Source: Xanthomonas floridensis (GTDB lineage: Bacteria > Pseudomonadota > Gammaproteobacteria > Xanthomonadales > Xanthomonadaceae). From it: DNA of 64,000 nucleotides. Below the pieces are notes generated by a model. It was not told the origin of the DNA. It did not search any database and saw only the letters and a list, made by a program, of their open reading frames with translations. This document shows, piece after piece, positions 1-64,000 of the stretch. Numbering within the stretch: the first letter of the stretch is position 1; each line of letters starts with the position of its first letter. A program made the position numbers and the translations under genes. The stretch spans positions 1-64,000 of the forward strand of contig NZ_LXNG01000015.1 of the NCBI RefSeq assembly GCF_001642575.1, given 5' to 3'.

Positions 1-112
1 TGCCTGTAGCAGGGGCAACACCGCGCACATGCGCCGGAAACGGCCAAAAACCGCAGGCCTGAGCGTCATTGGCGCGACCGATGCGGCTTACCTCATCCTC
101 CGATGGCGTTGA

Positions 113-328
113 TCAGACCATCCTTAGCTTGATATTGCAGTAGAGCAAAGTGGACTGCCCGGAATCGTGCTTCATGTTGATAAAGAATATCTCGTAGGCA
201 GGGACGAAATTCTGCATGTGGCGACGATTGAAATGGGATAACGCGAGAATCCGGGAATACAAAATAGTCTTGTCGCTCAGCACGAGCCCAAGGTCGGTGA
301 ATTTTTTCTCGAAGAGCCTGGGTTGCAT
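113..328 (-). CDS. Small hypothetical protein, possible integron cassette ORF
   Basis: A 71-residue ORF whose product I do not recognise. It has no signal peptide or clear membrane segment and is rich in aromatic and basic residues. Its base composition is clearly lower in GC than the flanking genes, which suggests acquisition by transfer. The ATG lies 7 nt downstream, on the minus strand, of a perfect integron core-site heptamer (GTTAGGT, positions 342-336). The stop codon overlaps a 6-of-7 match to the inverse core (GATCAAC, 114-108). It points away from the integrase remnant at 527-652, as cassettes do relative to intI. That geometry, not homology, is why I call it a cassette ORF. No ribosome-binding site is obvious, so it may not be expressed. 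Confidence 0.5.
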   Translation of the reverse strand: MQPRLFEKKFTDLGLVLSDKTILYSRILALSHFNRRHMQNFVPAYEIFFINMKHDSGQSTLLYCNIKLRMV

Positions 329-335
329 GTGAACG

Positions 336-342
336 ACCTAAC
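336..342 (-). other. Putative integron core site GTTRRRY
   Basis: On the minus strand this reads GTTAGGT, a full match to the GTTRRRY heptamer where integron recombination occurs. It sits between the intI remnant and the cassette-like ORF, where attI or a cassette boundary would be expected. A seven-base match alone is weak; the position gives it meaning. A matching right end for an attC site is not clear: the best candidate, GGGCAAC at 13-19, matches only 5 of 7. Confidence 0.4.
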
Positions 343-777
343 TACTATCGGACCGTCGAAATGCGGTGTCGCACGGATTATCTTCGATCGCTGACGCTTT
401 GTGAATGGGGAAATCCTAGCCGCCATCAAGGGATTACGCGACGGCAAGCGGACTCTACCTTTGCGCGGCTTCTAGTTTTATCCAGCAAGGGCACAGGCGT
501 ATGAAATACATCCCCAAAAACAATGCGTAACAGCACGTACGCCGACGCGGCTGCTCGATCAAGTGCACGAACGCGTGCGCGTTGGGCACTAAAGCCTGCG
601 CACTGAGCAGGCGTATCTCAGTTGGATACGGCGCTTCATCCTGGCCAGCGGCTCTCTACCGCAACGTACTGCGTATCGATCGGCATCACGTGTCCGACGA
701 AATCCCTAGTGTTCACGATCTTGAGTAATAGCCTCACAGTGCGCACCATGCAGTCACGACGCCCACGGCCAGAAACA
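343..777. other. Gene-free interval around integron remnant
   Basis: Apart from the intI fragment, this stretch shows no convincing coding frame. The predicted ORF running on from 622 is a high-GC shadow of secF. The segment is less GC-rich than the rest of the window and probably represents decayed attI and integrase DNA. Confidence 0.5.
527..652 (+). pseudogene. intI: Integron integrase (IntI) N-terminal remnant
   Basis: The frame that includes position 551 encodes RLLDQVHERVRVGH, then a TAA stop at 590-592, then SLRTEQAYLSWIRRFILASG. This is the start of integron-type tyrosine recombinases, in which the stop position is normally a tyrosine (HYSLRT), so TAC to TAA is the likely inactivating change. 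Similarity ends at about 652, and the KRHP segment and catalytic domain that should follow are absent. I see no credible start codon in frame. This is a truncated, dead gene oriented toward secF, with the cassette side to its left. The family call rests on remembered consensus residues and should be confirmed by alignment. Confidence 0.7.
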
Positions 778-804
778 AAAAAACCGCGCAATGCGCGGTT
801 TTTT
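778..804 (-). terminator. Intrinsic terminator after secF
   Basis: A GC stem (CCGCGC/GCGCGG with flanking A:T pairs, loop AAT) is bounded by an A-run on the left and a T-run on the right, so it can act in both directions. It lies 23 nt past the secF stop and ends the queA-tgt-yajC-secD-secF transcript. Confidence 0.85.
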
Positions 805-826
805 CGTCACACCTTTTGCCAACCCA

Positions 827-1795
827 TCAAGGACGACGCGCCAGCGCCTCCACGTCCTTGGCCTTGGGCAGCAGGTCCTGCTTGGTCACCGCAAACGGCC
901 CGATGCTCAGCATCGGCACCGCCACGATCACCGACGAGATCACCACGATCACCGCACCGATCATGTGCGTTTCGGCCAGGCCTTCCATCGACTCGCCGCC
1001 GTAGATGTACAACGCCATCGCCGACAGGAAGAACATCACCGCCGTGATCACCGTGCGCGACAGCGTCTGGTTGATCGAGCGGTTGAGCACTTCCAGCGGC
1101 TCTACGCGCAATGCGCGGAAGTTTTCGCGCACACGGTCGAACACCACGATGATGTCGTTGATCGCAAAGCCCATCACCGACAGCAGGCCGGCCAGTACGG
1201 TCAGGTCGAACTCGCGGCCGGTCAGCGATACGTAGGCCACCGTCACCAGCAGGTCGAACAGCGCGGTCAGGCTGGCAACCACCGCGAACTTCCACTCGAA
1301 GCGGAAGGCGATGTAGATCAGAAAGCCCACCAGCATGAACACCGTGGCGTAGACGCCGTTCAGGGCCAGGTCCTTGCCGACCTGCGGGCCGACGAATTCG
1401 CCAGGCTGCACCGTAGCCGGATTCTCGTCGCTGGTCACCGCCTTGCGCACATCCTCGGCCACGGTACGCGCGGCATCGTCACGGTTGTTGTGCTGGCCGT
1501 GCGGCTGCAGGCGGATCATGACTTCGTTACCGCCACGTGCGTTCTGGACCTGGGCGTTTTCAAACCCGGCCTTGGCCAGCTGCTCACGCACCCTGTCCAC
1601 GTCCACGGTTTTCTGGAACGAGGTCTGCACCAGCGTACCGCCGGTGAACTCCAGCGCGTAATTGAATCCCCTGCCGACGATGACGCCGATCGAGGCAACA
1701 GCGATCACCAGCATCAACACCAGCACCGGCTTGCGCAGACGCATGAAGTCGATCTTGGTGTCGTTCGGGATCAGATGAAGCGGAAAAATTTTCAT
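827..1795 (-). CDS. secF: Protein translocase subunit SecF
   Basis: Inner-membrane subunit of the SecDF-YajC accessory complex, which uses the proton motive force to assist late steps of Sec-dependent export. The 322-residue product has the family plan: one N-terminal membrane segment (about residues 20-38), a periplasmic domain containing the GGTLV motif, then five clustered C-terminal helices (about 135-305). The length is normal. The start (MKIFPLH) is the first in-frame ATG. It follows secD after 91 nt that hold a tandem repeat. Its place as last gene of the queA-tgt-yajC-secD-secF cluster is the common proteobacterial order. Confidence 0.98.
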   Translation of the reverse strand: MKIFPLHLIPNDTKIDFMRLRKPVLVLMLVIAVASIGVIVGRGFNYALEFTGGTLVQTSFQKTVDVDRVREQLAKAGFENAQVQNARGGNEVMIRLQPHGQHNNRDDAARTVAEDVRKAVTSDENPATVQPGEFVGPQVGKDLALNGVYATVFMLVGFLIYIAFRFEWKFAVVASLTALFDLLVTVAYVSLTGREFDLTVLAGLLSVMGFAINDIIVVFDRVRENFRALRVEPLEVLNRSINQTLSRTVITAVMFFLSAMALYIYGGESMEGLAETHMIGAVIVVISSVIVAVPMLSIGPFAVTKQDLLPKAKDVEALARRP

Positions 1796-1829
1796 TGAAA
1801 GATCTTCCTAAAAAGTCCGCACATGGATG

Positions 1830-1887
1830 TGCGGGCTCTTGCGAGGGACTCGCATTTTAATTGCGGGCTCTTGCGAGGGACTCGCAT
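1830..1887. repeat. Tandem 26-bp repeat between secD and secF
   Basis: An identical 26-bp unit occurs at 1830-1855 and 1862-1887, period 32 bp. Each copy holds a small hairpin (GCGAG-GGA-CTCGC). The right copy abuts the secD stop codon. It looks like a local duplication and could fold into two adjacent mRNA hairpins between secD and secF. Confidence 0.85.
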
Positions 1888-3731
1888 CAGATGGCGACGG
1901 TCTTCAGCTTCTTGCGGCTGCCGTAGATCAGCACCGCCAGCGCACGCGACACGGTGATCGCGGTGAACATCGAGGCGAAAATACCGATCATCATGGTCAG
2001 CGCGAAGCCCTTCAACGGGCCGGTGCCGAATGCGTATAAGGCCACTGCCACGATCAGCCCGGTGAGGTTGGCGTCCAGGATGGTGCCGCCGGCCTTTTCG
2101 TAACCCGCGGCAATTGCCGATTTGGCAGGCACGCCCAGCCGCAATTCCTCGCGGATACGCTCGTTGATCAGCACGTTGGCGTCCACCGACAGACCGACCG
2201 ACAGCGCAAGGCCAGCAAAACCCGGTAGCGTCATGGTGGCGCCGAACAGCGACATCACCGCCACCACGATCAGCAGGTTGAACAGCAGCGCCACCGAGGT
2301 GATCGCGCCGAACACGCGGTAGTAGATGGTGAAGAACACCAGCGTGAACAGGAACGAGTACACCACCGCAGTGACGCCGCGCTCCACGTTTTCCGCGCCC
2401 AGACTCGGACCGATCACGTATTCCTCGACAAAATCCATCGGCGCAGCCAGCGAGCCGGACTTCAGCAGCTTGGCCAGGTTCTCCGCTTCCACCTTCTCCA
2501 GGCCGGTGGTCTGGAAGTTCTTGCCGAACACACCGGCGATGCGGGTGGGCGACAGAGCTTCTTCCTTGACGCGAACGCTGCGCACTTCCTTGCCGTCGAC
2601 CATGGTCACGGTGGGGATGCGCTCGATGTACACCACCGACATCAGCTTGCCGACGTTGGCGCTGGTGTAGTCGAGCATGCGCTGGCCGGCGACATTGTTG
2701 AGCGTCACCGACACTGCGGGCATGCCGTTCTGGTCGTTGCTGACGCTAGCACTGACCATCTGGTCGCCGGTCACCAGCGCGCGCTTGTTGAGCAACACCG
2801 GCGCGCCGGTATCGCGCACGCGGTAGACCTTGGCTTCCGGCGGGATGCTGCCGCTGCGCACGGCGTCTTCGGCGTTACCCTCGACCACCGCGCGGAATTC
2901 CAGCGAGGCGGTGGCGCCGATCAGGCGCTTTGCTTCGGCGGTGTCCTGCACGCCGGGCAGCTCGACCACGATGCGGTCTTCGCCCTGGCGCTGGATGGTC
3001 GGCTCGGCCACGCCCAGCGCGTTGACGCGATTGCGCAAGGTGGTGAGGTTCTGTTCGATCGCGCCGCTGGCGATCTGCTTGAGCTCGGCCTCCGGCACCT
3101 GCACTGCGATGTTCTGGCCGCTGACGTCGTAGGTCAGCGTCGGTTGCGCCTTGGCCAGCGCGGTGCGCGCAGCGTCGGCGCTGGCGCCCTCGCCCAGGCT
3201 GATCTGGATGCTGTTGTCGCCGCGACGCTCCACCGCCCGATAGGCGATGCGGCTGTCACGCAAGGTGGTGCGGATGTCTTCGGCAAAGCCTTCGATCCGC
3301 TTTTCCACCGCGGCCTTCTGATCGACCTGCATGGCGAAATGCACCCCGCCGACCAGGTCCAGGCCCAGCACCATCGGCTTGCCGCCCAGCTTGGCCAGCC
3401 ACTCCGGCACGGTGGAGGCCAGATTCAGCGCCACCGTGTAGTTCTCGCCCAGCTGCTGGCGCAGCACATCGTTGGCGCGGGTCTGCGCCTGCAACGAAGG
3501 CAGGCGCACCATCAGGCTGTCGCCCTCCTTGGTGACGGCCTTGGGCGTGATGCCCGCGCCCTTGAGCTCGCCGTCGATCCGGCTGCGCAATGCGTCGTCG
3601 AGCTGCGCACCGCGGCTGGCGGTGATCTGCACGGACGGGTCTTTCTGATAGATGTTGGGCAGCGCATACAGCGCGCTGACCGCCAGCACCAGCAGGATCA
3701 GGAAATACTTCCAGCGAGGAAATTCGAGCAT
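1887..3731 (-). CDS. secD: Protein translocase subunit SecD
   Basis: Large subunit of SecDF. The 614-residue protein has an N-terminal membrane helix (starting MLEFPRWKYF), a long periplasmic region with the P1 head and base domains, the conserved DLVGG segment after residue 100, and a C-terminal block of five membrane helices homologous to SecF. I chose the start at 3731 because MLEFPRWK is where SecD homologues begin; an ATG 24 nt upstream would add eight residues unlike the family. It is preceded by a 332-nt gap from yajC, longer than usual for this operon. Confidence 0.97.
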   Translation of the reverse strand: MLEFPRWKYFLILLVLAVSALYALPNIYQKDPSVQITASRGAQLDDALRSRIDGELKGAGITPKAVTKEGDSLMVRLPSLQAQTRANDVLRQQLGENYTVALNLASTVPEWLAKLGGKPMVLGLDLVGGVHFAMQVDQKAAVEKRIEGFAEDIRTTLRDSRIAYRAVERRGDNSIQISLGEGASADAARTALAKAQPTLTYDVSGQNIAVQVPEAELKQIASGAIEQNLTTLRNRVNALGVAEPTIQRQGEDRIVVELPGVQDTAEAKRLIGATASLEFRAVVEGNAEDAVRSGSIPPEAKVYRVRDTGAPVLLNKRALVTGDQMVSASVSNDQNGMPAVSVTLNNVAGQRMLDYTSANVGKLMSVVYIERIPTVTMVDGKEVRSVRVKEEALSPTRIAGVFGKNFQTTGLEKVEAENLAKLLKSGSLAAPMDFVEEYVIGPSLGAENVERGVTAVVYSFLFTLVFFTIYYRVFGAITSVALLFNLLIVVAVMSLFGATMTLPGFAGLALSVGLSVDANVLINERIREELRLGVPAKSAIAAGYEKAGGTILDANLTGLIVAVALYAFGTGPLKGFALTMMIGIFASMFTAITVSRALAVLIYGSRKKLKTVAI

Positions 3732-4063
3732 TGCGACAGTCCCGCACAGCACCATCCCGGCGCCGCGCCTAGCAGTGAGAACGACTTCAAGCGGCCGATA
3801 CAGCGTCGCGAGCGGTCATCCGGTGGATACGGGCAGTGCGCGGAGCGAAAGCGCCCAAAGGGCGCGTTCCGACTCCGTGCACCGACACTGCGCCCGCCTG
3901 ACGGTGCGCGCAGCTGTGGTGTTGCAGGTGTTCCTGTGCAGCGATGTCGCGAGCAGGCCCAATCACGCATCTGCAGCACGACGACAGCGCAGTGTACGAG
4001 CGGCCCCTGCCGTTTTCGAGCACCGGCCGGCAGCGCCAGACGGTGCCTGCTGCCGAGCGCGAC
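3732..4063. other. 332-nt yajC-secD spacer, no gene seen
   Basis: No ORF here has convincing coding character; those present overlap on both strands and resemble nothing known to me. A small hairpin (GCGCCC-AAA-GGGCGC, 3859-3873) lies within. Since yajC and secD are usually adjacent, the spacer may carry an extra promoter or a processing site. Confidence 0.5.
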
Positions 4064-4417
4064 TCAGCTGGCGGACTTCAGCGTGCCCTTCGGCAGCACG
4101 TGGCCCACGGCGCTCTTCTGCACGCGGATGCGGACGTTGTCGGCCACTTCCACGCTGATGAAGTTGTCGCCGATGTCGGTGATCACGCCAGCGACGCCGC
4201 CGGAGGTGATGACTTCATCGCCGCGTGCCAGCTTGTCCAGCAGCGACTTATGCTCCTTCTGACGCTTCATCTGCGGGCGGATCATCAAGAAATACATGAC
4301 CGCGATCAGGATGATCGGCAGCGCGAAGGTAGACAGGCTACCCATCGGGCCAGCGGCCGGCGCGCCGCCGGTGGCTTGCGCCTGGGCGACCGGGATAAGG
4401 AAATCGAGCAAATTCAT
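4064..4417 (-). CDS. yajC: Preprotein translocase subunit YajC
   Basis: Small single-pass membrane protein associated with SecDF. The 117-residue product has a variable Ala/Gly/Pro-rich N-terminus, one strong hydrophobic helix (about residues 28-47), the family signature FLMIRPQMKRQKEH just after it, and a cytoplasmic beta-rich domain (GDEVITSGGVAGVI). Length and motif order are typical. It lies between tgt and secD on the same strand, the standard arrangement. Confidence 0.97.
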   Translation of the reverse strand: MNLLDFLIPVAQAQATGGAPAAGPMGSLSTFALPIILIAVMYFLMIRPQMKRQKEHKSLLDKLARGDEVITSGGVAGVITDIGDNFISVEVADNVRIRVQKSAVGHVLPKGTLKSAS

Positions 4418-4550
4418 TCAGTGCATCCTAGTTTGGTGCCAGCGCGCCCTACGGGCCCACTCGCTATTCAGGTACCGCCAGGGCGGAACAGCCGGGAATT
4501 ATGCCACGCGGGTTCCACCCCGTCCGCGCTGAGGGCACGGACGGCAGGGC

Positions 4551-5815
<1,265 letters not shown>

Positions 5816-6895
5816 ATAGCAACATCGCATCGCCATACGAAAAGAAGCGATAGCGCTGCGCGATGGCGTGGTGGTATGCCTCGAAAATGCGCTCGCGGCC
5901 GGCGAAGGCCGAGACCATCATCAGCAGCGTGCTCTCGGGCAGGTGGAAGTTGGTGACCATCGCGTCGACGCTGCGGATGCGGTAGCCGGGCAGGATGAAG
6001 ATCTGGGTTTCGCCGGCGAACGGCTGCAGTTCGCCCTCGGGTGCGGCGTCGGTGGTGCGCCACGCGCTTTCCAGCGAGCGCACGACCGTGGTGCCCACCG
6101 CGATCACGCGGCCGCCGCGTGCACGGGTGCGGCGCACCTGCTCCACCAGTGCCGCGCCCACGTTGAGCCATTCGGTATGCATCACGTGCTGGTCCAGCCT
6201 GTCCACGCGCACCGGCTGGAAGGTGCCGGCGCCCACATGCAGGGTGACGTGTCCGAACTCCACCCCGCGCTCGCGCAGTCGCGCCAGCAGGGCCTCGTCG
6301 AAGTGCAGGCCGGCGGTGGGCGCGGCGACCGCGCCGACTTCACGGGCGAACACGGTCTGGTAGCGCTCGCGATCCTCCACCCCCGGCTCGCGCCGGATGT
6401 ACGGCGGCAGCGGCAGGCGGCCGGCCTCGGGCAACCACTGGTGCAACGGCACCGGGATGTCGAACCGCAGCAGGTAGAACTCGCCATCGCGGCCCAGCAC
6501 CTCGGCCTGCCCGCCGGCATCCAGCGCGATCAGGCTCCCGGCCTTGGGCGACTTGCTGGCGCCGATCTGCACCCGCGCCTCGCGTTCGCCCAGCAGCCGC
6601 TCGATCAGGATTTCCACCCGCCCACCGCTGGCCTTCTGCCCGAACAGCCGCGCGGGGATGACGCGGGTGTCGTTGAAGATCAGCAGGTCACCGGGCTGCA
6701 GCAGCTCCGGCAGATCGCGCACCTGGCGGTCGCTGAAGGCCGCCGGCTCCGGCGGCACCACCAGCAGGCGGCTGGCCGCACGCTCGGCCAGCGGCGCCTG
6801 GGCGATCAGCGCGTCGGGTAGGTCGTAACGGAAATCGGACTTCTTCAAGGCCGCAGGATTAGATGGCTGAGGAGCCGGGCATTGTAACTGCGGCC

Positions 6896-7112
6896 GGGAA
6901 TCGGGAATCGGGAATCGGGAATCGTAAGAGCAGTGAGCCGGGAGCGGCACTGGTGACGGTGAAGCGCTGTCGCTGTCGCCGTTGCCGTCGCTGTTGCCGT
7001 TGCTGTCGCTGTCGCTGTTGCCGTTGCCGTTGCCGTTGCTGTTGCTGTTGCTGTTGCTGTTGCGATTCCCGATTCCCAATTCCCGATTCCCGATTCCCAA
7101 TTCCCAATTCCC
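6896..7112. repeat. GGGAATC array enclosing a triplet microsatellite
   Basis: Four GGGAATC units (6896-6923) and an inverted set of GATTCCC/AATTCCC units (7064-7112) flank about 100 bp of imperfect CTGTCG/TTGCCG/TTGCTG repeats (6965-7062). The outer units can pair to form a large hairpin. The inner tract is a simple-sequence array, a type prone to length change by slippage. It lies just upstream of the queA start on the minus strand and just past the Lrp gene. Confidence 0.9.
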
Positions 7113-7114
7113 CC

Positions 7115-7546
7115 TCACCGCTCAAACTTGGTCGACAAAATGATCGAACTGGTCGTGCGCTCCACCCCGTCGATGGCGCCGATGGCGTCGGTGAGCACGT
7201 CCATTTCGTTGACGCCGCCGACCACGCCCAGGGCGATCAGGTCGTAGGCGCCGCTGACCGAATGCAGCAGGCGTACCTCGGGAATGTCGCGCAGCGCCTT
7301 GACCACCGCCGGCATCTTCTTCGGCAAGACGGTAATCAGGATATGCGCGCGGATGCGGCCCTGGTCGTAGGCGTCGTGGGTGCGCACGGTGTAGCCGCTG
7401 ATCACGCCGTCGCGCTCGAGCTTTTCGATGCGGCTCTGCACGGTGGTGCGTGAGAGGCCGAGCCGGCGCGCGATCTGCGCGGTGGAGGCGCGGGCGTCCT
7501 CGCGCAGCAGCGACAACAGGCGCTCGTCGGAAGGGGTGACTCTCAC
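7115..7546 (-). CDS. Lrp/AsnC-family transcriptional regulator
   Basis: A 143-residue member of the feast/famine regulator family. Residues about 8-55 form the winged helix-turn-helix (ARASTAQIARRLGLSRTTVQ), and about 65-140 the RAM effector-binding domain that mediates dimer or octamer assembly and binds amino acids. The start MRVTPSDERLL fits the family. It is divergent from the class III aminotransferase at 7668, with a 121-nt shared intergenic region. That layout makes the aminotransferase its likely target and an amino acid its likely effector. Its 3' end abuts the repeat array at 7112. Confidence 0.93.
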   Translation of the reverse strand: MRVTPSDERLLSLLREDARASTAQIARRLGLSRTTVQSRIEKLERDGVISGYTVRTHDAYDQGRIRAHILITVLPKKMPAVVKALRDIPEVRLLHSVSGAYDLIALGVVGGVNEMDVLTDAIGAIDGVERTTSSIILSTKFER

Positions 7547-7667
7547 TTTTGTCCAGGCGTTTCGGCGAATCGCCGAAAATAGCGCACATCTCGTCAGAAT
7601 TCACGCTGCCAAATGCCGATCTCCTGCCGATAATAGAAAGACAACGCCACCTTGCTGGAGATGCGCC

Positions 7668-9164
7668 ATGTCTGTCCTTGCCCCGCTCGCCCCGCTGCGT
7701 GCCCATGCCGGCCGCCGCCTGACCGATGGCCTGGACGATGCCGCCATCACCCGCCTGGCCGGCAGCCACCCGGACCTGGCCCGTGCCATCGACGCCGCTG
7801 CCGCCGAATACGCCCAGGTGCGCGACGAGGCCGGCGACCTGCTCGACCTGGACGAAGATGCCCAGATCGCCGCGGTGCAGGACGGTTTCATCAACTTCTA
7901 CGCCGACGATGCAGTCACGCCCTACGTGGCGCTGGCCGCGCGCGGGCCGTGGGTGGTCACGCTCAAGGGCGCGGTGCTGTACGACGCCGGCGGCTACGGC
8001 ATGCTGGGCTTCGGCCATACCCCCGCAGCGGTGCTGGAGGCCATGGCGCGCCCGCAGGTGATGGCCAATGTGATGACGCCCAGCTTGTCGCAGCGCCGGC
8101 TCGACCGTGCCCTGCGCGCCGAGATCGGCCATACCCGTGGCGGCTGCCCGTTCGCGCGCTTCATGTGCCTCAACTCCGGGTCCGAGGCCGTGGGCCTGGC
8201 CGCGCGTATCGTCGATACCAACGCCAAGCTGCATACCGACCCGGGTGCGCGCCATGCCGGCGCCAGCATCAAGCGGCTGGTGGTCAAGGGCAGCTTCCAC
8301 GGCCGTACCGACCGCCCCGGGCTGTATTCCGATTCCAGCCGCAAGACCTACACCAAGTATCTGGCCAGCTATCGCGACGAGGATTCGGTGATCGCCATCG
8401 CCCCGTACGATGTGGCCGCCCTGCAGCGCGCCTTCGACGAGGCCGCCCGCAATCACTGGTTCATCGAGGCGGTCTTCCTGGAGCCGGTGATGGGCGAAGG
8501 CGACCCTGGCCGCGCATTGCCGGCCGAGTTCTACGCCGCCGCGCGCGAGCTGACCCGCTTGCACGGCAGCCTGCTGCTGGTGGATTCGATCCAGGCCGGG
8601 CTACGCGCGCATGGCGTGTTGTCGGTGGTGGACTACCCCGGTTTCGAACAGCTCGCCCCACCGGATCTGGAAACCTATTCCAAGGCGCTCAACGCGGCGC
8701 AATATCCGCTGTCGGTATTGGCCGTCACCGAGCATGCCGCGCAGGTGTATCGCAAGGGCACCTACGGCAACACCATGACCACCAACCCGCGTGCGCTCGA
8801 TGTGGCCTGCGCCACTCTGGCGTTGTTCACCCCCGAGGTGCGCAACAACATCCGCGTGCGTGGCGCGCAGGCGATTGCCAAACTGGAAGCGCTGCGCTCG
8901 GAGCTGGGCGGGCTGATCACCAAGGTGCAGGGCACCGGCTTGCTGTTCTCTTGCGAGCTGGCCCCACAGTTCAAATGCTACGGCGCCGGCTCCACCGAGG
9001 AGTGGCTGCGCAAGCGCGGCGTCAACGTGATCCACGGCGGCGAAAATTCGCTGCGCTTCACCCCGCACTTTGCGATGGACGAAGACGAGCTGGACCTGCT
9101 GGTCGGCCTGATTGCACGCGCCCTGAAGGAAGGCCCGCGCCAGGCACAGGCCGAGGCGGCCTGA
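7668..9164 (+). CDS. Class III PLP-dependent aminotransferase
   Basis: A 498-residue fold-type I enzyme of the acetylornithine/omega-aminotransferase class. A roughly 60-residue N-terminal extension precedes the usual core. The core holds the PLP-phosphate region (NSGSEAVGLAARI), a glycine-rich GSFHGRT motif, the LLVDSIQAGL strand with the pyridine-N aspartate, and YSKALNAAQYPLS with the probable Schiff-base lysine. I chose the ATG at 7668 because GGAG lies 7 nt upstream; the frame stays open to 7428 but that region is antisense to the Lrp gene. Substrate unknown. An amino donor such as ornithine, lysine or an omega-amino acid is possible. The divergent Lrp-type regulator probably controls it. 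Confidence 0.9.
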   Translation: MSVLAPLAPLRAHAGRRLTDGLDDAAITRLAGSHPDLARAIDAAAAEYAQVRDEAGDLLDLDEDAQIAAVQDGFINFYADDAVTPYVALAARGPWVVTLKGAVLYDAGGYGMLGFGHTPAAVLEAMARPQVMANVMTPSLSQRRLDRALRAEIGHTRGGCPFARFMCLNSGSEAVGLAARIVDTNAKLHTDPGARHAGASIKRLVVKGSFHGRTDRPGLYSDSSRKTYTKYLASYRDEDSVIAIAPYDVAALQRAFDEAARNHWFIEAVFLEPVMGEGDPGRALPAEFYAAARELTRLHGSLLLVDSIQAGLRAHGVLSVVDYPGFEQLAPPDLETYSKALNAAQYPLSVLAVTEHAAQVYRKGTYGNTMTTNPRALDVACATLALFTPEVRNNIRVRGAQAIAKLEALRSELGGLITKVQGTGLLFSCELAPQFKCYGAGSTEEWLRKRGVNVIHGGENSLRFTPHFAMDEDELDLLVGLIARALKEGPRQAQAEAA

Positions 9165-9773
9165 GTCGTCACTCACGCCTCGGCTGCCTGAGTGCAGTCG
9201 AGGCGTCTGCCCGACGCGCGTCAGGGCAGCGCTGCCCGCAGCAATGCGGCCCGAGCGCAGGCCGTGGTGTAGATACCGTGGGCAGCATGCAAAACGCCAA
9301 GGTCACTGAGCGCAGCGCGGCCTTGCGACGTCAAGCAGCAAAGCGAAGCTGAAACGGCGCGATCAGGCGAGCCTGTATGAATCGCAGCTGGCCGGCATGC
9401 GCCTGGCAGTGACCGATCCGGCCCGGCGAGCAGTGTCGCTCCGGGCTCGCTGGTCCGTCTGCCGGGATGCATGCTTGGCGCGCCCACCACTGCGCCTCTC
9501 CCTACCGCTTACCAGCCACCCGAACACCAACGTGCAGCACGCCACCTTGCGCTGGATGCTGTTGGCACATGGCTGCCGAACCACCACTGCGTCCTTCTAC
9601 ACTGCGTGCCTTTCCTGTGAGCGCACCAACGCGCAAGCACGCCGCCCTGCCCTGGATGCCGCAGGCACGTGACTGCGGGCAGCGGCGCAGGCTGGCAAGC
9701 AACGACGCTGCGCGCCGACCGAAACATCCGGCCGGCTCGGCGAACCGCATCCACATCCCGGACTATGCGCCGA
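9165..9773. other. 609-nt gene-free region with degenerate 97-bp duplication
   Basis: No ORF here looks real; all are overlapping high-GC frames. A degenerate direct repeat of about 97 bp is visible: copies begin at 9484 and 9581 (both CCACCACTGCG) and share CACCAACG, CAAGCACGCC-type and CTGGATGC blocks in the same order, ending near 9578 and 9677. The rest holds nothing I can name. Confidence 0.5.
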
Positions 9774-10481
9774 TCAGATCGGAACAGCGCTCAACTTGCG
9801 CCGCAAGTAGTTGGTCATCGCATGACGCGGCGACTTGCCGCGCCAGGACGCCCAGCACAGGTGCGAGCCCACCGCGAGCGCGCCGCCACGATGGCCCAGT
9901 CCAAACCAGGTGCGATCCGGATGAAACGCATCGCGCGGTGGAAAGGCGATGCCGGCAAACTGCTGCTGGTGCGCGTTGTAGAAACGCGTCAGCCCGCGCG
10001 GGCCGGAGATCATCGGGATCTGCCGGTGGTCTTCCAGCGTCTCGGGGGCATGCAGCTCGAAGATATGCTCGATGAAGGCACGCCAGAACGGGTGGCCGGC
10101 CTCGGAACCGAACACGGCATTGCCGATCTTGAAATCCTCGGTACCTGGCGCGCCTTCTTCCACCGGCAATACGCAGTGCTGCATCAGCAAATCGTTGCCC
10201 AGCGGGCGCAGCAGCTTGTAGTCGGTATCGAAGTAAAAGCCGCCATGCGCATGCATGTAGGCGCAACGCGCGATATCGGCCTTCATGACGCCAAAGCGGA
10301 TCTGCTCGTAGCGCTGCGCAAGCGTCGGAAACGCACGCCGCATCAACTCGGAATTATCGGCATCGTCCCAGACATAACAGGTCCAGTCGGGGAGCAAACG
10401 TTGCAGTCGGGCACACACCCTGCGCTCTTCCCACAACAGCTGTTTGGTGGGTGCGGTCAGATGAAACACATGGGGGATCAT
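9774..10481 (-). CDS. DXD-motif sugar transferase (Gly_transf_sug type)
   Basis: A 235-residue glycosyltransferase of the OCH1/capsular type. The N-terminus MIPHVFHLT is the typical first strand (IPKxIHxx in relatives). FGVMKADIARCAYMHAHGG and then FDTDYKLL give the nucleotide-sugar-binding helix and the DXD metal-binding motif. The C-terminal part (GHPFWRAFI, SGPRGLTRFYN) fits the same fold. I start at 10481 because the upstream ATG at 10544 adds 21 residues not typical of the family. No signal peptide or membrane helix, so probably cytoplasmic, modifying a surface or secreted glycan. A CRP/Clp-like site lies 110 nt upstream. Donor and acceptor unknown. Confidence 0.85.
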   Translation of the reverse strand: MIPHVFHLTAPTKQLLWEERRVCARLQRLLPDWTCYVWDDADNSELMRRAFPTLAQRYEQIRFGVMKADIARCAYMHAHGGFYFDTDYKLLRPLGNDLLMQHCVLPVEEGAPGTEDFKIGNAVFGSEAGHPFWRAFIEHIFELHAPETLEDHRQIPMISGPRGLTRFYNAHQQQFAGIAFPPRDAFHPDRTWFGLGHRGGALAVGSHLCWASWRGKSPRHAMTNYLRRKLSAVPI

Positions 10482-10590
10482 GGGAATACGGCTCAGTGGT
10501 CCGGGGGGCACCAGAACCCCGGCCGCAGTAGCTGCATCGATCACGCAACCCGCTTGAGGCTCTGGCTAAACGCACCGTAGCCTCGTTATC

Positions 10591-10610
10591 AATGTGACAT
10601 AACACACATT
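10591..10610 (-). promoter_or_regulatory. Putative Clp/CRP-type binding site
   Basis: AATGTGA-N6-ACACATT: the left half is perfect and the right half is one base off the TGTGA-N6-TCACA consensus used by CRP and by the xanthomonad homologue Clp. It lies about 110 nt upstream of the glycosyltransferase start in a locally AT-rich stretch. Confidence 0.45.
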
Positions 10611-10651
10611 TTTGAATGAGTGACTCACGCCCCCATCAACAAAAACTATGC

Positions 10652-10677
10652 GTGGCAGAAGTTGGCACATCTGCCAC
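10652..10677 (-). terminator. Hairpin after the phytase/phosphatase operon
   Basis: A perfect 8-bp inverted repeat (GTGGCAGA/TCTGCCAC, 10-nt loop) lies 49 nt past the metallophosphatase stop. There is no U-tract, so it may be a weak terminator or mRNA-stabilising hairpin rather than a classic intrinsic terminator. Confidence 0.4.
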
Positions 10678-10726
10678 ACATTGCACGGCGCCTGTCATCG
10701 CCGTGCCTTCACCGTGACATCAGGCA

Positions 10727-12115
10727 TCACTCCCAACAGCGATCTGCACGCCCCTTGAGCGTGGCATTGCGCGGACAATCGCGTGGCGCAATGCGCCCCT
10801 GTTGGTGTTCGATCAGCCGCTTGGTCCCGTTGGCATCGCGCTGCAGTTCGAAGGCGTCGTACAGGCGGCCGGTGGCGGTGCGCGATTCGTAACCCAGGTG
10901 CTGGTTGTCGATGCGCAGTACCTGATACAGCTGGGTGTCTTCGCCCACCGGGCGCATGGTCTTGCGTGCCATGTCCGAGAGCCGGTATTGCTTGGGCCCG
11001 GCGACCGACACCACGAACACCGGCGTGGCCTGCCCGGCCTGGTCGCCGCGCCGGCCGTAGGTGTGGTCGTGCCCTTGCAGCACCAGATCCACCTTGTGCC
11101 GGCGGATCACCGGCAATACCTGCTCGACCAGTTTTTCGTTCTCGCGATCGGCGCGCGGCGAAAAGAACGGCTGGTGGATCAGCACGATCGACCACGGGTG
11201 CGGATTATTGGTGAGGATCTTGTCCAGCCATTGCGCCTGCGCCGGGCCGGTGCCCAGGTCCAGCGCCGAGGTGCCGTCCAGCACGGCGATGCGCACGCCC
11301 TGATAGTCGAACCAGTAACTGGTGCGTGCGGTGGCCGACGGCCCATTGCGCGGCAGTGCGAACGTCACCGGCCAATGGCTGCCCAGGATGCGGGTGGCCT
11401 GCGGGGTGTCTTCGCCCTCTTCGTGGTACTCGTGATTGCCCGGTGCCGGCGCCACTGCAGTGCCTTCCAGCAACCAGCGCCCGGCTTCGAACCACTCGGC
11501 CCATTCGTTGTCGTCCTGGCCGTCCTTGCCGCTGACCAGATCACCGGCAAACAGCGCAAGACGCGCATCCGGCGCCGAGCGCCAGGCCTGGCGGATCACC
11601 CGCGACACCAGGCTCAGATTCTTGTTCTGGGTGTCGCCGAAATACAGCAGCGTCAGCGGTGTCTGCGGCGTGGCGGCAGTGCGAAAGTGATTCCATGCGC
11701 CCCAGGTGCCGTGCCCCTGCACGCGGTAGGCGTACAAGGTGTCGGGCTGCAAGCCGTCGATATCGGCACGATGGTGATGCGAGCTGCCGTTTTCGCTGCT
11801 CAGCGTGGCGGTGCTGGCGCGGATGCGCCGCGGCGTACCGACGTCGGGCGAATCGCCGGCGATCACCAGCTCCAGCCATGGCTGATCGACGCTGGCATCG
11901 GTGCGCCAGGCCACCGCAAAACCGGTGGCCGCGTCCTGTGCGGGCGTGGCGACGATCCGGTCCGGGAAGCCATCGGCCACATAGTGGGTGGAGCCGGCTG
12001 GCACCTGGGTATTGGGTTCGGCGGTGCGCTCGGCGGCCAGTGCCGGGGCAGTGGCCAGTGCACATGCACAGAGTGCGGCGTACAGCGCGGTGCGGACTGC
12101 GGTCACTGCGCGCAT
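10727..12115 (-). CDS. Exported purple-acid-phosphatase-like metallophosphoesterase
   Basis: A 462-residue secreted phosphatase. A signal peptide (about residues 1-27, ending APALAAE) is followed by a fibronectin-like N-terminal domain as in purple acid phosphatases, then a calcineurin-type catalytic domain. The metal ligands appear in order: YFGDTQ, FAGDLV, GNHEYH, IHQPFF and GHDHTY. The start at 12115 overlaps the phytase stop by 13 nt, implying translational coupling. As third gene of a TonB receptor-phytase-phosphatase operon, it probably removes phosphate from partly degraded phytate or other phosphate esters in the periplasm or outside the cell. Substrate range is inferred. Confidence 0.9.
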   Translation of the reverse strand: MRAVTAVRTALYAALCACALATAPALAAERTAEPNTQVPAGSTHYVADGFPDRIVATPAQDAATGFAVAWRTDASVDQPWLELVIAGDSPDVGTPRRIRASTATLSSENGSSHHHRADIDGLQPDTLYAYRVQGHGTWGAWNHFRTAATPQTPLTLLYFGDTQNKNLSLVSRVIRQAWRSAPDARLALFAGDLVSGKDGQDDNEWAEWFEAGRWLLEGTAVAPAPGNHEYHEEGEDTPQATRILGSHWPVTFALPRNGPSATARTSYWFDYQGVRIAVLDGTSALDLGTGPAQAQWLDKILTNNPHPWSIVLIHQPFFSPRADRENEKLVEQVLPVIRRHKVDLVLQGHDHTYGRRGDQAGQATPVFVVSVAGPKQYRLSDMARKTMRPVGEDTQLYQVLRIDNQHLGYESRTATGRLYDAFELQRDANGTKRLIEHQQGRIAPRDCPRNATLKGRADRCWE

Positions 12116-13224
12116 TCCTTCAGCCGAAGGGTGCGTGCGATGTCGCGCCAGTCGAAGGCGGCCACGGCCTGGTCGTCGTGCAGCGCGTAGAACACGCCGC
12201 CGGGGAAGCGCGCATCGCCGCGCTGATCCAGCCACACGCCATCGGTATTGGCGGTGACGCGGCCAGCGAAGGCACCCACATGCGCCAGCGTGTTGCGATC
12301 GAACACCTGGAACACGCTGCGGTCCTTGAACTGATCGGTGGCGATCCAGTAGCCGCTGCCGTCGGCGCATTGCAGCAGGGTCAAGCCCTCGGCCTGCGCC
12401 TTGAACAGCCCGGCGCCGACATCGCGCCCGCGGTAGCGCCCGTCCATGCCGTACTCGCGCAACTGCGTGCCCACCGCCACGTCTTCTTCGGCAATCAGCA
12501 GCCGCGCATTGACCTCATCCCCAAACACCGATTCGGCGATGCGCACCGCACCTGCTTCGGTGGTGTCGCCAAAACTCTGCGTCAGCCGCGCCTGCCAGCC
12601 CTGCCCTGCCGCACCCAACTGATACCGACGAAAACGCTGGCCCAGCTCGGCCAGCGGCGGCGGCTGGTCCTTGTTGGCCGGCGACATGTAGTTGTCGCTG
12701 ACCACCACCTCGTAGCCGCCGTCATGCTTGCGCACCCATAGCCCGTAAGGCTCGCGCAGATCGTCCTGGCCGAACGCGGTCAGCGGTTTGAAATCCGGCA
12801 GCGAGAACACCTGCACGCGGCGGTTGTCGCGCTCCACCACGAACAACAGGTCATCGACCACCGAAATCCCGTTGGGCCGGTCCAGCTTGCCCAATGCCTT
12901 GCCCTTGCCGCCGACCACGCGCAGCCGCTTGCCGCTGTCGCCGTCGAACACCACCAGTGCGTGCGTGGCTTTGGCGGTGGCGATCACCCAGCGGCTGCCA
13001 TCGGGCGCTGCCCAACTAGCCGGCGAATCCAGGTTGTCGGACGGCGTCAGCGCGGTGATAAAGGCTTCCGGCACCACTTCATGCGCAACCTTCGCGTCGC
13101 TGAGGGTGGGGTCGGTGAGCAGCGCTTCGTCGGCTTCGCGGTCGGCCGGTTTGGTCGCACACCCTGCCAACAGCAAGGCGCTCGCAAGCAGTGTGGAGTG
13201 CAGCATCACGCCACGACGCATCAC
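12103..13224 (-). CDS. Beta-propeller phytase, lipoprotein
   Basis: Hydrolyses phytate (inositol hexakisphosphate), the main phosphate store of plants. The 373-residue product starts with a lipoprotein signal ending LLAGC (Cys22), then a six-bladed propeller with the family segments AAPDGSRWVIATAKATHALVVFD, LDRPNGISVVDDLL, REPYGLWV and DQFKDRSVFQVFDR. Length matches beta-propeller (3-phytase) enzymes. The start overlaps the stop of the upstream TonB-dependent receptor (ATGA type, 13221-13224), and the stop overlaps the phosphatase start. It is probably anchored in the outer membrane. Confidence 0.93.
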   Translation of the reverse strand: MMRRGVMLHSTLLASALLLAGCATKPADREADEALLTDPTLSDAKVAHEVVPEAFITALTPSDNLDSPASWAAPDGSRWVIATAKATHALVVFDGDSGKRLRVVGGKGKALGKLDRPNGISVVDDLLFVVERDNRRVQVFSLPDFKPLTAFGQDDLREPYGLWVRKHDGGYEVVVSDNYMSPANKDQPPPLAELGQRFRRYQLGAAGQGWQARLTQSFGDTTEAGAVRIAESVFGDEVNARLLIAEEDVAVGTQLREYGMDGRYRGRDVGAGLFKAQAEGLTLLQCADGSGYWIATDQFKDRSVFQVFDRNTLAHVGAFAGRVTANTDGVWLDQRGDARFPGGVFYALHDDQAVAAFDWRDIARTLRLKECAQ

Positions 13225-15782
13225 AGCGCCACCTTCAGGCCCAGCGCATAGGTGCGGCCGTATTCCTCGTTCTGCAGCGTGCGCGAAGGCACGCCCTGGT
13301 ACAGCTCCAGCGGCTCATCCAGCAGGTTCTGCGCTTCCAGGTACAGGCTGATGTGGCGGTTGAACTGGTAACTCATGCTGAAGTCCATCTGGGTGTGCGG
13401 GGCGACGTAGATATCGTACGCGCGGCTCTGGCCGATGGTGTCCAGGTACTCGCTGCGATACACCGCTGCCACGCGCGCACTGAAACCGTACTTTTCATAG
13501 CCCAGATGACCGCTGTAGATGCGCTTGGACGAGCGCGGCAACATGAAGTCATCGCCGGCGCGATTGCTCAGGCCCGGGTCGAAGTCGCTGTCCAGCGCAG
13601 TGGCACTGGCGCCGACCAGAAACCCGTTCCAGCCTTCGGGCAGAAAATCCAGCGTCTGCTGCCAGTTGAATTCGGCACCGCGCACCTTGGCGGTGTCGCC
13701 GTTGATCGAGCGGGTGACCTGAAGCCCAGGAAATTCCGCGTCGTTGGTGTTGAGCGTCTGCACGATGTAGTCGTCGATCGACTTGTGAAATACACCCAGC
13801 GAGATCAGGCCGGTGCTGCCGATGTATTTTTCGAACGACACGTCCAGATTCTGCGAACGGTACGGATTGAGATCGGGGTTGCCGATGCTCACTTCTTCAT
13901 CGCCACGGTTGATGCTCACACGTGGCGACACATCGCCGAACGATGGACGCGACAAGGTCTTGTTGGCGGCAAATCGCAGCACCCAGTCGTTGCCGCTGTC
14001 GTAACGCAGGTGCAGGCCCGGCAACACATTGGTGTAGCTGCTGGATGCCTCGCGCGGCGTGACCGTGGCGGTGCGGCCGTTTTCGGCAACGTCCACCTGG
14101 TTGCCGGTGGCGTTGAACTGCGTGTTTTCCACGCGGACGCCGGCAATCACGCGCAACGCACCGATATCCCAGGTACCCATCGCATAGGTGGCGAATACGT
14201 CTTCGGTTGCGGTGTAGTCGTCCTGCAGCGAGACCTGCTGGTTGCCGCCCACATCCTGCGGACGTGCGCTGTACAGACCGCCCGACGCGCGCCAGTAGCG
14301 GCGCATGCCGTTCGAGCCGATGCTTTCGCCCAGCGTACCGCCACGGTGCTCCGGCGCAGCGGTGGTCCAGCTGCTCAGGTCGATCGCCGGGCCACGCCGC
14401 AGCTCGTTTTCATCCACGTTGACATCGCGCTCGCGCCAGCGGCCAAGCACGCCCATCTTCAAGCTGGAGTGTTCGCCATCGAAGCGCACATTGACCTGGG
14501 CGCTGCGCTCGCTGTCGTCCACCTGCTTGGGCGCCACCACGAAGCGGTCGAACACGAAGTCCTGGTTGCTCTGCCAGCCGTTGTCGGAGAACCCTAGACG
14601 CGGAATGCCGCTGCGCTGATCCACCGTGGCTGCCAGGTCATCGCCGTCGTAGTTGAAGCGCGCTTCCATTTCATCATTCACGCGCTCGGTGGTCTTGGTA
14701 TAGCCCACCTTGTAATCAATGGTGGCACTGCTCAGGCGGTTCTCGCCGCCGAAGCTGATCGCGGTGTTGTCTTCCTTCTTGGTGCGGTAGCGCACCCGCT
14801 TGGAGATGCTGTCGGCCGGCAGATCGGCCACGGTGTAGGTGCCATCGCCGTTGGCGCTAATCTCACCGTCGCCCAGGCCGAAGATGGTGCGCTGACGTGT
14901 TTCAGCATCGTCGAAACGGCTGTACAGCGAGCGTAGGTAGTAACGGTTGTCGGCATCCGGGCGCCAGTCCAGATTGAGGTTGGCGCCCATGCGGGTGCGC
15001 TCGATAAAGTATTTGCGGCGTTGCACTTCGCCGGCAAACAGATCGTCTTCCGCGCCGCCGGCGAACGTGTCGTAGGCCACCTCGGTATTGTCCGATTCGA
15101 ACTCGCGGTCCTGGTAGTTCACACCCACCGCCACGCCGAAGGTGCCGTTATAGATGTCGCTGTAATTGAACGCGCCCTTGGGGCTGGTCTTGCCGGACAG
15201 CGACTGGTGGCTGCCTTCGATCGAACCACGCAGGGTGCGCCCGTCGCGGTCGAATGCGGAGGTGGATTCCACCTGGATCGCGCCGCCGATCGAATCGCCC
15301 GGCATGTCCGGGGTCGGCGACTTCACCACCTTCAGCCGCTCGGTGGAATCAGAAGGAATCACGTCCAACGGCGTGGAGCGCGTGCCGTCTTCGGGCGTGC
15401 CCATGTTCATGCCGTCGATGGTGACGCTGTTGAGCGACGAGTCCAGGCCGCGGATCACCACGAAGCGACCTTCGCCCTGATCGCGGGTGACGCTGACACC
15501 GGGCAGGCGCTGCAAGGATTCTGCAACATTCTTGTCGGGGTAACGGCCCATCGCATCGGAGGCGACCGCATCCTGGATGGCATCGGACGCGCGTTTCAGG
15601 TCCACGGCGCGCTCCTGCGCTTCCAGCTGCGGGCGCACTTCCAGGCGCTCCAGATCGATGGCCGCTGCGCTGCTGGCGGCGCCGGACGGGGCAGCAACCT
15701 CTGCCGCATGTGCCTGCTGGCTCCAGCCGGCGGTGGCCAGCGTCAGCGTGATCGCCAGGCAGAGCGGAGTCTTGTTCACCAC
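13221..15782 (-). CDS. TonB-dependent outer-membrane receptor (phytase-linked)
   Basis: An 853-residue receptor with a signal peptide (about residues 1-26, ending QQAHA), an N-terminal plug (about 70-200, with RLPGVSVTRDQGEGRFVVIRG and IDGMNMG) and a 22-strand barrel ending in the aromatic-rich strand YALGLKVAL. It heads an operon with a phytase and a phosphatase, overlapping the phytase start by 4 nt. From that context the ligand is probably phytate, an inositol phosphate or a metal-phytate complex; the sequence does not prove it. The promoter region contains a perfect 12-bp inverted repeat at 15842-15875. Confidence 0.93.
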   Translation of the reverse strand: MVNKTPLCLAITLTLATAGWSQQAHAAEVAAPSGAASSAAAIDLERLEVRPQLEAQERAVDLKRASDAIQDAVASDAMGRYPDKNVAESLQRLPGVSVTRDQGEGRFVVIRGLDSSLNSVTIDGMNMGTPEDGTRSTPLDVIPSDSTERLKVVKSPTPDMPGDSIGGAIQVESTSAFDRDGRTLRGSIEGSHQSLSGKTSPKGAFNYSDIYNGTFGVAVGVNYQDREFESDNTEVAYDTFAGGAEDDLFAGEVQRRKYFIERTRMGANLNLDWRPDADNRYYLRSLYSRFDDAETRQRTIFGLGDGEISANGDGTYTVADLPADSISKRVRYRTKKEDNTAISFGGENRLSSATIDYKVGYTKTTERVNDEMEARFNYDGDDLAATVDQRSGIPRLGFSDNGWQSNQDFVFDRFVVAPKQVDDSERSAQVNVRFDGEHSSLKMGVLGRWRERDVNVDENELRRGPAIDLSSWTTAAPEHRGGTLGESIGSNGMRRYWRASGGLYSARPQDVGGNQQVSLQDDYTATEDVFATYAMGTWDIGALRVIAGVRVENTQFNATGNQVDVAENGRTATVTPREASSSYTNVLPGLHLRYDSGNDWVLRFAANKTLSRPSFGDVSPRVSINRGDEEVSIGNPDLNPYRSQNLDVSFEKYIGSTGLISLGVFHKSIDDYIVQTLNTNDAEFPGLQVTRSINGDTAKVRGAEFNWQQTLDFLPEGWNGFLVGASATALDSDFDPGLSNRAGDDFMLPRSSKRIYSGHLGYEKYGFSARVAAVYRSEYLDTIGQSRAYDIYVAPHTQMDFSMSYQFNRHISLYLEAQNLLDEPLELYQGVPSRTLQNEEYGRTYALGLKVAL

Positions 15783-15841
15783 GAGTGCGTCCCCAATCGG
15801 TTAAGAATGGGTGTGCACACTATGTCTGCGACGTTTCACCG

Positions 15842-15875
15842 ACATGACATGTGTAAGCGCGATCACATGTCATGT
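15842..15875. promoter_or_regulatory. Perfect 12-bp inverted repeat between TonB receptor and upp
   Basis: ACATGACATGTG (15842-15853) and its exact complement CACATGTCATGT (15864-15875) are separated by 10 nt. It lies 60 nt upstream of the receptor and 60 nt upstream of upp, between divergent genes, so it is an operator candidate rather than a terminator. The half-site contains TGTCAT, the core of the Pho box, but the arrangement is palindromic instead of the direct repeat of a PhoB site. Confidence 0.6.
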
Positions 15876-15934
15876 GTGGCAGCGCGAGGCATCGCTACGG
15901 CACACTGTGCGTCTCTCCCGCGTTGTCGCTGCCC

Positions 15935-16567
15935 ATGAAAATCGTTGAAGTCCGCCACCCTCTCGTCCAGCACAAGATCGGCCTGCTGCGCGATGCCGCC
16001 TTGAGCACCAAGGGCTTTCGCGAATTGGTCACCGAGCTGGGCACGTTGCTGGCCTACGAGGCCACGGCGAACCTGGACACCGAAACGCATGTGCAACAGG
16101 GCTGGGCCGGCCCGGTGAACGTGCAGCGCATTGCCGGCGCCAAGATTACCCTGGTGCCGATCCTGCGCGCCGGTCTTGGCATGCTGCCCGGCGTGCTGGC
16201 GCTGATCCCGGCCGCCCGCGTCAGCGTGGTGGGCCTGCAGCGCGATGAAGAAACCCTGCAACCAGTGCCCTACTTCGAGCGCCTCACCGGCCGCCTGGAG
16301 GAACGCGATGCCTTGATCCTGGACCCGATGCTGGCCACCGGCGGTACCCTGATCGCGACCATCGACATGCTCAAGCGCGCCGGCGCGCGCCGTATCAAGG
16401 GCATCTTCCTGGTCGCCGCACCTGAAGGCCTGAAGGCGCTGGAAGCGGTGCACCCGGACGTGGAGGTCTACACCGCCGCCATCGACGACCATCTCAACGA
16501 AAAGGGCTACATCCTGCCCGGCCTGGGCGACGCAGGCGACCGCATCTTCGGCACGCGGGTGGAGTGA
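15935..16567 (+). CDS. upp: Uracil phosphoribosyltransferase
   Basis: Converts uracil and PRPP to UMP in pyrimidine salvage. The 210-residue product has the family length and motifs: [22 protein letters not shown] near the N-terminus, [11 protein letters not shown], the PRPP-binding loop [11 protein letters not shown] (about residues 130-140), and the uracil-binding C-terminal region [16 protein letters not shown]. The ATG at 15935 gives [14 protein letters not shown], typical for UPRTase; the open frame extends further upstream but overlaps the operator region. Transcribed divergently from the TonB-dependent receptor. Confidence 0.98.
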
Positions 16568-16680
16568 GCTGTGATGGCTTCTCGCCCCTCTCTTTCCGGG
16601 GCAAGAAGCCACCGCTTGCGCGCTATTGGCGTGCATGCCCTGGCGCAACCGCGCCGCAAGCGCGGCGGAGGCGACGTGGG

Positions 16681-16720
16681 CCCCTCTCCTGCGGGAGAGG
16701 AGTTGGGGTGAGGGTGCGGC
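16681..16720. repeat. Dispersed intergenic element with CCTCTCC hairpin
   Basis: CCTCTCC-TGCG-GGAGAGG followed by a TTGGGGTGAGGGTGCGGC tail. From general knowledge, sequences like this are scattered between genes in Xanthomonas chromosomes. Here it lies in the convergent gap between upp and the GH9 cellulase, where it may also end transcription. Confidence 0.6.
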
Positions 16721-16820
16721 GTGCCAGTGTCCTGGCCGACGGCGTACCCTCGTCGGCGCTACACGGCACCTTCCCCCCGACAGGAGGAGGCAACACCGCG
16801 TCCTCGCGCGAAAGCCCGCC

Positions 16821-18581
16821 TCAGCGTGTCAACGCCTGGACCGCCGCACTCACATACACCAGCGGTGCATTCCAGTTGATCGCCACCTCATTGGTCGCAT
16901 AGCTGCAGGTATCGTCCAGATACGACAGCGCCGGCAGCTTGGAGGGATAGCTCGCCTTGCAGTCCTTGGCGTCCTGCTGGCCCGGCTGCGGGCCGCCCGC
17001 CAACCAGCCGGGCACCGGCGCATCGATGCCATCGGCCTCCGAGGGGCGGTGGTGGATATGCATCGGTGTGCGCTGCCCCACCCCGGTAACGAACGACAGC
17101 CCCAACGGATTGCGCCCCAGGATGTAATCCAGTTGCGACTGCGCGGCATCCAGGTAACGGCGCTGCTGCGTCACGCGGTAGCCCTGCAACAGCATCATCG
17201 CCTGATTGAGGACGACCGCATTGCTGCCCCAGACGAAATCGGTATCGGTCATCGCCAACCGCCACGGCGATGCCTGCCACTGGTCGGCCAGGCGCTGCGC
17301 AAGACCAGTGACCTCCTGAGTGATGCGTGCACGGTCCGCATGCGGCGTGAGCGTGTCGCGATGCGCGGCCAGTGACATCCAGGCCAGCCCGCCCACATTG
17401 CTCCAGCCCGGCACGCTGGCAGGCACATTGCGCGCCAGCATGGCGTCGTAGAACCCATCCTCGCCGGTGGTGACATACAGCTCTGCCGCCGCCCAGGCGA
17501 ACTCGTCGGCCACCTGTGCATCGTCGTAACCGCCGGTCCGCACATCGTCAGGCTGGCGATAGATCACGTCCGGGTGCTGCTGCGCCCAGCTCCAGGCATC
17601 GCGCGCAGCCTTCAACATGCGCGCCGACACGCCCGGATACTGCTTTTCGAATGGTGCATACACGCGGCTGGCGGCCGCCATCACCGCCGCAAAATCCAGC
17701 GTGGCCGCGGTGGCCTTCATCACCACGTAGCGTTGCTGTTTGGCCTGCTCCGGCATCACCAGCCCATCGAACTGCTTATCGGTGAGCTTGTGGTACACGC
17801 CGCCATCGGCCGGGTCCTGCATGGCCAGCATCCATTCCAGGTTCCACCAGGTTTCCTGCAGGATGCCGGGCACGCCGGGCGCGTCGTTGGGGATGGTCAG
17901 GGCCTGCGCCTTGAACAGCGCCGGGTAGTGCTCGTAGGCCGCCAGCAAGGTGTGGGTGCTGATGCCGGAATTGACGATGTACTTGTTGTAATCGCCAGCG
18001 TCGTACCAGCCCTTGGGCGCGCTGATCACGCTGTCGGCCGGACGCGTGGCAGACGCGGCAGAAGGATGGATGCGCACCTGCGTGTCCGGATGCCCGGCCG
18101 CACGCGCGTAACGCCCGGCGAACTGCGCTGGCAACGCGGTGCTGGCGCGGTTGTAGTAGAACGCCTTCAGCGACGCATCGACCACCGGCTGATACGCACG
18201 CGCATCGATCGGAAATGCATCCGAGGCCGGCAGCCCGTCGATCTTCAACCGGTAGGTGCCCGGCGCACGCACGCTGGAGAAATCCGCCACCCGCGCCTGC
18301 TGCCCGGCCGGCGACCACAGCGCCGACGGTTGCAAGCTACCTTGCAGCACCTTGCGGCCCTGTGCATCTTCGACCGTGAAACGGTCCGCCCCCGGCGCCA
18401 CGCCCTGCGGCAAGGCGACCACCGCCAGCTTGGCCGAGCCGGGCAGATAACCGAGCTGATTGACGTGGATGGCAGCGCCGGTCGTCGTGGTGGTGCCGGC
18501 AGTGCCGGTGGTATCGGCCGCACAGGCGGCGATAGGCGATGCGATCACCATGGCGGTCATCAGGGTCTGGAAAATGGTCAT
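16821..18581 (-). CDS. Glycoside hydrolase family 9 endoglucanase
   Basis: A secreted 586-residue cellulase. After a signal peptide (about residues 1-21) comes an N-terminal immunoglobulin-like CelD_N domain (about 30-115, starting IHVNQLGYLPGSAKLAVV), then the (alpha/alpha)6 GH9 catalytic domain. Asp194 and Asp197 of the GWYDAGDYNK motif are the expected catalytic base pair. The HHRPSEADG segment provides substrate-binding histidine and arginine. Glu565 in NEVAINWNAP is the expected proton donor. I start at 18581 (MTIFQTLMTAMV); the ORF upstream lacks coding character. It probably contributes to plant cell-wall breakdown after type II secretion. Confidence 0.93.
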   Translation of the reverse strand: MTIFQTLMTAMVIASPIAACAADTTGTAGTTTTTGAAIHVNQLGYLPGSAKLAVVALPQGVAPGADRFTVEDAQGRKVLQGSLQPSALWSPAGQQARVADFSSVRAPGTYRLKIDGLPASDAFPIDARAYQPVVDASLKAFYYNRASTALPAQFAGRYARAAGHPDTQVRIHPSAASATRPADSVISAPKGWYDAGDYNKYIVNSGISTHTLLAAYEHYPALFKAQALTIPNDAPGVPGILQETWWNLEWMLAMQDPADGGVYHKLTDKQFDGLVMPEQAKQQRYVVMKATAATLDFAAVMAAASRVYAPFEKQYPGVSARMLKAARDAWSWAQQHPDVIYRQPDDVRTGGYDDAQVADEFAWAAAELYVTTGEDGFYDAMLARNVPASVPGWSNVGGLAWMSLAAHRDTLTPHADRARITQEVTGLAQRLADQWQASPWRLAMTDTDFVWGSNAVVLNQAMMLLQGYRVTQQRRYLDAAQSQLDYILGRNPLGLSFVTGVGQRTPMHIHHRPSEADGIDAPVPGWLAGGPQPGQQDAKDCKASYPSKLPALSYLDDTCSYATNEVAINWNAPLVYVSAAVQALTR

Positions 18582-18822
18582 GCCACGATGGTCGCCAAAT
18601 CGACGCACAGCGACAAGTCCAATCCCGACATAAGCCACCGCGCCAAATCGCATTGCTGCTGGCCAAGGTGCGACGAGCAAACCCTTGGGCCGGCGCAGGC
18701 CAGCACCTTGCGCAGACGCACCTGAGGCGTTTCACGGCGCGGCAGCTGGCAACGCTGCCGCCCCGGCCGAACCAGCTCTGGCAAGACCCTACCGCAGCAG
18801 AGCCCATCCCCGCTCGAACGCT

Positions 18823-18863
18823 TCCGTCCTGCCTGCTCCGGAGCACCGAGCAGGCAGGACGGA
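18823..18863 (-). terminator. Strong 16-bp hairpin after ggt
   Basis: A perfect 16-bp inverted repeat (TCCGTCCTGCCTGCTC and complement, 9-nt loop) ends 2 nt from the ggt stop codon. It is GC-rich with no T-tract. It probably protects the 3' end or terminates the fdx-ggt mRNA before the GH9 gene. Confidence 0.7.
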
Positions 18864-18864
18864 T

Positions 18865-20643
18865 TCATCGCGCCGGTGTTGCCAACTGCACGTCTGCCCT
18901 GCCCACCGGATTGCGCGGGTCGCTGCCGCCACTGAGCACGTTGCTGCGCTTGTCCCATTCCACGGTCTGCAGGTTGCCCCATACGTGGCTGGAACCGCGC
19001 CCGCCCTCGGCGGTGTCGCCCGGCAGCTTGAGCGCGTGGCCCATCGCTTGCAGGCCCTTGGCGGTCTGCGGCGAGAACGCGTTGCTCTCGGCGTCGATGA
19101 CGTCCGGCAACCACTGGTGGTGGTAGCGCGGCAATGCGCTGACCGCCTGCGCATCCAGCCCGGCGTCGTAACCCAGGATGCCGAGCAGCACCATGGTGAT
19201 GATGCGGCTGCCACCCGGGGTGCCGAGGACGATCGCCTTGTCGGCCGATTCCATGAAGGTGGGCGTCATCGAGCTGAGCATGCGCTTGCCCGGCTTGGGA
19301 GCGTTGGCGGCATAGCCCATCACGCCGAACGCATTCGGCGTGCCCGGCTTGAGCGCGAAGTCGTCCATCTCGTCGTTGAGCAGCACGCCGGTGCCCTTGG
19401 GGATCAGGCCCGAGCCGTACAGCAGGTTGACGGTCTGGGTGGCGCCGACGCGGTTGCCTTCGCCGTCGATGATGGAAAAGTGGGTGGTCTCGTCGTCTTC
19501 CAGCGGCGTGGGGTTACCCGACAACAGATCGCTGGGCGTGGCCTTCTCCGGATTGATGGTGGCACGCAGGCCTTGCGCATAATCCTTGCTGGTCAGCACG
19601 CGCTGCGGCACGTCGACAAAGTCCGGGTCGCCCAGGAAGAAGGTGCGGTCGCGGTAGGCGCGGCGCATCGATTCCACCACCAGATGGGTGCGATGCACGT
19701 CGTCGAGCTTGCTCAGGTCCCAGCCTTCCAGAATCTGCAGCATCGCCGCCAGCGCAATGCCGCCGGACGACGGTGGCGGCGCGGTGGTGATCGTCCAGCC
19801 GCGGTAATCGAACTGGATCGGCGTGCGCTCTTTGACCTTGTAACCGGCCAGTTCTGCCGCGGTCCAGTGGCCGCCGGCCTGCTTGACGCCGGCGATCAGC
19901 TTCTTGGCGGTCTCGCCCTTGTAGAACCCATCGAAGCCCTTGTCGCCGAGCAGCGTCAAGGTGTGCGCCAACTCGGGCTGCTTGAAGATGTCGCCTTCGG
20001 CAATGGGCTTTCCGCCACGCAGGTACACTTCGCGCGTTCCGGGGTACCGCTCCATCACCTCGCGCCGCGAGGCATAGCCCTTGGCCATGCGCGCGTACAC
20101 CGGGAACCCCTCGGTGGCGATGCGGATCGACGGCGCCAGCGATTGCTTCAGCGGCAGCCGGCCATGCTTGGCCGCCAGCTCCACCAGCGCGGCGGGCAGA
20201 CCGGGAATACCGGCCGACCACGGCCCGTTGACCGAGCGGTCGCGATCCAGCTCGCCCTGCTTGTTGAGGAATTTTTCCGGCGTTGCCGATTCGGGCGCGT
20301 ATTCGCGCGCGTCCAGCATCACGTCCTTGCCGGTCTTGGCATCGTGCAGCAGGAAGAATCCACCGCCGCCCAGACCCGAGCTGATCGGCTCGACCACCGC
20401 CAGCGTGGACGACACCGCAATCGCCGCATCGAATGCGTTGCCGCCCTCGCGCAGGATCTGCAGGCCGGCATCGGTGGCCAGCGCATGACCGCTGGCCACG
20501 GCAGCGCCGGGTGGATGCGCAGCGACCGCCGTGGGCGCGCCGGCGGCAGGCGTGCTGCCGTCGGCGGACCAGGCCGGCGGTGCCAGCACGAACGCCAGCA
20601 ACAGCAGGCCACGTGTCGAAAAATGTCGAAAGAAAGTGCTCAC
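18865..20643 (-). CDS. ggt: Gamma-glutamyltransferase
   Basis: Periplasmic enzyme that transfers or hydrolyses the gamma-glutamyl group of glutathione and related compounds. The 592-residue precursor has a signal peptide (about residues 1-27), then the large subunit with GGNAFDAAIA and GLGGGGFFLLHD, and the autocleavage site in ETTHFSI. Thr386 is the expected nucleophile and first residue of the small subunit. YGSGLIPKGTGVLLNDEMDDF and the GSRIITMV region complete the active site. I start at the GTG at 20643, which overlaps the ferredoxin stop by 4 nt (GTGA); the longer frame to 20814 would run through the ferredoxin gene. Translationally coupled to fdx. Confidence 0.95.
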   Translation of the reverse strand: MSTFFRHFSTRGLLLLAFVLAPPAWSADGSTPAAGAPTAVAAHPPGAAVASGHALATDAGLQILREGGNAFDAAIAVSSTLAVVEPISSGLGGGGFFLLHDAKTGKDVMLDAREYAPESATPEKFLNKQGELDRDRSVNGPWSAGIPGLPAALVELAAKHGRLPLKQSLAPSIRIATEGFPVYARMAKGYASRREVMERYPGTREVYLRGGKPIAEGDIFKQPELAHTLTLLGDKGFDGFYKGETAKKLIAGVKQAGGHWTAAELAGYKVKERTPIQFDYRGWTITTAPPPSSGGIALAAMLQILEGWDLSKLDDVHRTHLVVESMRRAYRDRTFFLGDPDFVDVPQRVLTSKDYAQGLRATINPEKATPSDLLSGNPTPLEDDETTHFSIIDGEGNRVGATQTVNLLYGSGLIPKGTGVLLNDEMDDFALKPGTPNAFGVMGYAANAPKPGKRMLSSMTPTFMESADKAIVLGTPGGSRIITMVLLGILGYDAGLDAQAVSALPRYHHQWLPDVIDAESNAFSPQTAKGLQAMGHALKLPGDTAEGGRGSSHVWGNLQTVEWDKRSNVLSGGSDPRNPVGRADVQLATPAR

Positions 20644-20924
20644 GGGGCGGGAGGCTCCTGTTCGTACAGTTCGGGATGATCGCGCTGCAGCTGCATGAGC
20701 TTGGCCAGCAATTGATCGTGGGTTTCCGGGATGTCCGGATCCGGGTCGATGCATTCGACCGGGCACACCACCACGCACTGCGCTTCGTCGAAATGGCCCA
20801 CGCACTCGGTGCAACGCGCCGGGTCGATCACATAGATGGTTTCGCCCATCGAGATCGCCTGATTCGGACAGGCCGGCTCGCAGACATCGCAGTTGACGCA
20901 GAGCTCGTTGATTTTCAGCGACAT
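20640..20924 (-). CDS. YfhL-type 2[4Fe-4S] ferredoxin
   Basis: A 94-residue electron carrier. Cys9, Cys12, Cys15 and Cys19 form the first CX2CX2CX3CP motif. Cys38, Cys41, Cys50 and Cys54 form the second, with an 8-residue insertion between its second and third cysteines, typical of the Allochromatium/YfhL subgroup with low-potential clusters. The start at 20924 (MSLKINELC) matches the family; the longer frame to 21113 has no similarity. It overlaps ggt by 4 nt. Between it and the upstream lipoprotein gene lies a 234-nt gap probably holding its promoter. Confidence 0.93.
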   Translation of the reverse strand: MSLKINELCVNCDVCEPACPNQAISMGETIYVIDPARCTECVGHFDEAQCVVVCPVECIDPDPDIPETHDQLLAKLMQLQRDHPELYEQEPPAP

Positions 20925-21158
20925 ATCGACACCACCATGCGATGCGAGGCAGCGCGATTCAACTGCAGGCGCTGGAACGCAACGTACTGCTGCAGGCAGG
21001 CGCACACGGCGCAGACGATCAGCAAATGGACACCGCCTGCGGCGCTGTCGGAGACCGGCCTGACACGGCCGGCTCCGGCAATGTGCGACGTCAGCATGCT
21101 GCTGGCTCCGCACACGGCGGCCGGCTGCGCCCTCCCGCGCATCCGGCCTGGTACGGCA

Positions 21159-21656
21159 TTACTTGGCTTCAACGAAGGTGTATTCCGCGCCCTTGGGCTG
21201 GACGATGGTCTGCACGCGCGCATTCTCGGCGGCATCGCCAATGAACAGCACGCGCACACCCTTCATCGAATCCGGCTGCACGTCCTTGAACGCGGCCTCG
21301 ATCAGGTCGGCCATCTTGGTGGAGGCCGAGGAACCGAAGGCCAGCATGTTGCCCGGCTGCACGCCACGCGCCAGCGCGGTCTTGACGCTTTCCAGCTGAC
21401 GCTCGTAGCTGCCGGCAAACTCGGCATCGGACTCCGGCGGCAAGTAGTAGAGGAACGGGCTGTTGGTGGTTGCGCCCAGGTTCTGGCCGACCACTTCCTG
21501 CAGGTACTTCTTCCAGCCGGCGTTGTCGTCCTTGGCCGGGGCCTTCAGCGGCGCGGGAGCCGCAGCGGCGGTCGGAGCCGGCTCTTCCTTCTTGCAGGCG
21601 GTGACTGCCAGCGCGGCGATCGAAGCGAGCGCCAGAGCGCGCATGGTGTGTTTCAT
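21159..21656 (-). CDS. Hypothetical lipoprotein
   Basis: A 165-residue protein of unknown function. The N-terminus is a lipoprotein signal with cleavage before Cys21 (LAVTAC|KKEE). An Ala/Pro-rich linker (about residues 25-45) leads to a globular domain with NSPFLYYLPP, GSYERQLESVKTALARGVQPGNMLAFGSSASTKMADLI and a C-terminal RVLFIGDAAENARV segment. It sits between coaD (upstream, 48-nt gap) and the ferredoxin gene. Lys-Lys at +2/+3 rather than Asp gives no inner-membrane retention signal, so outer-membrane anchoring is likely. I do not recognise the domain. Confidence 0.85.
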   Translation of the reverse strand: MKHTMRALALASIAALAVTACKKEEPAPTAAAAPAPLKAPAKDDNAGWKKYLQEVVGQNLGATTNSPFLYYLPPESDAEFAGSYERQLESVKTALARGVQPGNMLAFGSSASTKMADLIEAAFKDVQPDSMKGVRVLFIGDAAENARVQTIVQPKGAEYTFVEAK

Positions 21657-21704
21657 GAAACTCCTCCCTTTGAACTGCGTGTGGTGATGTAACGAAAAAT
21701 CGGA

Positions 21705-24973
<3,269 letters not shown>

Positions 24974-24993
24974 GCAGCAGGAGTTGAGCGTGA

Positions 24994-25028
24994 CACAAAG
25001 GCCGGCTTGATGCCGGCCTTTGTGTTTT
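24994..25028 (+). terminator. Intrinsic terminator after htpG
   Basis: A perfect 13-bp stem (CACAAAGGCCGGC and its complement) with a 5-nt loop, followed by TTTT. It begins 21 nt after the htpG stop, at the junction with the convergent GH127 gene. Confidence 0.92.
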
Positions 25029-25140
25029 GAGAGCTCAAGAGTATCGGGCAGGCGGTCCCAGGCCCCTGACGCCCCCACCTCCAACGCAGCGAGGCGATTT
25101 CGCAGTCAGACGGCGGCAAGGCCGGCCCTGTCTGGCCGCC

Positions 25141-27540
25141 TCACGCCGACTCCAACACCCAACACCCGAACGCCGGCCCGGCCGAGTATCCGGTCTCCGG
25201 TTCGATGCGGATCTGCAAGGAGGTACGGCCTGCCAGTGCTGCAGGCAAGGCGTAATCCACATCGACGAAGTCCAGGCCGCGGTTGCCGTCCAGGCGTTCG
25301 TTGGCGATGAGTTCGCCGTCGGCGAGGATGCGGAAGCGGCGGCGGGTTTCGTCGCCCCAGTAACGCAGGCGCAGGATGCGGGCCTGTGCGGTGTTGCGCA
25401 GGGTGAAGGCGATGAAACCGCCGGTGCGGGCGTCGCGGCCGGCGCGGCGGCGGTAGCTCAGTGCGTAGGAGCTGTCGCTGGTGAGGGCGTGCGCCTTCTC
25501 CGATGCTTCCTCGCCCAGCGCGATGCGATCCAGTGCGCGCGCGTCGAGTGCGCGTTGCGCCGCGTCCGCTGCCGCCTGCCCGGCCTGGCGTTGTTGCCAG
25601 GCGGAGGCGTCGCGGTGCTCCAGGTAGACGGCGCTGCGGCGATCGAACTGGGCGTAGAACGGGGAAAACTGCCATTGCCGGGCGCCATCTGAATCGGCAT
25701 CGGCATCGGCATAGGCGTAGTGGCCGTGGGCCGGGAGCGGCCGCAGGCGTTGCAGGACGTCATCGCCGCCGATCAGCACCGGGGTCTTGTTGCTCCACGG
25801 CGTTGCGGCGTCGCCGAGGTCGGCTGCCAACACCAGCGGGCCGCGCATGATCGCGACCCATGCCGGATCGTCGGGCGTGGGTTCCAGCCGCAACGGCATC
25901 TCCAGCTGCAGCGACACGGTGTCGCCAGCGTTCCACAGCCGTTCGATGTGCAGGTAGCCCTCGACCGGCTGCGTTGCTTGCAGCTGCCCGTTGACCTGCA
26001 GCGTGTGCGCGCCGGCCCAGCCGGGCACGCGCAAGGCGAGCATGCGCGTTTCCGCAGGCGCGGCGTCGATGCGCAGCGTCACCTGGCCTTGTTCGGGAAG
26101 CGCGCTACGCAAGCTCAGTGCGAAACCCGCTGCATCGCGCACGCTGGAGGGCACATACAGATTGACGTAAACGCCCTGCCCGTCTTCCCAGTAGATCGAG
26201 TCGCCGAACTGCGCGTGCGCCTCCATGCCGCTGCCGACGCAGCACCAGAAATCGTCGAACGGTGTGGACCAGCCGCGTGCTTCGCCGGCCAACAGCGGTG
26301 TCATGTAGGTGAACATGCCGGTGCGCGGATGTTGCTGCGCCATCACGTGGTTGAGCAGCGTGCGCTCGTAATAGTCGAAATACGCCGCCTGCGGCCCCCA
26401 TTGATACAGATGCCGGGTGAGCTTGAGCATGTTGTAGCTGGCGCAGTGCTCGCAGGTCTGCTCGGTGAGAAACTTCGAAATGCTGTCCGGCTGCTGGAAG
26501 TACTCGCGGTCGCCGTTGCCACCGATCACATAAGTGTGATGGTCGGTGACCGTGTGCCAGAAGAAGCGCGCTGCCGCGCCGGAAGCTGCATCGCCGGTGA
26601 CCTCGTACTCGCGCGCCAGGCCGATCAGCTTGGGAATATTGGTATTGGAATGCTGGTGCACCAGTTCGTCGCGCTGGGCGATCAACGGGTCGAGCACGGC
26701 GTGATGATGCAGGCGCTGCGCCAGTGCCAACCACTGCGCATCGCCGGTTTGCACATGCAACTCGACGAACGATTCGTTGAGGCCACCGAATTCGCAAGAC
26801 AACACTTTCTGCAGCTGCGCATCGTCCAACGCTGCGAAGATGCCTTGCAGGTAACCGGCCAGCCCCACCGCCACCTGCAGCGCCTGTGCATTGCCGCAAT
26901 GCGCATGCACATCGAGCAGGCCGGCGAACAGCTTGTGCCAGGTGTACAGGGGCGCCCAACTGCCATTGAGATAAAACGGTGCAGGGTCGATCTTGCCGCG
27001 CTTGAGCTCATCGAAGACCGCGCGACCGCTTTCGATCTGCCCCGCCGCGTTCTTGCGGGTGAAGCCGGCCACATAGCCATCGCCTACATGCGCCTGGCAA
27101 CGCGCCAGTTCGCTCACCAGATACGCGCTACGCGTGGCGCATTGCGCATCGCCGGTTTGCGCATGCATCAAGGCCAACGCACTGAGATAGTGCCCCAGCG
27201 TATGCCCGGCGATGGTGTCCGCTTCCCAGCCGCCATAGGCGGGCGCCTTCGGATCCAGACCGGCATACAACACGAAGTTGTGCAGCAACCGGTCTGGCTC
27301 CAGCCGCATCAGGTACCGGCGGTTGACCTGCAGTGCGTCCAGAAACAAGGAGGGAGTCAACCGCACATGGTTCAGCGGCACCGCACGCATGCGGCCAGGT
27401 TGGGCGGCGGCAGCATCGGCGGGAAAGCGCAGGAAGCCGGCGGCAACCGCAAGGCTGCTCCAGGCCAGAAACCGGCGCCGCGACAGGCTGCCAACCGGCA
27501 GGCGGGCATCATCGAACTTGCATGCGTCGGTCATTGGCAA
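25141..27540 (-). CDS. GH127 beta-L-arabinofuranosidase, Tat-exported
   Basis: A 799-residue glycosidase of the former DUF1680 family. GH127 enzymes such as HypBA1 release beta-L-arabinofuranose from the arabino-oligosaccharides linked to hydroxyproline in extensin. The N-terminus carries a twin-arginine signal (SRRRFLAW, residues 20-27). An (alpha/alpha)6 barrel follows (about 50-480) with the zinc-thiolate site expected of the family: Glu364 and Cys366 in CEHCASYN, and Cys433-Cys434 in WCCVGSGME, Cys433 being the likely nucleophile. C-terminal beta-sandwich domains follow. Start could also be the ATG two codons on (27534). It is last in the hydroxyproline-associated cluster, 406 nt after the TonB-dependent receptor. 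Confidence 0.92.
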   Translation of the reverse strand: MPMTDACKFDDARLPVGSLSRRRFLAWSSLAVAAGFLRFPADAAAAQPGRMRAVPLNHVRLTPSLFLDALQVNRRYLMRLEPDRLLHNFVLYAGLDPKAPAYGGWEADTIAGHTLGHYLSALALMHAQTGDAQCATRSAYLVSELARCQAHVGDGYVAGFTRKNAAGQIESGRAVFDELKRGKIDPAPFYLNGSWAPLYTWHKLFAGLLDVHAHCGNAQALQVAVGLAGYLQGIFAALDDAQLQKVLSCEFGGLNESFVELHVQTGDAQWLALAQRLHHHAVLDPLIAQRDELVHQHSNTNIPKLIGLAREYEVTGDAASGAAARFFWHTVTDHHTYVIGGNGDREYFQQPDSISKFLTEQTCEHCASYNMLKLTRHLYQWGPQAAYFDYYERTLLNHVMAQQHPRTGMFTYMTPLLAGEARGWSTPFDDFWCCVGSGMEAHAQFGDSIYWEDGQGVYVNLYVPSSVRDAAGFALSLRSALPEQGQVTLRIDAAPAETRMLALRVPGWAGAHTLQVNGQLQATQPVEGYLHIERLWNAGDTVSLQLEMPLRLEPTPDDPAWVAIMRGPLVLAADLGDAATPWSNKTPVLIGGDDVLQRLRPLPAHGHYAYADADADSDGARQWQFSPFYAQFDRRSAVYLEHRDASAWQQRQAGQAAADAAQRALDARALDRIALGEEASEKAHALTSDSSYALSYRRRAGRDARTGGFIAFTLRNTAQARILRLRYWGDETRRRFRILADGELIANERLDGNRGLDFVDVDYALPAALAGRTSLQIRIEPETGYSAGPAFGCWVLESA

Positions 27541-27946
27541 GGCTCGCAGTCGCTGAGAAGACAGGACACACCCACATCATGCAAGCAGGCACGGAAGACG
27601 CGGAACTGCACTGTGCCCGCATCGCGATTCCCTGCGAAACCGGCATACCCAGACTCCTTGCCTCTCCGATGCCGCCACTCCGCCACGCGTGTCGCTCGCA
27701 CGGTGGTCGCTTCATGCATGTCTGCACATCTCATGGGCAACCAATAAGACTGTTTCGGGACCATCGAGTGTGCCAGTTGACGCCTGGAATCAGAAAACAC
27801 GCTTCGCGCGCCCCGACTCCTGTGCCCCACCCGTATCCACCTGGCGGCAGCTCGTGACGACTTGTCAGCCGCACTGCGCACCAGCACGCCAGGCGAACGC
27901 GTACTAACGCCTGGCCCAAGCGCACCGGCATGCCTGCACGCGCACC
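27541..27946. other. 406-nt spacer between TonB receptor and GH127 gene
   Basis: No gene recognised. A hairpin with perfect 8-bp arms (GCCAGGCG/CGCCTGGC, 27888-27915) lies 32 nt past the receptor stop and may reduce read-through, implying that GH127 has its own promoter here. The small ORFs in this gap are overlapping frames with no similarity I can name. Confidence 0.5.
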
Positions 27947-30838
27947 TCAGAACTTCACCGTGGCGCGTGCCCAGTAGAATCGGCCCAGCAGATCGTAAGT
28001 GGCGACGTCGGTGTTGGCATTGCCCACATTGTTGGAGTAATACAGCGGCGGCTGCTTGTTGGCGACATTGTCCACACCTACCTCGAAGCGCGTATGCCAG
28101 GGCTGCACCTCGTAGCCCAGCTGCAGATTGTTGTAGACATATGCGCCGATCTTGCGCACCACGCCGGGAATACCCGCGTCGGCGGACAGGCTCTGGTCCA
28201 GATCGGCATTGCCGATGTCGGTCTTGCCGACGTAGCGAATACGCCAGGTGGCGCTCCAGTCGTCCAACGCCCAGCTCACCGTCCCCAGCGCGCGCCAGCG
28301 CGGGAAATTGCCATAGGCCTGGGTATAGCGACCCACGTTGTGGATAGTGACCGAGCTGGGGTCGGTGGTGTCGGGCAGCACGTCGTAGCGGGTGAGGTAG
28401 GTACCGTTGAGGCTGGCATTGACCCGGCCCCAGGCGGTCTCCGGCAGGCGATAGGTCAGATTGAAATCGATGCCCTTGGCCCACAGCTTGCCCAGGTTGA
28501 CGGTGGGCTCGGCGATGTAATTGATGGTGCCGTTACCATTGCGATGGATCAACGCGCAGAACGCGCTTGCCGAATTGGCGTAGCACTGGTTGAGCACGGT
28601 CTGCGCGGACACGGTGGTGATGGTGTCCTCCAGATCGATGCGCCACCAGTCGGCGCTGAGCGACAGGCCGTCGATCCACTGCGGGTCGTACACCAGGCCC
28701 ACGTCGTACGACTTGCCGGTCTCCGGCTTGAGTTGGTAACCGGCCACCGCGGCGCCGGACACCTTGCCCGACACCTGCCCGTCCGATTGCTGGTAGCTGC
28801 CGTTGGTAGGCACATTGGCGCAGGCCACGCTGTTGCCGCCGGTGTAGCCGTTGCACGGGTCGTTGACGGTGGCAGCATCGCCGGCAACACCGGCATACAA
28901 CTCGTTGATGTTCGGCGCGCGAAACACCTGCGAGACGGTGCCACGCACCAGCAGGTTCTCGATCGGGCGATATTCCAGCGACAGTTTGCTATTGGTCTTG
29001 CTACCGACGGAGCTGTAGTCGGAATAGCGGGTACCCACCGTGACGTTCAACGCGTTGATCCCCGGCAAGTCCTTGAGCAGCGGGAACAGGGCCTCCGCAT
29101 AGGCTTCCCTCACATCAAAACTGCCGCTGAGGGTGGACGAGCAGAATTCGATCACCCCGCACAGGCCGTTCTCATCGCCCGTCCACAGCGCGTCCGATGC
29201 GGTGGTGGAGCGTTCCTTACGGTAGGAGATACCGGCGGCAAGGCTGGCTTCACCGGCAGGCAATTCGAACAGTGAGCCGTTGGCATTGGCCTCGAACTGC
29301 TTGACGGTATAGACGCTGGTCACGATCGGGTTGACCACCATGCCCTGCAGCGTATCCAGGTTGGCGCTGTCATTGAGGTTGAAGAAGTTCAACGGCGTGC
29401 AGCCGGCGGTCGCCGCGCCCGCGGCCCCGCACTTCACCACACCATCGCTGTCCAGGAACGACGGGCCGATCGCCTGATTGAACGTTGCGTAGTCGAGAAA
29501 CCCGTTGTTGATGGACTTCTGCTTGACCTTGCCGTAGTTGAAGGTGGCGTCCCACTGCCAGGAGCTGTCGCCGAAGCGGCCACGCAGACCGGGGCTGATC
29601 TGGAAGTTGTAGGTGTTGTATTGATAACTGCGATTGCCCAGCACGGTGGCGCGCGTGTTCAAGTCGTTGTAGGACGTGCCAGTGGTGCGATCGGTGCCGA
29701 AGTTGACCCCGAACGGGTTGTAGTAACTCTGCGACGACACCAGGATGTTGTCGCCGTTGGAGAAGATCGGGATCGGCGCGATGATCGATGCCGACTCGGT
29801 TTTACTGAACCAGGTGTTGACGTACCCCTCAACGCTGTCGCTGAAGCGAAATGTCCCCAGCAGGAAGGCATTGGTGCGTTTCTGCGGGGTCTGCAGCAGA
29901 TTGAAGGGCTGGTAGTTATACGAATCTGCGCTGGCGTTGTAACAATGGAAATCGCCCGGGCCGGCACGCCCGCTGACGCCACTGTTGAGCGTGACGCGGC
30001 TGCAGCCATTGGTCTGGGCGAGTTGCGCTGATTGATCGGAACCGTCGTTGAAATTGACCGTGCCGGTAGGCGTGGCGGAAGAGCCCTGCTTGACCGGCTG
30101 ACCATCCATCAAGGCCAGCGCATCCCGGGAATATGCACGTGCGCCTGCCGATACCGGGTCGATGCTGTGATACGACAGCCCGCCGATCAGGCTGCCGCGC
30201 TCCCAGGTCTTGCCGGTGGTGAGCGCGAAGTTTCGACGGTTGCCATCGCGCTCGCTGCTGGTGCCGAAGTCGCTGCTGAACTGCACGCCGTCGAAGTGCG
30301 TGCGCAAAATAAAGTTGACCACGCCGCCGATGGCGTCGGAGCCATACACCGCAGATGCGCCATCGCTGAGCACTTCGATGCGCTCGATCATGCTGGATGG
30401 AATCGCGTTGACATCGTTGTAGGCCAGGCGGATGCCGTTGACCAGCACCAGCGTGCGCTTGTCACCCAGGCCGCGCAGCGAGACCGCCGATGCGCCGGTA
30501 CCGCCACCGTTATTGGTGTACGGGTTGGTGGCATTGCCGGCGATCGATGGCAATTCCTGCAAGAGATCGCCCACCGTGGCCTTGCCGGTGGCGGCGATCT
30601 GTTCCTGGCTTACCGTGACCACCGGGTTGGCGGTTTCAGTATCCACACGACGCAGGCGCGAGCCGGTGACCACCACGCTGTCCAGCGTTTGGGTTGCATC
30701 GCCGGCTGCCTGTTGTGCCTGCGCCGGTGCCGCCGCACCTGCAAACAGCGCCACCGACAAAGCGCTGCTAAGCACGTGCTGGATCGGGCGGGTGGCGGCA
30801 GCGCGGTTGGGAGAATGAGGCAACAACGACATCGGCAT
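27947..30838 (-). CDS. TonB-dependent outer-membrane receptor (hydrolase-linked)
   Basis: A 963-residue receptor. A signal peptide (about residues 15-43, ending AAPAQAQQ) is followed by a TonB-box-like stretch (LDSVVVTGSRL), a plug domain (about 65-190, with SIAGNATNP, VSLRGLGDKRTLVLVNGIR, GSDAIGGVVNFILR) and a long barrel ending in FYWARATVKF. I start at 30838 because AGGAGCT sits just upstream and the frame before it has no signal-like sequence. Plug motifs are of the large-substrate type common in carbohydrate or peptide uptake. Flanked by GH127 and an S9 peptidase, it may import glycopeptides or arabino-oligosaccharides; the ligand is inferred. Confidence 0.93.
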   Translation of the reverse strand: MPMSLLPHSPNRAAATRPIQHVLSSALSVALFAGAAAPAQAQQAAGDATQTLDSVVVTGSRLRRVDTETANPVVTVSQEQIAATGKATVGDLLQELPSIAGNATNPYTNNGGGTGASAVSLRGLGDKRTLVLVNGIRLAYNDVNAIPSSMIERIEVLSDGASAVYGSDAIGGVVNFILRTHFDGVQFSSDFGTSSERDGNRRNFALTTGKTWERGSLIGGLSYHSIDPVSAGARAYSRDALALMDGQPVKQGSSATPTGTVNFNDGSDQSAQLAQTNGCSRVTLNSGVSGRAGPGDFHCYNASADSYNYQPFNLLQTPQKRTNAFLLGTFRFSDSVEGYVNTWFSKTESASIIAPIPIFSNGDNILVSSQSYYNPFGVNFGTDRTTGTSYNDLNTRATVLGNRSYQYNTYNFQISPGLRGRFGDSSWQWDATFNYGKVKQKSINNGFLDYATFNQAIGPSFLDSDGVVKCGAAGAATAGCTPLNFFNLNDSANLDTLQGMVVNPIVTSVYTVKQFEANANGSLFELPAGEASLAAGISYRKERSTTASDALWTGDENGLCGVIEFCSSTLSGSFDVREAYAEALFPLLKDLPGINALNVTVGTRYSDYSSVGSKTNSKLSLEYRPIENLLVRGTVSQVFRAPNINELYAGVAGDAATVNDPCNGYTGGNSVACANVPTNGSYQQSDGQVSGKVSGAAVAGYQLKPETGKSYDVGLVYDPQWIDGLSLSADWWRIDLEDTITTVSAQTVLNQCYANSASAFCALIHRNGNGTINYIAEPTVNLGKLWAKGIDFNLTYRLPETAWGRVNASLNGTYLTRYDVLPDTTDPSSVTIHNVGRYTQAYGNFPRWRALGTVSWALDDWSATWRIRYVGKTDIGNADLDQSLSADAGIPGVVRKIGAYVYNNLQLGYEVQPWHTRFEVGVDNVANKQPPLYYSNNVGNANTDVATYDLLGRFYWARATVKF

Positions 30839-31341
30839 GCGGAGCTCCTGGGAGAACGTGGGCAAACGATCGGCAACACAGGTCCGTGCCGGCATGCGCC
30901 AGCGCAGGTCAGGACAGGGAGCAGCACACCGCCGCACACCCAGTGCGACGCGCGTGCTGCGGGCACGCTCGACACCTGCCAGGCGCACGCCTGTTCTCGG
31001 CTGCGCGCAATGCGCGGTGTCGGATGGATGTCGGTACGCAGCGGTGTCGCCCAATGCGATCCGCTTTCATCAGCTGGTCACAATGTGCCTGTGCGCACGC
31101 GCGGCGTCTTGTCGCATTTGGCGACAGCGCATGCGGAAAACAGCATGGTTGGCTCGCGCATGCGCGAGCACTGCAGCGCTGGTGCGGTTGGGCCTGATCC
31201 CTCCACCGTCATCCGCGTAGCCTCGCCCCCGTGGCCATCGGCATGCACGGTGATTACAGCTGCATGGCTGGCCCGACGCGTCTGCGCGATGGCGACAGCC
31301 AGCCTGGCCGGATCACGCCAATCGCGGCGCCGCGCCGCGCA
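30839..31341. promoter_or_regulatory. 503-nt upstream region of TonB receptor with palindrome
   Basis: No gene seen. It separates the S9 peptidase stop from the receptor start and should hold the receptor promoter. A small palindrome, TGTCGC-N5-GCGACA (31110-31126), lies about 270 nt upstream of the receptor start and could be an operator. I cannot assign -35/-10 boxes with confidence. Confidence 0.35.
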
Positions 31342-33705
31342 TCACGGTGTGGCGGACACCGCTGACTGCGGTGCAGCGCTTGCGGGGCTGCGGTTCCAGT
31401 CCGGCGTTGGGGCGCGCTGCATCCAGCGGACGAAGAAATCCAGCAGGCGCCGCCTGCCGTAATCGCCGCCGGCGCCGTGATCGCCGCCCGGCACCACCAG
31501 CAGGTCGAAATCCTTGTTGGCCTTGATCAAGCGATCGGCCACCTGGAACGTGCTGGCCGGATCGACGTTCATGTCCATGTCGCCGGTGATCAGCAGGAGA
31601 TGACCTTGCAGGCGTGCGGCATTTTCCACGTTGGAGGATTCCGCGTACCACGGCCCGACCGGCCAGCCCATCCATTGCTCGTTCCACCAGATCTTGTCCA
31701 TGCGGTTGTCGTGGCAACCGGAATTGGCCACGCCGGCCACATAGAATTCCGGATGGAACAGCAATGCTCCCAACGCGTTCTGCCCGCCGGCGGAAGTGCC
31801 GAACACGCCGATGCCGCCGGCGATGTCGTACCACGGATAATGCGCGGCAGCGGCCTTATGCCAGGCGATGCGATCGGGCAAGCCGGCATCCTTGAGGTTG
31901 CGCCAGGCCACATCGTGAAAGGCGCGCGAGCGGTTGTTGGTGCCCATGCCATCGATCTGCGCCACCGTGAATCCCATCCCGGTGAGGGGAAACACGCGGG
32001 CACTGAACGTCTTGGGCACGAACGATCCCTGCGGGCCGGCATAGATGTACTCGACCGTGCGATACCGCTGCTGTGGGTCGAACTGCTGCGGGCGATGGAT
32101 CACCCCCCAGATCTCGGTCTTGCCATCGCGCCCGAGGCTATGGAACGGCAACGGCGGCTGCCAGCCGCTGGCGAACAGCCGGCTCAGATCGGTGCGCTCC
32201 ACGGTCTGCGCCAATCGGCCATCGGCACTGCGCCGCAGCTCCAGCACCGGGCCAAGGTCCACGCGCGAGTAAAGATCCACGAACCACTTGCCGTCCGGCG
32301 AGTAGCTCAGCTGGTGATCGGCGGCCTGCGGCGTCAGTGCAGTCAGGCCCGTGCCATCCAGGCCAATACGGTAGGCGTGCCGGTAATAAGGGTCTTGCCC
32401 GGGTTGCATGCCCGAGGCGGTGAAGTACAGCTGGCCCGCCGCCTCATCGATGTAGTCGAGCTTGCGCACCACCCAGTCGCCACGTGTCACCTGGCGTATC
32501 ACCTGCCCGCGATGGCCATCGTAGAGATACACATGCTCCCAGCCATCGCGCTCGGACGCCCACAGGATCTGCGCACCGTCGGCCAGATCCTTGCGCGCGT
32601 GCTTGCCGCCGTCTTCGTGGCTGCCGCTGAGTTCGGAGTATTCGATGAAGGTGGGCGAGGTTTCTTCGATCAGCGTGCGCGCGGCCGCAGTGCGCGCATC
32701 CACCTCGATCACGCGATAGAGCTGGTGGCCCCGCGCGTTGTATTCGAAGGTGAAGCCGCGGCTGTCCTTCCACCACTGCAGACTGTTCAGCGTGAAGGCA
32801 TTGGGCAGTAAAGTCATTGCGACCGGGTGGGCCGCACCGGTGGCGATATCGAACAGCACCGGCTGCATCACCGGCAACGCATCGCCCGGCTTTGGATAGA
32901 TCTGCTGATGCAGCTTGGGCTGCACGCGATCGGCCGGCGCCGATTCGATGTAATACACCATGTGCGGCGGCGGTGCCTTGACCCGGTAGGCGGCCAGGTG
33001 CTGCGAGTCCGGCGACCATTCCACGCTGTCGATGGCGTAATAGTCGCCGTTGCTGCCGTCGTGGCTGAGAACCCGACGTTCGCCGCCGTGCTTCGGCGCA
33101 ATCACCAGGTTGCCCTGCTCCACCCATGCGCGCCAGCGCCCGTCCGGCGATGCCTTGGCGGTGCGCTCGCCTTGCTTGAGTGGCAGCGCCATGTCCATCG
33201 TTTCGGCTGGCTCGTCGCGGTCAGGCTGACGCGCACAGCGATACCGCGCCAGATCGCATTGCCAGCCCAGCCGCGCCAGTTGAAAGCCCAGGTGCTGCTG
33301 CACAAGCGTTGGCTGTTTCAGCGCCAGTGCGGCCGCATCGACATCTTGCGCGCCGGCCTGGTTCAAGGCTGCTGCCAGCCGTGCATGATCGAAAGCCAGC
33401 CTGTTGCGGCCGGTGGCGGCATCCACCAGGCGGTATTCGATGGCCGGCGCCCGATTGACACGCGCAACACCGCGCCGGTACAGGAAGTGCCCCGCATCGA
33501 TCCACACCGGCTCGGCGGGTTCGTGATCGACCAGCGACAGATAACGATCGGACAGTTCCATCGCCTGGGTGTATTGCGCAGCGGTGGGTTCAGCGTTTTG
33601 CGCCAACGCGGCATTCGTCAGCATCGACAACAGCACAACGCAGACGTGCCAGCCCACAGGGGGACGACGGCGGGGTATCGGCGTACAAGCAGACGAGGAC
33701 TTCAT
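31342..33705 (-). CDS. S9 family dipeptidyl-peptidase IV-like protein (copy 1)
   Basis: A 787-residue exported serine peptidase. A signal peptide near residues 15-36 is followed by an N-terminal beta-propeller (DPPIV_N, about 60-540) and a C-terminal alpha/beta-hydrolase. Ser638 in GTSAGGQ is the nucleophile, the aspartate in MDMNVDPAST and the histidine in GGDHGAGG complete the triad. The segment NRMDKIWWNEQWMGWPV is shared almost word for word with the S9 protein at 40396-42744, so the two are paralogues. Such enzymes release N-terminal dipeptides, usually X-Pro or X-Ala, a suitable activity for proline- and hydroxyproline-rich peptides. I start at 33705 (MKSSSACTP). Confidence 0.92.
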   Translation of the reverse strand: MKSSSACTPIPRRRPPVGWHVCVVLLSMLTNAALAQNAEPTAAQYTQAMELSDRYLSLVDHEPAEPVWIDAGHFLYRRGVARVNRAPAIEYRLVDAATGRNRLAFDHARLAAALNQAGAQDVDAAALALKQPTLVQQHLGFQLARLGWQCDLARYRCARQPDRDEPAETMDMALPLKQGERTAKASPDGRWRAWVEQGNLVIAPKHGGERRVLSHDGSNGDYYAIDSVEWSPDSQHLAAYRVKAPPPHMVYYIESAPADRVQPKLHQQIYPKPGDALPVMQPVLFDIATGAAHPVAMTLLPNAFTLNSLQWWKDSRGFTFEYNARGHQLYRVIEVDARTAAARTLIEETSPTFIEYSELSGSHEDGGKHARKDLADGAQILWASERDGWEHVYLYDGHRGQVIRQVTRGDWVVRKLDYIDEAAGQLYFTASGMQPGQDPYYRHAYRIGLDGTGLTALTPQAADHQLSYSPDGKWFVDLYSRVDLGPVLELRRSADGRLAQTVERTDLSRLFASGWQPPLPFHSLGRDGKTEIWGVIHRPQQFDPQQRYRTVEYIYAGPQGSFVPKTFSARVFPLTGMGFTVAQIDGMGTNNRSRAFHDVAWRNLKDAGLPDRIAWHKAAAAHYPWYDIAGGIGVFGTSAGGQNALGALLFHPEFYVAGVANSGCHDNRMDKIWWNEQWMGWPVGPWYAESSNVENAARLQGHLLLITGDMDMNVDPASTFQVADRLIKANKDFDLLVVPGGDHGAGGDYGRRRLLDFFVRWMQRAPTPDWNRSPASAAPQSAVSATP

Positions 33706-33869
33706 AGCGGTTCCGTCGATCCAGCACAGTGATGGCGTGGCCCATCGAGCGCCGGCTTGTGAGGTAGGGGGCACGGCCAGCGTCGCAGCGAAACGCCTGC
33801 GCGACTGCGTGCGGTTACGAGGCCGATGTAGTCAACGACGTAGCGTGTTGCCACCGCGACGAGAGCGCG

Positions 33870-36227
33870 TCATGCAAACCACGCCTGCACCCTGACCAGC
33901 GCTGCCTCCCCCGGCAACGCCACCCGGTCGGCATGTGGACCCTGCAGACGCGCCGGCTTGCCATCGACCAGAACGCGCTGCAACCGCGTGCCCGCCGGGA
34001 CGCGCAGGCTCAGCCAGGTGCGCTTGGGCCTGCGCTCGGGGAGCTCCACCTCGCCTTCGATGCAGCGCTGTTGAAGATCGGTGCGCAGGCGCAGCGTGAG
34101 CTTGCCCCAGCGCGTGGGTGCGGCAGCGATGCCAAGCGGTGCACCGCTGCCCAGCCATGCGCGCGGCAGCGCGCGCGCCAGGAACAGCTGCTCGCCTGCA
34201 CTGTCCTCGCTGACCAGCATCCAGCGCAACAGCAAGGGAATGGTCATCTGGGCGGGCATGCAGAACAGCGGCATGCCGCCGGTGATACCGCTGACCTCGC
34301 CGGCCGTCCAGCTGCCGCGCGTATGCACCTGATAGCGATGCGCATAGACGAACAGCAGATATTCTTCGATGCGGTCCAGCCGCAGCAATTGCTGCGCATA
34401 GCCATAGGAAATGAAGCCGAGCAGGTCGCGGCTGCCCGGGTCCGGCGGCGCGATATTGGCCACCACGCCGATGCTGGTGCCGCCATGGCCGCGCAGGCAG
34501 TCGATGACCAGATGGGCCAGATCGTCGGGCAGCACATCGGCCTGCAGCAGTTCGGCGTACGCGCGATGCGGCCATTGCTGTTCGCTGGGTTTTTCCTGCA
34601 GCAACGATTGGCGAAAGGTCAGCGTGGTACCCGGCAGCGGGCCTACGTATGGCGGCGACAGGTCGTGGCGCACGTTGGCCCGCAGGCTGGCCTGGAGCCG
34701 TGTACGCAGCTGCCGTGCGCGGCGCTGCCACGGGGCCGCTGTTGCGGTCTCCCCGCCCAGCGCGCTCCACACCTGGGCGATGTCTTCCCAGCCGCGGATT
34801 GTCAGCGCGCTATTGGCGTAGTACGGCTTCCACCACAGCGAGGGATCGGGAAACAGGCAGGCATCGGATTCGTTCCAGCCATGCAGCAGGCCGTACCCCT
34901 GCGCCGTGCGCGGCAGTGCCAGCGCCTGGTCGTGCAGATCGCACAGCAGCTGCGCGGTGGCCGCGATCTTGGGCCGCAATCGACGCAGGCGCGCTACATC
35001 GCCGGTGTAGCGCAGGTAGCGTGCCAGCAGCGACAGGGTCAGCCCGAACTGCCCGACTTCCGGCCCGCGCATGTTGGGCAGGCCATCGTCCTGTACGAAC
35101 GCGTCGAAGTAATTGTCGAGTACCGCCGCCGCCTGTGCAAAGCGGCCCCATTCCAGATTGGCGTACAGCGAGCTGGTAAAGGTGTCCTGAAAGCCATCGT
35201 ACTCGTTGCCGTAATAGTCGCGCTCCACCGCGCCGTACTTGGGGTAGTCGCCGCCCGGCCGCACCACCAGCTCGCGTGCGAAGGCGAAGTGCGCCATCGC
35301 GTTCCAGCTGGCGTCCGGTAGCTGCGCCTGCACGGTGCCGGCCAGCGCGTGTTGCCAGTACGCGGCGAAATCGATCAGTGCCGCGTAGAACTGCTCGGCG
35401 GTGGCCGCCGTGCGCGCCGTGCCGAAGGCTGGATAGCTGTGCGTGTAGTGCACCGCCACGACCTGCCCACCGCGCACCTGCATGGTGCGGTGCCAGGTCT
35501 GCACCACGAAGCGGTCGGTGGCACGCACATCGGCGAACACCAGCACGTCGTACCAGGCATCGGGCTCGCCTTCGCGGCGCATCACCTTGCGTACCGCCGG
35601 CATCCAGCCACCCAGCACGCCTTCTTCGCGGCGCTTGATCAGCGCCTCTTCGCCAAGTTCGGCGAAGGCGTGTTCCGGGCGCGCGGTGCGGCTGCGGCCG
35701 TTGGGCAGGATCGGCATGGTATCCAGCGCTTCGCGGGTACCGACAAAGGTGGTCCACGGCCAGCGCCCACCATTGTCCTTGGGGTCGAGCAAGGAGGCCG
35801 GCGGTGGCGCGACATCGCGCACCTGCGTCTCGTCCGGGTCGCCGTCGCGCAGCAGGCGGTCTGCCAGCAGGTCCGCCTCGGCCATGGCCACCTGTGCCAA
35901 CGGCAGGCCGAAGTACGGCGCGCCCGCCGCCGGATACGTGGCTTCGAGGCGCTTGTCCAGGCGCAGCACACCGGCGTCGGTCTGCAGCGTCAGCGCAGCC
36001 TGCGGATCGTCCAGACGCTCGTAGACGGTCCAGTCCTGCTGCAGATGCCGAAAACTGCAGAGCTTGCTGCCCGAAGGCGCGGTGGCTGGCACCGCCTCCA
36101 GCACCGGTTGCGCAAGCGTGGCAGGTGCGGCGGTACCGTTCGCGCCGCCCTGCGCCGCAAGCACCGCGCCGGTGCCGACTGCCGCGGTTGCGGCCATGCC
36201 CTGCCGCAGAAAGGTTCTCCGGTCCAT
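33870..36227 (-). CDS. Tat-exported protein of unknown function, (alpha/alpha)-barrel-like
   Basis: A 785-residue protein I cannot assign to a family. The start MDRRTFLRQG opens a clear twin-arginine signal (about residues 1-28). Residues about 60-330 look beta-rich. Residues about 330-690 contain repeated helix pairs with aromatic and acidic residues (DYYGNEYDGFQDTFTS, DGLPNMRGPEVGQFGLT, GLLHGWNESDACLFPDPSLWW), a pattern resembling six-hairpin glycosidases such as GH15, GH65, GH78 or GH95. A short C-terminal beta domain follows. Neighbours are an S9 peptidase downstream and a divergent S53 peptidase, inside the hydroxyproline cluster. A glycosidase role is inference from topology and context; a lyase or non-enzymatic role is possible. 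Confidence 0.85.
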   Translation of the reverse strand: MDRRTFLRQGMAATAAVGTGAVLAAQGGANGTAAPATLAQPVLEAVPATAPSGSKLCSFRHLQQDWTVYERLDDPQAALTLQTDAGVLRLDKRLEATYPAAGAPYFGLPLAQVAMAEADLLADRLLRDGDPDETQVRDVAPPPASLLDPKDNGGRWPWTTFVGTREALDTMPILPNGRSRTARPEHAFAELGEEALIKRREEGVLGGWMPAVRKVMRREGEPDAWYDVLVFADVRATDRFVVQTWHRTMQVRGGQVVAVHYTHSYPAFGTARTAATAEQFYAALIDFAAYWQHALAGTVQAQLPDASWNAMAHFAFARELVVRPGGDYPKYGAVERDYYGNEYDGFQDTFTSSLYANLEWGRFAQAAAVLDNYFDAFVQDDGLPNMRGPEVGQFGLTLSLLARYLRYTGDVARLRRLRPKIAATAQLLCDLHDQALALPRTAQGYGLLHGWNESDACLFPDPSLWWKPYYANSALTIRGWEDIAQVWSALGGETATAAPWQRRARQLRTRLQASLRANVRHDLSPPYVGPLPGTTLTFRQSLLQEKPSEQQWPHRAYAELLQADVLPDDLAHLVIDCLRGHGGTSIGVVANIAPPDPGSRDLLGFISYGYAQQLLRLDRIEEYLLFVYAHRYQVHTRGSWTAGEVSGITGGMPLFCMPAQMTIPLLLRWMLVSEDSAGEQLFLARALPRAWLGSGAPLGIAAAPTRWGKLTLRLRTDLQQRCIEGEVELPERRPKRTWLSLRVPAGTRLQRVLVDGKPARLQGPHADRVALPGEAALVRVQAWFA

Positions 36228-36625
36228 CGTTGCGCCCTTGAGTGATCCACCCTGCATGCTGCGCGTTGGCGCCGCCCCCGTCTTGTGAGGCCTGTCTGAC
36301 GCGCGTGCGGAAATGGGCATACAGCACCATCGACCGCCGCAGCCGCGCCCTGACCAGATGGATCGGCAGTGGCGCCGTCTCAAGATCTGCGGCGGGCCTG
36401 CCCCAGGCTGCGCCCCTGCGCTCGACGGCGCCTGGCGACATGCGTGGAGGACGCAAACAACTTCGCGTTGCGATCGATCCGGTGCCGCGACAGCGCACTG
36501 CATCCACGCAGCATGACGTTCAATGAGCCCCCGACGCACGAGGTGACGATGCTGTCACCACGACGTTTCCCCGCAGCCGCGCAGTCGCACCGCGCGTCAC
36601 CGTCCTTACAGAGAGAGATCGCCGC
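36228..36625. promoter_or_regulatory. 398-nt divergent promoter region
   Basis: Lies between the minus-strand Tat protein gene and the plus-strand S53 peptidase gene, and should hold both promoters. A perfect palindrome GGTGAC-N6-GTCACC (36542-36559) is 67 nt upstream of the S53 start and is an operator candidate. Its half-sites are spaced too far apart for a CRP/Clp site. No ORF of note. Confidence 0.4.
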
Positions 36626-38194
36626 ATGCATACCGTTCTTCCCGGCAGTGAACGCCAGACACCGCCCTCCAGGATCGACGCCGGAGTGCCGGCCGCCGAT
36701 GAGCGGCTGCGGGTGCTGCTGGCGGTGCGGATGCCGGCGCTCGATGCGGCGGCCGAGGTGCTGCTGCAACTACAGGCCGACACGCTGCCAGCAGCGTTCT
36801 CGCGGGCGCAGTTCAGTGCGCGCTTCGCTGCCGCCCCGGCCGACCTGCAGGCGGTGGCAGCATTTGCTGCCAGCTACGGCCTGGCGGTGGAGCGTGCGCA
36901 TGCCGACAGCGGCACGGTCGTGCTGGAAGGCAGCGTGGCGCAGTGCGAGACCGCGTTCCAGGTCAGCCTGCGCGCGTATGTCGACGGCGCCCTGCGCTAT
37001 CGCGGCCGCACCGGCCCGGTGTCGATCCCGCAGGAACTGCAAGGCATCGTCACCGCCGTCATGGGACTGGATGCGCGCCCGCAGGCGCAGACCTTGCCCG
37101 CCGCACCGACACCCGCCCCCACTGCAGCGCCGGCTCCTCCGCATGTCGCCGACGCGCAGACCAACGGCCCGGTCATGCAATACACACCGCCGCAACTGGC
37201 GCAGCTATACGGCTTTCCCGAACACGACGGCCACGGCCAATGCATCGGCATCATCGTGCTGGGCGGTGGCTATGCGCGCGAACAGATGCAGGCGTATTTC
37301 GCGCAACTGCGGCTGCCCATGCCCAGCATGGTGGATGTGCTGCTGCCAGGCGCCGGCAACACCCTCGGCACCGGCAACGAAACTGCAGATATCGAAGCGC
37401 AGATGGACATCCAGATTGCCGGCGCCATTGCCCCCGGCGCCAAGCTGGTGATGTACTTCGCGCCCAATACCGATAACGGTTTTCTCGAAGCGATCAATGC
37501 CGCCGTCCACGACCACGTGCATTCGCCAGGCGTGATCGCCATCAGCTGGGGCTTCACCGAAGCGCAGTGGACACCGCAATCGCGCCAGGCCTACGACTGC
37601 GCGTTCCGGGCTGCAGCCTTGCTGGGAATCACCGTGTGCATCGCGGCCGGTGACGACGGCGCCAGCGATGGCCAGCCCGGTCTGAACGTATGTTTCCCGG
37701 CATCCAGCCCGTTCGTGCTGGCCTGCGGCGGCACCCGGCTTCAGGTCGACAGCGACAGCGCGGACGAACAGGCCTGGTCCAAGGGCGGCGGTGGGCAAAG
37801 CCGGTTTTTCGCTCGCCCGGCCTGGCAAAAGAATCTGCAGCTCACCGACGAGCAACAGCGTACCCGGCAACTGCGCATGCGCGGCGTACCGGATGTCGCT
37901 GCCAATGCCGATGTGCAGACCGGCTACTACCTGCTGATCAACGGGCAGCCGGCAGTGATGGGCGGCACCAGTGCTGCTGCACCGCTGTGGGCGGCCTTGC
38001 TGGCACGCATCTATGGCGCCAATCGCATGCAGCCGCGCTTTGTAGCCCCACGTCTGTATGGAAAGCCGGAGGCGTTCCGCGACATCGTGGCCGGCGCAAA
38101 CGGCGGCTATCGCGCCGCCACCGGCTGGGACGCCAACACCGGCCTGGGGGTACCCGACGGCGCAAAGCTCACCGCCTTGCTGCGGCAAGACTGA
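36626..38194 (+). CDS. S53 family serine-carboxyl peptidase (sedolisin)
   Basis: A 522-residue acid-acting endopeptidase. Residues about 25-155 form the pro-kumamolisin activation domain, followed by an Ala/Pro linker (about 155-175) and the subtilisin-like catalytic domain. Glu257 and Asp261 (EAQMD), Asp343 (AAGDDGAS) and Ser449 (GGTSAAAP) match the sedolisin catalytic set. The late RDIVAGANGGY-ATGWD segment matches the calcium site. No N-terminal signal peptide is visible (MHTVLPGSERQT), unusual for a family normally secreted. It is the only plus-strand gene inside the cluster and is convergent with the FlgC-like ORF. Confidence 0.93.
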   Translation: MHTVLPGSERQTPPSRIDAGVPAADERLRVLLAVRMPALDAAAEVLLQLQADTLPAAFSRAQFSARFAAAPADLQAVAAFAASYGLAVERAHADSGTVVLEGSVAQCETAFQVSLRAYVDGALRYRGRTGPVSIPQELQGIVTAVMGLDARPQAQTLPAAPTPAPTAAPAPPHVADAQTNGPVMQYTPPQLAQLYGFPEHDGHGQCIGIIVLGGGYAREQMQAYFAQLRLPMPSMVDVLLPGAGNTLGTGNETADIEAQMDIQIAGAIAPGAKLVMYFAPNTDNGFLEAINAAVHDHVHSPGVIAISWGFTEAQWTPQSRQAYDCAFRAAALLGITVCIAAGDDGASDGQPGLNVCFPASSPFVLACGGTRLQVDSDSADEQAWSKGGGGQSRFFARPAWQKNLQLTDEQQRTRQLRMRGVPDVAANADVQTGYYLLINGQPAVMGGTSAAAPLWAALLARIYGANRMQPRFVAPRLYGKPEAFRDIVAGANGGYRAATGWDANTGLGVPDGAKLTALLRQD

Positions 38195-38344
38195 GAACGA
38201 TACACACGGTTGTCGTGGCGGGCTGCACGGCGGCTGCGAGATCGCAGCGTAAGGTCTGCCCAGGTGTCACCAGATGCGGCACTGGCTTGCCAGCCGTGCA
38301 CCCGGCGCAACAGATCCGGAACCGGCCTTCATCCCATCAGGCTT

Positions 38345-38641
38345 TCAGGTCACTACGTCCAGCAGGCTGCCCAGCATCTGGTCGGAGCGCCGCACTACAT
38401 TGGCGTTGGCCTGAAAATCGTTACGCGCCGATAGCCCGTCGACCAGATCGGTGACCGGAGCCGACGGATCGGACACGGCATCGACCACGCTGGCCGACAC
38501 GCCGCCATTGGCCTGCGTGCGGGCCGCCACCGCCTGACGCGGGCTGCCGTCCACCGGTTGGCGGGCGACATTGCTGGCGGCCACCTGCTGACGCAGCGCG
38601 GCGGCCTGCATTCCGGAACTGGCGATACTGCTGATGCTCAT
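38345..38641 (-). CDS. Orphan flagellar rod/FlgC-like small protein
   Basis: A 98-residue protein with the two signatures that bracket flagellar rod and hook proteins: an N-terminal MSISSIASSGMQAAALRQQVAASNVA segment, and a C-terminal LVDGLSARNDFQANANVVRRSDQMLGSLLDV segment. The central domain of true FlgC (about 134 residues) is missing or very short. No other flagellar gene is nearby. It lies between the S53 peptidase and the GH35-like gene, 117 nt past the latter. It may be a relict, or a small helical protein using the rod coiled-coil fold for another purpose. Confidence 0.8.
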   Translation of the reverse strand: MSISSIASSGMQAAALRQQVAASNVARQPVDGSPRQAVAARTQANGGVSASVVDAVSDPSAPVTDLVDGLSARNDFQANANVVRRSDQMLGSLLDVVT

Positions 38642-38758
38642 GGTGGCTCCGTGACGCAAGTGACTGAGGTGACGCGGGATGCAATGGAGTGAGGCGATAG
38701 GGAGGTCGAGGTAGTGCTGGCAACCCCGCGCACGCAGTCGCCGTAGCGCCTGCATTCG

Positions 38759-40396
38759 TCAATAGGTTCCGACCCGCACCCGCAGCACCACCGGTTCGGG
38801 ACTGCCTGGACCTCCGTGGCCGAAGTTGAGCCCGTAGTCGGTCTGGTCGCCGTTGAGCTGTTTTTCCACCTGCCAGCGCCCGTCGACATACCGCCCCTGC
38901 TCCACCCGCAACAGTTGCCCATGACGGGTATCGGCCGCCTCGCGGAAAAATTCAATGCGCGCGGCCATGCCGGTGACCAGGAACTCCTCCGGCCCCAGCT
39001 GCGCGACCAACAGGCGCCCACCGTGGTCGTCGTTGCCCGGCAGGATCGCCGGCGCATCGCCCCACATCGGCGCACCGAACGACACCTTGGCCTGCCAATC
39101 GCCAAAGCGCAGGCTGCGCTGCGCCATGCCGGGCTGCTCGGCCACGCCTTGCAGGCGGCCATCGAACGCGGCCTGGGCCAGCACCCGTTGCAGCGGCGCC
39201 AGCAGCTGGAAATTGGCCGCATGCGCGGCAGTGGCGGCCCGATTCGCCTCGCTGTCCGGGTTGCCATCCATGCCGAAGATCGAGAAGCCCACCCCGCCCT
39301 GCCCCAGTACATGGAACAGATACGGCGCCGTGGCCGCTTCGAAGCCGGTCTCCGACACCCAGGCCGGGTTGTCCGGACGCGCGTACTGGCCGATGACCTT
39401 GGTGTATTCGTTGTAGTCGCTGGTGTAGATGTCGGTGCCGATGAAATCGATCGACGGCGTGGCCGCGCGCCACAGCGCGAACACATTCACCGTGGCGCCG
39501 CCGGACGGGTAATCCATGCCCGGATAGCGCTTGCCCTTGTAGCGCAGCCAGGTGTTGACGTAGAGCGGCAGCGGATACGCACGCTTGCCGGCGGCGGCCA
39601 CCTGTTCGATATACGCGGCGGTCGCATGCGCATTGAAGGCTTCTGCCGCCTCGGCGCCGAACAGCTGCTGCCAGCTGCCCTGCGGCTTGCCCAGTTTTTG
39701 CGCGATCGCGGCAGGCACTGGTTGCGCAAACGCCGCCTCGCCGGCCGGGCCGTGGTCGCGTACGGTGCCGATGGCGCCAGGTTCGTTTTCCACCTGCACC
39801 AGGATCACCGTGTGGCGCTCGCCATCGACCTTGCGCAGGTGCTGCATCAATGCGGTGAACGCGCGCGCATCGGCCTGCACATTGGCGGCCACATGCGGCG
39901 ACAACACATCCACCGGCGCGCCATTGGCATCGCGCATGCGCGGGTACGTGGCGTCGTCGCGCTTGATCCATTCCGGCACGTAATGCATCTGGCCGTTCTT
40001 CCAGCTGCCGAACCACAGCAAGGCCACGCGTAGCCCGCGCTTGCGTGCGCCGGCGATCAACGCATCCACGTTGGTGGTGTCGAAGCGGCCCTGCACCGGC
40101 TCGAATTGCTCCCAATACACCGGCGCTTCCACGGTATTGGCATGCAGCGCGACCACCTCGTCCAGCGCCTTGGGCAACACCGCCGGCCAGGCGCTGGAGT
40201 TGTGCAGCTGTGCGGCCAGGATGGTGTACGGCGCACCGTCGACGAAGACCGCATGACGGCCGTTCCGGCTGACCAAGCGCGGCATTTCTTCTGCGCACGC
40301 TGCTGGTGTCATCCCGATGGCCAACAGCGACAACACACACAAGCAGACAACCGCGCGGCCACGCTGGCGCAGGGCGGATAAACGGGCCAGCAGCAT
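38759..40396 (-). CDS. GH35/GH42-like glycosidase with DUF5597-type C-terminus
   Basis: A 545-residue exported enzyme. A signal peptide (about residues 1-36, ending PAACAEE) precedes a TIM barrel starting HAVFVDGAPYTILAAQLHNSS and LHANTVEAPVYWEQFEPVQGRFD, the pattern of GH35 and GH42 beta-galactosidases. Glu205 in VENEPG is the likely acid/base and Glu349 in SETGFE the likely nucleophile. The C-terminal region resembles the DUF5597 extension seen with such barrels. Its ATG overlaps the stop of the upstream S9 peptidase by one base. Beta-galactosidase or related activity is probable; the substrate could be galactose on plant glycoproteins, by context only. Confidence 0.85.
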   Translation of the reverse strand: MLLARLSALRQRGRAVVCLCVLSLLAIGMTPAACAEEMPRLVSRNGRHAVFVDGAPYTILAAQLHNSSAWPAVLPKALDEVVALHANTVEAPVYWEQFEPVQGRFDTTNVDALIAGARKRGLRVALLWFGSWKNGQMHYVPEWIKRDDATYPRMRDANGAPVDVLSPHVAANVQADARAFTALMQHLRKVDGERHTVILVQVENEPGAIGTVRDHGPAGEAAFAQPVPAAIAQKLGKPQGSWQQLFGAEAAEAFNAHATAAYIEQVAAAGKRAYPLPLYVNTWLRYKGKRYPGMDYPSGGATVNVFALWRAATPSIDFIGTDIYTSDYNEYTKVIGQYARPDNPAWVSETGFEAATAPYLFHVLGQGGVGFSIFGMDGNPDSEANRAATAAHAANFQLLAPLQRVLAQAAFDGRLQGVAEQPGMAQRSLRFGDWQAKVSFGAPMWGDAPAILPGNDDHGGRLLVAQLGPEEFLVTGMAARIEFFREAADTRHGQLLRVEQGRYVDGRWQVEKQLNGDQTDYGLNFGHGGPGSPEPVVLRVRVGTY

Positions 40397-42744
40397 CAGC
40401 GAGCCTCCGGGGCGGATGAATTCCAGTGCGGCGTGGGCTGCCCGAGCAGGTGGCGCACGAAGAAGTCGTACTGGCGGCGTTGTACATAGTCGATCGGCCC
40501 GCTGGAGCGGCCCACCGAATGCTCGCCACCGGGGACGTTGAGCAGATCAAAGTCCTTGCCGGCCTTGACCAGGGCGTCCACCACCTGCGCGGTGGACGCC
40601 GGGTCCACATTGCTGTCCTGCTCGCCGACGATCAGCAGCAGGTCGCCCTGCAATTTGCCCCCATAGACCACACCCGAGGCAGCGGCATAGCTGGCATCCA
40701 CCGGCCAGCCCATCCACTGCTCGTTCCAGCTGATCTTGTCCATGCGGTTGTCGTAGCAGCCGGCAAACGCCACGCCTACCTTGTAGAACGCCGGGTGACG
40801 TTCCAGCGCGCCCAGGGTGCTCTGCCCCCCCGCCGACGCGCCGTAGATACCGACGCGGCTGATGTCGTAGGACCGGTCCCTTGCAGCAAGGGCGCGATGC
40901 CAGGCAATACGATCGGGGAATCCGGAATCGCCCAGGTTCTTCCACGCCACGTCGTGAAAGGCCTTGGAACGGTTGGCGGTGCCCATGCCGTCGATCATCA
41001 CCACGATGAAGCCCAGGTCCGCCTGCGCCTGCATGCCGATCTGCTTGTCGCCGCCGGAGTGGTAGCCGAACGGCCAGAACGTCTTGGGCACGAAGGAATC
41101 GTGCGGGCCGGCGTAGATGTTTTCGATCACCGGGTAGGTCTTGCGCGGGTCATAATTGCGCGGCCGCACTACCATGCCCCAGATGTCGGTGCGACCGTCG
41201 CGGCCCTTGGCGACGAAGGTTTCAGGCGCGCGCCAGCCTGCGGCCAGCAACCGGTCGATGTTGCCCTGCTCCACCTGCTGCAACAGCCGGCCATCGATGG
41301 CATGCAATTCCATCACCGGCGGAAGGTCCGGGCGCGAGTAGACGTCGACGTAATGCCGCCCATCGTCTGCAATGGCTACATCGTGATCGGCATCGGCGGT
41401 GGTCAGTCGGTGAAGGTTTCGCCCATCGAAATCCACGCTGTAGAGCTGCCGATAATACGGGTCCTTGCCGGCATCCATACCGCTGGCGGTGAACCAGATG
41501 CGGCGCTGTGCATCGTCGACCTTCACTACATCGCGCACCACCCATGGCCCGCGCGTGAGTTGGCGCGTGGGCTTGCCGCTGCGGCCATCGAACAGATACA
41601 GATGCCGCCAGCCGTCGCGCTCGGAGATCCACACAATCTCGTTGCCATGCGCGTCCACCTCATGACGAAAGCTGCGGTCGGCGTAGACGAAGGTGCGTGC
41701 GTCTTCGGCCACCGCCACATGCGCACGCCCATTGCTGGCATCCACCGCGATCACACGCATGTGCTGGAAGCCGCGTTGCACATACTCGAAGCTCACACTG
41801 CGCCCATCCGCCCGCCATTGCAGCGGCGACAAGGAATACGGCGTGGCAAACAGCGCGTTGTCCACCACGCGCCGTGTGCCATCCACCGCCAGCAGCACCG
41901 GCCGTTCCACATCCACCGCATCGCCCGGCTTGGGATACAGCTGGGTGTGCACCACTGGCTCAAGGCGCCCGGCCGGCGCGGCCTCCACACGGGTCACCCG
42001 GCGCGCAGTGCCCGGCCGCACCCGATACACCGCCAGCGCCTGCGAATCGGGCGACCAGGCAATGCTGTCCGGATCGAAGTAATCCTCGGCGCGGCCATCG
42101 TCGGTGCGCCGCACGAGTCGGCCATCGGCCACCCGGCGCACGATCAGGTTCCAGCCGTCGGCCAACGCTTCCCATTGCCCATCGGGGGAGCGGCGCGGGG
42201 CGGTGTCGGCCGCCACGTCCGGGTCGCGCACCACGCCAAAGCCGCGCGGTCGCTGTTGCCCCTGCGGCTGCCGGCCAGGATCGTCGGGCGCGCAGCGGTA
42301 GGTGGTCAACGTACAGCGCCATGCAGCGTCCTCGATGCCGAACACGATCGCGCCGTCTTCGCGTCCGCCCTCCTGCGAGTACGCAAACTGCTCGAACGGC
42401 AACGTCAATGCCGCATAGGCGGTTCCGGTGGCGGCCTGCAGCGCCTGCGCCACGCGCGCCTGGTCGAAGGCCGGTTGTTTGTGCAACGTGGCCACATCCA
42501 CGCGCACGAAGGCGAAGCCGCCAGGCACGGTCTTGCGGTAATAGAACCTGCCGTCATCCTGCCATTGCGCGGGCCAGGCGACGTTCTCGGTCAGCGTGCT
42601 CCACTGCGCGCGCAGGCCGAGCGAGCGCTGGTAGTCGGCCACCGTCGGCGCCGCTTGCGCATTGGCCGTGAGCCACAGCAGGCATGCGGCCACGACGCGC
42701 GCCGCCTGCCTGACCCGTGCAGCACGCCGCGCTTCACTGCCCAT
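40396..42744 (-). CDS. S9 family dipeptidyl-peptidase IV-like protein (copy 2)
   Basis: A 782-residue exported serine peptidase, paralogous to the one at 31342-33705. A signal peptide (about residues 10-32, ending ANAQAAP) leads into a beta-propeller and a C-terminal hydrolase domain. Ser637 in GASAGGQ is the nucleophile. The triad aspartate is in QDSNVDPAST and the histidine in GGEHSVGR. NRMDKISWNEQWMGWPV is shared with copy 1. I start at 42744 (MGSEARRAAR); the ATG overlaps the permease stop by 11 nt, and the stop overlaps the GH35-like start by one base, so permease, peptidase and glycosidase form one coupled unit. Confidence 0.92.
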   Translation of the reverse strand: MGSEARRAARVRQAARVVAACLLWLTANAQAAPTVADYQRSLGLRAQWSTLTENVAWPAQWQDDGRFYYRKTVPGGFAFVRVDVATLHKQPAFDQARVAQALQAATGTAYAALTLPFEQFAYSQEGGREDGAIVFGIEDAAWRCTLTTYRCAPDDPGRQPQGQQRPRGFGVVRDPDVAADTAPRRSPDGQWEALADGWNLIVRRVADGRLVRRTDDGRAEDYFDPDSIAWSPDSQALAVYRVRPGTARRVTRVEAAPAGRLEPVVHTQLYPKPGDAVDVERPVLLAVDGTRRVVDNALFATPYSLSPLQWRADGRSVSFEYVQRGFQHMRVIAVDASNGRAHVAVAEDARTFVYADRSFRHEVDAHGNEIVWISERDGWRHLYLFDGRSGKPTRQLTRGPWVVRDVVKVDDAQRRIWFTASGMDAGKDPYYRQLYSVDFDGRNLHRLTTADADHDVAIADDGRHYVDVYSRPDLPPVMELHAIDGRLLQQVEQGNIDRLLAAGWRAPETFVAKGRDGRTDIWGMVVRPRNYDPRKTYPVIENIYAGPHDSFVPKTFWPFGYHSGGDKQIGMQAQADLGFIVVMIDGMGTANRSKAFHDVAWKNLGDSGFPDRIAWHRALAARDRSYDISRVGIYGASAGGQSTLGALERHPAFYKVGVAFAGCYDNRMDKISWNEQWMGWPVDASYAAASGVVYGGKLQGDLLLIVGEQDSNVDPASTAQVVDALVKAGKDFDLLNVPGGEHSVGRSSGPIDYVQRRQYDFFVRHLLGQPTPHWNSSAPEAR

Positions 42745-44320
42745 CGTCTTCTTCCAATGCCAGTTCGTCGCTACGCAGTCCGCTGCGTGCGCCCCAGTGG
42801 TAGATGAAGAACGCAATCACCGCCACGCTCAGCGTATCGAACGGATGCGCGATCCAGCCGTGCCCGCCGAAAGTGCCGGCCCACGACACCGCCATCACCA
42901 GCACGAAGAACACGATCAACCACAGCGATGCGCGTACTTGCCGCAAAAGCCGCGCACGCCCGTCGCGTGAGGGCAGCCGATACAGCACGTACAGCACGAA
43001 CGCGAGCACCTGCAACCCGAGCAACCACGACAGGGTCGGCCAGGTGGACCAGTACACGATCAACGCGGCCACCATGAACGACAGCGGCCCCAGCACGCTC
43101 AGCCCGCGCACGAAGAACGGCCGCGGCAGATCCGGCGCACTGCGACGCAGCGCAGCCACCGTCACCGGCGCCACCGCATAACTCAACACCAGGGCTGCCG
43201 ACACCACGCCGATCAACGTCTCCCACGAGGGAAACGGCAGCGTCCAGAAGATCGACAGGCCCAGGCTCAGCCACAACGCCGGACGCGGAATCCCCGATGC
43301 CGGATCCACCCGCGTCAGCACCGGCAAAAATCCACCGCTACGCGCCCAGCCATACACCACGCGCGGGGTGGCATTCATGTAGATGTTGCCGGTGCCGCTG
43401 GGCGAGACCATCGCATCGCAGATCACCAACGCCGCCAGCCACGCCATGCCCAACGCCAGCGCGATGTCGTGATACGGCAACGAAAATGCCTTGTCGATGC
43501 CACTCCAGCCCTGCGCCAGTTGCGCGGCCGGAATGCTGCCCAGAAAGGCCAGCTGCAGCAGCACATAGATCACCGTGGACAGCGCCACCGACAGGATCAG
43601 CGCGATGGGGATATTGCGCTGCGGGTCGCGCACTTCGCTGGCTACCGACACGATCGGCGTCAGCCCCAGGTACGCAAAGATGATACCGCCGGCGGAGATG
43701 GCCGCTTCCACTCCGGCCATCCCCGACGGTGCGAACCCATGCACGCTCAGGTTGCCGGCGTTGAAGTGCTTCATCAGCAGCACGATCACCAGGATCGGTA
43801 CCAGGAACTTGAAGATGCTGACGATGTTGTTGGCCAGCGCGAAGGTCTTGACGCTGAAGTAGTTGAGCAGGAAGAACAGCACCAGCAAGGCCAGCTGCAC
43901 CAGCCAGCCCCAGATGCTGGGATGGGTGCTGCCCGGTTGGCTCAACCACGGAAACCATGCCGCCGCATATTGCCGCGCGGCTTCCACCTCGATCGCAATC
44001 AGGCTGGAAAACGCGATCAAGGTGATGAAGCCGGTCAACGCCCCCAGCAAGCTACCATGCGAATACTCCGGGTAGCGCACCACTCCGCCGGCACGTGGCA
44101 ATGCCGCGCCGAGCTCGCAATACACCAGCCCCAGCAGCAACACCGCAATGCCGCCGAGGATCCACGACACGATGCCGGCCGGCCCGGCGATCGACGACAC
44201 ATGGCTTGCGGAAAACAACCACCCCGAGCCGAAGATGGAACCCAGGCCAATAAAGGTCAGGTCGGTCAGGCTCAGTCGCTTGTGGAACTTGCCTTGCGTG
44301 GTCGCACCGTGCGTGGTCAT
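42734..44320 (-). CDS. APC superfamily amino-acid permease
   Basis: A 528-residue inner-membrane transporter with about 12-13 hydrophobic segments. The family opening LTFIGLGSIFGSGWLFSASHVSSIAGPAG holds the unwound-helix glycine motif of TM1; GVVRYPEYSHGSLLGALTGF and SVASEVRDPQRNIPIALILS are other APC landmarks. I start at 44320 (MTTHGATTQGKF). It overlaps the S9 peptidase gene by 11 nt and follows a DUF885 gene after 64 nt. Context suggests uptake of hydroxyproline, proline or small peptides; substrate is not readable from sequence. Confidence 0.93.
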   Translation of the reverse strand: MTTHGATTQGKFHKRLSLTDLTFIGLGSIFGSGWLFSASHVSSIAGPAGIVSWILGGIAVLLLGLVYCELGAALPRAGGVVRYPEYSHGSLLGALTGFITLIAFSSLIAIEVEAARQYAAAWFPWLSQPGSTHPSIWGWLVQLALLVLFFLLNYFSVKTFALANNIVSIFKFLVPILVIVLLMKHFNAGNLSVHGFAPSGMAGVEAAISAGGIIFAYLGLTPIVSVASEVRDPQRNIPIALILSVALSTVIYVLLQLAFLGSIPAAQLAQGWSGIDKAFSLPYHDIALALGMAWLAALVICDAMVSPSGTGNIYMNATPRVVYGWARSGGFLPVLTRVDPASGIPRPALWLSLGLSIFWTLPFPSWETLIGVVSAALVLSYAVAPVTVAALRRSAPDLPRPFFVRGLSVLGPLSFMVAALIVYWSTWPTLSWLLGLQVLAFVLYVLYRLPSRDGRARLLRQVRASLWLIVFFVLVMAVSWAGTFGGHGWIAHPFDTLSVAVIAFFIYHWGARSGLRSDELALEEDDGQ

Positions 44321-44384
44321 ACGTCGCCCCGAAGAGTGGAAAGCGCGGTGACGGCGGCAACGCCGCACCCGTGGTGGTGGTGCA

Positions 44385-46232
44385 TCAATCGTCGGCGGTG
44401 TCGTCCGGATACGGCGACACGCCACCATCGGCGATGAAGCGGTCGATGCGCGCTTCCAGCACCGGCAGCGGCACCGAACCGGTCTGCAGCACCGCATCGT
44501 GGAAATGGCGCAGATCGAATCTTTCGCCCAACGCCGCTTCGGCCTTGCGGCGCAGCTCCAGAATCTTCAACTCGCCCAGGTAATACGACAGCGCCTGCCC
44601 AGGCCAGGCGATATAGCGATCCACCTCGGTGGTGACTTCGTGCTCGCTCAGCGCGGTGTTGTCGCGCAGGTAGGCTTGCGCCTGTTCGCGCGTCCAGCCC
44701 TCGTGGTGAATGCCGGTGTCGATCACCAGCCGGCAGGCGCGCCACATCTGGTAGGTGAGATAGCCGAAGCGATCATAGGGCGTGTCGTACATGCCCATTT
44801 CCTGGCCCAGGTACTCCGAATACAGCGCCCAGCCTTCGCCATAGGCCGAGAGATAGCCATAGCGGCGAAACGCCGGCAGACCCTGCGCTTCTGCCGCCAG
44901 TGGCATCTGCAGCGCGTGGCCGGGCGAGGATTCGTGCAGGGTCAGTGCGGTCAGGTTGTACAGCGGCCGCGATGGCAGGTTGTAGGTGTTGACCAGATAG
45001 ATGCCCGGACCGCCGCGACCGCCGGTGTAGAACGGCGCCAGCTCCGGCGGCACCGGCTCGATGGCGAAGCGTCGGCGCGGCAGGCGGCCGATGTAATCGC
45101 CCACCTTGGCATCCACGCGCTTGGCAATCCACGCCGCCTGCTTGAGCAATTCTTCCGGCGTCTTGGCGTAGAACTGCGGGTCGGTGCGAAGAAAGTGCAG
45201 AAACGCCGGGAACACCGCCTGCCCGGCCGGCGGCTTGAAGCCGCTCTCGGCGATGGTGGCATCCATCTGCTTGCGCAGCTTGGCGACCTCCTGCAGGCCG
45301 ATCCGATGGATCTGGTCCGGGCTCAGCTCCAGCGTGGTGAACTCGCGGATCTGCGCGCGGTAGTAGGCCGGACCATCGGGCAAGGCTTCACCGGCAAGCG
45401 TGGACCGTGCACGCGGCTGGTACTCGTTGCGGATGAAGTCCAGCAGCTTGGAGTACGCCGGCAGCACCTGGGTGTCGATGGTGTCGACCGCTTGCCGGCG
45501 CAGCTGCGCCTGCACTTGCGCCGTCAGCGTGGCGGGCATCTGCTTGAACGGTGCGTAGAACGGGTTGGCTTCGCCCCTGGCCTGCGCCACATCGGCGATG
45601 GATTGATCGCGCCCGGTCAGCGTGACCCTGGGCTGGCTGAAGCCCCGCGCCAGACCGGCACGCATGTTGTCGGTGTGCTCGGCGAAATAGCGCGGGATAT
45701 CGGCCAGCATTTTCAGATAGCGCTGGTAGTCCTCGCGCGTGCGCAACTTGGCCTCGGCACTGAAGCCAAGATCGCTCCAGAACGCCGAATCGCTATTGAA
45801 CGGCATTTCCCAGGCACGGAAGTGCTGCTGGTCCAGCAGCACCTGCAGCTGCTGGCGGTAGACCTGGTAGCTGACCTGGTCCTCGGCCGACAGCTGCGCC
45901 TGGGGAATCGCATCCAGTTCGGCCAGCACCTGCTGCCAGTACGCGGTGCGCTGGGTCTGGGTGGCGACATCGACCTTGGGCAGATGGTCGGACTGCGTGT
46001 CTTGCGTGGCCTGATTGTCTTCATCCACCGCGCCGGACAACTGTGCCTGCCGCCAACGCCATTCCCGCGTGTACAAGGCCTTGAAGCGGGCCGCGGCCGT
46101 GTCCTGGCTACCCTGCGCGGTCGGCGCAGGCTCGGCTGCGTGCACCCGTAGCGGTGTACCCACCACGCTGGCGGCGATCAGCAGGCTCAGCGCGCTGAGC
46201 CGCGCCATGCTGCTGGTCGGCACCGCGCTCAC
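44385..46232 (-). CDS. DUF885 family putative metallopeptidase (copy 1)
   Basis: A 615-residue exported protein of the DUF885 family, whose members carry a zinc-peptidase-like HExxxGH motif; here it is H433-E434-S-S-P-G-H439. A signal peptide is visible (MARLSALSLLIAASVVGTPLRVHAA). Start choice is open: a GTG at 46232 overlaps the upstream gene stop by 4 nt (GTGA), which I use; an ATG at 46208 gives a cleaner signal peptide. The tandem neighbour is a diverged paralogue. Likely a periplasmic peptidase acting on peptides from proline-rich proteins; the activity is inferred. Confidence 0.9.
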   Translation of the reverse strand: MSAVPTSSMARLSALSLLIAASVVGTPLRVHAAEPAPTAQGSQDTAAARFKALYTREWRWRQAQLSGAVDEDNQATQDTQSDHLPKVDVATQTQRTAYWQQVLAELDAIPQAQLSAEDQVSYQVYRQQLQVLLDQQHFRAWEMPFNSDSAFWSDLGFSAEAKLRTREDYQRYLKMLADIPRYFAEHTDNMRAGLARGFSQPRVTLTGRDQSIADVAQARGEANPFYAPFKQMPATLTAQVQAQLRRQAVDTIDTQVLPAYSKLLDFIRNEYQPRARSTLAGEALPDGPAYYRAQIREFTTLELSPDQIHRIGLQEVAKLRKQMDATIAESGFKPPAGQAVFPAFLHFLRTDPQFYAKTPEELLKQAAWIAKRVDAKVGDYIGRLPRRRFAIEPVPPELAPFYTGGRGGPGIYLVNTYNLPSRPLYNLTALTLHESSPGHALQMPLAAEAQGLPAFRRYGYLSAYGEGWALYSEYLGQEMGMYDTPYDRFGYLTYQMWRACRLVIDTGIHHEGWTREQAQAYLRDNTALSEHEVTTEVDRYIAWPGQALSYYLGELKILELRRKAEAALGERFDLRHFHDAVLQTGSVPLPVLEARIDRFIADGGVSPYPDDTADD

Positions 46233-48046
46233 TTGGCCACTCCCGGTGCGGACTTGGCCTGGGCAATCCACTGCCGCACGCGCTGCTGCAGCATCGCCAA
46301 CGGCATTGCGCCGCCGCCCAGCACCGCGTCGTGGAAGGCGCGCACATCGAAGCGATCGCCCAGCTCTTTTTCTGCTTCCGCGCGCAACGCCAGGATCTGC
46401 AGCTGGCCGAGCTTGTAGCCCAGTGCCTGGCCCGGCCAGACGATGTAGCGATCGGTTTCCGATTGAATGCTGGGTTCGTCGTCGGACGGATGGGCGTGGA
46501 AAAAATCCACCATCTGCTGCCGGTTCCAGCGCTTGTAGTGCACGCCGGTATCCAGCACCAGGCGGTTGGCACGCAGCAGCTCGCCGGACAGCCGGCCGTA
46601 GTCGTTGTACGGGTCCTTGAAGAAACCGATCTCCTTGCCCAGGCGCTCGGCATACAACGCCCAGCCTTCGATGTAGGCGTTGTAGCCGGCCTGCTGGCGG
46701 AACGGCGGTAATGGCAGCGTCTGGGCAAGCGAGATCTGCAGGTGATGGCCGGGCACGCCCTCGTGATAGGCAGTGGTTTCGATGTTGACCAGCGTGCGGC
46801 TGGCGAAGTCGCTGGTGTTGACCTTCACGATGGCCGGCTTGGTGCCTTCCGGATTGCTTTGCCAGTATTCGGCGCCGGGCGCAGCCCGCCGGAACGCCGG
46901 CATCGCCTGCACTTCCAGCGGCGTCTTCGGCAAATGACCGAACAGCTTGGGTAACTCCGGCTCCATCGCGGCGATGTACTGGCGGTACTGCTGCAGGATC
47001 TGCTCGCCGGAGCTGGCGAAGTGGCGCTTGTCGGTGTCCACCGCCTTGCGGAAGCTGGCCAGGTCTGCAAAGCCCTGCGCCTTGGCGATCACCGCCATCT
47101 CGCCTTCGATACGTGCCACTTCCTGCAGGCCGATCTGATGGATCTGCTCCGGCGCCATGTCGGTGGTGGTCTGGGTATGGATGGCGTAGCGATAGCGGCG
47201 CTCGCCATCGGGCAGCGACCAGATGCCTTCGGAACTGCGGCCTTGGTCGGCGTATTCGTCGCGCACGAAGGCGGACAGCTTGCCGTAGGCCGGGCGGACC
47301 TGCTGGTCGATCGCGGCCAGCATCTGCTTGCGTATTGCGGCGCGCTGATCGGCCGGCACCGCCGCATCGAGTTTTTTCAACGGCGACGCGAACGGGCTCT
47401 GCTCGCCGGTCAGCGCCGCGATCTTGTCGATCTGCTCGGGCAGGCGCTCCAGCAGGTAACGTGGCTGCACCAACCCGTCCTTGGCCCCCTGGCGCGACAC
47501 CGCGATGACCTGCTCGATCACGCTCGGAATGGCCTGCAGCCGCGCGATGTAGTCCTGGTAATCCTTGGCGTTTTCGAACGGAAACGCATCGCCATACCCG
47601 GCCAACGCCAGCTGGATGCCACCGATCGGCTCCAGCGGCATCGCATAGGTCTTCAGGTCGATGCCCTCCAGCTTGTCGCGCAACTGGCCGAGCATCATCT
47701 GCAGGCTGAGCTGGCGTTGTTCGTCCAGTGACGTTGCGTCCACTGCTTCGAACTGCTCAAGCAGGTCGACGGTCGCGGCGCGCTCTGCGTGCACGGCCGC
47801 AAGCGAATAATCGCTCCAGCGATCGTTGTACCGCTTGTCGCCGATGATGCTGGCGAACTCCGGGTTGTGCTGCAGCTGGTATTGCCACTGCTTGTCCAGC
47901 AGCGCATCGAACGCCTGGGCGGCCAGTTCGCCGGTCGGTGCGGCAGTGGCCGCAGCTGCCGTGTCCGGTGCGGGTGGCGCCGGCTTGCAGGCAGTGAACA
48001 AGGCGGCGGCCAGCAGGCCGATGGCGACAGGACGCAGGTGCTTCAT
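46229..48046 (-). CDS. DUF885 family putative metallopeptidase, lipoprotein (copy 2)
   Basis: A 605-residue lipoprotein: the signal ends LFTAC with Cys20 as lipid site, then an Ala/Pro/Thr linker and the DUF885 domain. The zinc-type motif H428-E429-G-V-P-G-H434-H435 is intact, followed by LQISLAQ. Conserved family segments include YNAYIEGWALYAERLG and the C-terminal YIVWPGQALGYKLGQ, found also in copy 1. It overlaps copy 1 by 4 nt and is separated from the M24 peptidase by 96 nt. One copy is lipid-anchored and the other has a simple signal peptide, so they may act at different sites in the envelope. Confidence 0.92.
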   Translation of the reverse strand: MKHLRPVAIGLLAAALFTACKPAPPAPDTAAAATAAPTGELAAQAFDALLDKQWQYQLQHNPEFASIIGDKRYNDRWSDYSLAAVHAERAATVDLLEQFEAVDATSLDEQRQLSLQMMLGQLRDKLEGIDLKTYAMPLEPIGGIQLALAGYGDAFPFENAKDYQDYIARLQAIPSVIEQVIAVSRQGAKDGLVQPRYLLERLPEQIDKIAALTGEQSPFASPLKKLDAAVPADQRAAIRKQMLAAIDQQVRPAYGKLSAFVRDEYADQGRSSEGIWSLPDGERRYRYAIHTQTTTDMAPEQIHQIGLQEVARIEGEMAVIAKAQGFADLASFRKAVDTDKRHFASSGEQILQQYRQYIAAMEPELPKLFGHLPKTPLEVQAMPAFRRAAPGAEYWQSNPEGTKPAIVKVNTSDFASRTLVNIETTAYHEGVPGHHLQISLAQTLPLPPFRQQAGYNAYIEGWALYAERLGKEIGFFKDPYNDYGRLSGELLRANRLVLDTGVHYKRWNRQQMVDFFHAHPSDDEPSIQSETDRYIVWPGQALGYKLGQLQILALRAEAEKELGDRFDVRAFHDAVLGGGAMPLAMLQQRVRQWIAQAKSAPGVAK

Positions 48047-48142
48047 GCAGTGACTCCAGGATGCGAGGACGGCGGAATGGCTTGATCGGAAACGCCCGCC
48101 GCGCCCGGGTGCGTTCCGACACGTGTGTAAGCCCGTACAGGC

Positions 48143-49342
48143 TTACGCAAACGGTTGATCGATCGCTGGCGACGGTAGCGTGAACCACTGCGCGCCGGCG
48201 TCGGTGACATGGAAGTGGTCTTCCAGGCGCACGCCGAACTGCCCGGGCACCACGATCATCGGTTCGTTGCTGGCGCACATGCCTGGCCGCAGCGGCAGCG
48301 CGTTGCCGCGCACCAGATATGGCGCCTCATGAATCGCCAGCCCGCAGCCATGGCCGGTGCGATGCGGCAAGCCGGGCAGACGGTAATCAGGGCCCAGCCC
48401 TGCCGCTTCCAGCACCGTGCGCGCGGCCTGGTCCACCGCCTCGCAGGCAACGCCCGGGCGGATTGCCGCAAACGCCGCGGCCTGCGCGGCCTGCTCCAGG
48501 TCCCAGATGCGCCGTTGCGCATCGCTGGGCGCGCCATAACTCCAGGTGCGGGTGATATCGGAGTGATAGCCCTGCACGGTGCAGCCAGTGTCGATCAGCA
48601 CCAGCTCGCCTTCGCGCAGCTGCTGCACGCCGGGAATGCCGTGCGGAAACGCAGTGGCATGACCGAACTGCACGATGCAGAAGGTCGAGCCGTTGTCTGC
48701 GCCCAGCGCGCGATGCGCCTGGTCGATGAAGCGCACCAGCTGGTCGGTGCCGATGCCTTCGTGCGCAATGCCGGCGGCCAGGCGCTGCACCAGCAAGGTC
48801 ATGTCGCAGGCCTGCTGCATCAGTGCCAGCTCGGCGGCCGACTTGCACATGCGACAGCCATCGATAATGCCGCCGGCGTCGCGGATGGCGGTGCCCAGGT
48901 GCGCGCGCAGGCCGGTGTGCACGGCAAACGCGATCCCCGGATCCAGCGCCAGCGCGTGTGCATGGCGATCGTCCATGACCTGCACGACCAGTGCATACGG
49001 ATCCTCGTGTTCTTCCCACAGGAATTTGGCCACCGGAATCTGCAGCACCGCGTCCAGCGAGCCTTCCTCGAAGGCCGGGCAGATCAGCGCCGGGTCGCCA
49101 TCGATGGTGAGCAGCATCGCCACCAGCCGTTCGCTTGCCCCCCAGGCCACCCCGGTGAAGTAACGCAGCGAGGTGCCGGCGCCGATCAACAACGCATCCA
49201 CGCCGTGCGCACGCATCAGCCCGCGCGCGCGCTCGATGCGCTGCGCATACTCATCGGCCGCGATCGGCGCGGCGCGCTGCGTCCAGGGCGCCAGTTGCGC
49301 CTGCGCCTGCTCAAGCGACAGACCGCCAATCTGCGTGCTCAT
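48143..49342 (-). CDS. M24 family metallopeptidase (Xaa-Pro dipeptidase type)
   Basis: A 399-residue cytoplasmic pita-bread peptidase. The N-terminal creatinase-like domain (about residues 1-170) is followed by the catalytic domain with all five metal ligands: both aspartates in DTGCTVQGYHSDITRT, His in HRTGHGCG, Glu in SNEPMIV and Glu in GVRLEDHF. I start at 49342 (MSTQIGGLSL), overlapping the dehydrogenase stop by 4 nt (ATGA). Prolidases split X-Pro and X-Hyp dipeptides. Its coupling to hydroxyproline genes suggests it supplies free hydroxyproline to the pathway. Confidence 0.93.
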   Translation of the reverse strand: MSTQIGGLSLEQAQAQLAPWTQRAAPIAADEYAQRIERARGLMRAHGVDALLIGAGTSLRYFTGVAWGASERLVAMLLTIDGDPALICPAFEEGSLDAVLQIPVAKFLWEEHEDPYALVVQVMDDRHAHALALDPGIAFAVHTGLRAHLGTAIRDAGGIIDGCRMCKSAAELALMQQACDMTLLVQRLAAGIAHEGIGTDQLVRFIDQAHRALGADNGSTFCIVQFGHATAFPHGIPGVQQLREGELVLIDTGCTVQGYHSDITRTWSYGAPSDAQRRIWDLEQAAQAAAFAAIRPGVACEAVDQAARTVLEAAGLGPDYRLPGLPHRTGHGCGLAIHEAPYLVRGNALPLRPGMCASNEPMIVVPGQFGVRLEDHFHVTDAGAQWFTLPSPAIDQPFA

Positions 49343-50934
49343 GCGCCCGCTCCCACGTCGGCGCTGCTCCACTGCCCGTCCACCAGGCGCGCCACGCCGC
49401 CGGGATTGCGCTGGCGCAGTTCCACCGGCAGTAGCGCATCCGGTACCGCATCAAAGCTGTGCAACGCCGCAAAGCGACGGATCGCACCGGGCATGCCGAC
49501 CGCGGTGAAGCCCGGATGCCCGGTGCTCGGGAATGGGCCGCCATGATTCTGCGCCGCGCTCACTGCCACGCCGGTCGGCATCTTGCTGTTGATCAGGCGT
49601 CCCACCCGTGCGCGCAGCACCGGCGCGATCGCCTGCCAGGCGGCATCGTCACTGCCATCGCCTGCGCGGTACAGCGTGCCGGTCAGGTTGCCTTCGAACG
49701 CGGCCGCCAGCTGCGCCATCTGCGCGGTATCGCGTGCGCGCACCAACAGGCTCACCGGCCCGAAGGCCTCGGTCTGCAGCGCCTGCGGGTTGGCCAGGAA
49801 CGCCTGCGCATCAACGCTCAGCAAGGTAGGCGCATAGCGGAAACCGTCTTCGCCACGCTGCCCGCCGGCCAGCAGCGCCGCGCCAGCCTCACGCAGTGTG
49901 GCCACGCCGCGTTGCACGCCGTCCACCCCGGAGGCCGAGAACAGCACCATCGGCAACGCGGCATCGAAATGCGCCTTGGTGGCGGCGACGAAGGCATCGC
50001 CTGCCGCGCCGTGCGGCACCACCACCACGCCGGGATTGGTGCAGAACTGGCCGCTACCCAGGGTGCACGAGGCAAAGAATTCCTGCGCCAGCGCATCGCC
50101 GCGCTCGGCCAGCGCGCCGGGCAACAGGAACACCGGGTTGACACTCGAAAGCTCGGCATAGAACGGTACGCCGGCCGCATCGGCAGCGGCCTTCAACGCC
50201 AGCCCGCCCGCGCGGCTACCGGTAAACCCGATCGCGCCCAGGCGCGCATCGCCGGCCAGCCGCACGCCGAGTGCGTTATCGAAGTGATACAGCAACTGCA
50301 CCGCCGCTGCCGGCAGGCCCGCCGCAAGCAAGGCTGTATGCGCCAGTTGCGCCATGCGCTGGCTGGTGGCCGGATGCAACGGATGCGCCTTGGCGATCAC
50401 CGGATTGCGCGCGGCAATGGCCGAGGCGAAATCGCTGCCGGCAATGGCGTTGAACGCGAACGGGAAATTGTTGGGGCCGAACACCAATACCGGCTTGCCC
50501 AGCGGCGCCAGATGCGCGCGCAGATCGGCGGCGGTGTCGATGATGGGGTTGGTCCAGCTGTAGCTGCGCACCGCCTGGGCCGCCTGGCGCAGCTGGCCGC
50601 TGGTGCGCGGCAGCTCGTTGCCACGTAGGCGGGTGGGCGCCGGCAATGCGGTTTCTGCGCGCGCGAGCGCCACCAGGGTGTCGGCGTCGGCATCCAGTGC
50701 GTCGGCGTAGCCCTCCAGAAAGGCGGCGATGCGCTCGGCCGGTGCGGCAGCCAGTGCGGCGGCCGCCGCCTGCGCGGCGCGCAGCGCGGTCTCGATGTCC
50801 TGGGCATCGCTGACCGGAAACAGCGGGCCGATCGGCTCGCCGGTGCTGGGATCGGCAGCGCGGAAGCTGCCGCTCGCCGCATGGCTGGGCCGCCATTGGC
50901 CGGCAAGCAGGACGGGTTGGAGCGTGTCGTTCAT
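49339..50934 (-). CDS. 2,5-dioxovalerate (alpha-ketoglutarate semialdehyde) dehydrogenase
   Basis: Oxidises alpha-ketoglutarate semialdehyde to alpha-ketoglutarate, the last step of hydroxyproline breakdown. The 531-residue aldehyde dehydrogenase has NFPFAFNAIAGSDFASAIAA at the cofactor site, GFTGSRAGGLAL, Glu261 (AELSSVNP) as general base and Cys298 (GQFCTNPG) as nucleophile. Length and the PVFLLPG segment match the ketoglutarate-semialdehyde subfamily. The specific call leans on operon context. It lies 192 nt after the deaminase gene and overlaps the M24 peptidase. Confidence 0.92.
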   Translation of the reverse strand: MNDTLQPVLLAGQWRPSHAASGSFRAADPSTGEPIGPLFPVSDAQDIETALRAAQAAAAALAAAPAERIAAFLEGYADALDADADTLVALARAETALPAPTRLRGNELPRTSGQLRQAAQAVRSYSWTNPIIDTAADLRAHLAPLGKPVLVFGPNNFPFAFNAIAGSDFASAIAARNPVIAKAHPLHPATSQRMAQLAHTALLAAGLPAAAVQLLYHFDNALGVRLAGDARLGAIGFTGSRAGGLALKAAADAAGVPFYAELSSVNPVFLLPGALAERGDALAQEFFASCTLGSGQFCTNPGVVVVPHGAAGDAFVAATKAHFDAALPMVLFSASGVDGVQRGVATLREAGAALLAGGQRGEDGFRYAPTLLSVDAQAFLANPQALQTEAFGPVSLLVRARDTAQMAQLAAAFEGNLTGTLYRAGDGSDDAAWQAIAPVLRARVGRLINSKMPTGVAVSAAQNHGGPFPSTGHPGFTAVGMPGAIRRFAALHSFDAVPDALLPVELRQRNPGGVARLVDGQWSSADVGAGA

Positions 50935-51126
50935 TGCGGCACCTTCGATTGCGTGGAATGGGCCACTGCGCGATGTGCCGCAGCGGCTACCCAGGGAGGC
51001 GATGCGCAGGTCGCACTGCGCGCGGCCCGCACATCGATCGACACACGCCCGCCATCGCGGCGGTGGCGTGCCGACGCGACACGCTGACAGAGTGTCGTGA
51101 CGCGCAGCGTCATGGCGCCTGCGCAA

Positions 51127-52035
51127 TCACGACAACTTGGGCGCGTGTGCGATGGCGTGGTCGATCACCTTCAGCGCCGCCTCGCGCTCGGCACCGGCCA
51201 CCACCAGCCGCGGCGCACGCACCTGCTCGCTGCCCATGCCCACCTTTGCCTGCACCAGTTTGATCAGCTGCACGAAGGTGGGCACGGTATCCAGGCGCAG
51301 CAGCGGCAGGAACCAGTTGTACAACGCCTTGGCGGCCGGGTAGCCGCCGTCGCGTGCCAGCTCGAACAGGCGTACCGATTCTTTTGGATACGCATTCACC
51401 AGGCCGGCAATCCAGCCCTTGGCCCCCATGCTCAGGCCTTCAACGATGGCATCGTCCATGCCGACCAGCAGTGCCAGCCGATCGCCCAGCAATTCCTGCA
51501 ACGCCGCGAAACGGCGCACGTCGCCGGAGGATTCCTTCACTGCCTGCAGGTTCGGGAATTCGGCGGCCAGCTCGGCGATCTGGGCCGGGCCGAAATCGGT
51601 CTTGTAGGCGACCGGGTTGTTGTACAGGATCACCGGCAGATCGGTCGCGCCGATCACCGCGCGCACATGCGCGCCCATTTCGCGCCAATCGGTGGAGTAC
51701 ACATACGGCGGCAACACCATCAATCCGCCGCAGCCGATCTCCTTGGCGGCCTTGGCCAGCGCCACCGCTTCGCCGGTGGCCAGGCTGGCGATGCCCGGCA
51801 CCACCGGCACGCGGCCGTTCAAGGCTGTGACCAGGGTGCGCAGGATCGCGAGTTTGTCGTCCACGCTCAGGGTGGCCGCTTCGCCCAACGAGCCCAGCGG
51901 CACGATCGCGGTGCAGCCGGCATCCACCAGCTGGTTGGCGTGCTTGCCGAGGAAGTCGTGGTCGATCTCACCGGAGGCGGTGAATGGGGTGGTGATGGCC
52001 GGCAACACGCCGTGCCAGAACGTAGCGATGCTCAT
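51127..52035 (-). CDS. 1-pyrroline-4-hydroxy-2-carboxylate deaminase (DHDPS superfamily)
   Basis: Converts pyrroline-4-hydroxy-2-carboxylate to alpha-ketoglutarate semialdehyde and ammonia. A 302-residue (beta/alpha)8 member of the dihydrodipicolinate synthase/NAL superfamily with GSLGEAATLS (in place of GTTGE), Tyr138 in YNNP, and Lys167 in AVKESSGD as the Schiff-base residue. The true dapA would not be expected here; location between hydroxyproline dehydrogenase subunits and a semialdehyde dehydrogenase identifies the role. The ATG overlaps the stop of the upstream flavoprotein by 4 nt. Confidence 0.93.
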   Translation of the reverse strand: MSIATFWHGVLPAITTPFTASGEIDHDFLGKHANQLVDAGCTAIVPLGSLGEAATLSVDDKLAILRTLVTALNGRVPVVPGIASLATGEAVALAKAAKEIGCGGLMVLPPYVYSTDWREMGAHVRAVIGATDLPVILYNNPVAYKTDFGPAQIAELAAEFPNLQAVKESSGDVRRFAALQELLGDRLALLVGMDDAIVEGLSMGAKGWIAGLVNAYPKESVRLFELARDGGYPAAKALYNWFLPLLRLDTVPTFVQLIKLVQAKVGMGSEQVRAPRLVVAGAEREAALKVIDHAIAHAPKLS

Positions 52036-53345
52036 GGATGATTCCCTTGCGAGTCGGAAGTGAACGAGTCGGCCAGCGCCGCGAGGCGGACCGGGAACAA
52101 CGGCGGCCGGCGGCCGGCGTCGGTGGAAAGATCGGGCGGGCAACGGCCCAGTTCGGCCAGTGCGCTGCCGCAGATGCGGCCCTGGCAGGCGCCCATGCCG
52201 CAGCGCGAGGCCAGCTTGGCGTCGCGTGCATCGTTGAAGCTGTCCAGCGCGCCCAGCGGCACGTCTTCGCAGCGGCAAACCAGGGTGTCCGGCCGCGCCA
52301 GCGCGTGGATGCGCCGGTCCAGCGCGAACTGCTGCTGCAACAGCGTGGCGAAGGCGCGCGCCGTACGCCGGCGCGGCTGTAGCCGCAGTGCATCGTCCGG
52401 CGCGCCGGCCGCCATATGTCCGGCCATCGCGCCTTCGACCAGCGCGCAATCGCGTCCGCCGATGCCGCAGGCTTCGCCGGCCGCGAACACCTGGGTGACG
52501 CTGGTGCGCAGCAAGGCATCCACCTGCACCTGCCGATGCGCGCCGCAGGGTTCCAGCTGGCAGCCCAGCAACTGCGCCAGCTCGGTGTTGGGCACCAGGC
52601 CGTAGCCCACCGCAAGCTGATCGCAGGCAATACGGGTGCGCCCGGCCGGCCCCTCCAGCTCCACTTCGCGCAGCTGCGTATCGCCGTGCGCGGCCACCAC
52701 CACGCTGCCGGTGCGATACCCGACCCGGTGCAGTTGCAGCCGCAGCGCCACTGCCTGCGCGGCTTTGCCCGGCCAGCGCCACAGCTGCGCGGCAAACGTG
52801 CGCAGTGCCGCCGCCGACGCCTGTTCGTGAATGCCCAGCACCGTGGCGCCATGCCGCTGCAAGGTCGCAGCGCTGGCCAACAGCAACGGCCCGCTACCGG
52901 CCACCAGCACGCGCTTGCCGGCCAGCGGCCAACCCTGCTTGGCCAGCGCCTGCGCGGCGCCGGCGCCGGTGACGCCGGGCAGCGTCCAGCCCGGGAACGG
53001 CAGCAATAGCTCGCGCGCGCCGGTGGCCAGCACCAGGGCGGCGTAATGCAGCTGCAGCGTGCCGTCGGGGCCATCGGCCAGCAGCCATCCCGGTTGCGCC
53101 AGCACGATCTGCGTGCGCGTCAGCAACGTGATCGCGGCGGTATCGCCCACCTGCTGCAGCAACGCACGTGCATCCTGCGGTGCACCGTGCCGTACATCGC
53201 TGCGCCACACCTGCCCACCCGCGTGCGGCTGCATGTCCACCATGCCTACGCGCACACCATGGCCGGCAGCCGCCTGCGCGGCGGCCAGCCCGGCCGGGCC
53301 GGCACCGATCACCAGCACATCGAAATGCAGGATGCGCTCAGCCAT
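52032..53345 (-). CDS. FAD/NAD(P)-binding subunit of D-hydroxyproline dehydrogenase
   Basis: A 437-residue flavoprotein resembling the alpha subunit of opine oxidases and multi-subunit D-hydroxyproline dehydrogenases. The FAD Rossmann motif VLVIGAGPAGLAAAQAA is at residues about 10-27, a second nucleotide site (RVLVAGSGPLLLASA) near 145, and the GVTGAGAA segment between them. The C-terminal BFD-like domain has Cys357, Cys359, Cys387 and Cys392 positioned for a [2Fe-2S] cluster. It overlaps the small ferredoxin subunit by 8 nt and the deaminase by 4 nt. Confidence 0.92.
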   Translation of the reverse strand: MAERILHFDVLVIGAGPAGLAAAQAAAGHGVRVGMVDMQPHAGGQVWRSDVRHGAPQDARALLQQVGDTAAITLLTRTQIVLAQPGWLLADGPDGTLQLHYAALVLATGARELLLPFPGWTLPGVTGAGAAQALAKQGWPLAGKRVLVAGSGPLLLASAATLQRHGATVLGIHEQASAAALRTFAAQLWRWPGKAAQAVALRLQLHRVGYRTGSVVVAAHGDTQLREVELEGPAGRTRIACDQLAVGYGLVPNTELAQLLGCQLEPCGAHRQVQVDALLRTSVTQVFAAGEACGIGGRDCALVEGAMAGHMAAGAPDDALRLQPRRRTARAFATLLQQQFALDRRIHALARPDTLVCRCEDVPLGALDSFNDARDAKLASRCGMGACQGRICGSALAELGRCPPDLSTDAGRRPPLFPVRLAALADSFTSDSQGNHP

Positions 53346-53583
53346 CGGTGCGTACCTGCATGCCGTCGCGTGCCTCCACCAGACAAGCGCGTTGCTGGCC
53401 GATCCCGTCGATGCGCACCCGGCATTCAAAACACACGCCCATGCCGCACAGCGGCGCACGCGGCTGCCCGCTGCTCGATTGCCGGAACTGCAGCGTGGCC
53501 TGCGCCACCGCGGCCGCCACGCTGGCACCGGCAGGCACCTCTACCGGCTGCGCATCCACCTGCAGGCGCACCGTCGCGCTCAT
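53338..53583 (-). CDS. [2Fe-2S] subunit of D-hydroxyproline dehydrogenase
   Basis: An 81-residue ferredoxin-like subunit. Cys46, Cys51, Cys54 and Cys67 (CX4CX2CX12C) form a plant-type [2Fe-2S] site. Proteins of this size serve as the gamma subunit of opine oxidase and hydroxyproline dehydrogenase complexes, carrying electrons between the two flavin subunits. It overlaps the neighbours by 4 nt (upstream oxidase) and 8 nt (downstream flavoprotein), consistent with a fixed-ratio complex. Confidence 0.92.
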   Translation of the reverse strand: MSATVRLQVDAQPVEVPAGASVAAAVAQATLQFRQSSSGQPRAPLCGMGVCFECRVRIDGIGQQRACLVEARDGMQVRTDG

Positions 53584-54818
53584 GCGGCATGCCCCTGCAC
53601 GGCGCGCGCCGGTGCATACGGCGCCGGGTCGATGGCAGGCGTGCGCCCAAGCAGGCTGTCCACGATCACCCGTGCGCTCCCCAGCGCCGTGGTGACACCC
53701 AGCCCCTCATGCCCTGCCGCCACCCAGACATCGCGCCGGCCGGGCACCGCCCCAAGATACGGCCGCCCGTCCGGCGTGGTTGGACGCAGGCCTGTCCATA
53801 CACGGATCGCCTGCAGCTCACGCAGCACCGGCAAATACGCGAATGCACGCTGCAGCATGCGCTGGAGCACCGGCATCGACAGCGCGCGATCGTGCTCGCC
53901 GAACTGCCGCGACGAACCGATGAGCAATTGCCCGGTGGGCCGCGGCTGCACATTGAAGGCCACGCTGGTGTCGTCGGCGCCATGCGCAGAATCGGCATAG
54001 CCCAGCTCCAGCAACTGATGCCGGATCAGCCCGGGGTGGCGGTCGGTGATGACCAGGTGGCCCTTGCGTGGGCGCAGGGCCAACTCCGGCAGCAGCTGCG
54101 GCAGCGCCACGCCGCTGGCCACCAGCACCGGTCCGGACAGCTGCAGCCCATCGTCCAGGCGCACCCCCTGCTCCAGCAACTGCGCCACCCGGCGGCCAGC
54201 AAACACCTGCGCCCCCGCCGTGCAGGCCAGCCCCACCAGATGCCGGGCCACGCGCGGCGGGTACACCACCGCCTCGTCGGGCACCCGCATGCCGCCGGCC
54301 AGGCCGGGCACCAGCTGCGGCTCCAGGGCATACAGCTGCTGCGCATCGATGGCGTCAGCGTGCAGTCCGGCCGCTGCCAGCCGCGCGATCTTGGCCGGTA
54401 CTGCCGCCAGTTCGCGTGCATCGCGGGCCACCCACAAGGTGCCGCAACGGCTGAATTCGGCCTCGCTCAGCGTGGCGAAACGCTCCCACAGGCGCAGCGA
54501 ATAGGCCGACAACGCCAGCTCGGCCGGGTCGTCGTCCATCGCCACCAGATGGCCCATTGCCGCTGCCGTGGAGCCGCCACCGATCGGCCCCGGCTCCACG
54601 ATCGCCACCCGCAGGCCCTCGCCCGCCGCGGCCTCGGCGCAGGCGGCTCCCACGATGCCGGCGCCGATCACGATCAGGTCGTAACTGCGCCGGGTGGAGG
54701 CGGCAGAGCTGCCGGACCCGGCGCGGGCTGCGTCCACCGCAGGCGTGCTCGCCGCCGCTGCAGGACCACGCGACGACGCGGCCACTGCAGGCGCAGGCGC
54801 GGGCCGTGAGGCGTGCAT
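53580..54818 (-). CDS. DadA-type FAD oxidase subunit of D-hydroxyproline dehydrogenase
   Basis: Oxidises cis-4-hydroxy-D-proline to pyrroline-4-hydroxy-2-carboxylate. A 412-residue glycine/D-amino-acid oxidase family protein: after an Ala/Pro/Ser-rich N-terminal stretch of about 45 residues comes the FAD motif YDLIVIGAGIVGAACAEAA, then GGGSTAAAMGHLV, and near the C-terminus WTGLRPTTPDGRPYLG and AAGHEGLGVTTALGSA. The low-complexity N-terminal stretch could mean the real start is later, though the chosen ATG overlaps the epimerase stop by one base. With the next two genes it forms a three-part dehydrogenase. Confidence 0.93.
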   Translation of the reverse strand: MHASRPAPAPAVAASSRGPAAAASTPAVDAARAGSGSSAASTRRSYDLIVIGAGIVGAACAEAAAGEGLRVAIVEPGPIGGGSTAAAMGHLVAMDDDPAELALSAYSLRLWERFATLSEAEFSRCGTLWVARDARELAAVPAKIARLAAAGLHADAIDAQQLYALEPQLVPGLAGGMRVPDEAVVYPPRVARHLVGLACTAGAQVFAGRRVAQLLEQGVRLDDGLQLSGPVLVASGVALPQLLPELALRPRKGHLVITDRHPGLIRHQLLELGYADSAHGADDTSVAFNVQPRPTGQLLIGSSRQFGEHDRALSMPVLQRMLQRAFAYLPVLRELQAIRVWTGLRPTTPDGRPYLGAVPGRRDVWVAAGHEGLGVTTALGSARVIVDSLLGRTPAIDPAPYAPARAVQGHAA

Positions 54819-55756
54819 CAGGCCACGATGCCCCAGGCGAACGGATCGGCCGGGTCGATGACCAGCTGCGAGCGCGCAGTGATATGCGCCTGCCCGCTGA
54901 TGCGCGGCGCAATGCCGCGCCCGCTCAGTCGATAACTGCCCTCGAACGCGCTGCCCAGGATGCCTTGCTGCACCCAGCGCTCGCCCTCGCCCAGCTTGCC
55001 GTCTGCGGCCAGGCAGGCCAGCTTTGCGCTGGTGCCGGTGCCGCAGGGCGAGCGGTCGTAGGCCAGCCCCGGGCACAGCACGAAATTGCGCGCCACGCCG
55101 CTGCCGTCGGGCGCGGCGCCGTTGACTTCGATGTGATCGATTTCGCCACCCGCCTCCCCCGTGATCCCGGCCGCTTCCAGCGCCAGCCGGATTGCCTCGG
55201 TGTACGCGGTGAGCGCGCGCTGATGCGCCAGGTCCAGCACGCACGGCGCCTGTTCGGTGATGAAGAACCAGTTACCGCCCCAGGCCACATCGCCGCGCAC
55301 ACGCCCGTAGCCCGGCACGTCCACCTCCACTCCGGCGGCGGCGCGATAACTCTCGACGTTGTCTACCCACACCGTGCCGTCTGCGGCCAGCTCCACCCCC
55401 ACGGTGCCAACCGGGGTTTCGATGCGGTGCTGCCCTGGCCCGATCCGCCCCAGTTCCGCCAGCGTGCGCACCACCCCGATGGTGCCGTGGCCGCACATCC
55501 CCAGATAGCCCACGTTGTTGAAGAAGATCACCCCGGTGCACGCGCTCGGGTCCCGCGGCGGCAGCAACAGCGCGCCCACCATGGTGTCCGAGCCGCGCGG
55601 TTCGCAGGCGATGGCGCTGCGCCAGCGGTCAAAGTCGCGGCCAAAGCGCTCGCGACACTGCGCCAGGTCGCCCTCGCCCAGATCGGGGAAGCCGGAGAGC
55701 ACCACCCGGGTAGGTTCGCCGGCGGTGTGGGAGTCGATGACGTCGATGGTGTGCAT
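54818..55756 (-). CDS. 4-hydroxyproline 2-epimerase
   Basis: First enzyme of the pathway: interconverts trans-4-hydroxy-L-proline and cis-4-hydroxy-D-proline without cofactor. The 312-residue protein belongs to the proline racemase superfamily. Cys88 (GMCGHGTIG) and Cys238 ([10 protein letters not shown]) are the two catalytic cysteines, the pair that separates epimerases and racemases from the dehydratase branch. The N-terminus [18 protein letters not shown] is typical. I start at 55756; an ATG 15 nt upstream adds five residues. It is first in the operon, divergent from the AraC regulator. Confidence 0.95.
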
Positions 55757-55812
55757 GGCCCATGCTCCCACCGCCGGCCCGCGAACGACTAGCGTGCAAT
55801 GCGAAGTGAAAA

Positions 55813-55826
55813 TGCGGAAATCCGCA
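55813..55826. promoter_or_regulatory. Palindrome TGCGGA-AA-TCCGCA, operator candidate
   Basis: A perfect 6-bp inverted repeat with 2-nt centre, 57 nt upstream of the epimerase start and about 92 nt upstream of the AraC-type regulator. A second, near-perfect repeat (GGCTGCAC-N5-GTACAGCC, one mismatch) lies at 55877-55897, closer to the regulator. Either could bind the divergent regulator. Confidence 0.4.
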
Positions 55827-55917
55827 CAATCGCCAAGCTGCTTCAGGGCCGCGCGTTTGCGCTAGGATCAGTAACGGGCTGCACCTTTCGTACAGCCGTC
55901 CAACCGTGACTGCCACC

Positions 55918-56634
55918 ATGACCCTGATGGACCTCAACCTTCCCGCGCTGGAAATGCAGACGCTGTTCGATGCGCTGCCGGACGTGGTGTTCTTCATCAA
56001 GGATGGCGAAGGCCGCTACACCCATTGCAATCTCACCCTGGTGCGCCGGCTCGGGCGCAAGCTGCGCAGCGAGATCATCGGGCGCTCGCCGCTGGAAGTG
56101 TTCCCGTTGCCGCTGGGCGGCAGTTACATGATGCAGGACCGTCGCGTGCTGCTCGGCGAACTGATCGACAACCAGCTGGAAGTGCACCTGTATCCCAACC
56201 GGTTGCCTGGCTGGTGCCTGACCTTCAAGCGCCCGCTGTGCGAGGCCAACGAGGTGATCGGCGTGGTCGGCATCTCGCGCGACCTGGGCCAGCCGGACAG
56301 CCGTCATTCTGCCTACGAACGGCTCAGCCAGGTGATGGACCACATGCAGGCCAACTTCGGCGACAACCTGCGCGTGCAGGCGCTGGCCGACCTGGCCGGG
56401 CTGTCGGTGGCGCAGCTGGAGCGGCACTTCCGCCGCGTGTTCCAGGTTACCCCGCAGCAGCTGCTGACCAAGCTGCGCATCGAATCGGCGATGCGGCTGC
56501 TATACGGCGACGACAGTATCGCCAGCATCGGCCAGCGCTGCGGCTTCGCCGACCAGAGCGCGTTCGCCCGCCAGTTCAAGGCCACCGTCGGCATGACGCC
56601 GCGCGATTATCGTGCCCTCAAGGGACAGTTGTAG
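55918..56634 (+). CDS. AraC-family regulator with N-terminal PAS domain
   Basis: A 238-residue regulator. Residues about 10-125 form a PAS fold (FDALPDVVFFIKDGEGRYTHCN, GRSPLEVFPLPLG, GVVGISRDL), replacing the cupin seen in most AraC proteins. Residues about 135-235 are the double helix-turn-helix AraC domain (LADLAGLSVAQLERHFRRVFQVTPQQLL and IGQRCGFADQSAFARQFKATVGMTPRDYR). A GTG at 55906 could add four residues. Divergent from the hydroxyproline epimerase, it is probably the local activator, with hydroxyproline or an intermediate as possible PAS ligand. Confidence 0.92.
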   Translation: MTLMDLNLPALEMQTLFDALPDVVFFIKDGEGRYTHCNLTLVRRLGRKLRSEIIGRSPLEVFPLPLGGSYMMQDRRVLLGELIDNQLEVHLYPNRLPGWCLTFKRPLCEANEVIGVVGISRDLGQPDSRHSAYERLSQVMDHMQANFGDNLRVQALADLAGLSVAQLERHFRRVFQVTPQQLLTKLRIESAMRLLYGDDSIASIGQRCGFADQSAFARQFKATVGMTPRDYRALKGQL

Positions 56635-56805
56635 GTTCGCATCGACGCCCTGACACACAGCTGGCACAAATGCCGAATTCGGCAGGATTGAGCGCGTCGG
56701 CAAAGCGCGTAGTGGTCACCTTGAATCAGCGCAGCACTGAAGGGCGCGTCAAGGTGCGCCGGGACCCGGATGGTAGACTTCCGGGTTTCCCCTACTGCGT
56801 TGCCA

Positions 56806-58479
56806 ATGGCCAGTTTTTTCCGCCGCAACAAGCCCACCACGCCCGACAGCTCGCGTACTTCGCGCTACAGCCTGGAAGAACTGGCAGCCGCATTTCCCAC
56901 CGCACCGGCCGCTACCACGCCTGCCTCGCCGCTCGAGGCAATGCCGTCTGCGCAGACCGGCACAGCGCCGGCCAGTGAAACGCCGGTCACGCCCGCGCCA
57001 GCCGCAACGCCTGCACCGGTGGCGGACGCCCCGAAGCCGGCGGTTACCCCGGCCGACGAGCTCGCGCGCGACATCGCTGCACGCACTGGCCAGGCGCAGA
57101 GCATTGCTGCGGTGCCGACCGCGCCGACGCCGCCTGCTGCAGCCGCACCCTCTGCCCTGCAGGCCCTGCCGGATCCGGCACCAAGCGCTGCGCCCCCCCT
57201 GCCGACGCCGGTGGTGGTGGTTCCGCCAGTGGTCGTGCAGCCGCAGCAGGTACCGAACGCGCCTGCCGCCGCGCCCTCTCCTGCGGCAGTTCCCCCGACG
57301 CAGCCGGCAGCGCCAGCGGCCACCACACCATCGGGCGCAGCACCTGCTGCTGCCATCCCAGCGGCCGTCCCACCGGTCGCCACTGCGCCGGCCATCGTGC
57401 CGCCGGCAGCAGCCCCGGCGGCCTCCGCAGCCCCTGCCGCCGTTCCCGCGAGCGCCGTTCCGGTGGTCACCGCACCCGCCATCGTCAGCAGCCCGGCGCC
57501 GGCCACGCAGGACAGCGACAGCATCGTCGGCCAGCACGAAGCCCTGCCCGCTGCCCCGGCCGGCAAACCCGGCTGGCGTGAGCGGCTGCGCAACAGCAGC
57601 TTCGCACGCAGCTTCGGCGGCCTGTTTTCGCGCAACCCCAAGCTCGACGACGACCTGCTCGACGAGATCGAAACCGCGCTGATCACCGCCGACGTCGGCA
57701 TCGGCGCCACCACCGCGCTGGTGGAAGGCTTGCGCAAGCGCATGAAGTCGCGCGAATTCGCCGACGCACAGGCCATGTTCAAGGCCTTGCGCGCCGACCT
57801 CATCGCGCTGCTGCAGCCGGTCTCCAGGCCGCTAGTGATCGACCGCTCGCTCAAGCCGTTCGTGGTGCTCACCGTTGGCGTCAACGGCGTCGGCAAGACC
57901 ACCACCATCGGCAAGCTCGCCAAGCGCTTCAAGGACGAAGGCCACAGCCTGATGCTGGCCGCCGGCGACACCTTCCGCGCCGCCGCGGTGGCGCAGCTGC
58001 AGGCCTGGGGCGACCGCAATGGCGTGGCGGTGATTGCGCAGGGGCAGAACGCCGACGCCGCGTCGGTGGCGTTCGACGCCTTGCAGGCCGCCAAGGCGCG
58101 CGGCACCGACGTGTTGATCGCCGACACCGCCGGCCGGCTGCATACCCAGACCGGCCTGATGAACGAGCTGGGCAAGATCCGCCGCGTGCTCGGCAAGATC
58201 GACGCCGCTGCCCCGCACGAGGTGCTGATGGTCATCGACGGCACCACCGGCCAGAACGCCATTTCGCAGCTGCGCCAGTTCCATGCGGCGGTCGGCGTCA
58301 CCGGCCTGGTGGTGACCAAGCTCGATGGCACCGCCAAGGGCGGCGTGGTGTTCGCGCTGGCGCGCGAGTTCAATATTCCGATCCGGTTTGCCGGCATCGG
58401 CGAACGCCCGGAAGACCTGCGCGTGTTCGACCCGGTGGCGTTCGTGGATGCCTTGTTGCCGGAGGCGCTGGGCGGCTGA
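56806..58479 (+). CDS. ftsY: Signal recognition particle receptor FtsY
   Basis: GTPase receptor that docks ribosome-SRP complexes at the membrane. The 557-residue protein has a long N-terminal A domain (about residues 1-245) made largely of Ala, Pro, Val and Thr, unlike the acidic A domain of E. coli. The N domain (about 255-340) and G domain follow: P-loop GVNGVGKTTTIGKLA from about 358, DTFRAAAVAQLQ, DTAGRLHTQ, TKLDGTAKGG and GIGERPEDLRVFD. I start at 56806 (MASFFRRNK); 12 extra codons upstream are possible but atypical. Confidence 0.97.
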   Translation: MASFFRRNKPTTPDSSRTSRYSLEELAAAFPTAPAATTPASPLEAMPSAQTGTAPASETPVTPAPAATPAPVADAPKPAVTPADELARDIAARTGQAQSIAAVPTAPTPPAAAAPSALQALPDPAPSAAPPLPTPVVVVPPVVVQPQQVPNAPAAAPSPAAVPPTQPAAPAATTPSGAAPAAAIPAAVPPVATAPAIVPPAAAPAASAAPAAVPASAVPVVTAPAIVSSPAPATQDSDSIVGQHEALPAAPAGKPGWRERLRNSSFARSFGGLFSRNPKLDDDLLDEIETALITADVGIGATTALVEGLRKRMKSREFADAQAMFKALRADLIALLQPVSRPLVIDRSLKPFVVLTVGVNGVGKTTTIGKLAKRFKDEGHSLMLAAGDTFRAAAVAQLQAWGDRNGVAVIAQGQNADAASVAFDALQAAKARGTDVLIADTAGRLHTQTGLMNELGKIRRVLGKIDAAAPHEVLMVIDGTTGQNAISQLRQFHAAVGVTGLVVTKLDGTAKGGVVFALAREFNIPIRFAGIGERPEDLRVFDPVAFVDALLPEALGG

Positions 58480-58743
58480 GTGGCAGCCGCCTGCCCGCAC
58501 CTGCAGCCCACCTACGCCTTGGCGTTGCAGGCAGGTTGCACGGTGCAGGAGGTCTCACACGGATGGTCGCGTGCCGAACGCGTCCTGCACTTCGCGCAGT
58601 GCTTGCCTGCCGCGCTGCGCACGCAGCCACACGCCGATGGGCCGGTGACCTACTACCATGCACCGGCGGCACCGCAGTGGCGGGGCGATGAGGGCTTCTT
58701 CTGCGAACAGTGCCGGGTTGCCCTTGCGTTTGCGTTGCGTTGA
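58480..58743 (+). CDS. Small hypothetical protein after ftsY
   Basis: An 87-residue frame starting with a GTG directly after the ftsY stop (no gap) and ending 77 nt before mutY. It contains seven-residue-spaced aromatic and His/Cys residues (CPHLQPTYALALQAGC; YYHAP; FFCEQCR) but no domain I recognise. The tight junction with ftsY supports translation by reinitiation; codon choice is GC-rich like its neighbours. It could equally be an untranslated spacer. Confidence 0.4.
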   Translation: MAAACPHLQPTYALALQAGCTVQEVSHGWSRAERVLHFAQCLPAALRTQPHADGPVTYYHAPAAPQWRGDEGFFCEQCRVALAFALR

Positions 58744-58820
58744 TCCGCGCTGCCGCGCCGCGTGCGCGGCCGGTCCGGCACTCGATCCGACTGTGTCACC
58801 CCTCCTTGCCAGCAGACCTC

Positions 58821-59894
58821 ATGCCCGCAGATCCCACCGCTTCCACCGCTGACGCCTTTGTCGCCCCGTTGCTGCACTGGTTCGACGGCCACGGCCGTCA
58901 CGACCTGCCATGGCAGCATCCGCGTGCGCCGTACCGGGTCTGGCTATCGGAAATCATGCTGCAGCAGACGCAAGTTGCAGTGGTCATTCCGTACTTTCAG
59001 AAGTTCGTTGCACGCTTTCCGGCACTTGCCGATCTGGCGGCAGCCGACAACGACACGGTGATGGCGCACTGGGCCGGGCTGGGCTACTACGCACGCGCAC
59101 GCAATTTGCATGCGGCCGCAAGGCAATGCGTTGCCTTGCACGATAGCGAGCTGCCACGTGACCTCGATGCCTTGCTCGCGCTGCCCGGCATCGGCCGCAG
59201 CACCGCCGGTGCGATCCTGAGCCAGGCGTGGAACGACCGTTTCCCCATCATGGATGGCAACGTCAAACGCGTCATGACGCGTTTCCATGGCATTGCCGGC
59301 TATCCCGGCCTGCCGGCCGTCGAAAAGCAGCTGTGGCAGCTGGCGACAACCCATGTCGCGCATGTGCCCGACGGCCGCCTGGCCGACTACACGCAGGCGC
59401 AGATGGATTTCGGCGCCACGCTGTGCACCCGCGCCAAACCGGCGTGCGTGCTGTGCCCGCTGCAGGATGCCTGCGTCGCCCGCCGCGAGGGCCTGGTGGA
59501 TGCGCTGCCGACGCCCAAACCGGGCAAGGCCCTGCCCGAGCGCGAAGCGACCGCGCTGCTGCTGGAAAACGCCCAAGGCGAGATCCTGCTGCAGCGCCGC
59601 CCCCCCACCGGCATCTGGGCCGCGCTGTGGACGCTGCCGCAGGCCGACACCGACAGCGGCATGCGCGCCTGGTTCGACGAACATATCGATGGCAGCTACG
59701 AACGCGCCGATGCGATGCCGCCGATCGTGCACACCTTCAGCCACTATCGCCTGCATCTGCAGCCGTTGCGCTTGCGCAAGGTCGCACTGCGCGCGGCGGT
59801 GCGCGACAATGACGATCTGCGTTGGGTCGCCCGCGCCGATCTCGGAGCGCTGGGCTTGCCGGCGCCGATCCGCAAGTTGCTCGACACGCTCTAA
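58821..59894 (+). CDS. mutY: Adenine DNA glycosylase
   Basis: Removes adenine mispaired with 8-oxoguanine. The 357-residue enzyme has Glu44 (SEIMLQQTQV) as catalytic acid, the helix-hairpin-helix LPGIGRSTAGAIL, Asp145 (IMDGNVKRV), and the [4Fe-4S] ligands Cys202, Cys209, Cys212 and Cys218. The C-terminal NUDIX-like domain (about 240-355) reads 8-oxoG. I start at 58821 (MPADPTAST); the longer frame upstream overlaps the preceding small ORF. The gap to yggX is 21 nt, as in many gammaproteobacteria where the two are co-transcribed. Confidence 0.97.
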   Translation: MPADPTASTADAFVAPLLHWFDGHGRHDLPWQHPRAPYRVWLSEIMLQQTQVAVVIPYFQKFVARFPALADLAAADNDTVMAHWAGLGYYARARNLHAAARQCVALHDSELPRDLDALLALPGIGRSTAGAILSQAWNDRFPIMDGNVKRVMTRFHGIAGYPGLPAVEKQLWQLATTHVAHVPDGRLADYTQAQMDFGATLCTRAKPACVLCPLQDACVARREGLVDALPTPKPGKALPEREATALLLENAQGEILLQRRPPTGIWAALWTLPQADTDSGMRAWFDEHIDGSYERADAMPPIVHTFSHYRLHLQPLRLRKVALRAAVRDNDDLRWVARADLGALGLPAPIRKLLDTL

Positions 59895-59915
59895 GCACGC
59901 CTCAAAGGAATTCGC

Positions 59916-60194
59916 ATGTCCCGCACCGTGTTCTGCCAGTACCAGCAATGCGATACCGACGGCCTGGATTTTGTGCCGTATCCCGGCGAGCTCGGCCAGC
60001 GCATCTTTGCGCAGATCGGCAAGAGCGCGTGGCAGGCATGGCTGGCGCACCAGACCATGCTGATCAACGAAAACCGGCTATCGCCGCGCGACCCCAAGCA
60101 TCGCGCCTTTCTCGAGGCCGAACTGCAGAAATTCCTGTTCGAACGTAATGCCGATAAGCCCGAGGGCTATGTAGCGCCGCTTGGCGAGGAATAG
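59916..60194 (+). CDS. yggX: Fe(2+)-trafficking protein YggX
   Basis: A 92-residue protein linked to iron handling and protection of iron-sulfur enzymes from oxidation. It has the family opening [25 protein letters not shown] and the conserved [17 protein letters not shown] block. AAAGGAATT lies just upstream of the ATG. It follows mutY, itself an iron-sulfur enzyme, as in E. coli. Confidence 0.97.
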
Positions 60195-60314
60195 GTGGCG
60201 CGCGGACTGGGAGGTTGCGGGTGCGGAGGGGCAGCGAGGCCCGGAGTCGGTCGCCGCAACCCGGGAGCGCGCATCCTGTGGCCATGCCCCGGGAATAGGC
60301 AATGGTGATGCACG

Positions 60315-60590
60315 ATGACGAGTACTGGCCCATCCGGCAGTAAGCCGAGCGCAATCGATGCGTTTATCACCGGGGCTGTCGACGCGCAGTGGCAAAAGGT
60401 CGCGATGGTGATTGCGAAAGCCCTCACCGACGAGCGGTTGAATCTGGCCGACGTTGAGGATGCGGCCGACCAGGTTGCGCAGCGTATTGCCGGCCTTGTT
60501 CGCAGCGGTCGGCTCGAGGCTGCGGGCGATATGACCGACTGGCGGCATGGCGAGGTGCGCCTTGCCACGCACGCGCCACACCCACGCTGA
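60315..60590 (+). CDS. Hypothetical protein
   Basis: A 91-residue, mostly helical, soluble protein I do not recognise. A Ser/Gly-rich N-terminus is followed by DAQWQKVAMVIAKALTDERLNLADVEDAADQVAQRIAGLVRSGRLEAAGDMTDWRHGEVRL. The ending RLEAAGDMTDWRHGEVRL resembles the C-termini of small proteins with a WRxSEVRL motif (DUF3658-like in style), which I mention only as a resemblance. No signal peptide or metal motif. Placed between yggX and the BigR-type regulator, with gaps of 120 and 391 nt. Confidence 0.65.
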   Translation: MTSTGPSGSKPSAIDAFITGAVDAQWQKVAMVIAKALTDERLNLADVEDAADQVAQRIAGLVRSGRLEAAGDMTDWRHGEVRLATHAPHPR

Positions 60591-60981
60591 AGCATCCGCT
60601 TTGGCAACTGCGTCGTCCAGCGCGCGACTTCAAGCGCCCAAGAGCGGCTGACAACACGATCACGCTCACCGCCAGACAGCGCGCCCGGCGCGCAGTACGG
60701 CATGGCCCGCACGCGCAGCCGGCCTGCTGCGCACCGCCCGCACCCGCATGACGACTGCTCGCGGCGCCGTGTGGCCGTGTCAGATCTCCAGCCCCGAGTC
60801 GCGGCACAGCGCATTCGCCCGCTGCGCTGCGCGCGTGCCGAGCGGCGATCGAGCGCCTGCGTGCATTGCGATCTCTGCGGGTGTGGCAGCTCGGGGGGTG
60901 AGAGTCCGGTAGCCGCCGGGCACACCCTCCGCCTCTCACACTCCATTGCATAACATTATATTTTTAAGTAGATTGAAAGGC
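60591..60981. promoter_or_regulatory. 391-nt region upstream of bigR, AT-rich operator candidate
   Basis: No gene seen. The last 35 nt (about 60947-60975, GCATAACATTATATTTTTAA) are sharply AT-rich against a GC-rich background and abut the regulator gene. BigR and related ArsR repressors bind AT-rich palindromic sites over their own promoter, so this is the likely promoter and operator. A 7-bp inverted repeat (60898-60904/60933-60939) lies just upstream; I attach no function to it. Confidence 0.4.
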
Positions 60982-61338
60982 ATGCCGACCCATGCCACGC
61001 CTGCACTGCCACGATTTCGCGCCGATCCTGCCAGCATGCAGCGCCTGCGCGCGTCGGCCGGGCGCGCCTGTGGCCTGCTCAAGGCCATGGCCAACGAGGA
61101 TCGCCTGCTGTTGCTCTGCCAACTGGCACAGGGCGAGCGCAATGTCGGCGAACTGAAGGCGGCCACGGCCATCGTGCAGCCCACGCTGTCGCAGCAACTG
61201 GGCGTGCTGCGCGACGAAGGCCTGGTCGGTACCCGTCGCGCGGGCAAATACATCTATTACCACCTCGCCAGCGCCGACGTGCTTGCGGTGATGCAGGCCC
61301 TGTATGCCAGCGTGTGCGGCACAGCGGAACCAGACTGA
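60982..61338 (+). CDS. bigR: BigR-type ArsR-family repressor
   Basis: A 118-residue winged-helix repressor. Cys46 (RLLLLCQLAQGE) and Cys112 (YASVCGT) are 66 residues apart, the same spacing as the redox-switch Cys42/Cys108 pair of BigR, which senses sulfide and persulfides. The recognition helix is in IVQPTLSQQLGVLRDEGLV and the wing in RRAGKYIYYHL. I start at 60982 (MPTHATPAL); twelve more codons are open upstream but overlap the AT-rich operator. It is 1 nt from the first YeeE/YedE gene, a partnership known from bigR operons in Xylella and Agrobacterium. Confidence 0.88.
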   Translation: MPTHATPALPRFRADPASMQRLRASAGRACGLLKAMANEDRLLLLCQLAQGERNVGELKAATAIVQPTLSQQLGVLRDEGLVGTRRAGKYIYYHLASADVLAVMQALYASVCGTAEPD

Positions 61339-61339
61339 C

Positions 61340-61780
61340 ATGGTCGTCGACTGGAGCACTTTCACCCCGTTGAGCGCATTGGCCGGGGGCGGCTTGATCG
61401 GCCTTGCCGCCGCGTGGCTACTGGTCTTTGAAGGACGCATTGCCGGCGTCAGTGGCATCGTCGGCGGCTTGCTGCAGCGCCAGGGCCGCGATGACCGCAA
61501 TTGGCGGGGCGCGTTCGTGCTCGGGTTGCTCGGTGCCGTACCACTGTGGGCCGTCGTGGGGCCCCTGCCTTCCATGCAGTCGCAAGCCACATTTTGGTGG
61601 CTGATCGGCGCAGGGGTGCTGGTGGGATTCGGTGCGCGCATGGGCGGCGGCTGCACCAGCGGGCATGGGGTGTGCGGCATCGCGCGTGGCGCACGCCGCT
61701 CGCTGATCGCCACCGCCGTGTTCATGGGCGCGGCGATCGCCACCCATGCCCTGCTTGCCACGTTGCGGGGCGTTGGGTGA
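61340..61780 (+). CDS. YeeE/YedE family sulfur-transport half-protein (N-terminal)
   Basis: A 146-residue membrane protein with about four helices. It contains GGGLIGLAAAWLLVFEGRIAGVSGIVGGLL near the start and GFGARMGGGCTSGHGVCGIARGARRS, the cysteine-containing signature of YeeE/YedE proteins involved in thiosulfate or other sulfur import. It makes up the first half of the YedE fold. The second half is encoded by the next gene, overlapping by 4 nt (GTGA). Likely moves a sulfur species and is controlled by the adjacent BigR. Confidence 0.9.
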   Translation: MVVDWSTFTPLSALAGGGLIGLAAAWLLVFEGRIAGVSGIVGGLLQRQGRDDRNWRGAFVLGLLGAVPLWAVVGPLPSMQSQATFWWLIGAGVLVGFGARMGGGCTSGHGVCGIARGARRSLIATAVFMGAAIATHALLATLRGVG

Positions 61781-62223
61781 ATCGGGTTCTCAGCAGCGCG
61801 ATCGCCGGGCTGATCTTCGGGACCGGCCTGTTGCTCTCAGGCATGGCCGATCCGACCAAGGTCCTGGGTTTTCTCGATGTCGCCGGCCGCTGGGACCCAT
61901 CGCTTGGGTTGGTGATGCTCGGCGCCATCGGCGTCGCGGCGCCTGCGTTCTGGTGGGCGCGGCGGCGTGGTCGAACACTGCGTGGTGCATCGCTGCAGCT
62001 ACCCAGCCATCGGCAGATCGACGGCCCATTGCTATGGGGCAGCGCGCTGTTCGGCATCGGCTGGGGGATGGTGGGGCTATGCCCGGCGCCGGCACTGCTG
62101 GGCGCGGCTGCACTGCAGCCGTCCAGTCTGGTGTTTGTGTTGGCGATGCTGATCGGCATGCGGCTGCACCTGCTGTATCGACGGCGCGCCGAACCCGATC
62201 CGCGTCGCGGATCGCGCCGCTGA
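61777..62223 (+). CDS. YeeE/YedE family sulfur-transport half-protein (C-terminal)
   Basis: A 148-residue membrane protein starting at a GTG that overlaps the preceding stop. About four helices. It has GLIFGTGLLLSGMADPTKVLGFLDVAGRWDPSL and a later GIGWGMVGLCPAPAL, matching the second half of YeeE/YedE (DUF6691-like). In some bacteria both halves are fused. The Cys in GLCPAP is the expected sulfur-relay residue. The GTG and 4-nt overlap imply coupled synthesis. Confidence 0.88.
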   Translation: MNRVLSSAIAGLIFGTGLLLSGMADPTKVLGFLDVAGRWDPSLGLVMLGAIGVAAPAFWWARRRGRTLRGASLQLPSHRQIDGPLLWGSALFGIGWGMVGLCPAPALLGAAALQPSSLVFVLAMLIGMRLHLLYRRRAEPDPRRGSRR

Positions 62224-62441
62224 CCGCCGCAACTGCATCGCCGGTCATCGGCAGTGCAAACCACGGCCAAGGCTTGCGTGCATTTGCGCACGCGATCCAA
62301 CGCAGGTGTACCGATGTCCGTGGTGCTTCCACGGTCACGCTGCGCGATCGGTGCGGTCTTGCAGCGTCAGCCAACCGGCCAGCCCGGCCGCATCGGCGAC
62401 GCCAGCGCAGCGCGGCAGCGTCACCGGGTACGACGACGTCC

Positions 62442-64000
62442 TCAGCCCACGCCAGTCGGCCCATCCAGCAGCATGCGGATGCGCTTGAGCAATTCCTTCT
62501 GCGTGTACGGCTTGTTGACCACGTCGAACTCCGCCCCGCCCACATCGGTGCGCTGGATGCTGGCATCGGCATAGCCGGTGGTCAGCAGCACCTTGATCCT
62601 GGGCAGCATGCGGCGCGCTTCCCGCGCGAGCACCACCCCGTTCATGCCACCGGGCATGATCAGGTCGGTGAACAAGGCATCCACCTCCGGGTGCTGCTCC
62701 AGCAACTCCACTGCCTCGCGTCCGCTGGATGCGGAGAGGATGCGGTAGCCGGCGTTCTCCAGGAACATCCTGGCCACCACTGCCACATCCTGCTTGTCTT
62801 CCACCACCAGGATGGTCTCGTTGCCACCCTTGTCGATCGCACGGCTCTTGGCGGCCTGCAGATCGTTCTCGAACTCGCTGGACGCCGGGAAATACAGGCG
62901 CACCGTGGTGCCCTCGCCCACTTCGCTGTAGATGCGCACGGTGCCACCGGACTGCTTGACGAAGCCATATACCATCGATAGTCCCAGGCCGGTGCCCTGG
63001 CCTTCGTCCTTGGTGGTGAAAAACGGCTCCATCACGCGGCTGGCCACTTCCGGCGGCATGCCCGAACCGGTGTCGCTGACCGCAATGCTGACGTAGCGGC
63101 CGGGCGCCAGCTGGTGGTGCATCGCCAGGTCGTGATTGGTGATCTCCACGTTCTGCGTCTGCACGGTGACCTCCTTGCGCTCGGACTGCGCCATCGCATC
63201 GCGCGCATTGATCAGCACGTTCAACAGCGCCACTTCGGCCTGCGTGGTGTCGATCTGGCAATTCCACAGCCCCTCTTCCAGCGACTGGCGCACGCTGATG
63301 CCGCCGCCCAGCGCGCGCTCGGCCATGTTGTTCATGCCCGATACCAGGCCATTGAGGTTGACCACGCGTCCGCGCAATTTCTGCTTGCGCGAAAACGCCA
63401 GCAATTGCTGGGTAAGCGTGGCGGCCTTGGCTGCGGCGGTTGCGGCATGCTCGGCACTGAAGGCGATGCGCTCGGCATTCTTGGCGGCATCGCCGGACGC
63501 CATCATCTGGATCACTTCCAGGTGCCCGGACATCACCTGCAGCAGATTATTGAAATCGTGCGCGATCCCGCCGGTCAGCTGTCCCAGCGCCTCCATTTTC
63601 TGCGCCTGGCGCAAGGCGTCCTCGGCATCGCGGCGACGACTCACGTCCAGCTGCGAACCGAAGAAGTAGACCAGGTTGCCTTGCTCGTCGAACACCGGCG
63701 AGACGAACAGCGCATTCCAGAACGAGGAGCCGTCCTTGCGGTAGTTCAGCACTTCGGTGGCGAATTCGCGGCGGTTTTCGATCGACTCGCGCACGTCCTG
63801 CACGCTGGCCGGATCGGTCTCCGGACCCTGCAGGAAACGGCAGTTGTTACCGATGATTTCCTCGGACGAATACCCGGTCATTTCCAGGAAGGCGCGGTTG
63901 GCGAACACGATCGGGTTGTCCGGCAGATGCGGGTCGGTCACCGTCATCGGCATGCGCGTGGTTTCCACCGCAGCAAAGAAGATATCCGAGCGGTGCTTCT
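62442..64000 (-). CDS. LOV-domain hybrid histidine kinase (N-terminus cut by window)
   Basis: A blue-light receptor kinase; the frame is open to the window edge, so the true start lies beyond 64000. About 518 residues are visible. The LOV domain holds [13 protein letters not shown], whose cysteine forms the flavin photo-adduct, and begins [15 protein letters not shown] upstream of the first internal start codons. A PAS-associated linker precedes the histidine kinase ([10 protein letters not shown] phospho-acceptor; ATP-binding [10 protein letters not shown] and [11 protein letters not shown]). A C-terminal receiver domain ([11 protein letters not shown], phospho-acceptor Asp in FTDLIMPGG, later VLLTTGYAD) makes it a hybrid kinase. 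A homologous LOV kinase affects adhesion and virulence in Xanthomonas citri. Confidence 0.95.

What the first reader, a model, noticed from the sequence alone, without database searches (positions are those of the whole stretch)
25141..56634. A ~31-kb locus that looks dedicated to using hydroxyproline-rich plant glycoproteins
Seen: GH127 arabinofuranosidase, TonB receptor, two S9 peptidases, an S53 peptidase, two DUF885 peptidases, an M24 prolidase-type enzyme, an amino-acid permease, a GH35/42-like enzyme, an unknown Tat protein, and a complete set for trans-4-hydroxy-L-proline breakdown under a divergent AraC regulator, nearly all on one strand. Known: GH127 HypBA1 acts on arabinose linked to hydroxyproline; the epimerase-oxidase-deaminase-semialdehyde dehydrogenase route ends in alpha-ketoglutarate. 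Inferred: together they would de-glycosylate extensin-like proteins, import and cut the peptides, and burn hydroxyproline. Linking wall-glycan removal to hydroxyproline catabolism in one locus is, to my knowledge, not a standard described unit.
Basis: partly seen in the sequence, partly recalled or inferred. Interest (0 to 1): 0.8.

Follow-up and report, generated by a model that had tools for sequence, protein, structure and literature searches.

The report
Locus for eating plant hydroxyproline glycoproteins
A stretch of Xanthomonas DNA appears to be one co-controlled kit that strips sugars off plant cell-wall proteins, cuts the protein and burns its special amino acid hydroxyproline, which would explain why these bacteria keep enzymes that release a sugar one of them reportedly cannot use.

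Summary
Four tests say the block is one unit. (1) Synteny: 27 of 27 unbroken Xanthomonas loci keep GH146, TonB receptor, Tat protein, GH35, permease, both DUF885, M24 and the hydroxyproline (Hyp) genes together. (2) Association: in the genomes sampled, one GH146 clade goes with 4-Hyp epimerase, in all 26 of 198 Xanthomonadaceae and all 21 of 249 genomes of a second, alphaproteobacterial family that carry it, there beside a distantly related epimerase. (3) Regulation: an operator-like element, TGCNNNTTTCCGCA, precedes the Hyp operon and both glycan units in most Xanthomonas loci. (4) The published X. euvesicatoria extensin enzymes (GH43, GH121, GH146; PMC6085000) lie inside this locus; the window lacks GH43 and GH121. 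Those authors asked why a bacterium unable to use arabinose keeps such enzymes; hydroxyproline as the prize is an answer. Seven literature searches in an open-access library found no paper joining the two halves. Growth, induction and binding assays remain to be done.

The parts
25141..27540 (-). GH146 beta-L-arabinofuranosidase with Tat-like signal; 84-85% identical to the X. euvesicatoria copy at the place of XeHypBA1 (XCV2724)
27947..31054 (-). TonB-dependent receptor heading the TBDT-GH146 unit (longest ORF; likely signal-peptide start near 30838)
31132..31145 (-). operator-like element TGCTGTTTTCCGCA, 78 bp before the receptor's longest ORF, about 293 bp before its likely start codon
31342..33774 (-). 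S9 peptidase a (signal peptide); 20 of 27 loci
33870..36227 (-). Tat-exported protein, probable (alpha/alpha)6 glycosidase of no listed family; 27 of 27 loci
36306..36319 (-). operator-like element TGCCCATTTCCGCA, 78 bp before the Tat protein
36626..38194 (+). S53 (pro-kumamolisin) peptidase, accessory, 12 of 27 loci
38759..40396 (-). GH35 beta-galactosidase-like with DUF5597, last gene of the Hyp operon; closest solved chain 8faa (1057 bits over 510 residues)
40396..42816 (-). S9 peptidase b (dipeptidyl peptidase IV-like), signal peptide; 26 of 27 loci
42734..44497 (-). amino-acid permease (APC family); likely start 44320
44385..46271 (-). DUF885 protein a, exported
46229..48046 (-). DUF885 protein b, lipoprotein-like signal
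48143..49372 (-). M24 Xaa-Pro dipeptidase without signal; closest solved chains 4r60/5cik (813 bits over 398 residues)
49339..51126 (-). aldehyde dehydrogenase (2-oxoglutarate semialdehyde step inferred); likely start 50934
51127..52035 (-). DHDPS-family protein (pyrroline-4-hydroxy-2-carboxylate deaminase step inferred)
52032..53345 (-). D-hydroxyproline dehydrogenase, FAD alpha subunit (role inferred)
53338..53583 (-). D-hydroxyproline dehydrogenase, 2Fe-2S gamma subunit (role inferred)
53580..54818 (-). D-hydroxyproline dehydrogenase, DAO beta subunit (role inferred)
54818..55771 (-). 4-hydroxyproline 2-epimerase; closest solved chain 4juu of X. campestris (650 bits over 313 residues)
55813..55826 (-). 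operator-like element TGCGGATTTCCGCA, 42 bp before the 4HypE ORF, 56 bp before its likely ATG
55906..56634 (+). divergent AraC-type regulator with PAS_4 domain, 95-100% identical in the 26 other whole Xanthomonas loci

Best explanation
A hydroxyproline-rich-glycoprotein utilisation locus whose payoff is the amino acid. Shown computationally: the gene content, its conservation, its association with one GH146 clade, and a shared promoter element. Inferred: (1) outside the inner membrane, GH43, GH121 and GH146 (the first two where kept), the Tat protein and GH35 strip arabinose and galactose from extensin-like or other Hyp-glycoproteins; (2) TonB receptors bring glycopeptides into the periplasm; (3) exported S9 and DUF885 enzymes trim the now bare Pro/Hyp peptides; (4) the APC permease imports Hyp or Xaa-Hyp; (5) the cytosolic M24 dipeptidase frees Hyp; (6) epimerase, three-subunit dehydrogenase, deaminase and aldehyde dehydrogenase turn it into 2-oxoglutarate; (7) the divergent PAS-AraC protein, sensing Hyp or an intermediate, switches on the Hyp operon and both glycan units through the TGCNNNTTTCCGCA element.
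For: Synteny: 27 of 27 unbroken Xanthomonas loci hold all core genes; 4HypE in 35 of 35 and GH146 in 34 of 35 genus genomes (the miss, G028, is 81% complete). Association: close GH146 (at least 53% identical) in 26 of 198 Xanthomonadaceae genomes, 4HypE in all 26 against 14 of the other 172 (Fisher 1e-22); linked within 43.2 kb in 15 of the 17 outside the genus. In family f45 (249 genomes) close GH146 (at least 57%) in 21, 4HypE in all 21 against 12 of 228, 19 of 21 within 11 kb. Specificity: 8 Xanthomonadaceae genomes with only distant GH146 (46% or less) have 4HypE in 2, unlinked; 6 f45 genomes with only GH146 of 51% or less have it in 1, on another contig. Tree: one 33-row clade (support 97) holds all 27 linked rows; none of the 29 rows outside is known to be linked. 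Eight of 8 tested epimerases from proteobacterial loci outside Xanthomonadaceae pass the cut-off of a different 4-Hyp-epimerase model; epimerases there are 34-42% identical to the window's, while M24 neighbours are 50-63%, so different Hyp pathways appear joined to related glycan/peptidase genes. Operator: 4 exact matches in the window against 0.05 expected, 0 of 100 shuffles, three of them before the heads of the three units; exact before 4HypE in 30 of 32, the Tat gene in 25 of 30 and the receptor in 27 of 30 Xanthomonas loci; 0 exact in 400 kb of control DNA from relative G011 against 3 in its 47-kb locus; outside the genus within one mismatch before 4HypE in 19 of 23 loci. Biochemistry: XeHypAA, XeHypBA2 and XeHypBA1 remove Hyp-arabinosides and lie here (PMC6085000).
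Against: No assay. GH121 is missing from the window's genome and GH43 from the window, so it may handle only short Hyp-arabinosides. Deaminase, dehydrogenase and aldehyde dehydrogenase have no substrate-specific model hit above cut-off; 4HypE itself scores just under the NCBIfam cut-offs (422 against 442, 415 against 450). Linkage failures: Lysobacter G046 and f45 genomes G688 and G782 on different contigs; a second close GH146 (62%) of G660 is 147 kb from its epimerase; Caulobacter L038 has none within 10 kb; L042 and L046 have none in shortened flanks. The regulator's binding to the element is not shown. Exact copies are missing at 2 of 32, 5 of 30 and 3 of 30 sites, and 4 of 23 loci outside the genus lack even a one-mismatch copy at 4HypE. 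One-mismatch copies are not rare: 13 in the 400-kb control, 30 of 72 away from mapped gene starts, and the pair found in L025 is reached by 11 of 100 shuffles, so those sites count by position only. The element was not seen near the alphaproteobacterial loci.
Confidence: 0.82

Rival explanations
1. Same kind of locus, but the real substrate is not extensin: arabinogalactan proteins or arabinosylated plant signal peptides (recalled examples: CLE, PSY, HypSys) are stripped and eaten.
For: GH35 is core in 27 of 27 loci and beta-galactose is linked to Hyp in arabinogalactan proteins (recalled); GH121, needed for longer extensin arabinosides, is dispensable (24 of 35 genomes have it); HrpX control of hypBA2-AA and induction in planta (PMC6085000).
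Against: The tested enzymes cut Hyp-arabinosides of extensin and solanaceous lectins (PMC6085000); no AGP-type exo-beta-1,3-galactanase was recognised among the genes annotated in the locus.
Confidence: 0.25
2. Two unrelated neighbours: a plant-glycan TonB locus that happens to lie beside a general Pro/Hyp-peptide operon.
For: The Hyp operon occurs without close GH146 in 14 of 40 4HypE genomes, and in 8 of those 14 with M24 beside the aldehyde dehydrogenase, so it has a life of its own.
Against: Association in two families with distantly related epimerases, clade specificity, and the common promoter element at all three units, also seen, with one mismatch at the Tat gene, in a Lysobacter whose halves are on different contigs.
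Confidence: 0.05
3. A virulence device that dismantles host wall defence, with nutrition secondary.
For: hypBA2-AA has a PIP box and is HrpX-dependent, and the genes are induced in infected plants (PMC6085000).
Against: Single and triple deletions stayed pathogenic (same paper). Related clusters occur in Sphingopyxis, Sphingobium, Asaia and Pseudoxanthomonas. The PIP-like match in the window is not conserved.
Confidence: 0.08

Closest known systems
XeHypAA (GH43), XeHypBA2 (GH121), XeHypBA1 (GH146) of X. euvesicatoria (PMC6085000)
   Same: Same place: GH121/GH43 4-base overlap, adjoining split prolyl oligopeptidase, GH146 downstream.
   Different: The paper covers three glycosidases, names arabinose as the product and asks what they are for; the parts I read (part 1 of 5, Discussion, passages) do not mention the Hyp operon, permease, M24 or regulator. 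The window lacks two of the three.
HypBA1-HypBA2-HypAA cluster of Bifidobacterium longum (PMC7263609, start of abstract in a search listing)
   Same: Removes beta-arabino-oligosaccharides from Hyp-rich glycoproteins.
4-hydroxyproline 2-epimerase pathway (genome-neighbourhood study, PMC4113996; PDB 4JUU)
   Same: Same epimerase family; the X. campestris structure was deposited there (passages).
   Different: A term search found no TonB, 'glycos' or collagen in its main text and one peptidase mention, for a Bacilli cluster.
Xanthomonas xyloglucan locus (PMC8245568, passages)
   Same: TonB receptors plus GH35 in a plant-polymer locus.
   Different: Carbohydrate only; its GH35 is probably the 44-47%-identical paralog found elsewhere in these genomes.
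Latescibacteria HRGP degradation model (PMC4454575, passages)
   Same: Proposes extensin use from GH127 plus peptidases in one genome.
   Different: Genome-wide inventory; its table gives arabinose as the extensin product.

Membership tests
GH146 beta-L-arabinofuranosidase | closest characterised relatives are GH146, not GH127 | tested here: met
   5opj 4.5e-127 (BT0349 by recall) and 8k7x 2.2e-52 against GH127 chain 4qjy 1.3e-19; 84-85% identical to the copy at the place of XCV2724, which PMC10850190 calls GH146
GH146 beta-L-arabinofuranosidase | hydrolysis of Araf-beta-Hyp | not testable with these tools
   shown for XeHypBA1 in PMC6085000 only
trans-4-hydroxy-L-proline catabolism (epimerase route) | genes of the epimerase, D-Hyp dehydrogenase, deaminase and semialdehyde dehydrogenase types together | tested here: met
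   by protein family only; 27 of 27 loci
trans-4-hydroxy-L-proline catabolism (epimerase route) | curated model cut-off for 4-Hyp epimerase | tested here: inconclusive
   422 against 442 and 415 against 450 bits; closest solved chain is the X. campestris 4HypE 4juu
Hyp-rich-glycoprotein arabinoside system (GH43-GH121-GH146) | all three glycosidases | tested here: not met
   GH121 absent from the window's genome and GH43 from the window; GH43 and GH121 each found in 19 of 27 whole loci of the genus
TonB-dependent carbohydrate-utilisation (CUT/PUL-like) locus | TonB receptor, exported glycosidases, inner-membrane transporter and regulator in one block | tested here: met
TonB-dependent carbohydrate-utilisation (CUT/PUL-like) locus | sugar catabolism as payoff | tested here: not met
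   none of the genes annotated in the block is a known sugar catabolic gene; it encodes amino-acid catabolism
(alpha/alpha)6 six-hairpin glycosidases (Tat protein) | fold | tested here: inconclusive

The most novel reading that the evidence does not exclude
A glycoprotein-utilisation locus that harvests the amino acid instead of the sugar. It was assembled at least twice (gamma- and alphaproteobacteria) by joining related GH146/M24/DUF885 genes to distantly related hydroxyproline pathways. In Xanthomonadaceae it is unified by a PAS-AraC regulon and includes a founding member of an unlisted glycosidase family (the Tat protein).
Probability: 0.55. Interest if true: 0.85.

Novelty: new variant of a known kind. 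Interest (0 to 1): 0.76.

Why it matters
It gives a testable answer to a question left open in print: why X. euvesicatoria, which according to PMC6085000 (Discussion) cannot use L-arabinose and does not need these enzymes for disease, keeps enzymes that strip arabinose from extensin. It also offers a candidate cause for the induction in planta of xehypBA1 without a PIP box, adds hydroxyproline as a likely nutrient from plant walls, extends the utilisation-locus idea to glycoproteins whose payoff is an amino acid, and points to an uncatalogued glycosidase and a defined regulon.

Tried and rejected
PIP-box control of the Hyp operon: a match at 55782-55805 (1.57 matches expected, 2 found) is not conserved in the 31-row alignment; rejected. 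A promoter and terminator scan was uninformative (0 promoter-like, 10 terminator-like against 8.6 in shuffles). DUF885 literature gave nothing on specificity in the listing. XPD43 (name recalled for the M24 enzyme) is not in the library. The exact element was not found near these genes in the alphaproteobacterial loci (one unplaced match in L038), so the regulon claim is limited to Xanthomonadaceae. No CAZy family is claimed for the Tat protein; absence of a close family shows nothing.

Rows I chose for the tree: 10 of the 19 linked f45 genomes, not the two with split contigs (G688, G782) nor the unlinked close second copy of G660; 7 of the 17 close Xanthomonadaceae genomes outside the genus plus L029; of the Xanthomonas genus only the window and one distant copy; of the other distant copies a part. 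Four rows were marked '?': L038 (none within 10 kb), L042 and L046 (short flanks), L029 (epimerase not reached). L034 counts as linked on a 34% match only. The 17 proteobacterial loci include five Sphingopyxis-like near-relatives (L039-L041, L043, L044), so they are not 17 independent cases.

Full report
WHAT IS THERE. The window lies in a genome whose genus-mates are Xanthomonas (G000, contig C15). The arabinofuranosidase is GH146: 5opj 4.5e-127 (BT0349 by recall) and 8k7x 2.2e-52 against 1.3e-19 for a GH127 chain. XeHypBA1 of X. euvesicatoria is likewise called GH146 in PMC10850190 (passages), and the copy at its place is 84-85% identical. The Hyp set includes an 81-aa 2Fe-2S subunit. With likely start codons, the twelve genes from 4HypE to GH35 show seven overlaps and gaps of 192, 96, 64 and 20 bases. 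Signal peptides (my reading) put GH146, the Tat protein, GH35, both S9 and both DUF885 proteins outside the cytoplasm; M24 and the Hyp enzymes show none.

IS IT ONE UNIT? SYNTENY. 4HypE occurs in 35 of 35 genus genomes, the in-locus GH35 in 35 (split into pieces in G008, G009, G018 and G021), GH146 in 34 (the miss is 81% complete). GH146 and 4HypE lie on one contig in 27 genomes, 24.6-45.0 kb apart, and on different contigs of broken assemblies in 7. In the 27 (window included) GH146, TonB receptor, Tat protein, GH35, permease, DUF885a/b, M24, aldehyde dehydrogenase, DHDPS, three dehydrogenase subunits, 4HypE and AraC are each present in 27 of 27, S9b in 26, S9a in 20, GH43 and GH121 in 19, the second TonB receptor in 18, S53 in 12 (at least 60% identity over 75% of the query).

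THE MISSING CASSETTE. Most species carry GH43, GH121 and a second TonB receptor between S9a and the Tat gene (GH121 matches HypBA2 6m5a at 8.7e-212). GH121 is in 24 of 35 genomes and absent from the window's genome. In X. euvesicatoria (G017, named by matching contig coordinates to L020) this is the published set: GH121 and GH43 overlap by 4 bases, as PMC6085000 reports for xehypBA2-AA, next to a prolyl oligopeptidase which that paper calls a frameshifted pseudogene and which is split. The two contigs of that assembly break inside the Tat gene: its N-terminus is on C92 with the Hyp genes, the rest on C11 with GH121, so published enzymes and Hyp operon are neighbours there too.

ASSOCIATION BEYOND THE GENUS. 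In 198 Xanthomonadaceae genomes close GH146 (53% or more) occurs in 26; all 26 have 4HypE, against 14 of the other 172 (Fisher 1e-22). Of the 17 outside the genus, 15 are linked, 17-43 kb apart; one assembly is too broken (G063) and one has them on different contigs (G046, Lysobacter). Eight genomes have only distant GH146 (46% or less); 2 of these have 4HypE, unlinked. In family f45 (alphaproteobacterial by inference), 249 genomes: close GH146 (57% or more) in 21, 4HypE in 21 of 21 against 12 of 228; 19 are 2-11 kb apart, 2 on other contigs; a second close copy in G660 is 147 kb away. Six f45 genomes have only GH146 of 51% or less; one has 4HypE, on another contig. By genus, 14 of 15 (f45) and 6 of 8 (Xanthomonadaceae outside the genus) have a linked member. 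These genomes are related, so the Fisher values overstate independence.

Among 17 proteobacterial loci outside Xanthomonadaceae fetched by GH146 similarity alone, 14 have an epimerase-like gene in the flanks, 11 M24, 12 DHDPS, 11 DUF885; none of 6 more distant loci (L050-L055, some with short flanks) shows any. Eight of 8 epimerases tested pass the cut-off of another 4-Hyp-epimerase model, PRK13971; the 14 are 34-42% identical to the window's, while M24 is 50-63%. So the Hyp pathway seems to have been joined, or replaced, independently. Annotated alpha loci also hold an amino-acid permease, DAO, an S10 carboxypeptidase-like protein and, in L037, a POT transporter. A GH146 tree of rows I chose places 27 linked, 4 undecided, 1 fragmented and 1 unlinked row in one 33-row clade (support 97); none of the 29 rows outside is known to be linked.

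REGULATION. The 4HypE/AraC intergenic region carries a conserved inverted repeat. The pattern TGCNNNTTTCCGCA has four exact matches in the window against 0.05 expected, 0 of 100 shuffles: 56 bp before the likely start of 4HypE, 78 bp before the Tat gene, 78 bp before the longest TonB-receptor ORF (293 bp before its likely start), and one inside GH146. It is exact before 4HypE in 30 of 32 Xanthomonas loci, the Tat gene in 25 of 30 (one of these across a contig break) and the receptor in 27 of 30. A control of 20 evenly spaced 20-kb stretches of relative G011 has no exact match, against 3 in its 47-kb locus; with one mismatch there are 13 and 3. Outside the genus, with one mismatch allowed, it stands 42-63 bp before the 4HypE frame in 19 of 23 loci, among them 12 of 14 that lack close GH146; of 72 such sites in 695.5 kb, 42 lie before a mapped gene. 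In Lysobacter M2-1, whose halves are on different contigs, an exact copy precedes 4HypE and a one-mismatch perfect palindrome precedes the Tat gene (by number alone that pair is reached in 11 of 100 shuffles). The likely history is a Hyp operon with its regulator, under which glycan genes were recruited. Binding by the AraC protein is inferred from position only.

LITERATURE. PMC6085000 (part 1 of 5, Discussion, passages) shows the three enzymes acting on Hyp-arabinosides, HrpX control of hypBA2-AA, induction of xehypBA1 in plants without a PIP box, pathogenic mutants, and the remark that X. euvesicatoria cannot use L-arabinose, followed by the question why it has the enzymes. The Hyp operon next door gives an answer, and the element before TBDT-GH146 a candidate for the unexplained induction. 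Searches for a paper joining the two halves (listings) found none in this open-access library; most subscription journals are not in it. PMC4454575 (passages) proposed HRGP use by Latescibacteria from a gene inventory.

VERDICT. The enzymes for the sugar are known; the union with Hyp catabolism under one operator appears undescribed. Function remains to be assayed.

Noticed in passing
L058 (G001) 3173-8098, and a similar place in G014: Two species carry a second, 56-57%-identical GH146 between TBDT and S9a, with a large outer-membrane-like protein; in G001 a DUF6055 protein lies there too: a further accessory cassette.
   Followed up: partly
L047 (Asaia siamensis): An acetic acid bacterium has TonB receptor, Tat protein, GH35, epimerase, DHDPS, M24, GH146, aldehyde dehydrogenase and permease matches within about 18 kb.
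   Followed up: partly
L039 8773-9789 and L037 8785-9843: Alphaproteobacterial versions include an Ldh_2-family reductase beside M24/GH146, and L039 also a P5CR-like gene; this may mean that another hydroxyproline isomer is used too (inference).
   Followed up: no
G027 (coordinates match X. phaseoli), G017, G018, G019: Decay in the accessory part: GH121 in three pieces in G027, S9a split or partial in G017-G019. G027 also shows split matches in core genes, so assembly errors are possible.
   Followed up: partly
window 10727-20814: Upstream block with purple acid phosphatase, a phytase-like frame, a TonB receptor, GH9 and gamma-glutamyltranspeptidase; GGT-like genes also flank GH146 in L039, L040, L041 and L044.
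   Followed up: no
L100 6803-8155 (G021); similar frames in G007 and G001: A DUF5694 protein lies between the Tat gene and GH35 on the opposite strand (only the G021 frame was searched).
   Followed up: no
window 55906-56634: The PAS-AraC regulator is 95-100% identical in the 26 other whole Xanthomonas loci, higher than most enzymes it would control.
   Followed up: no
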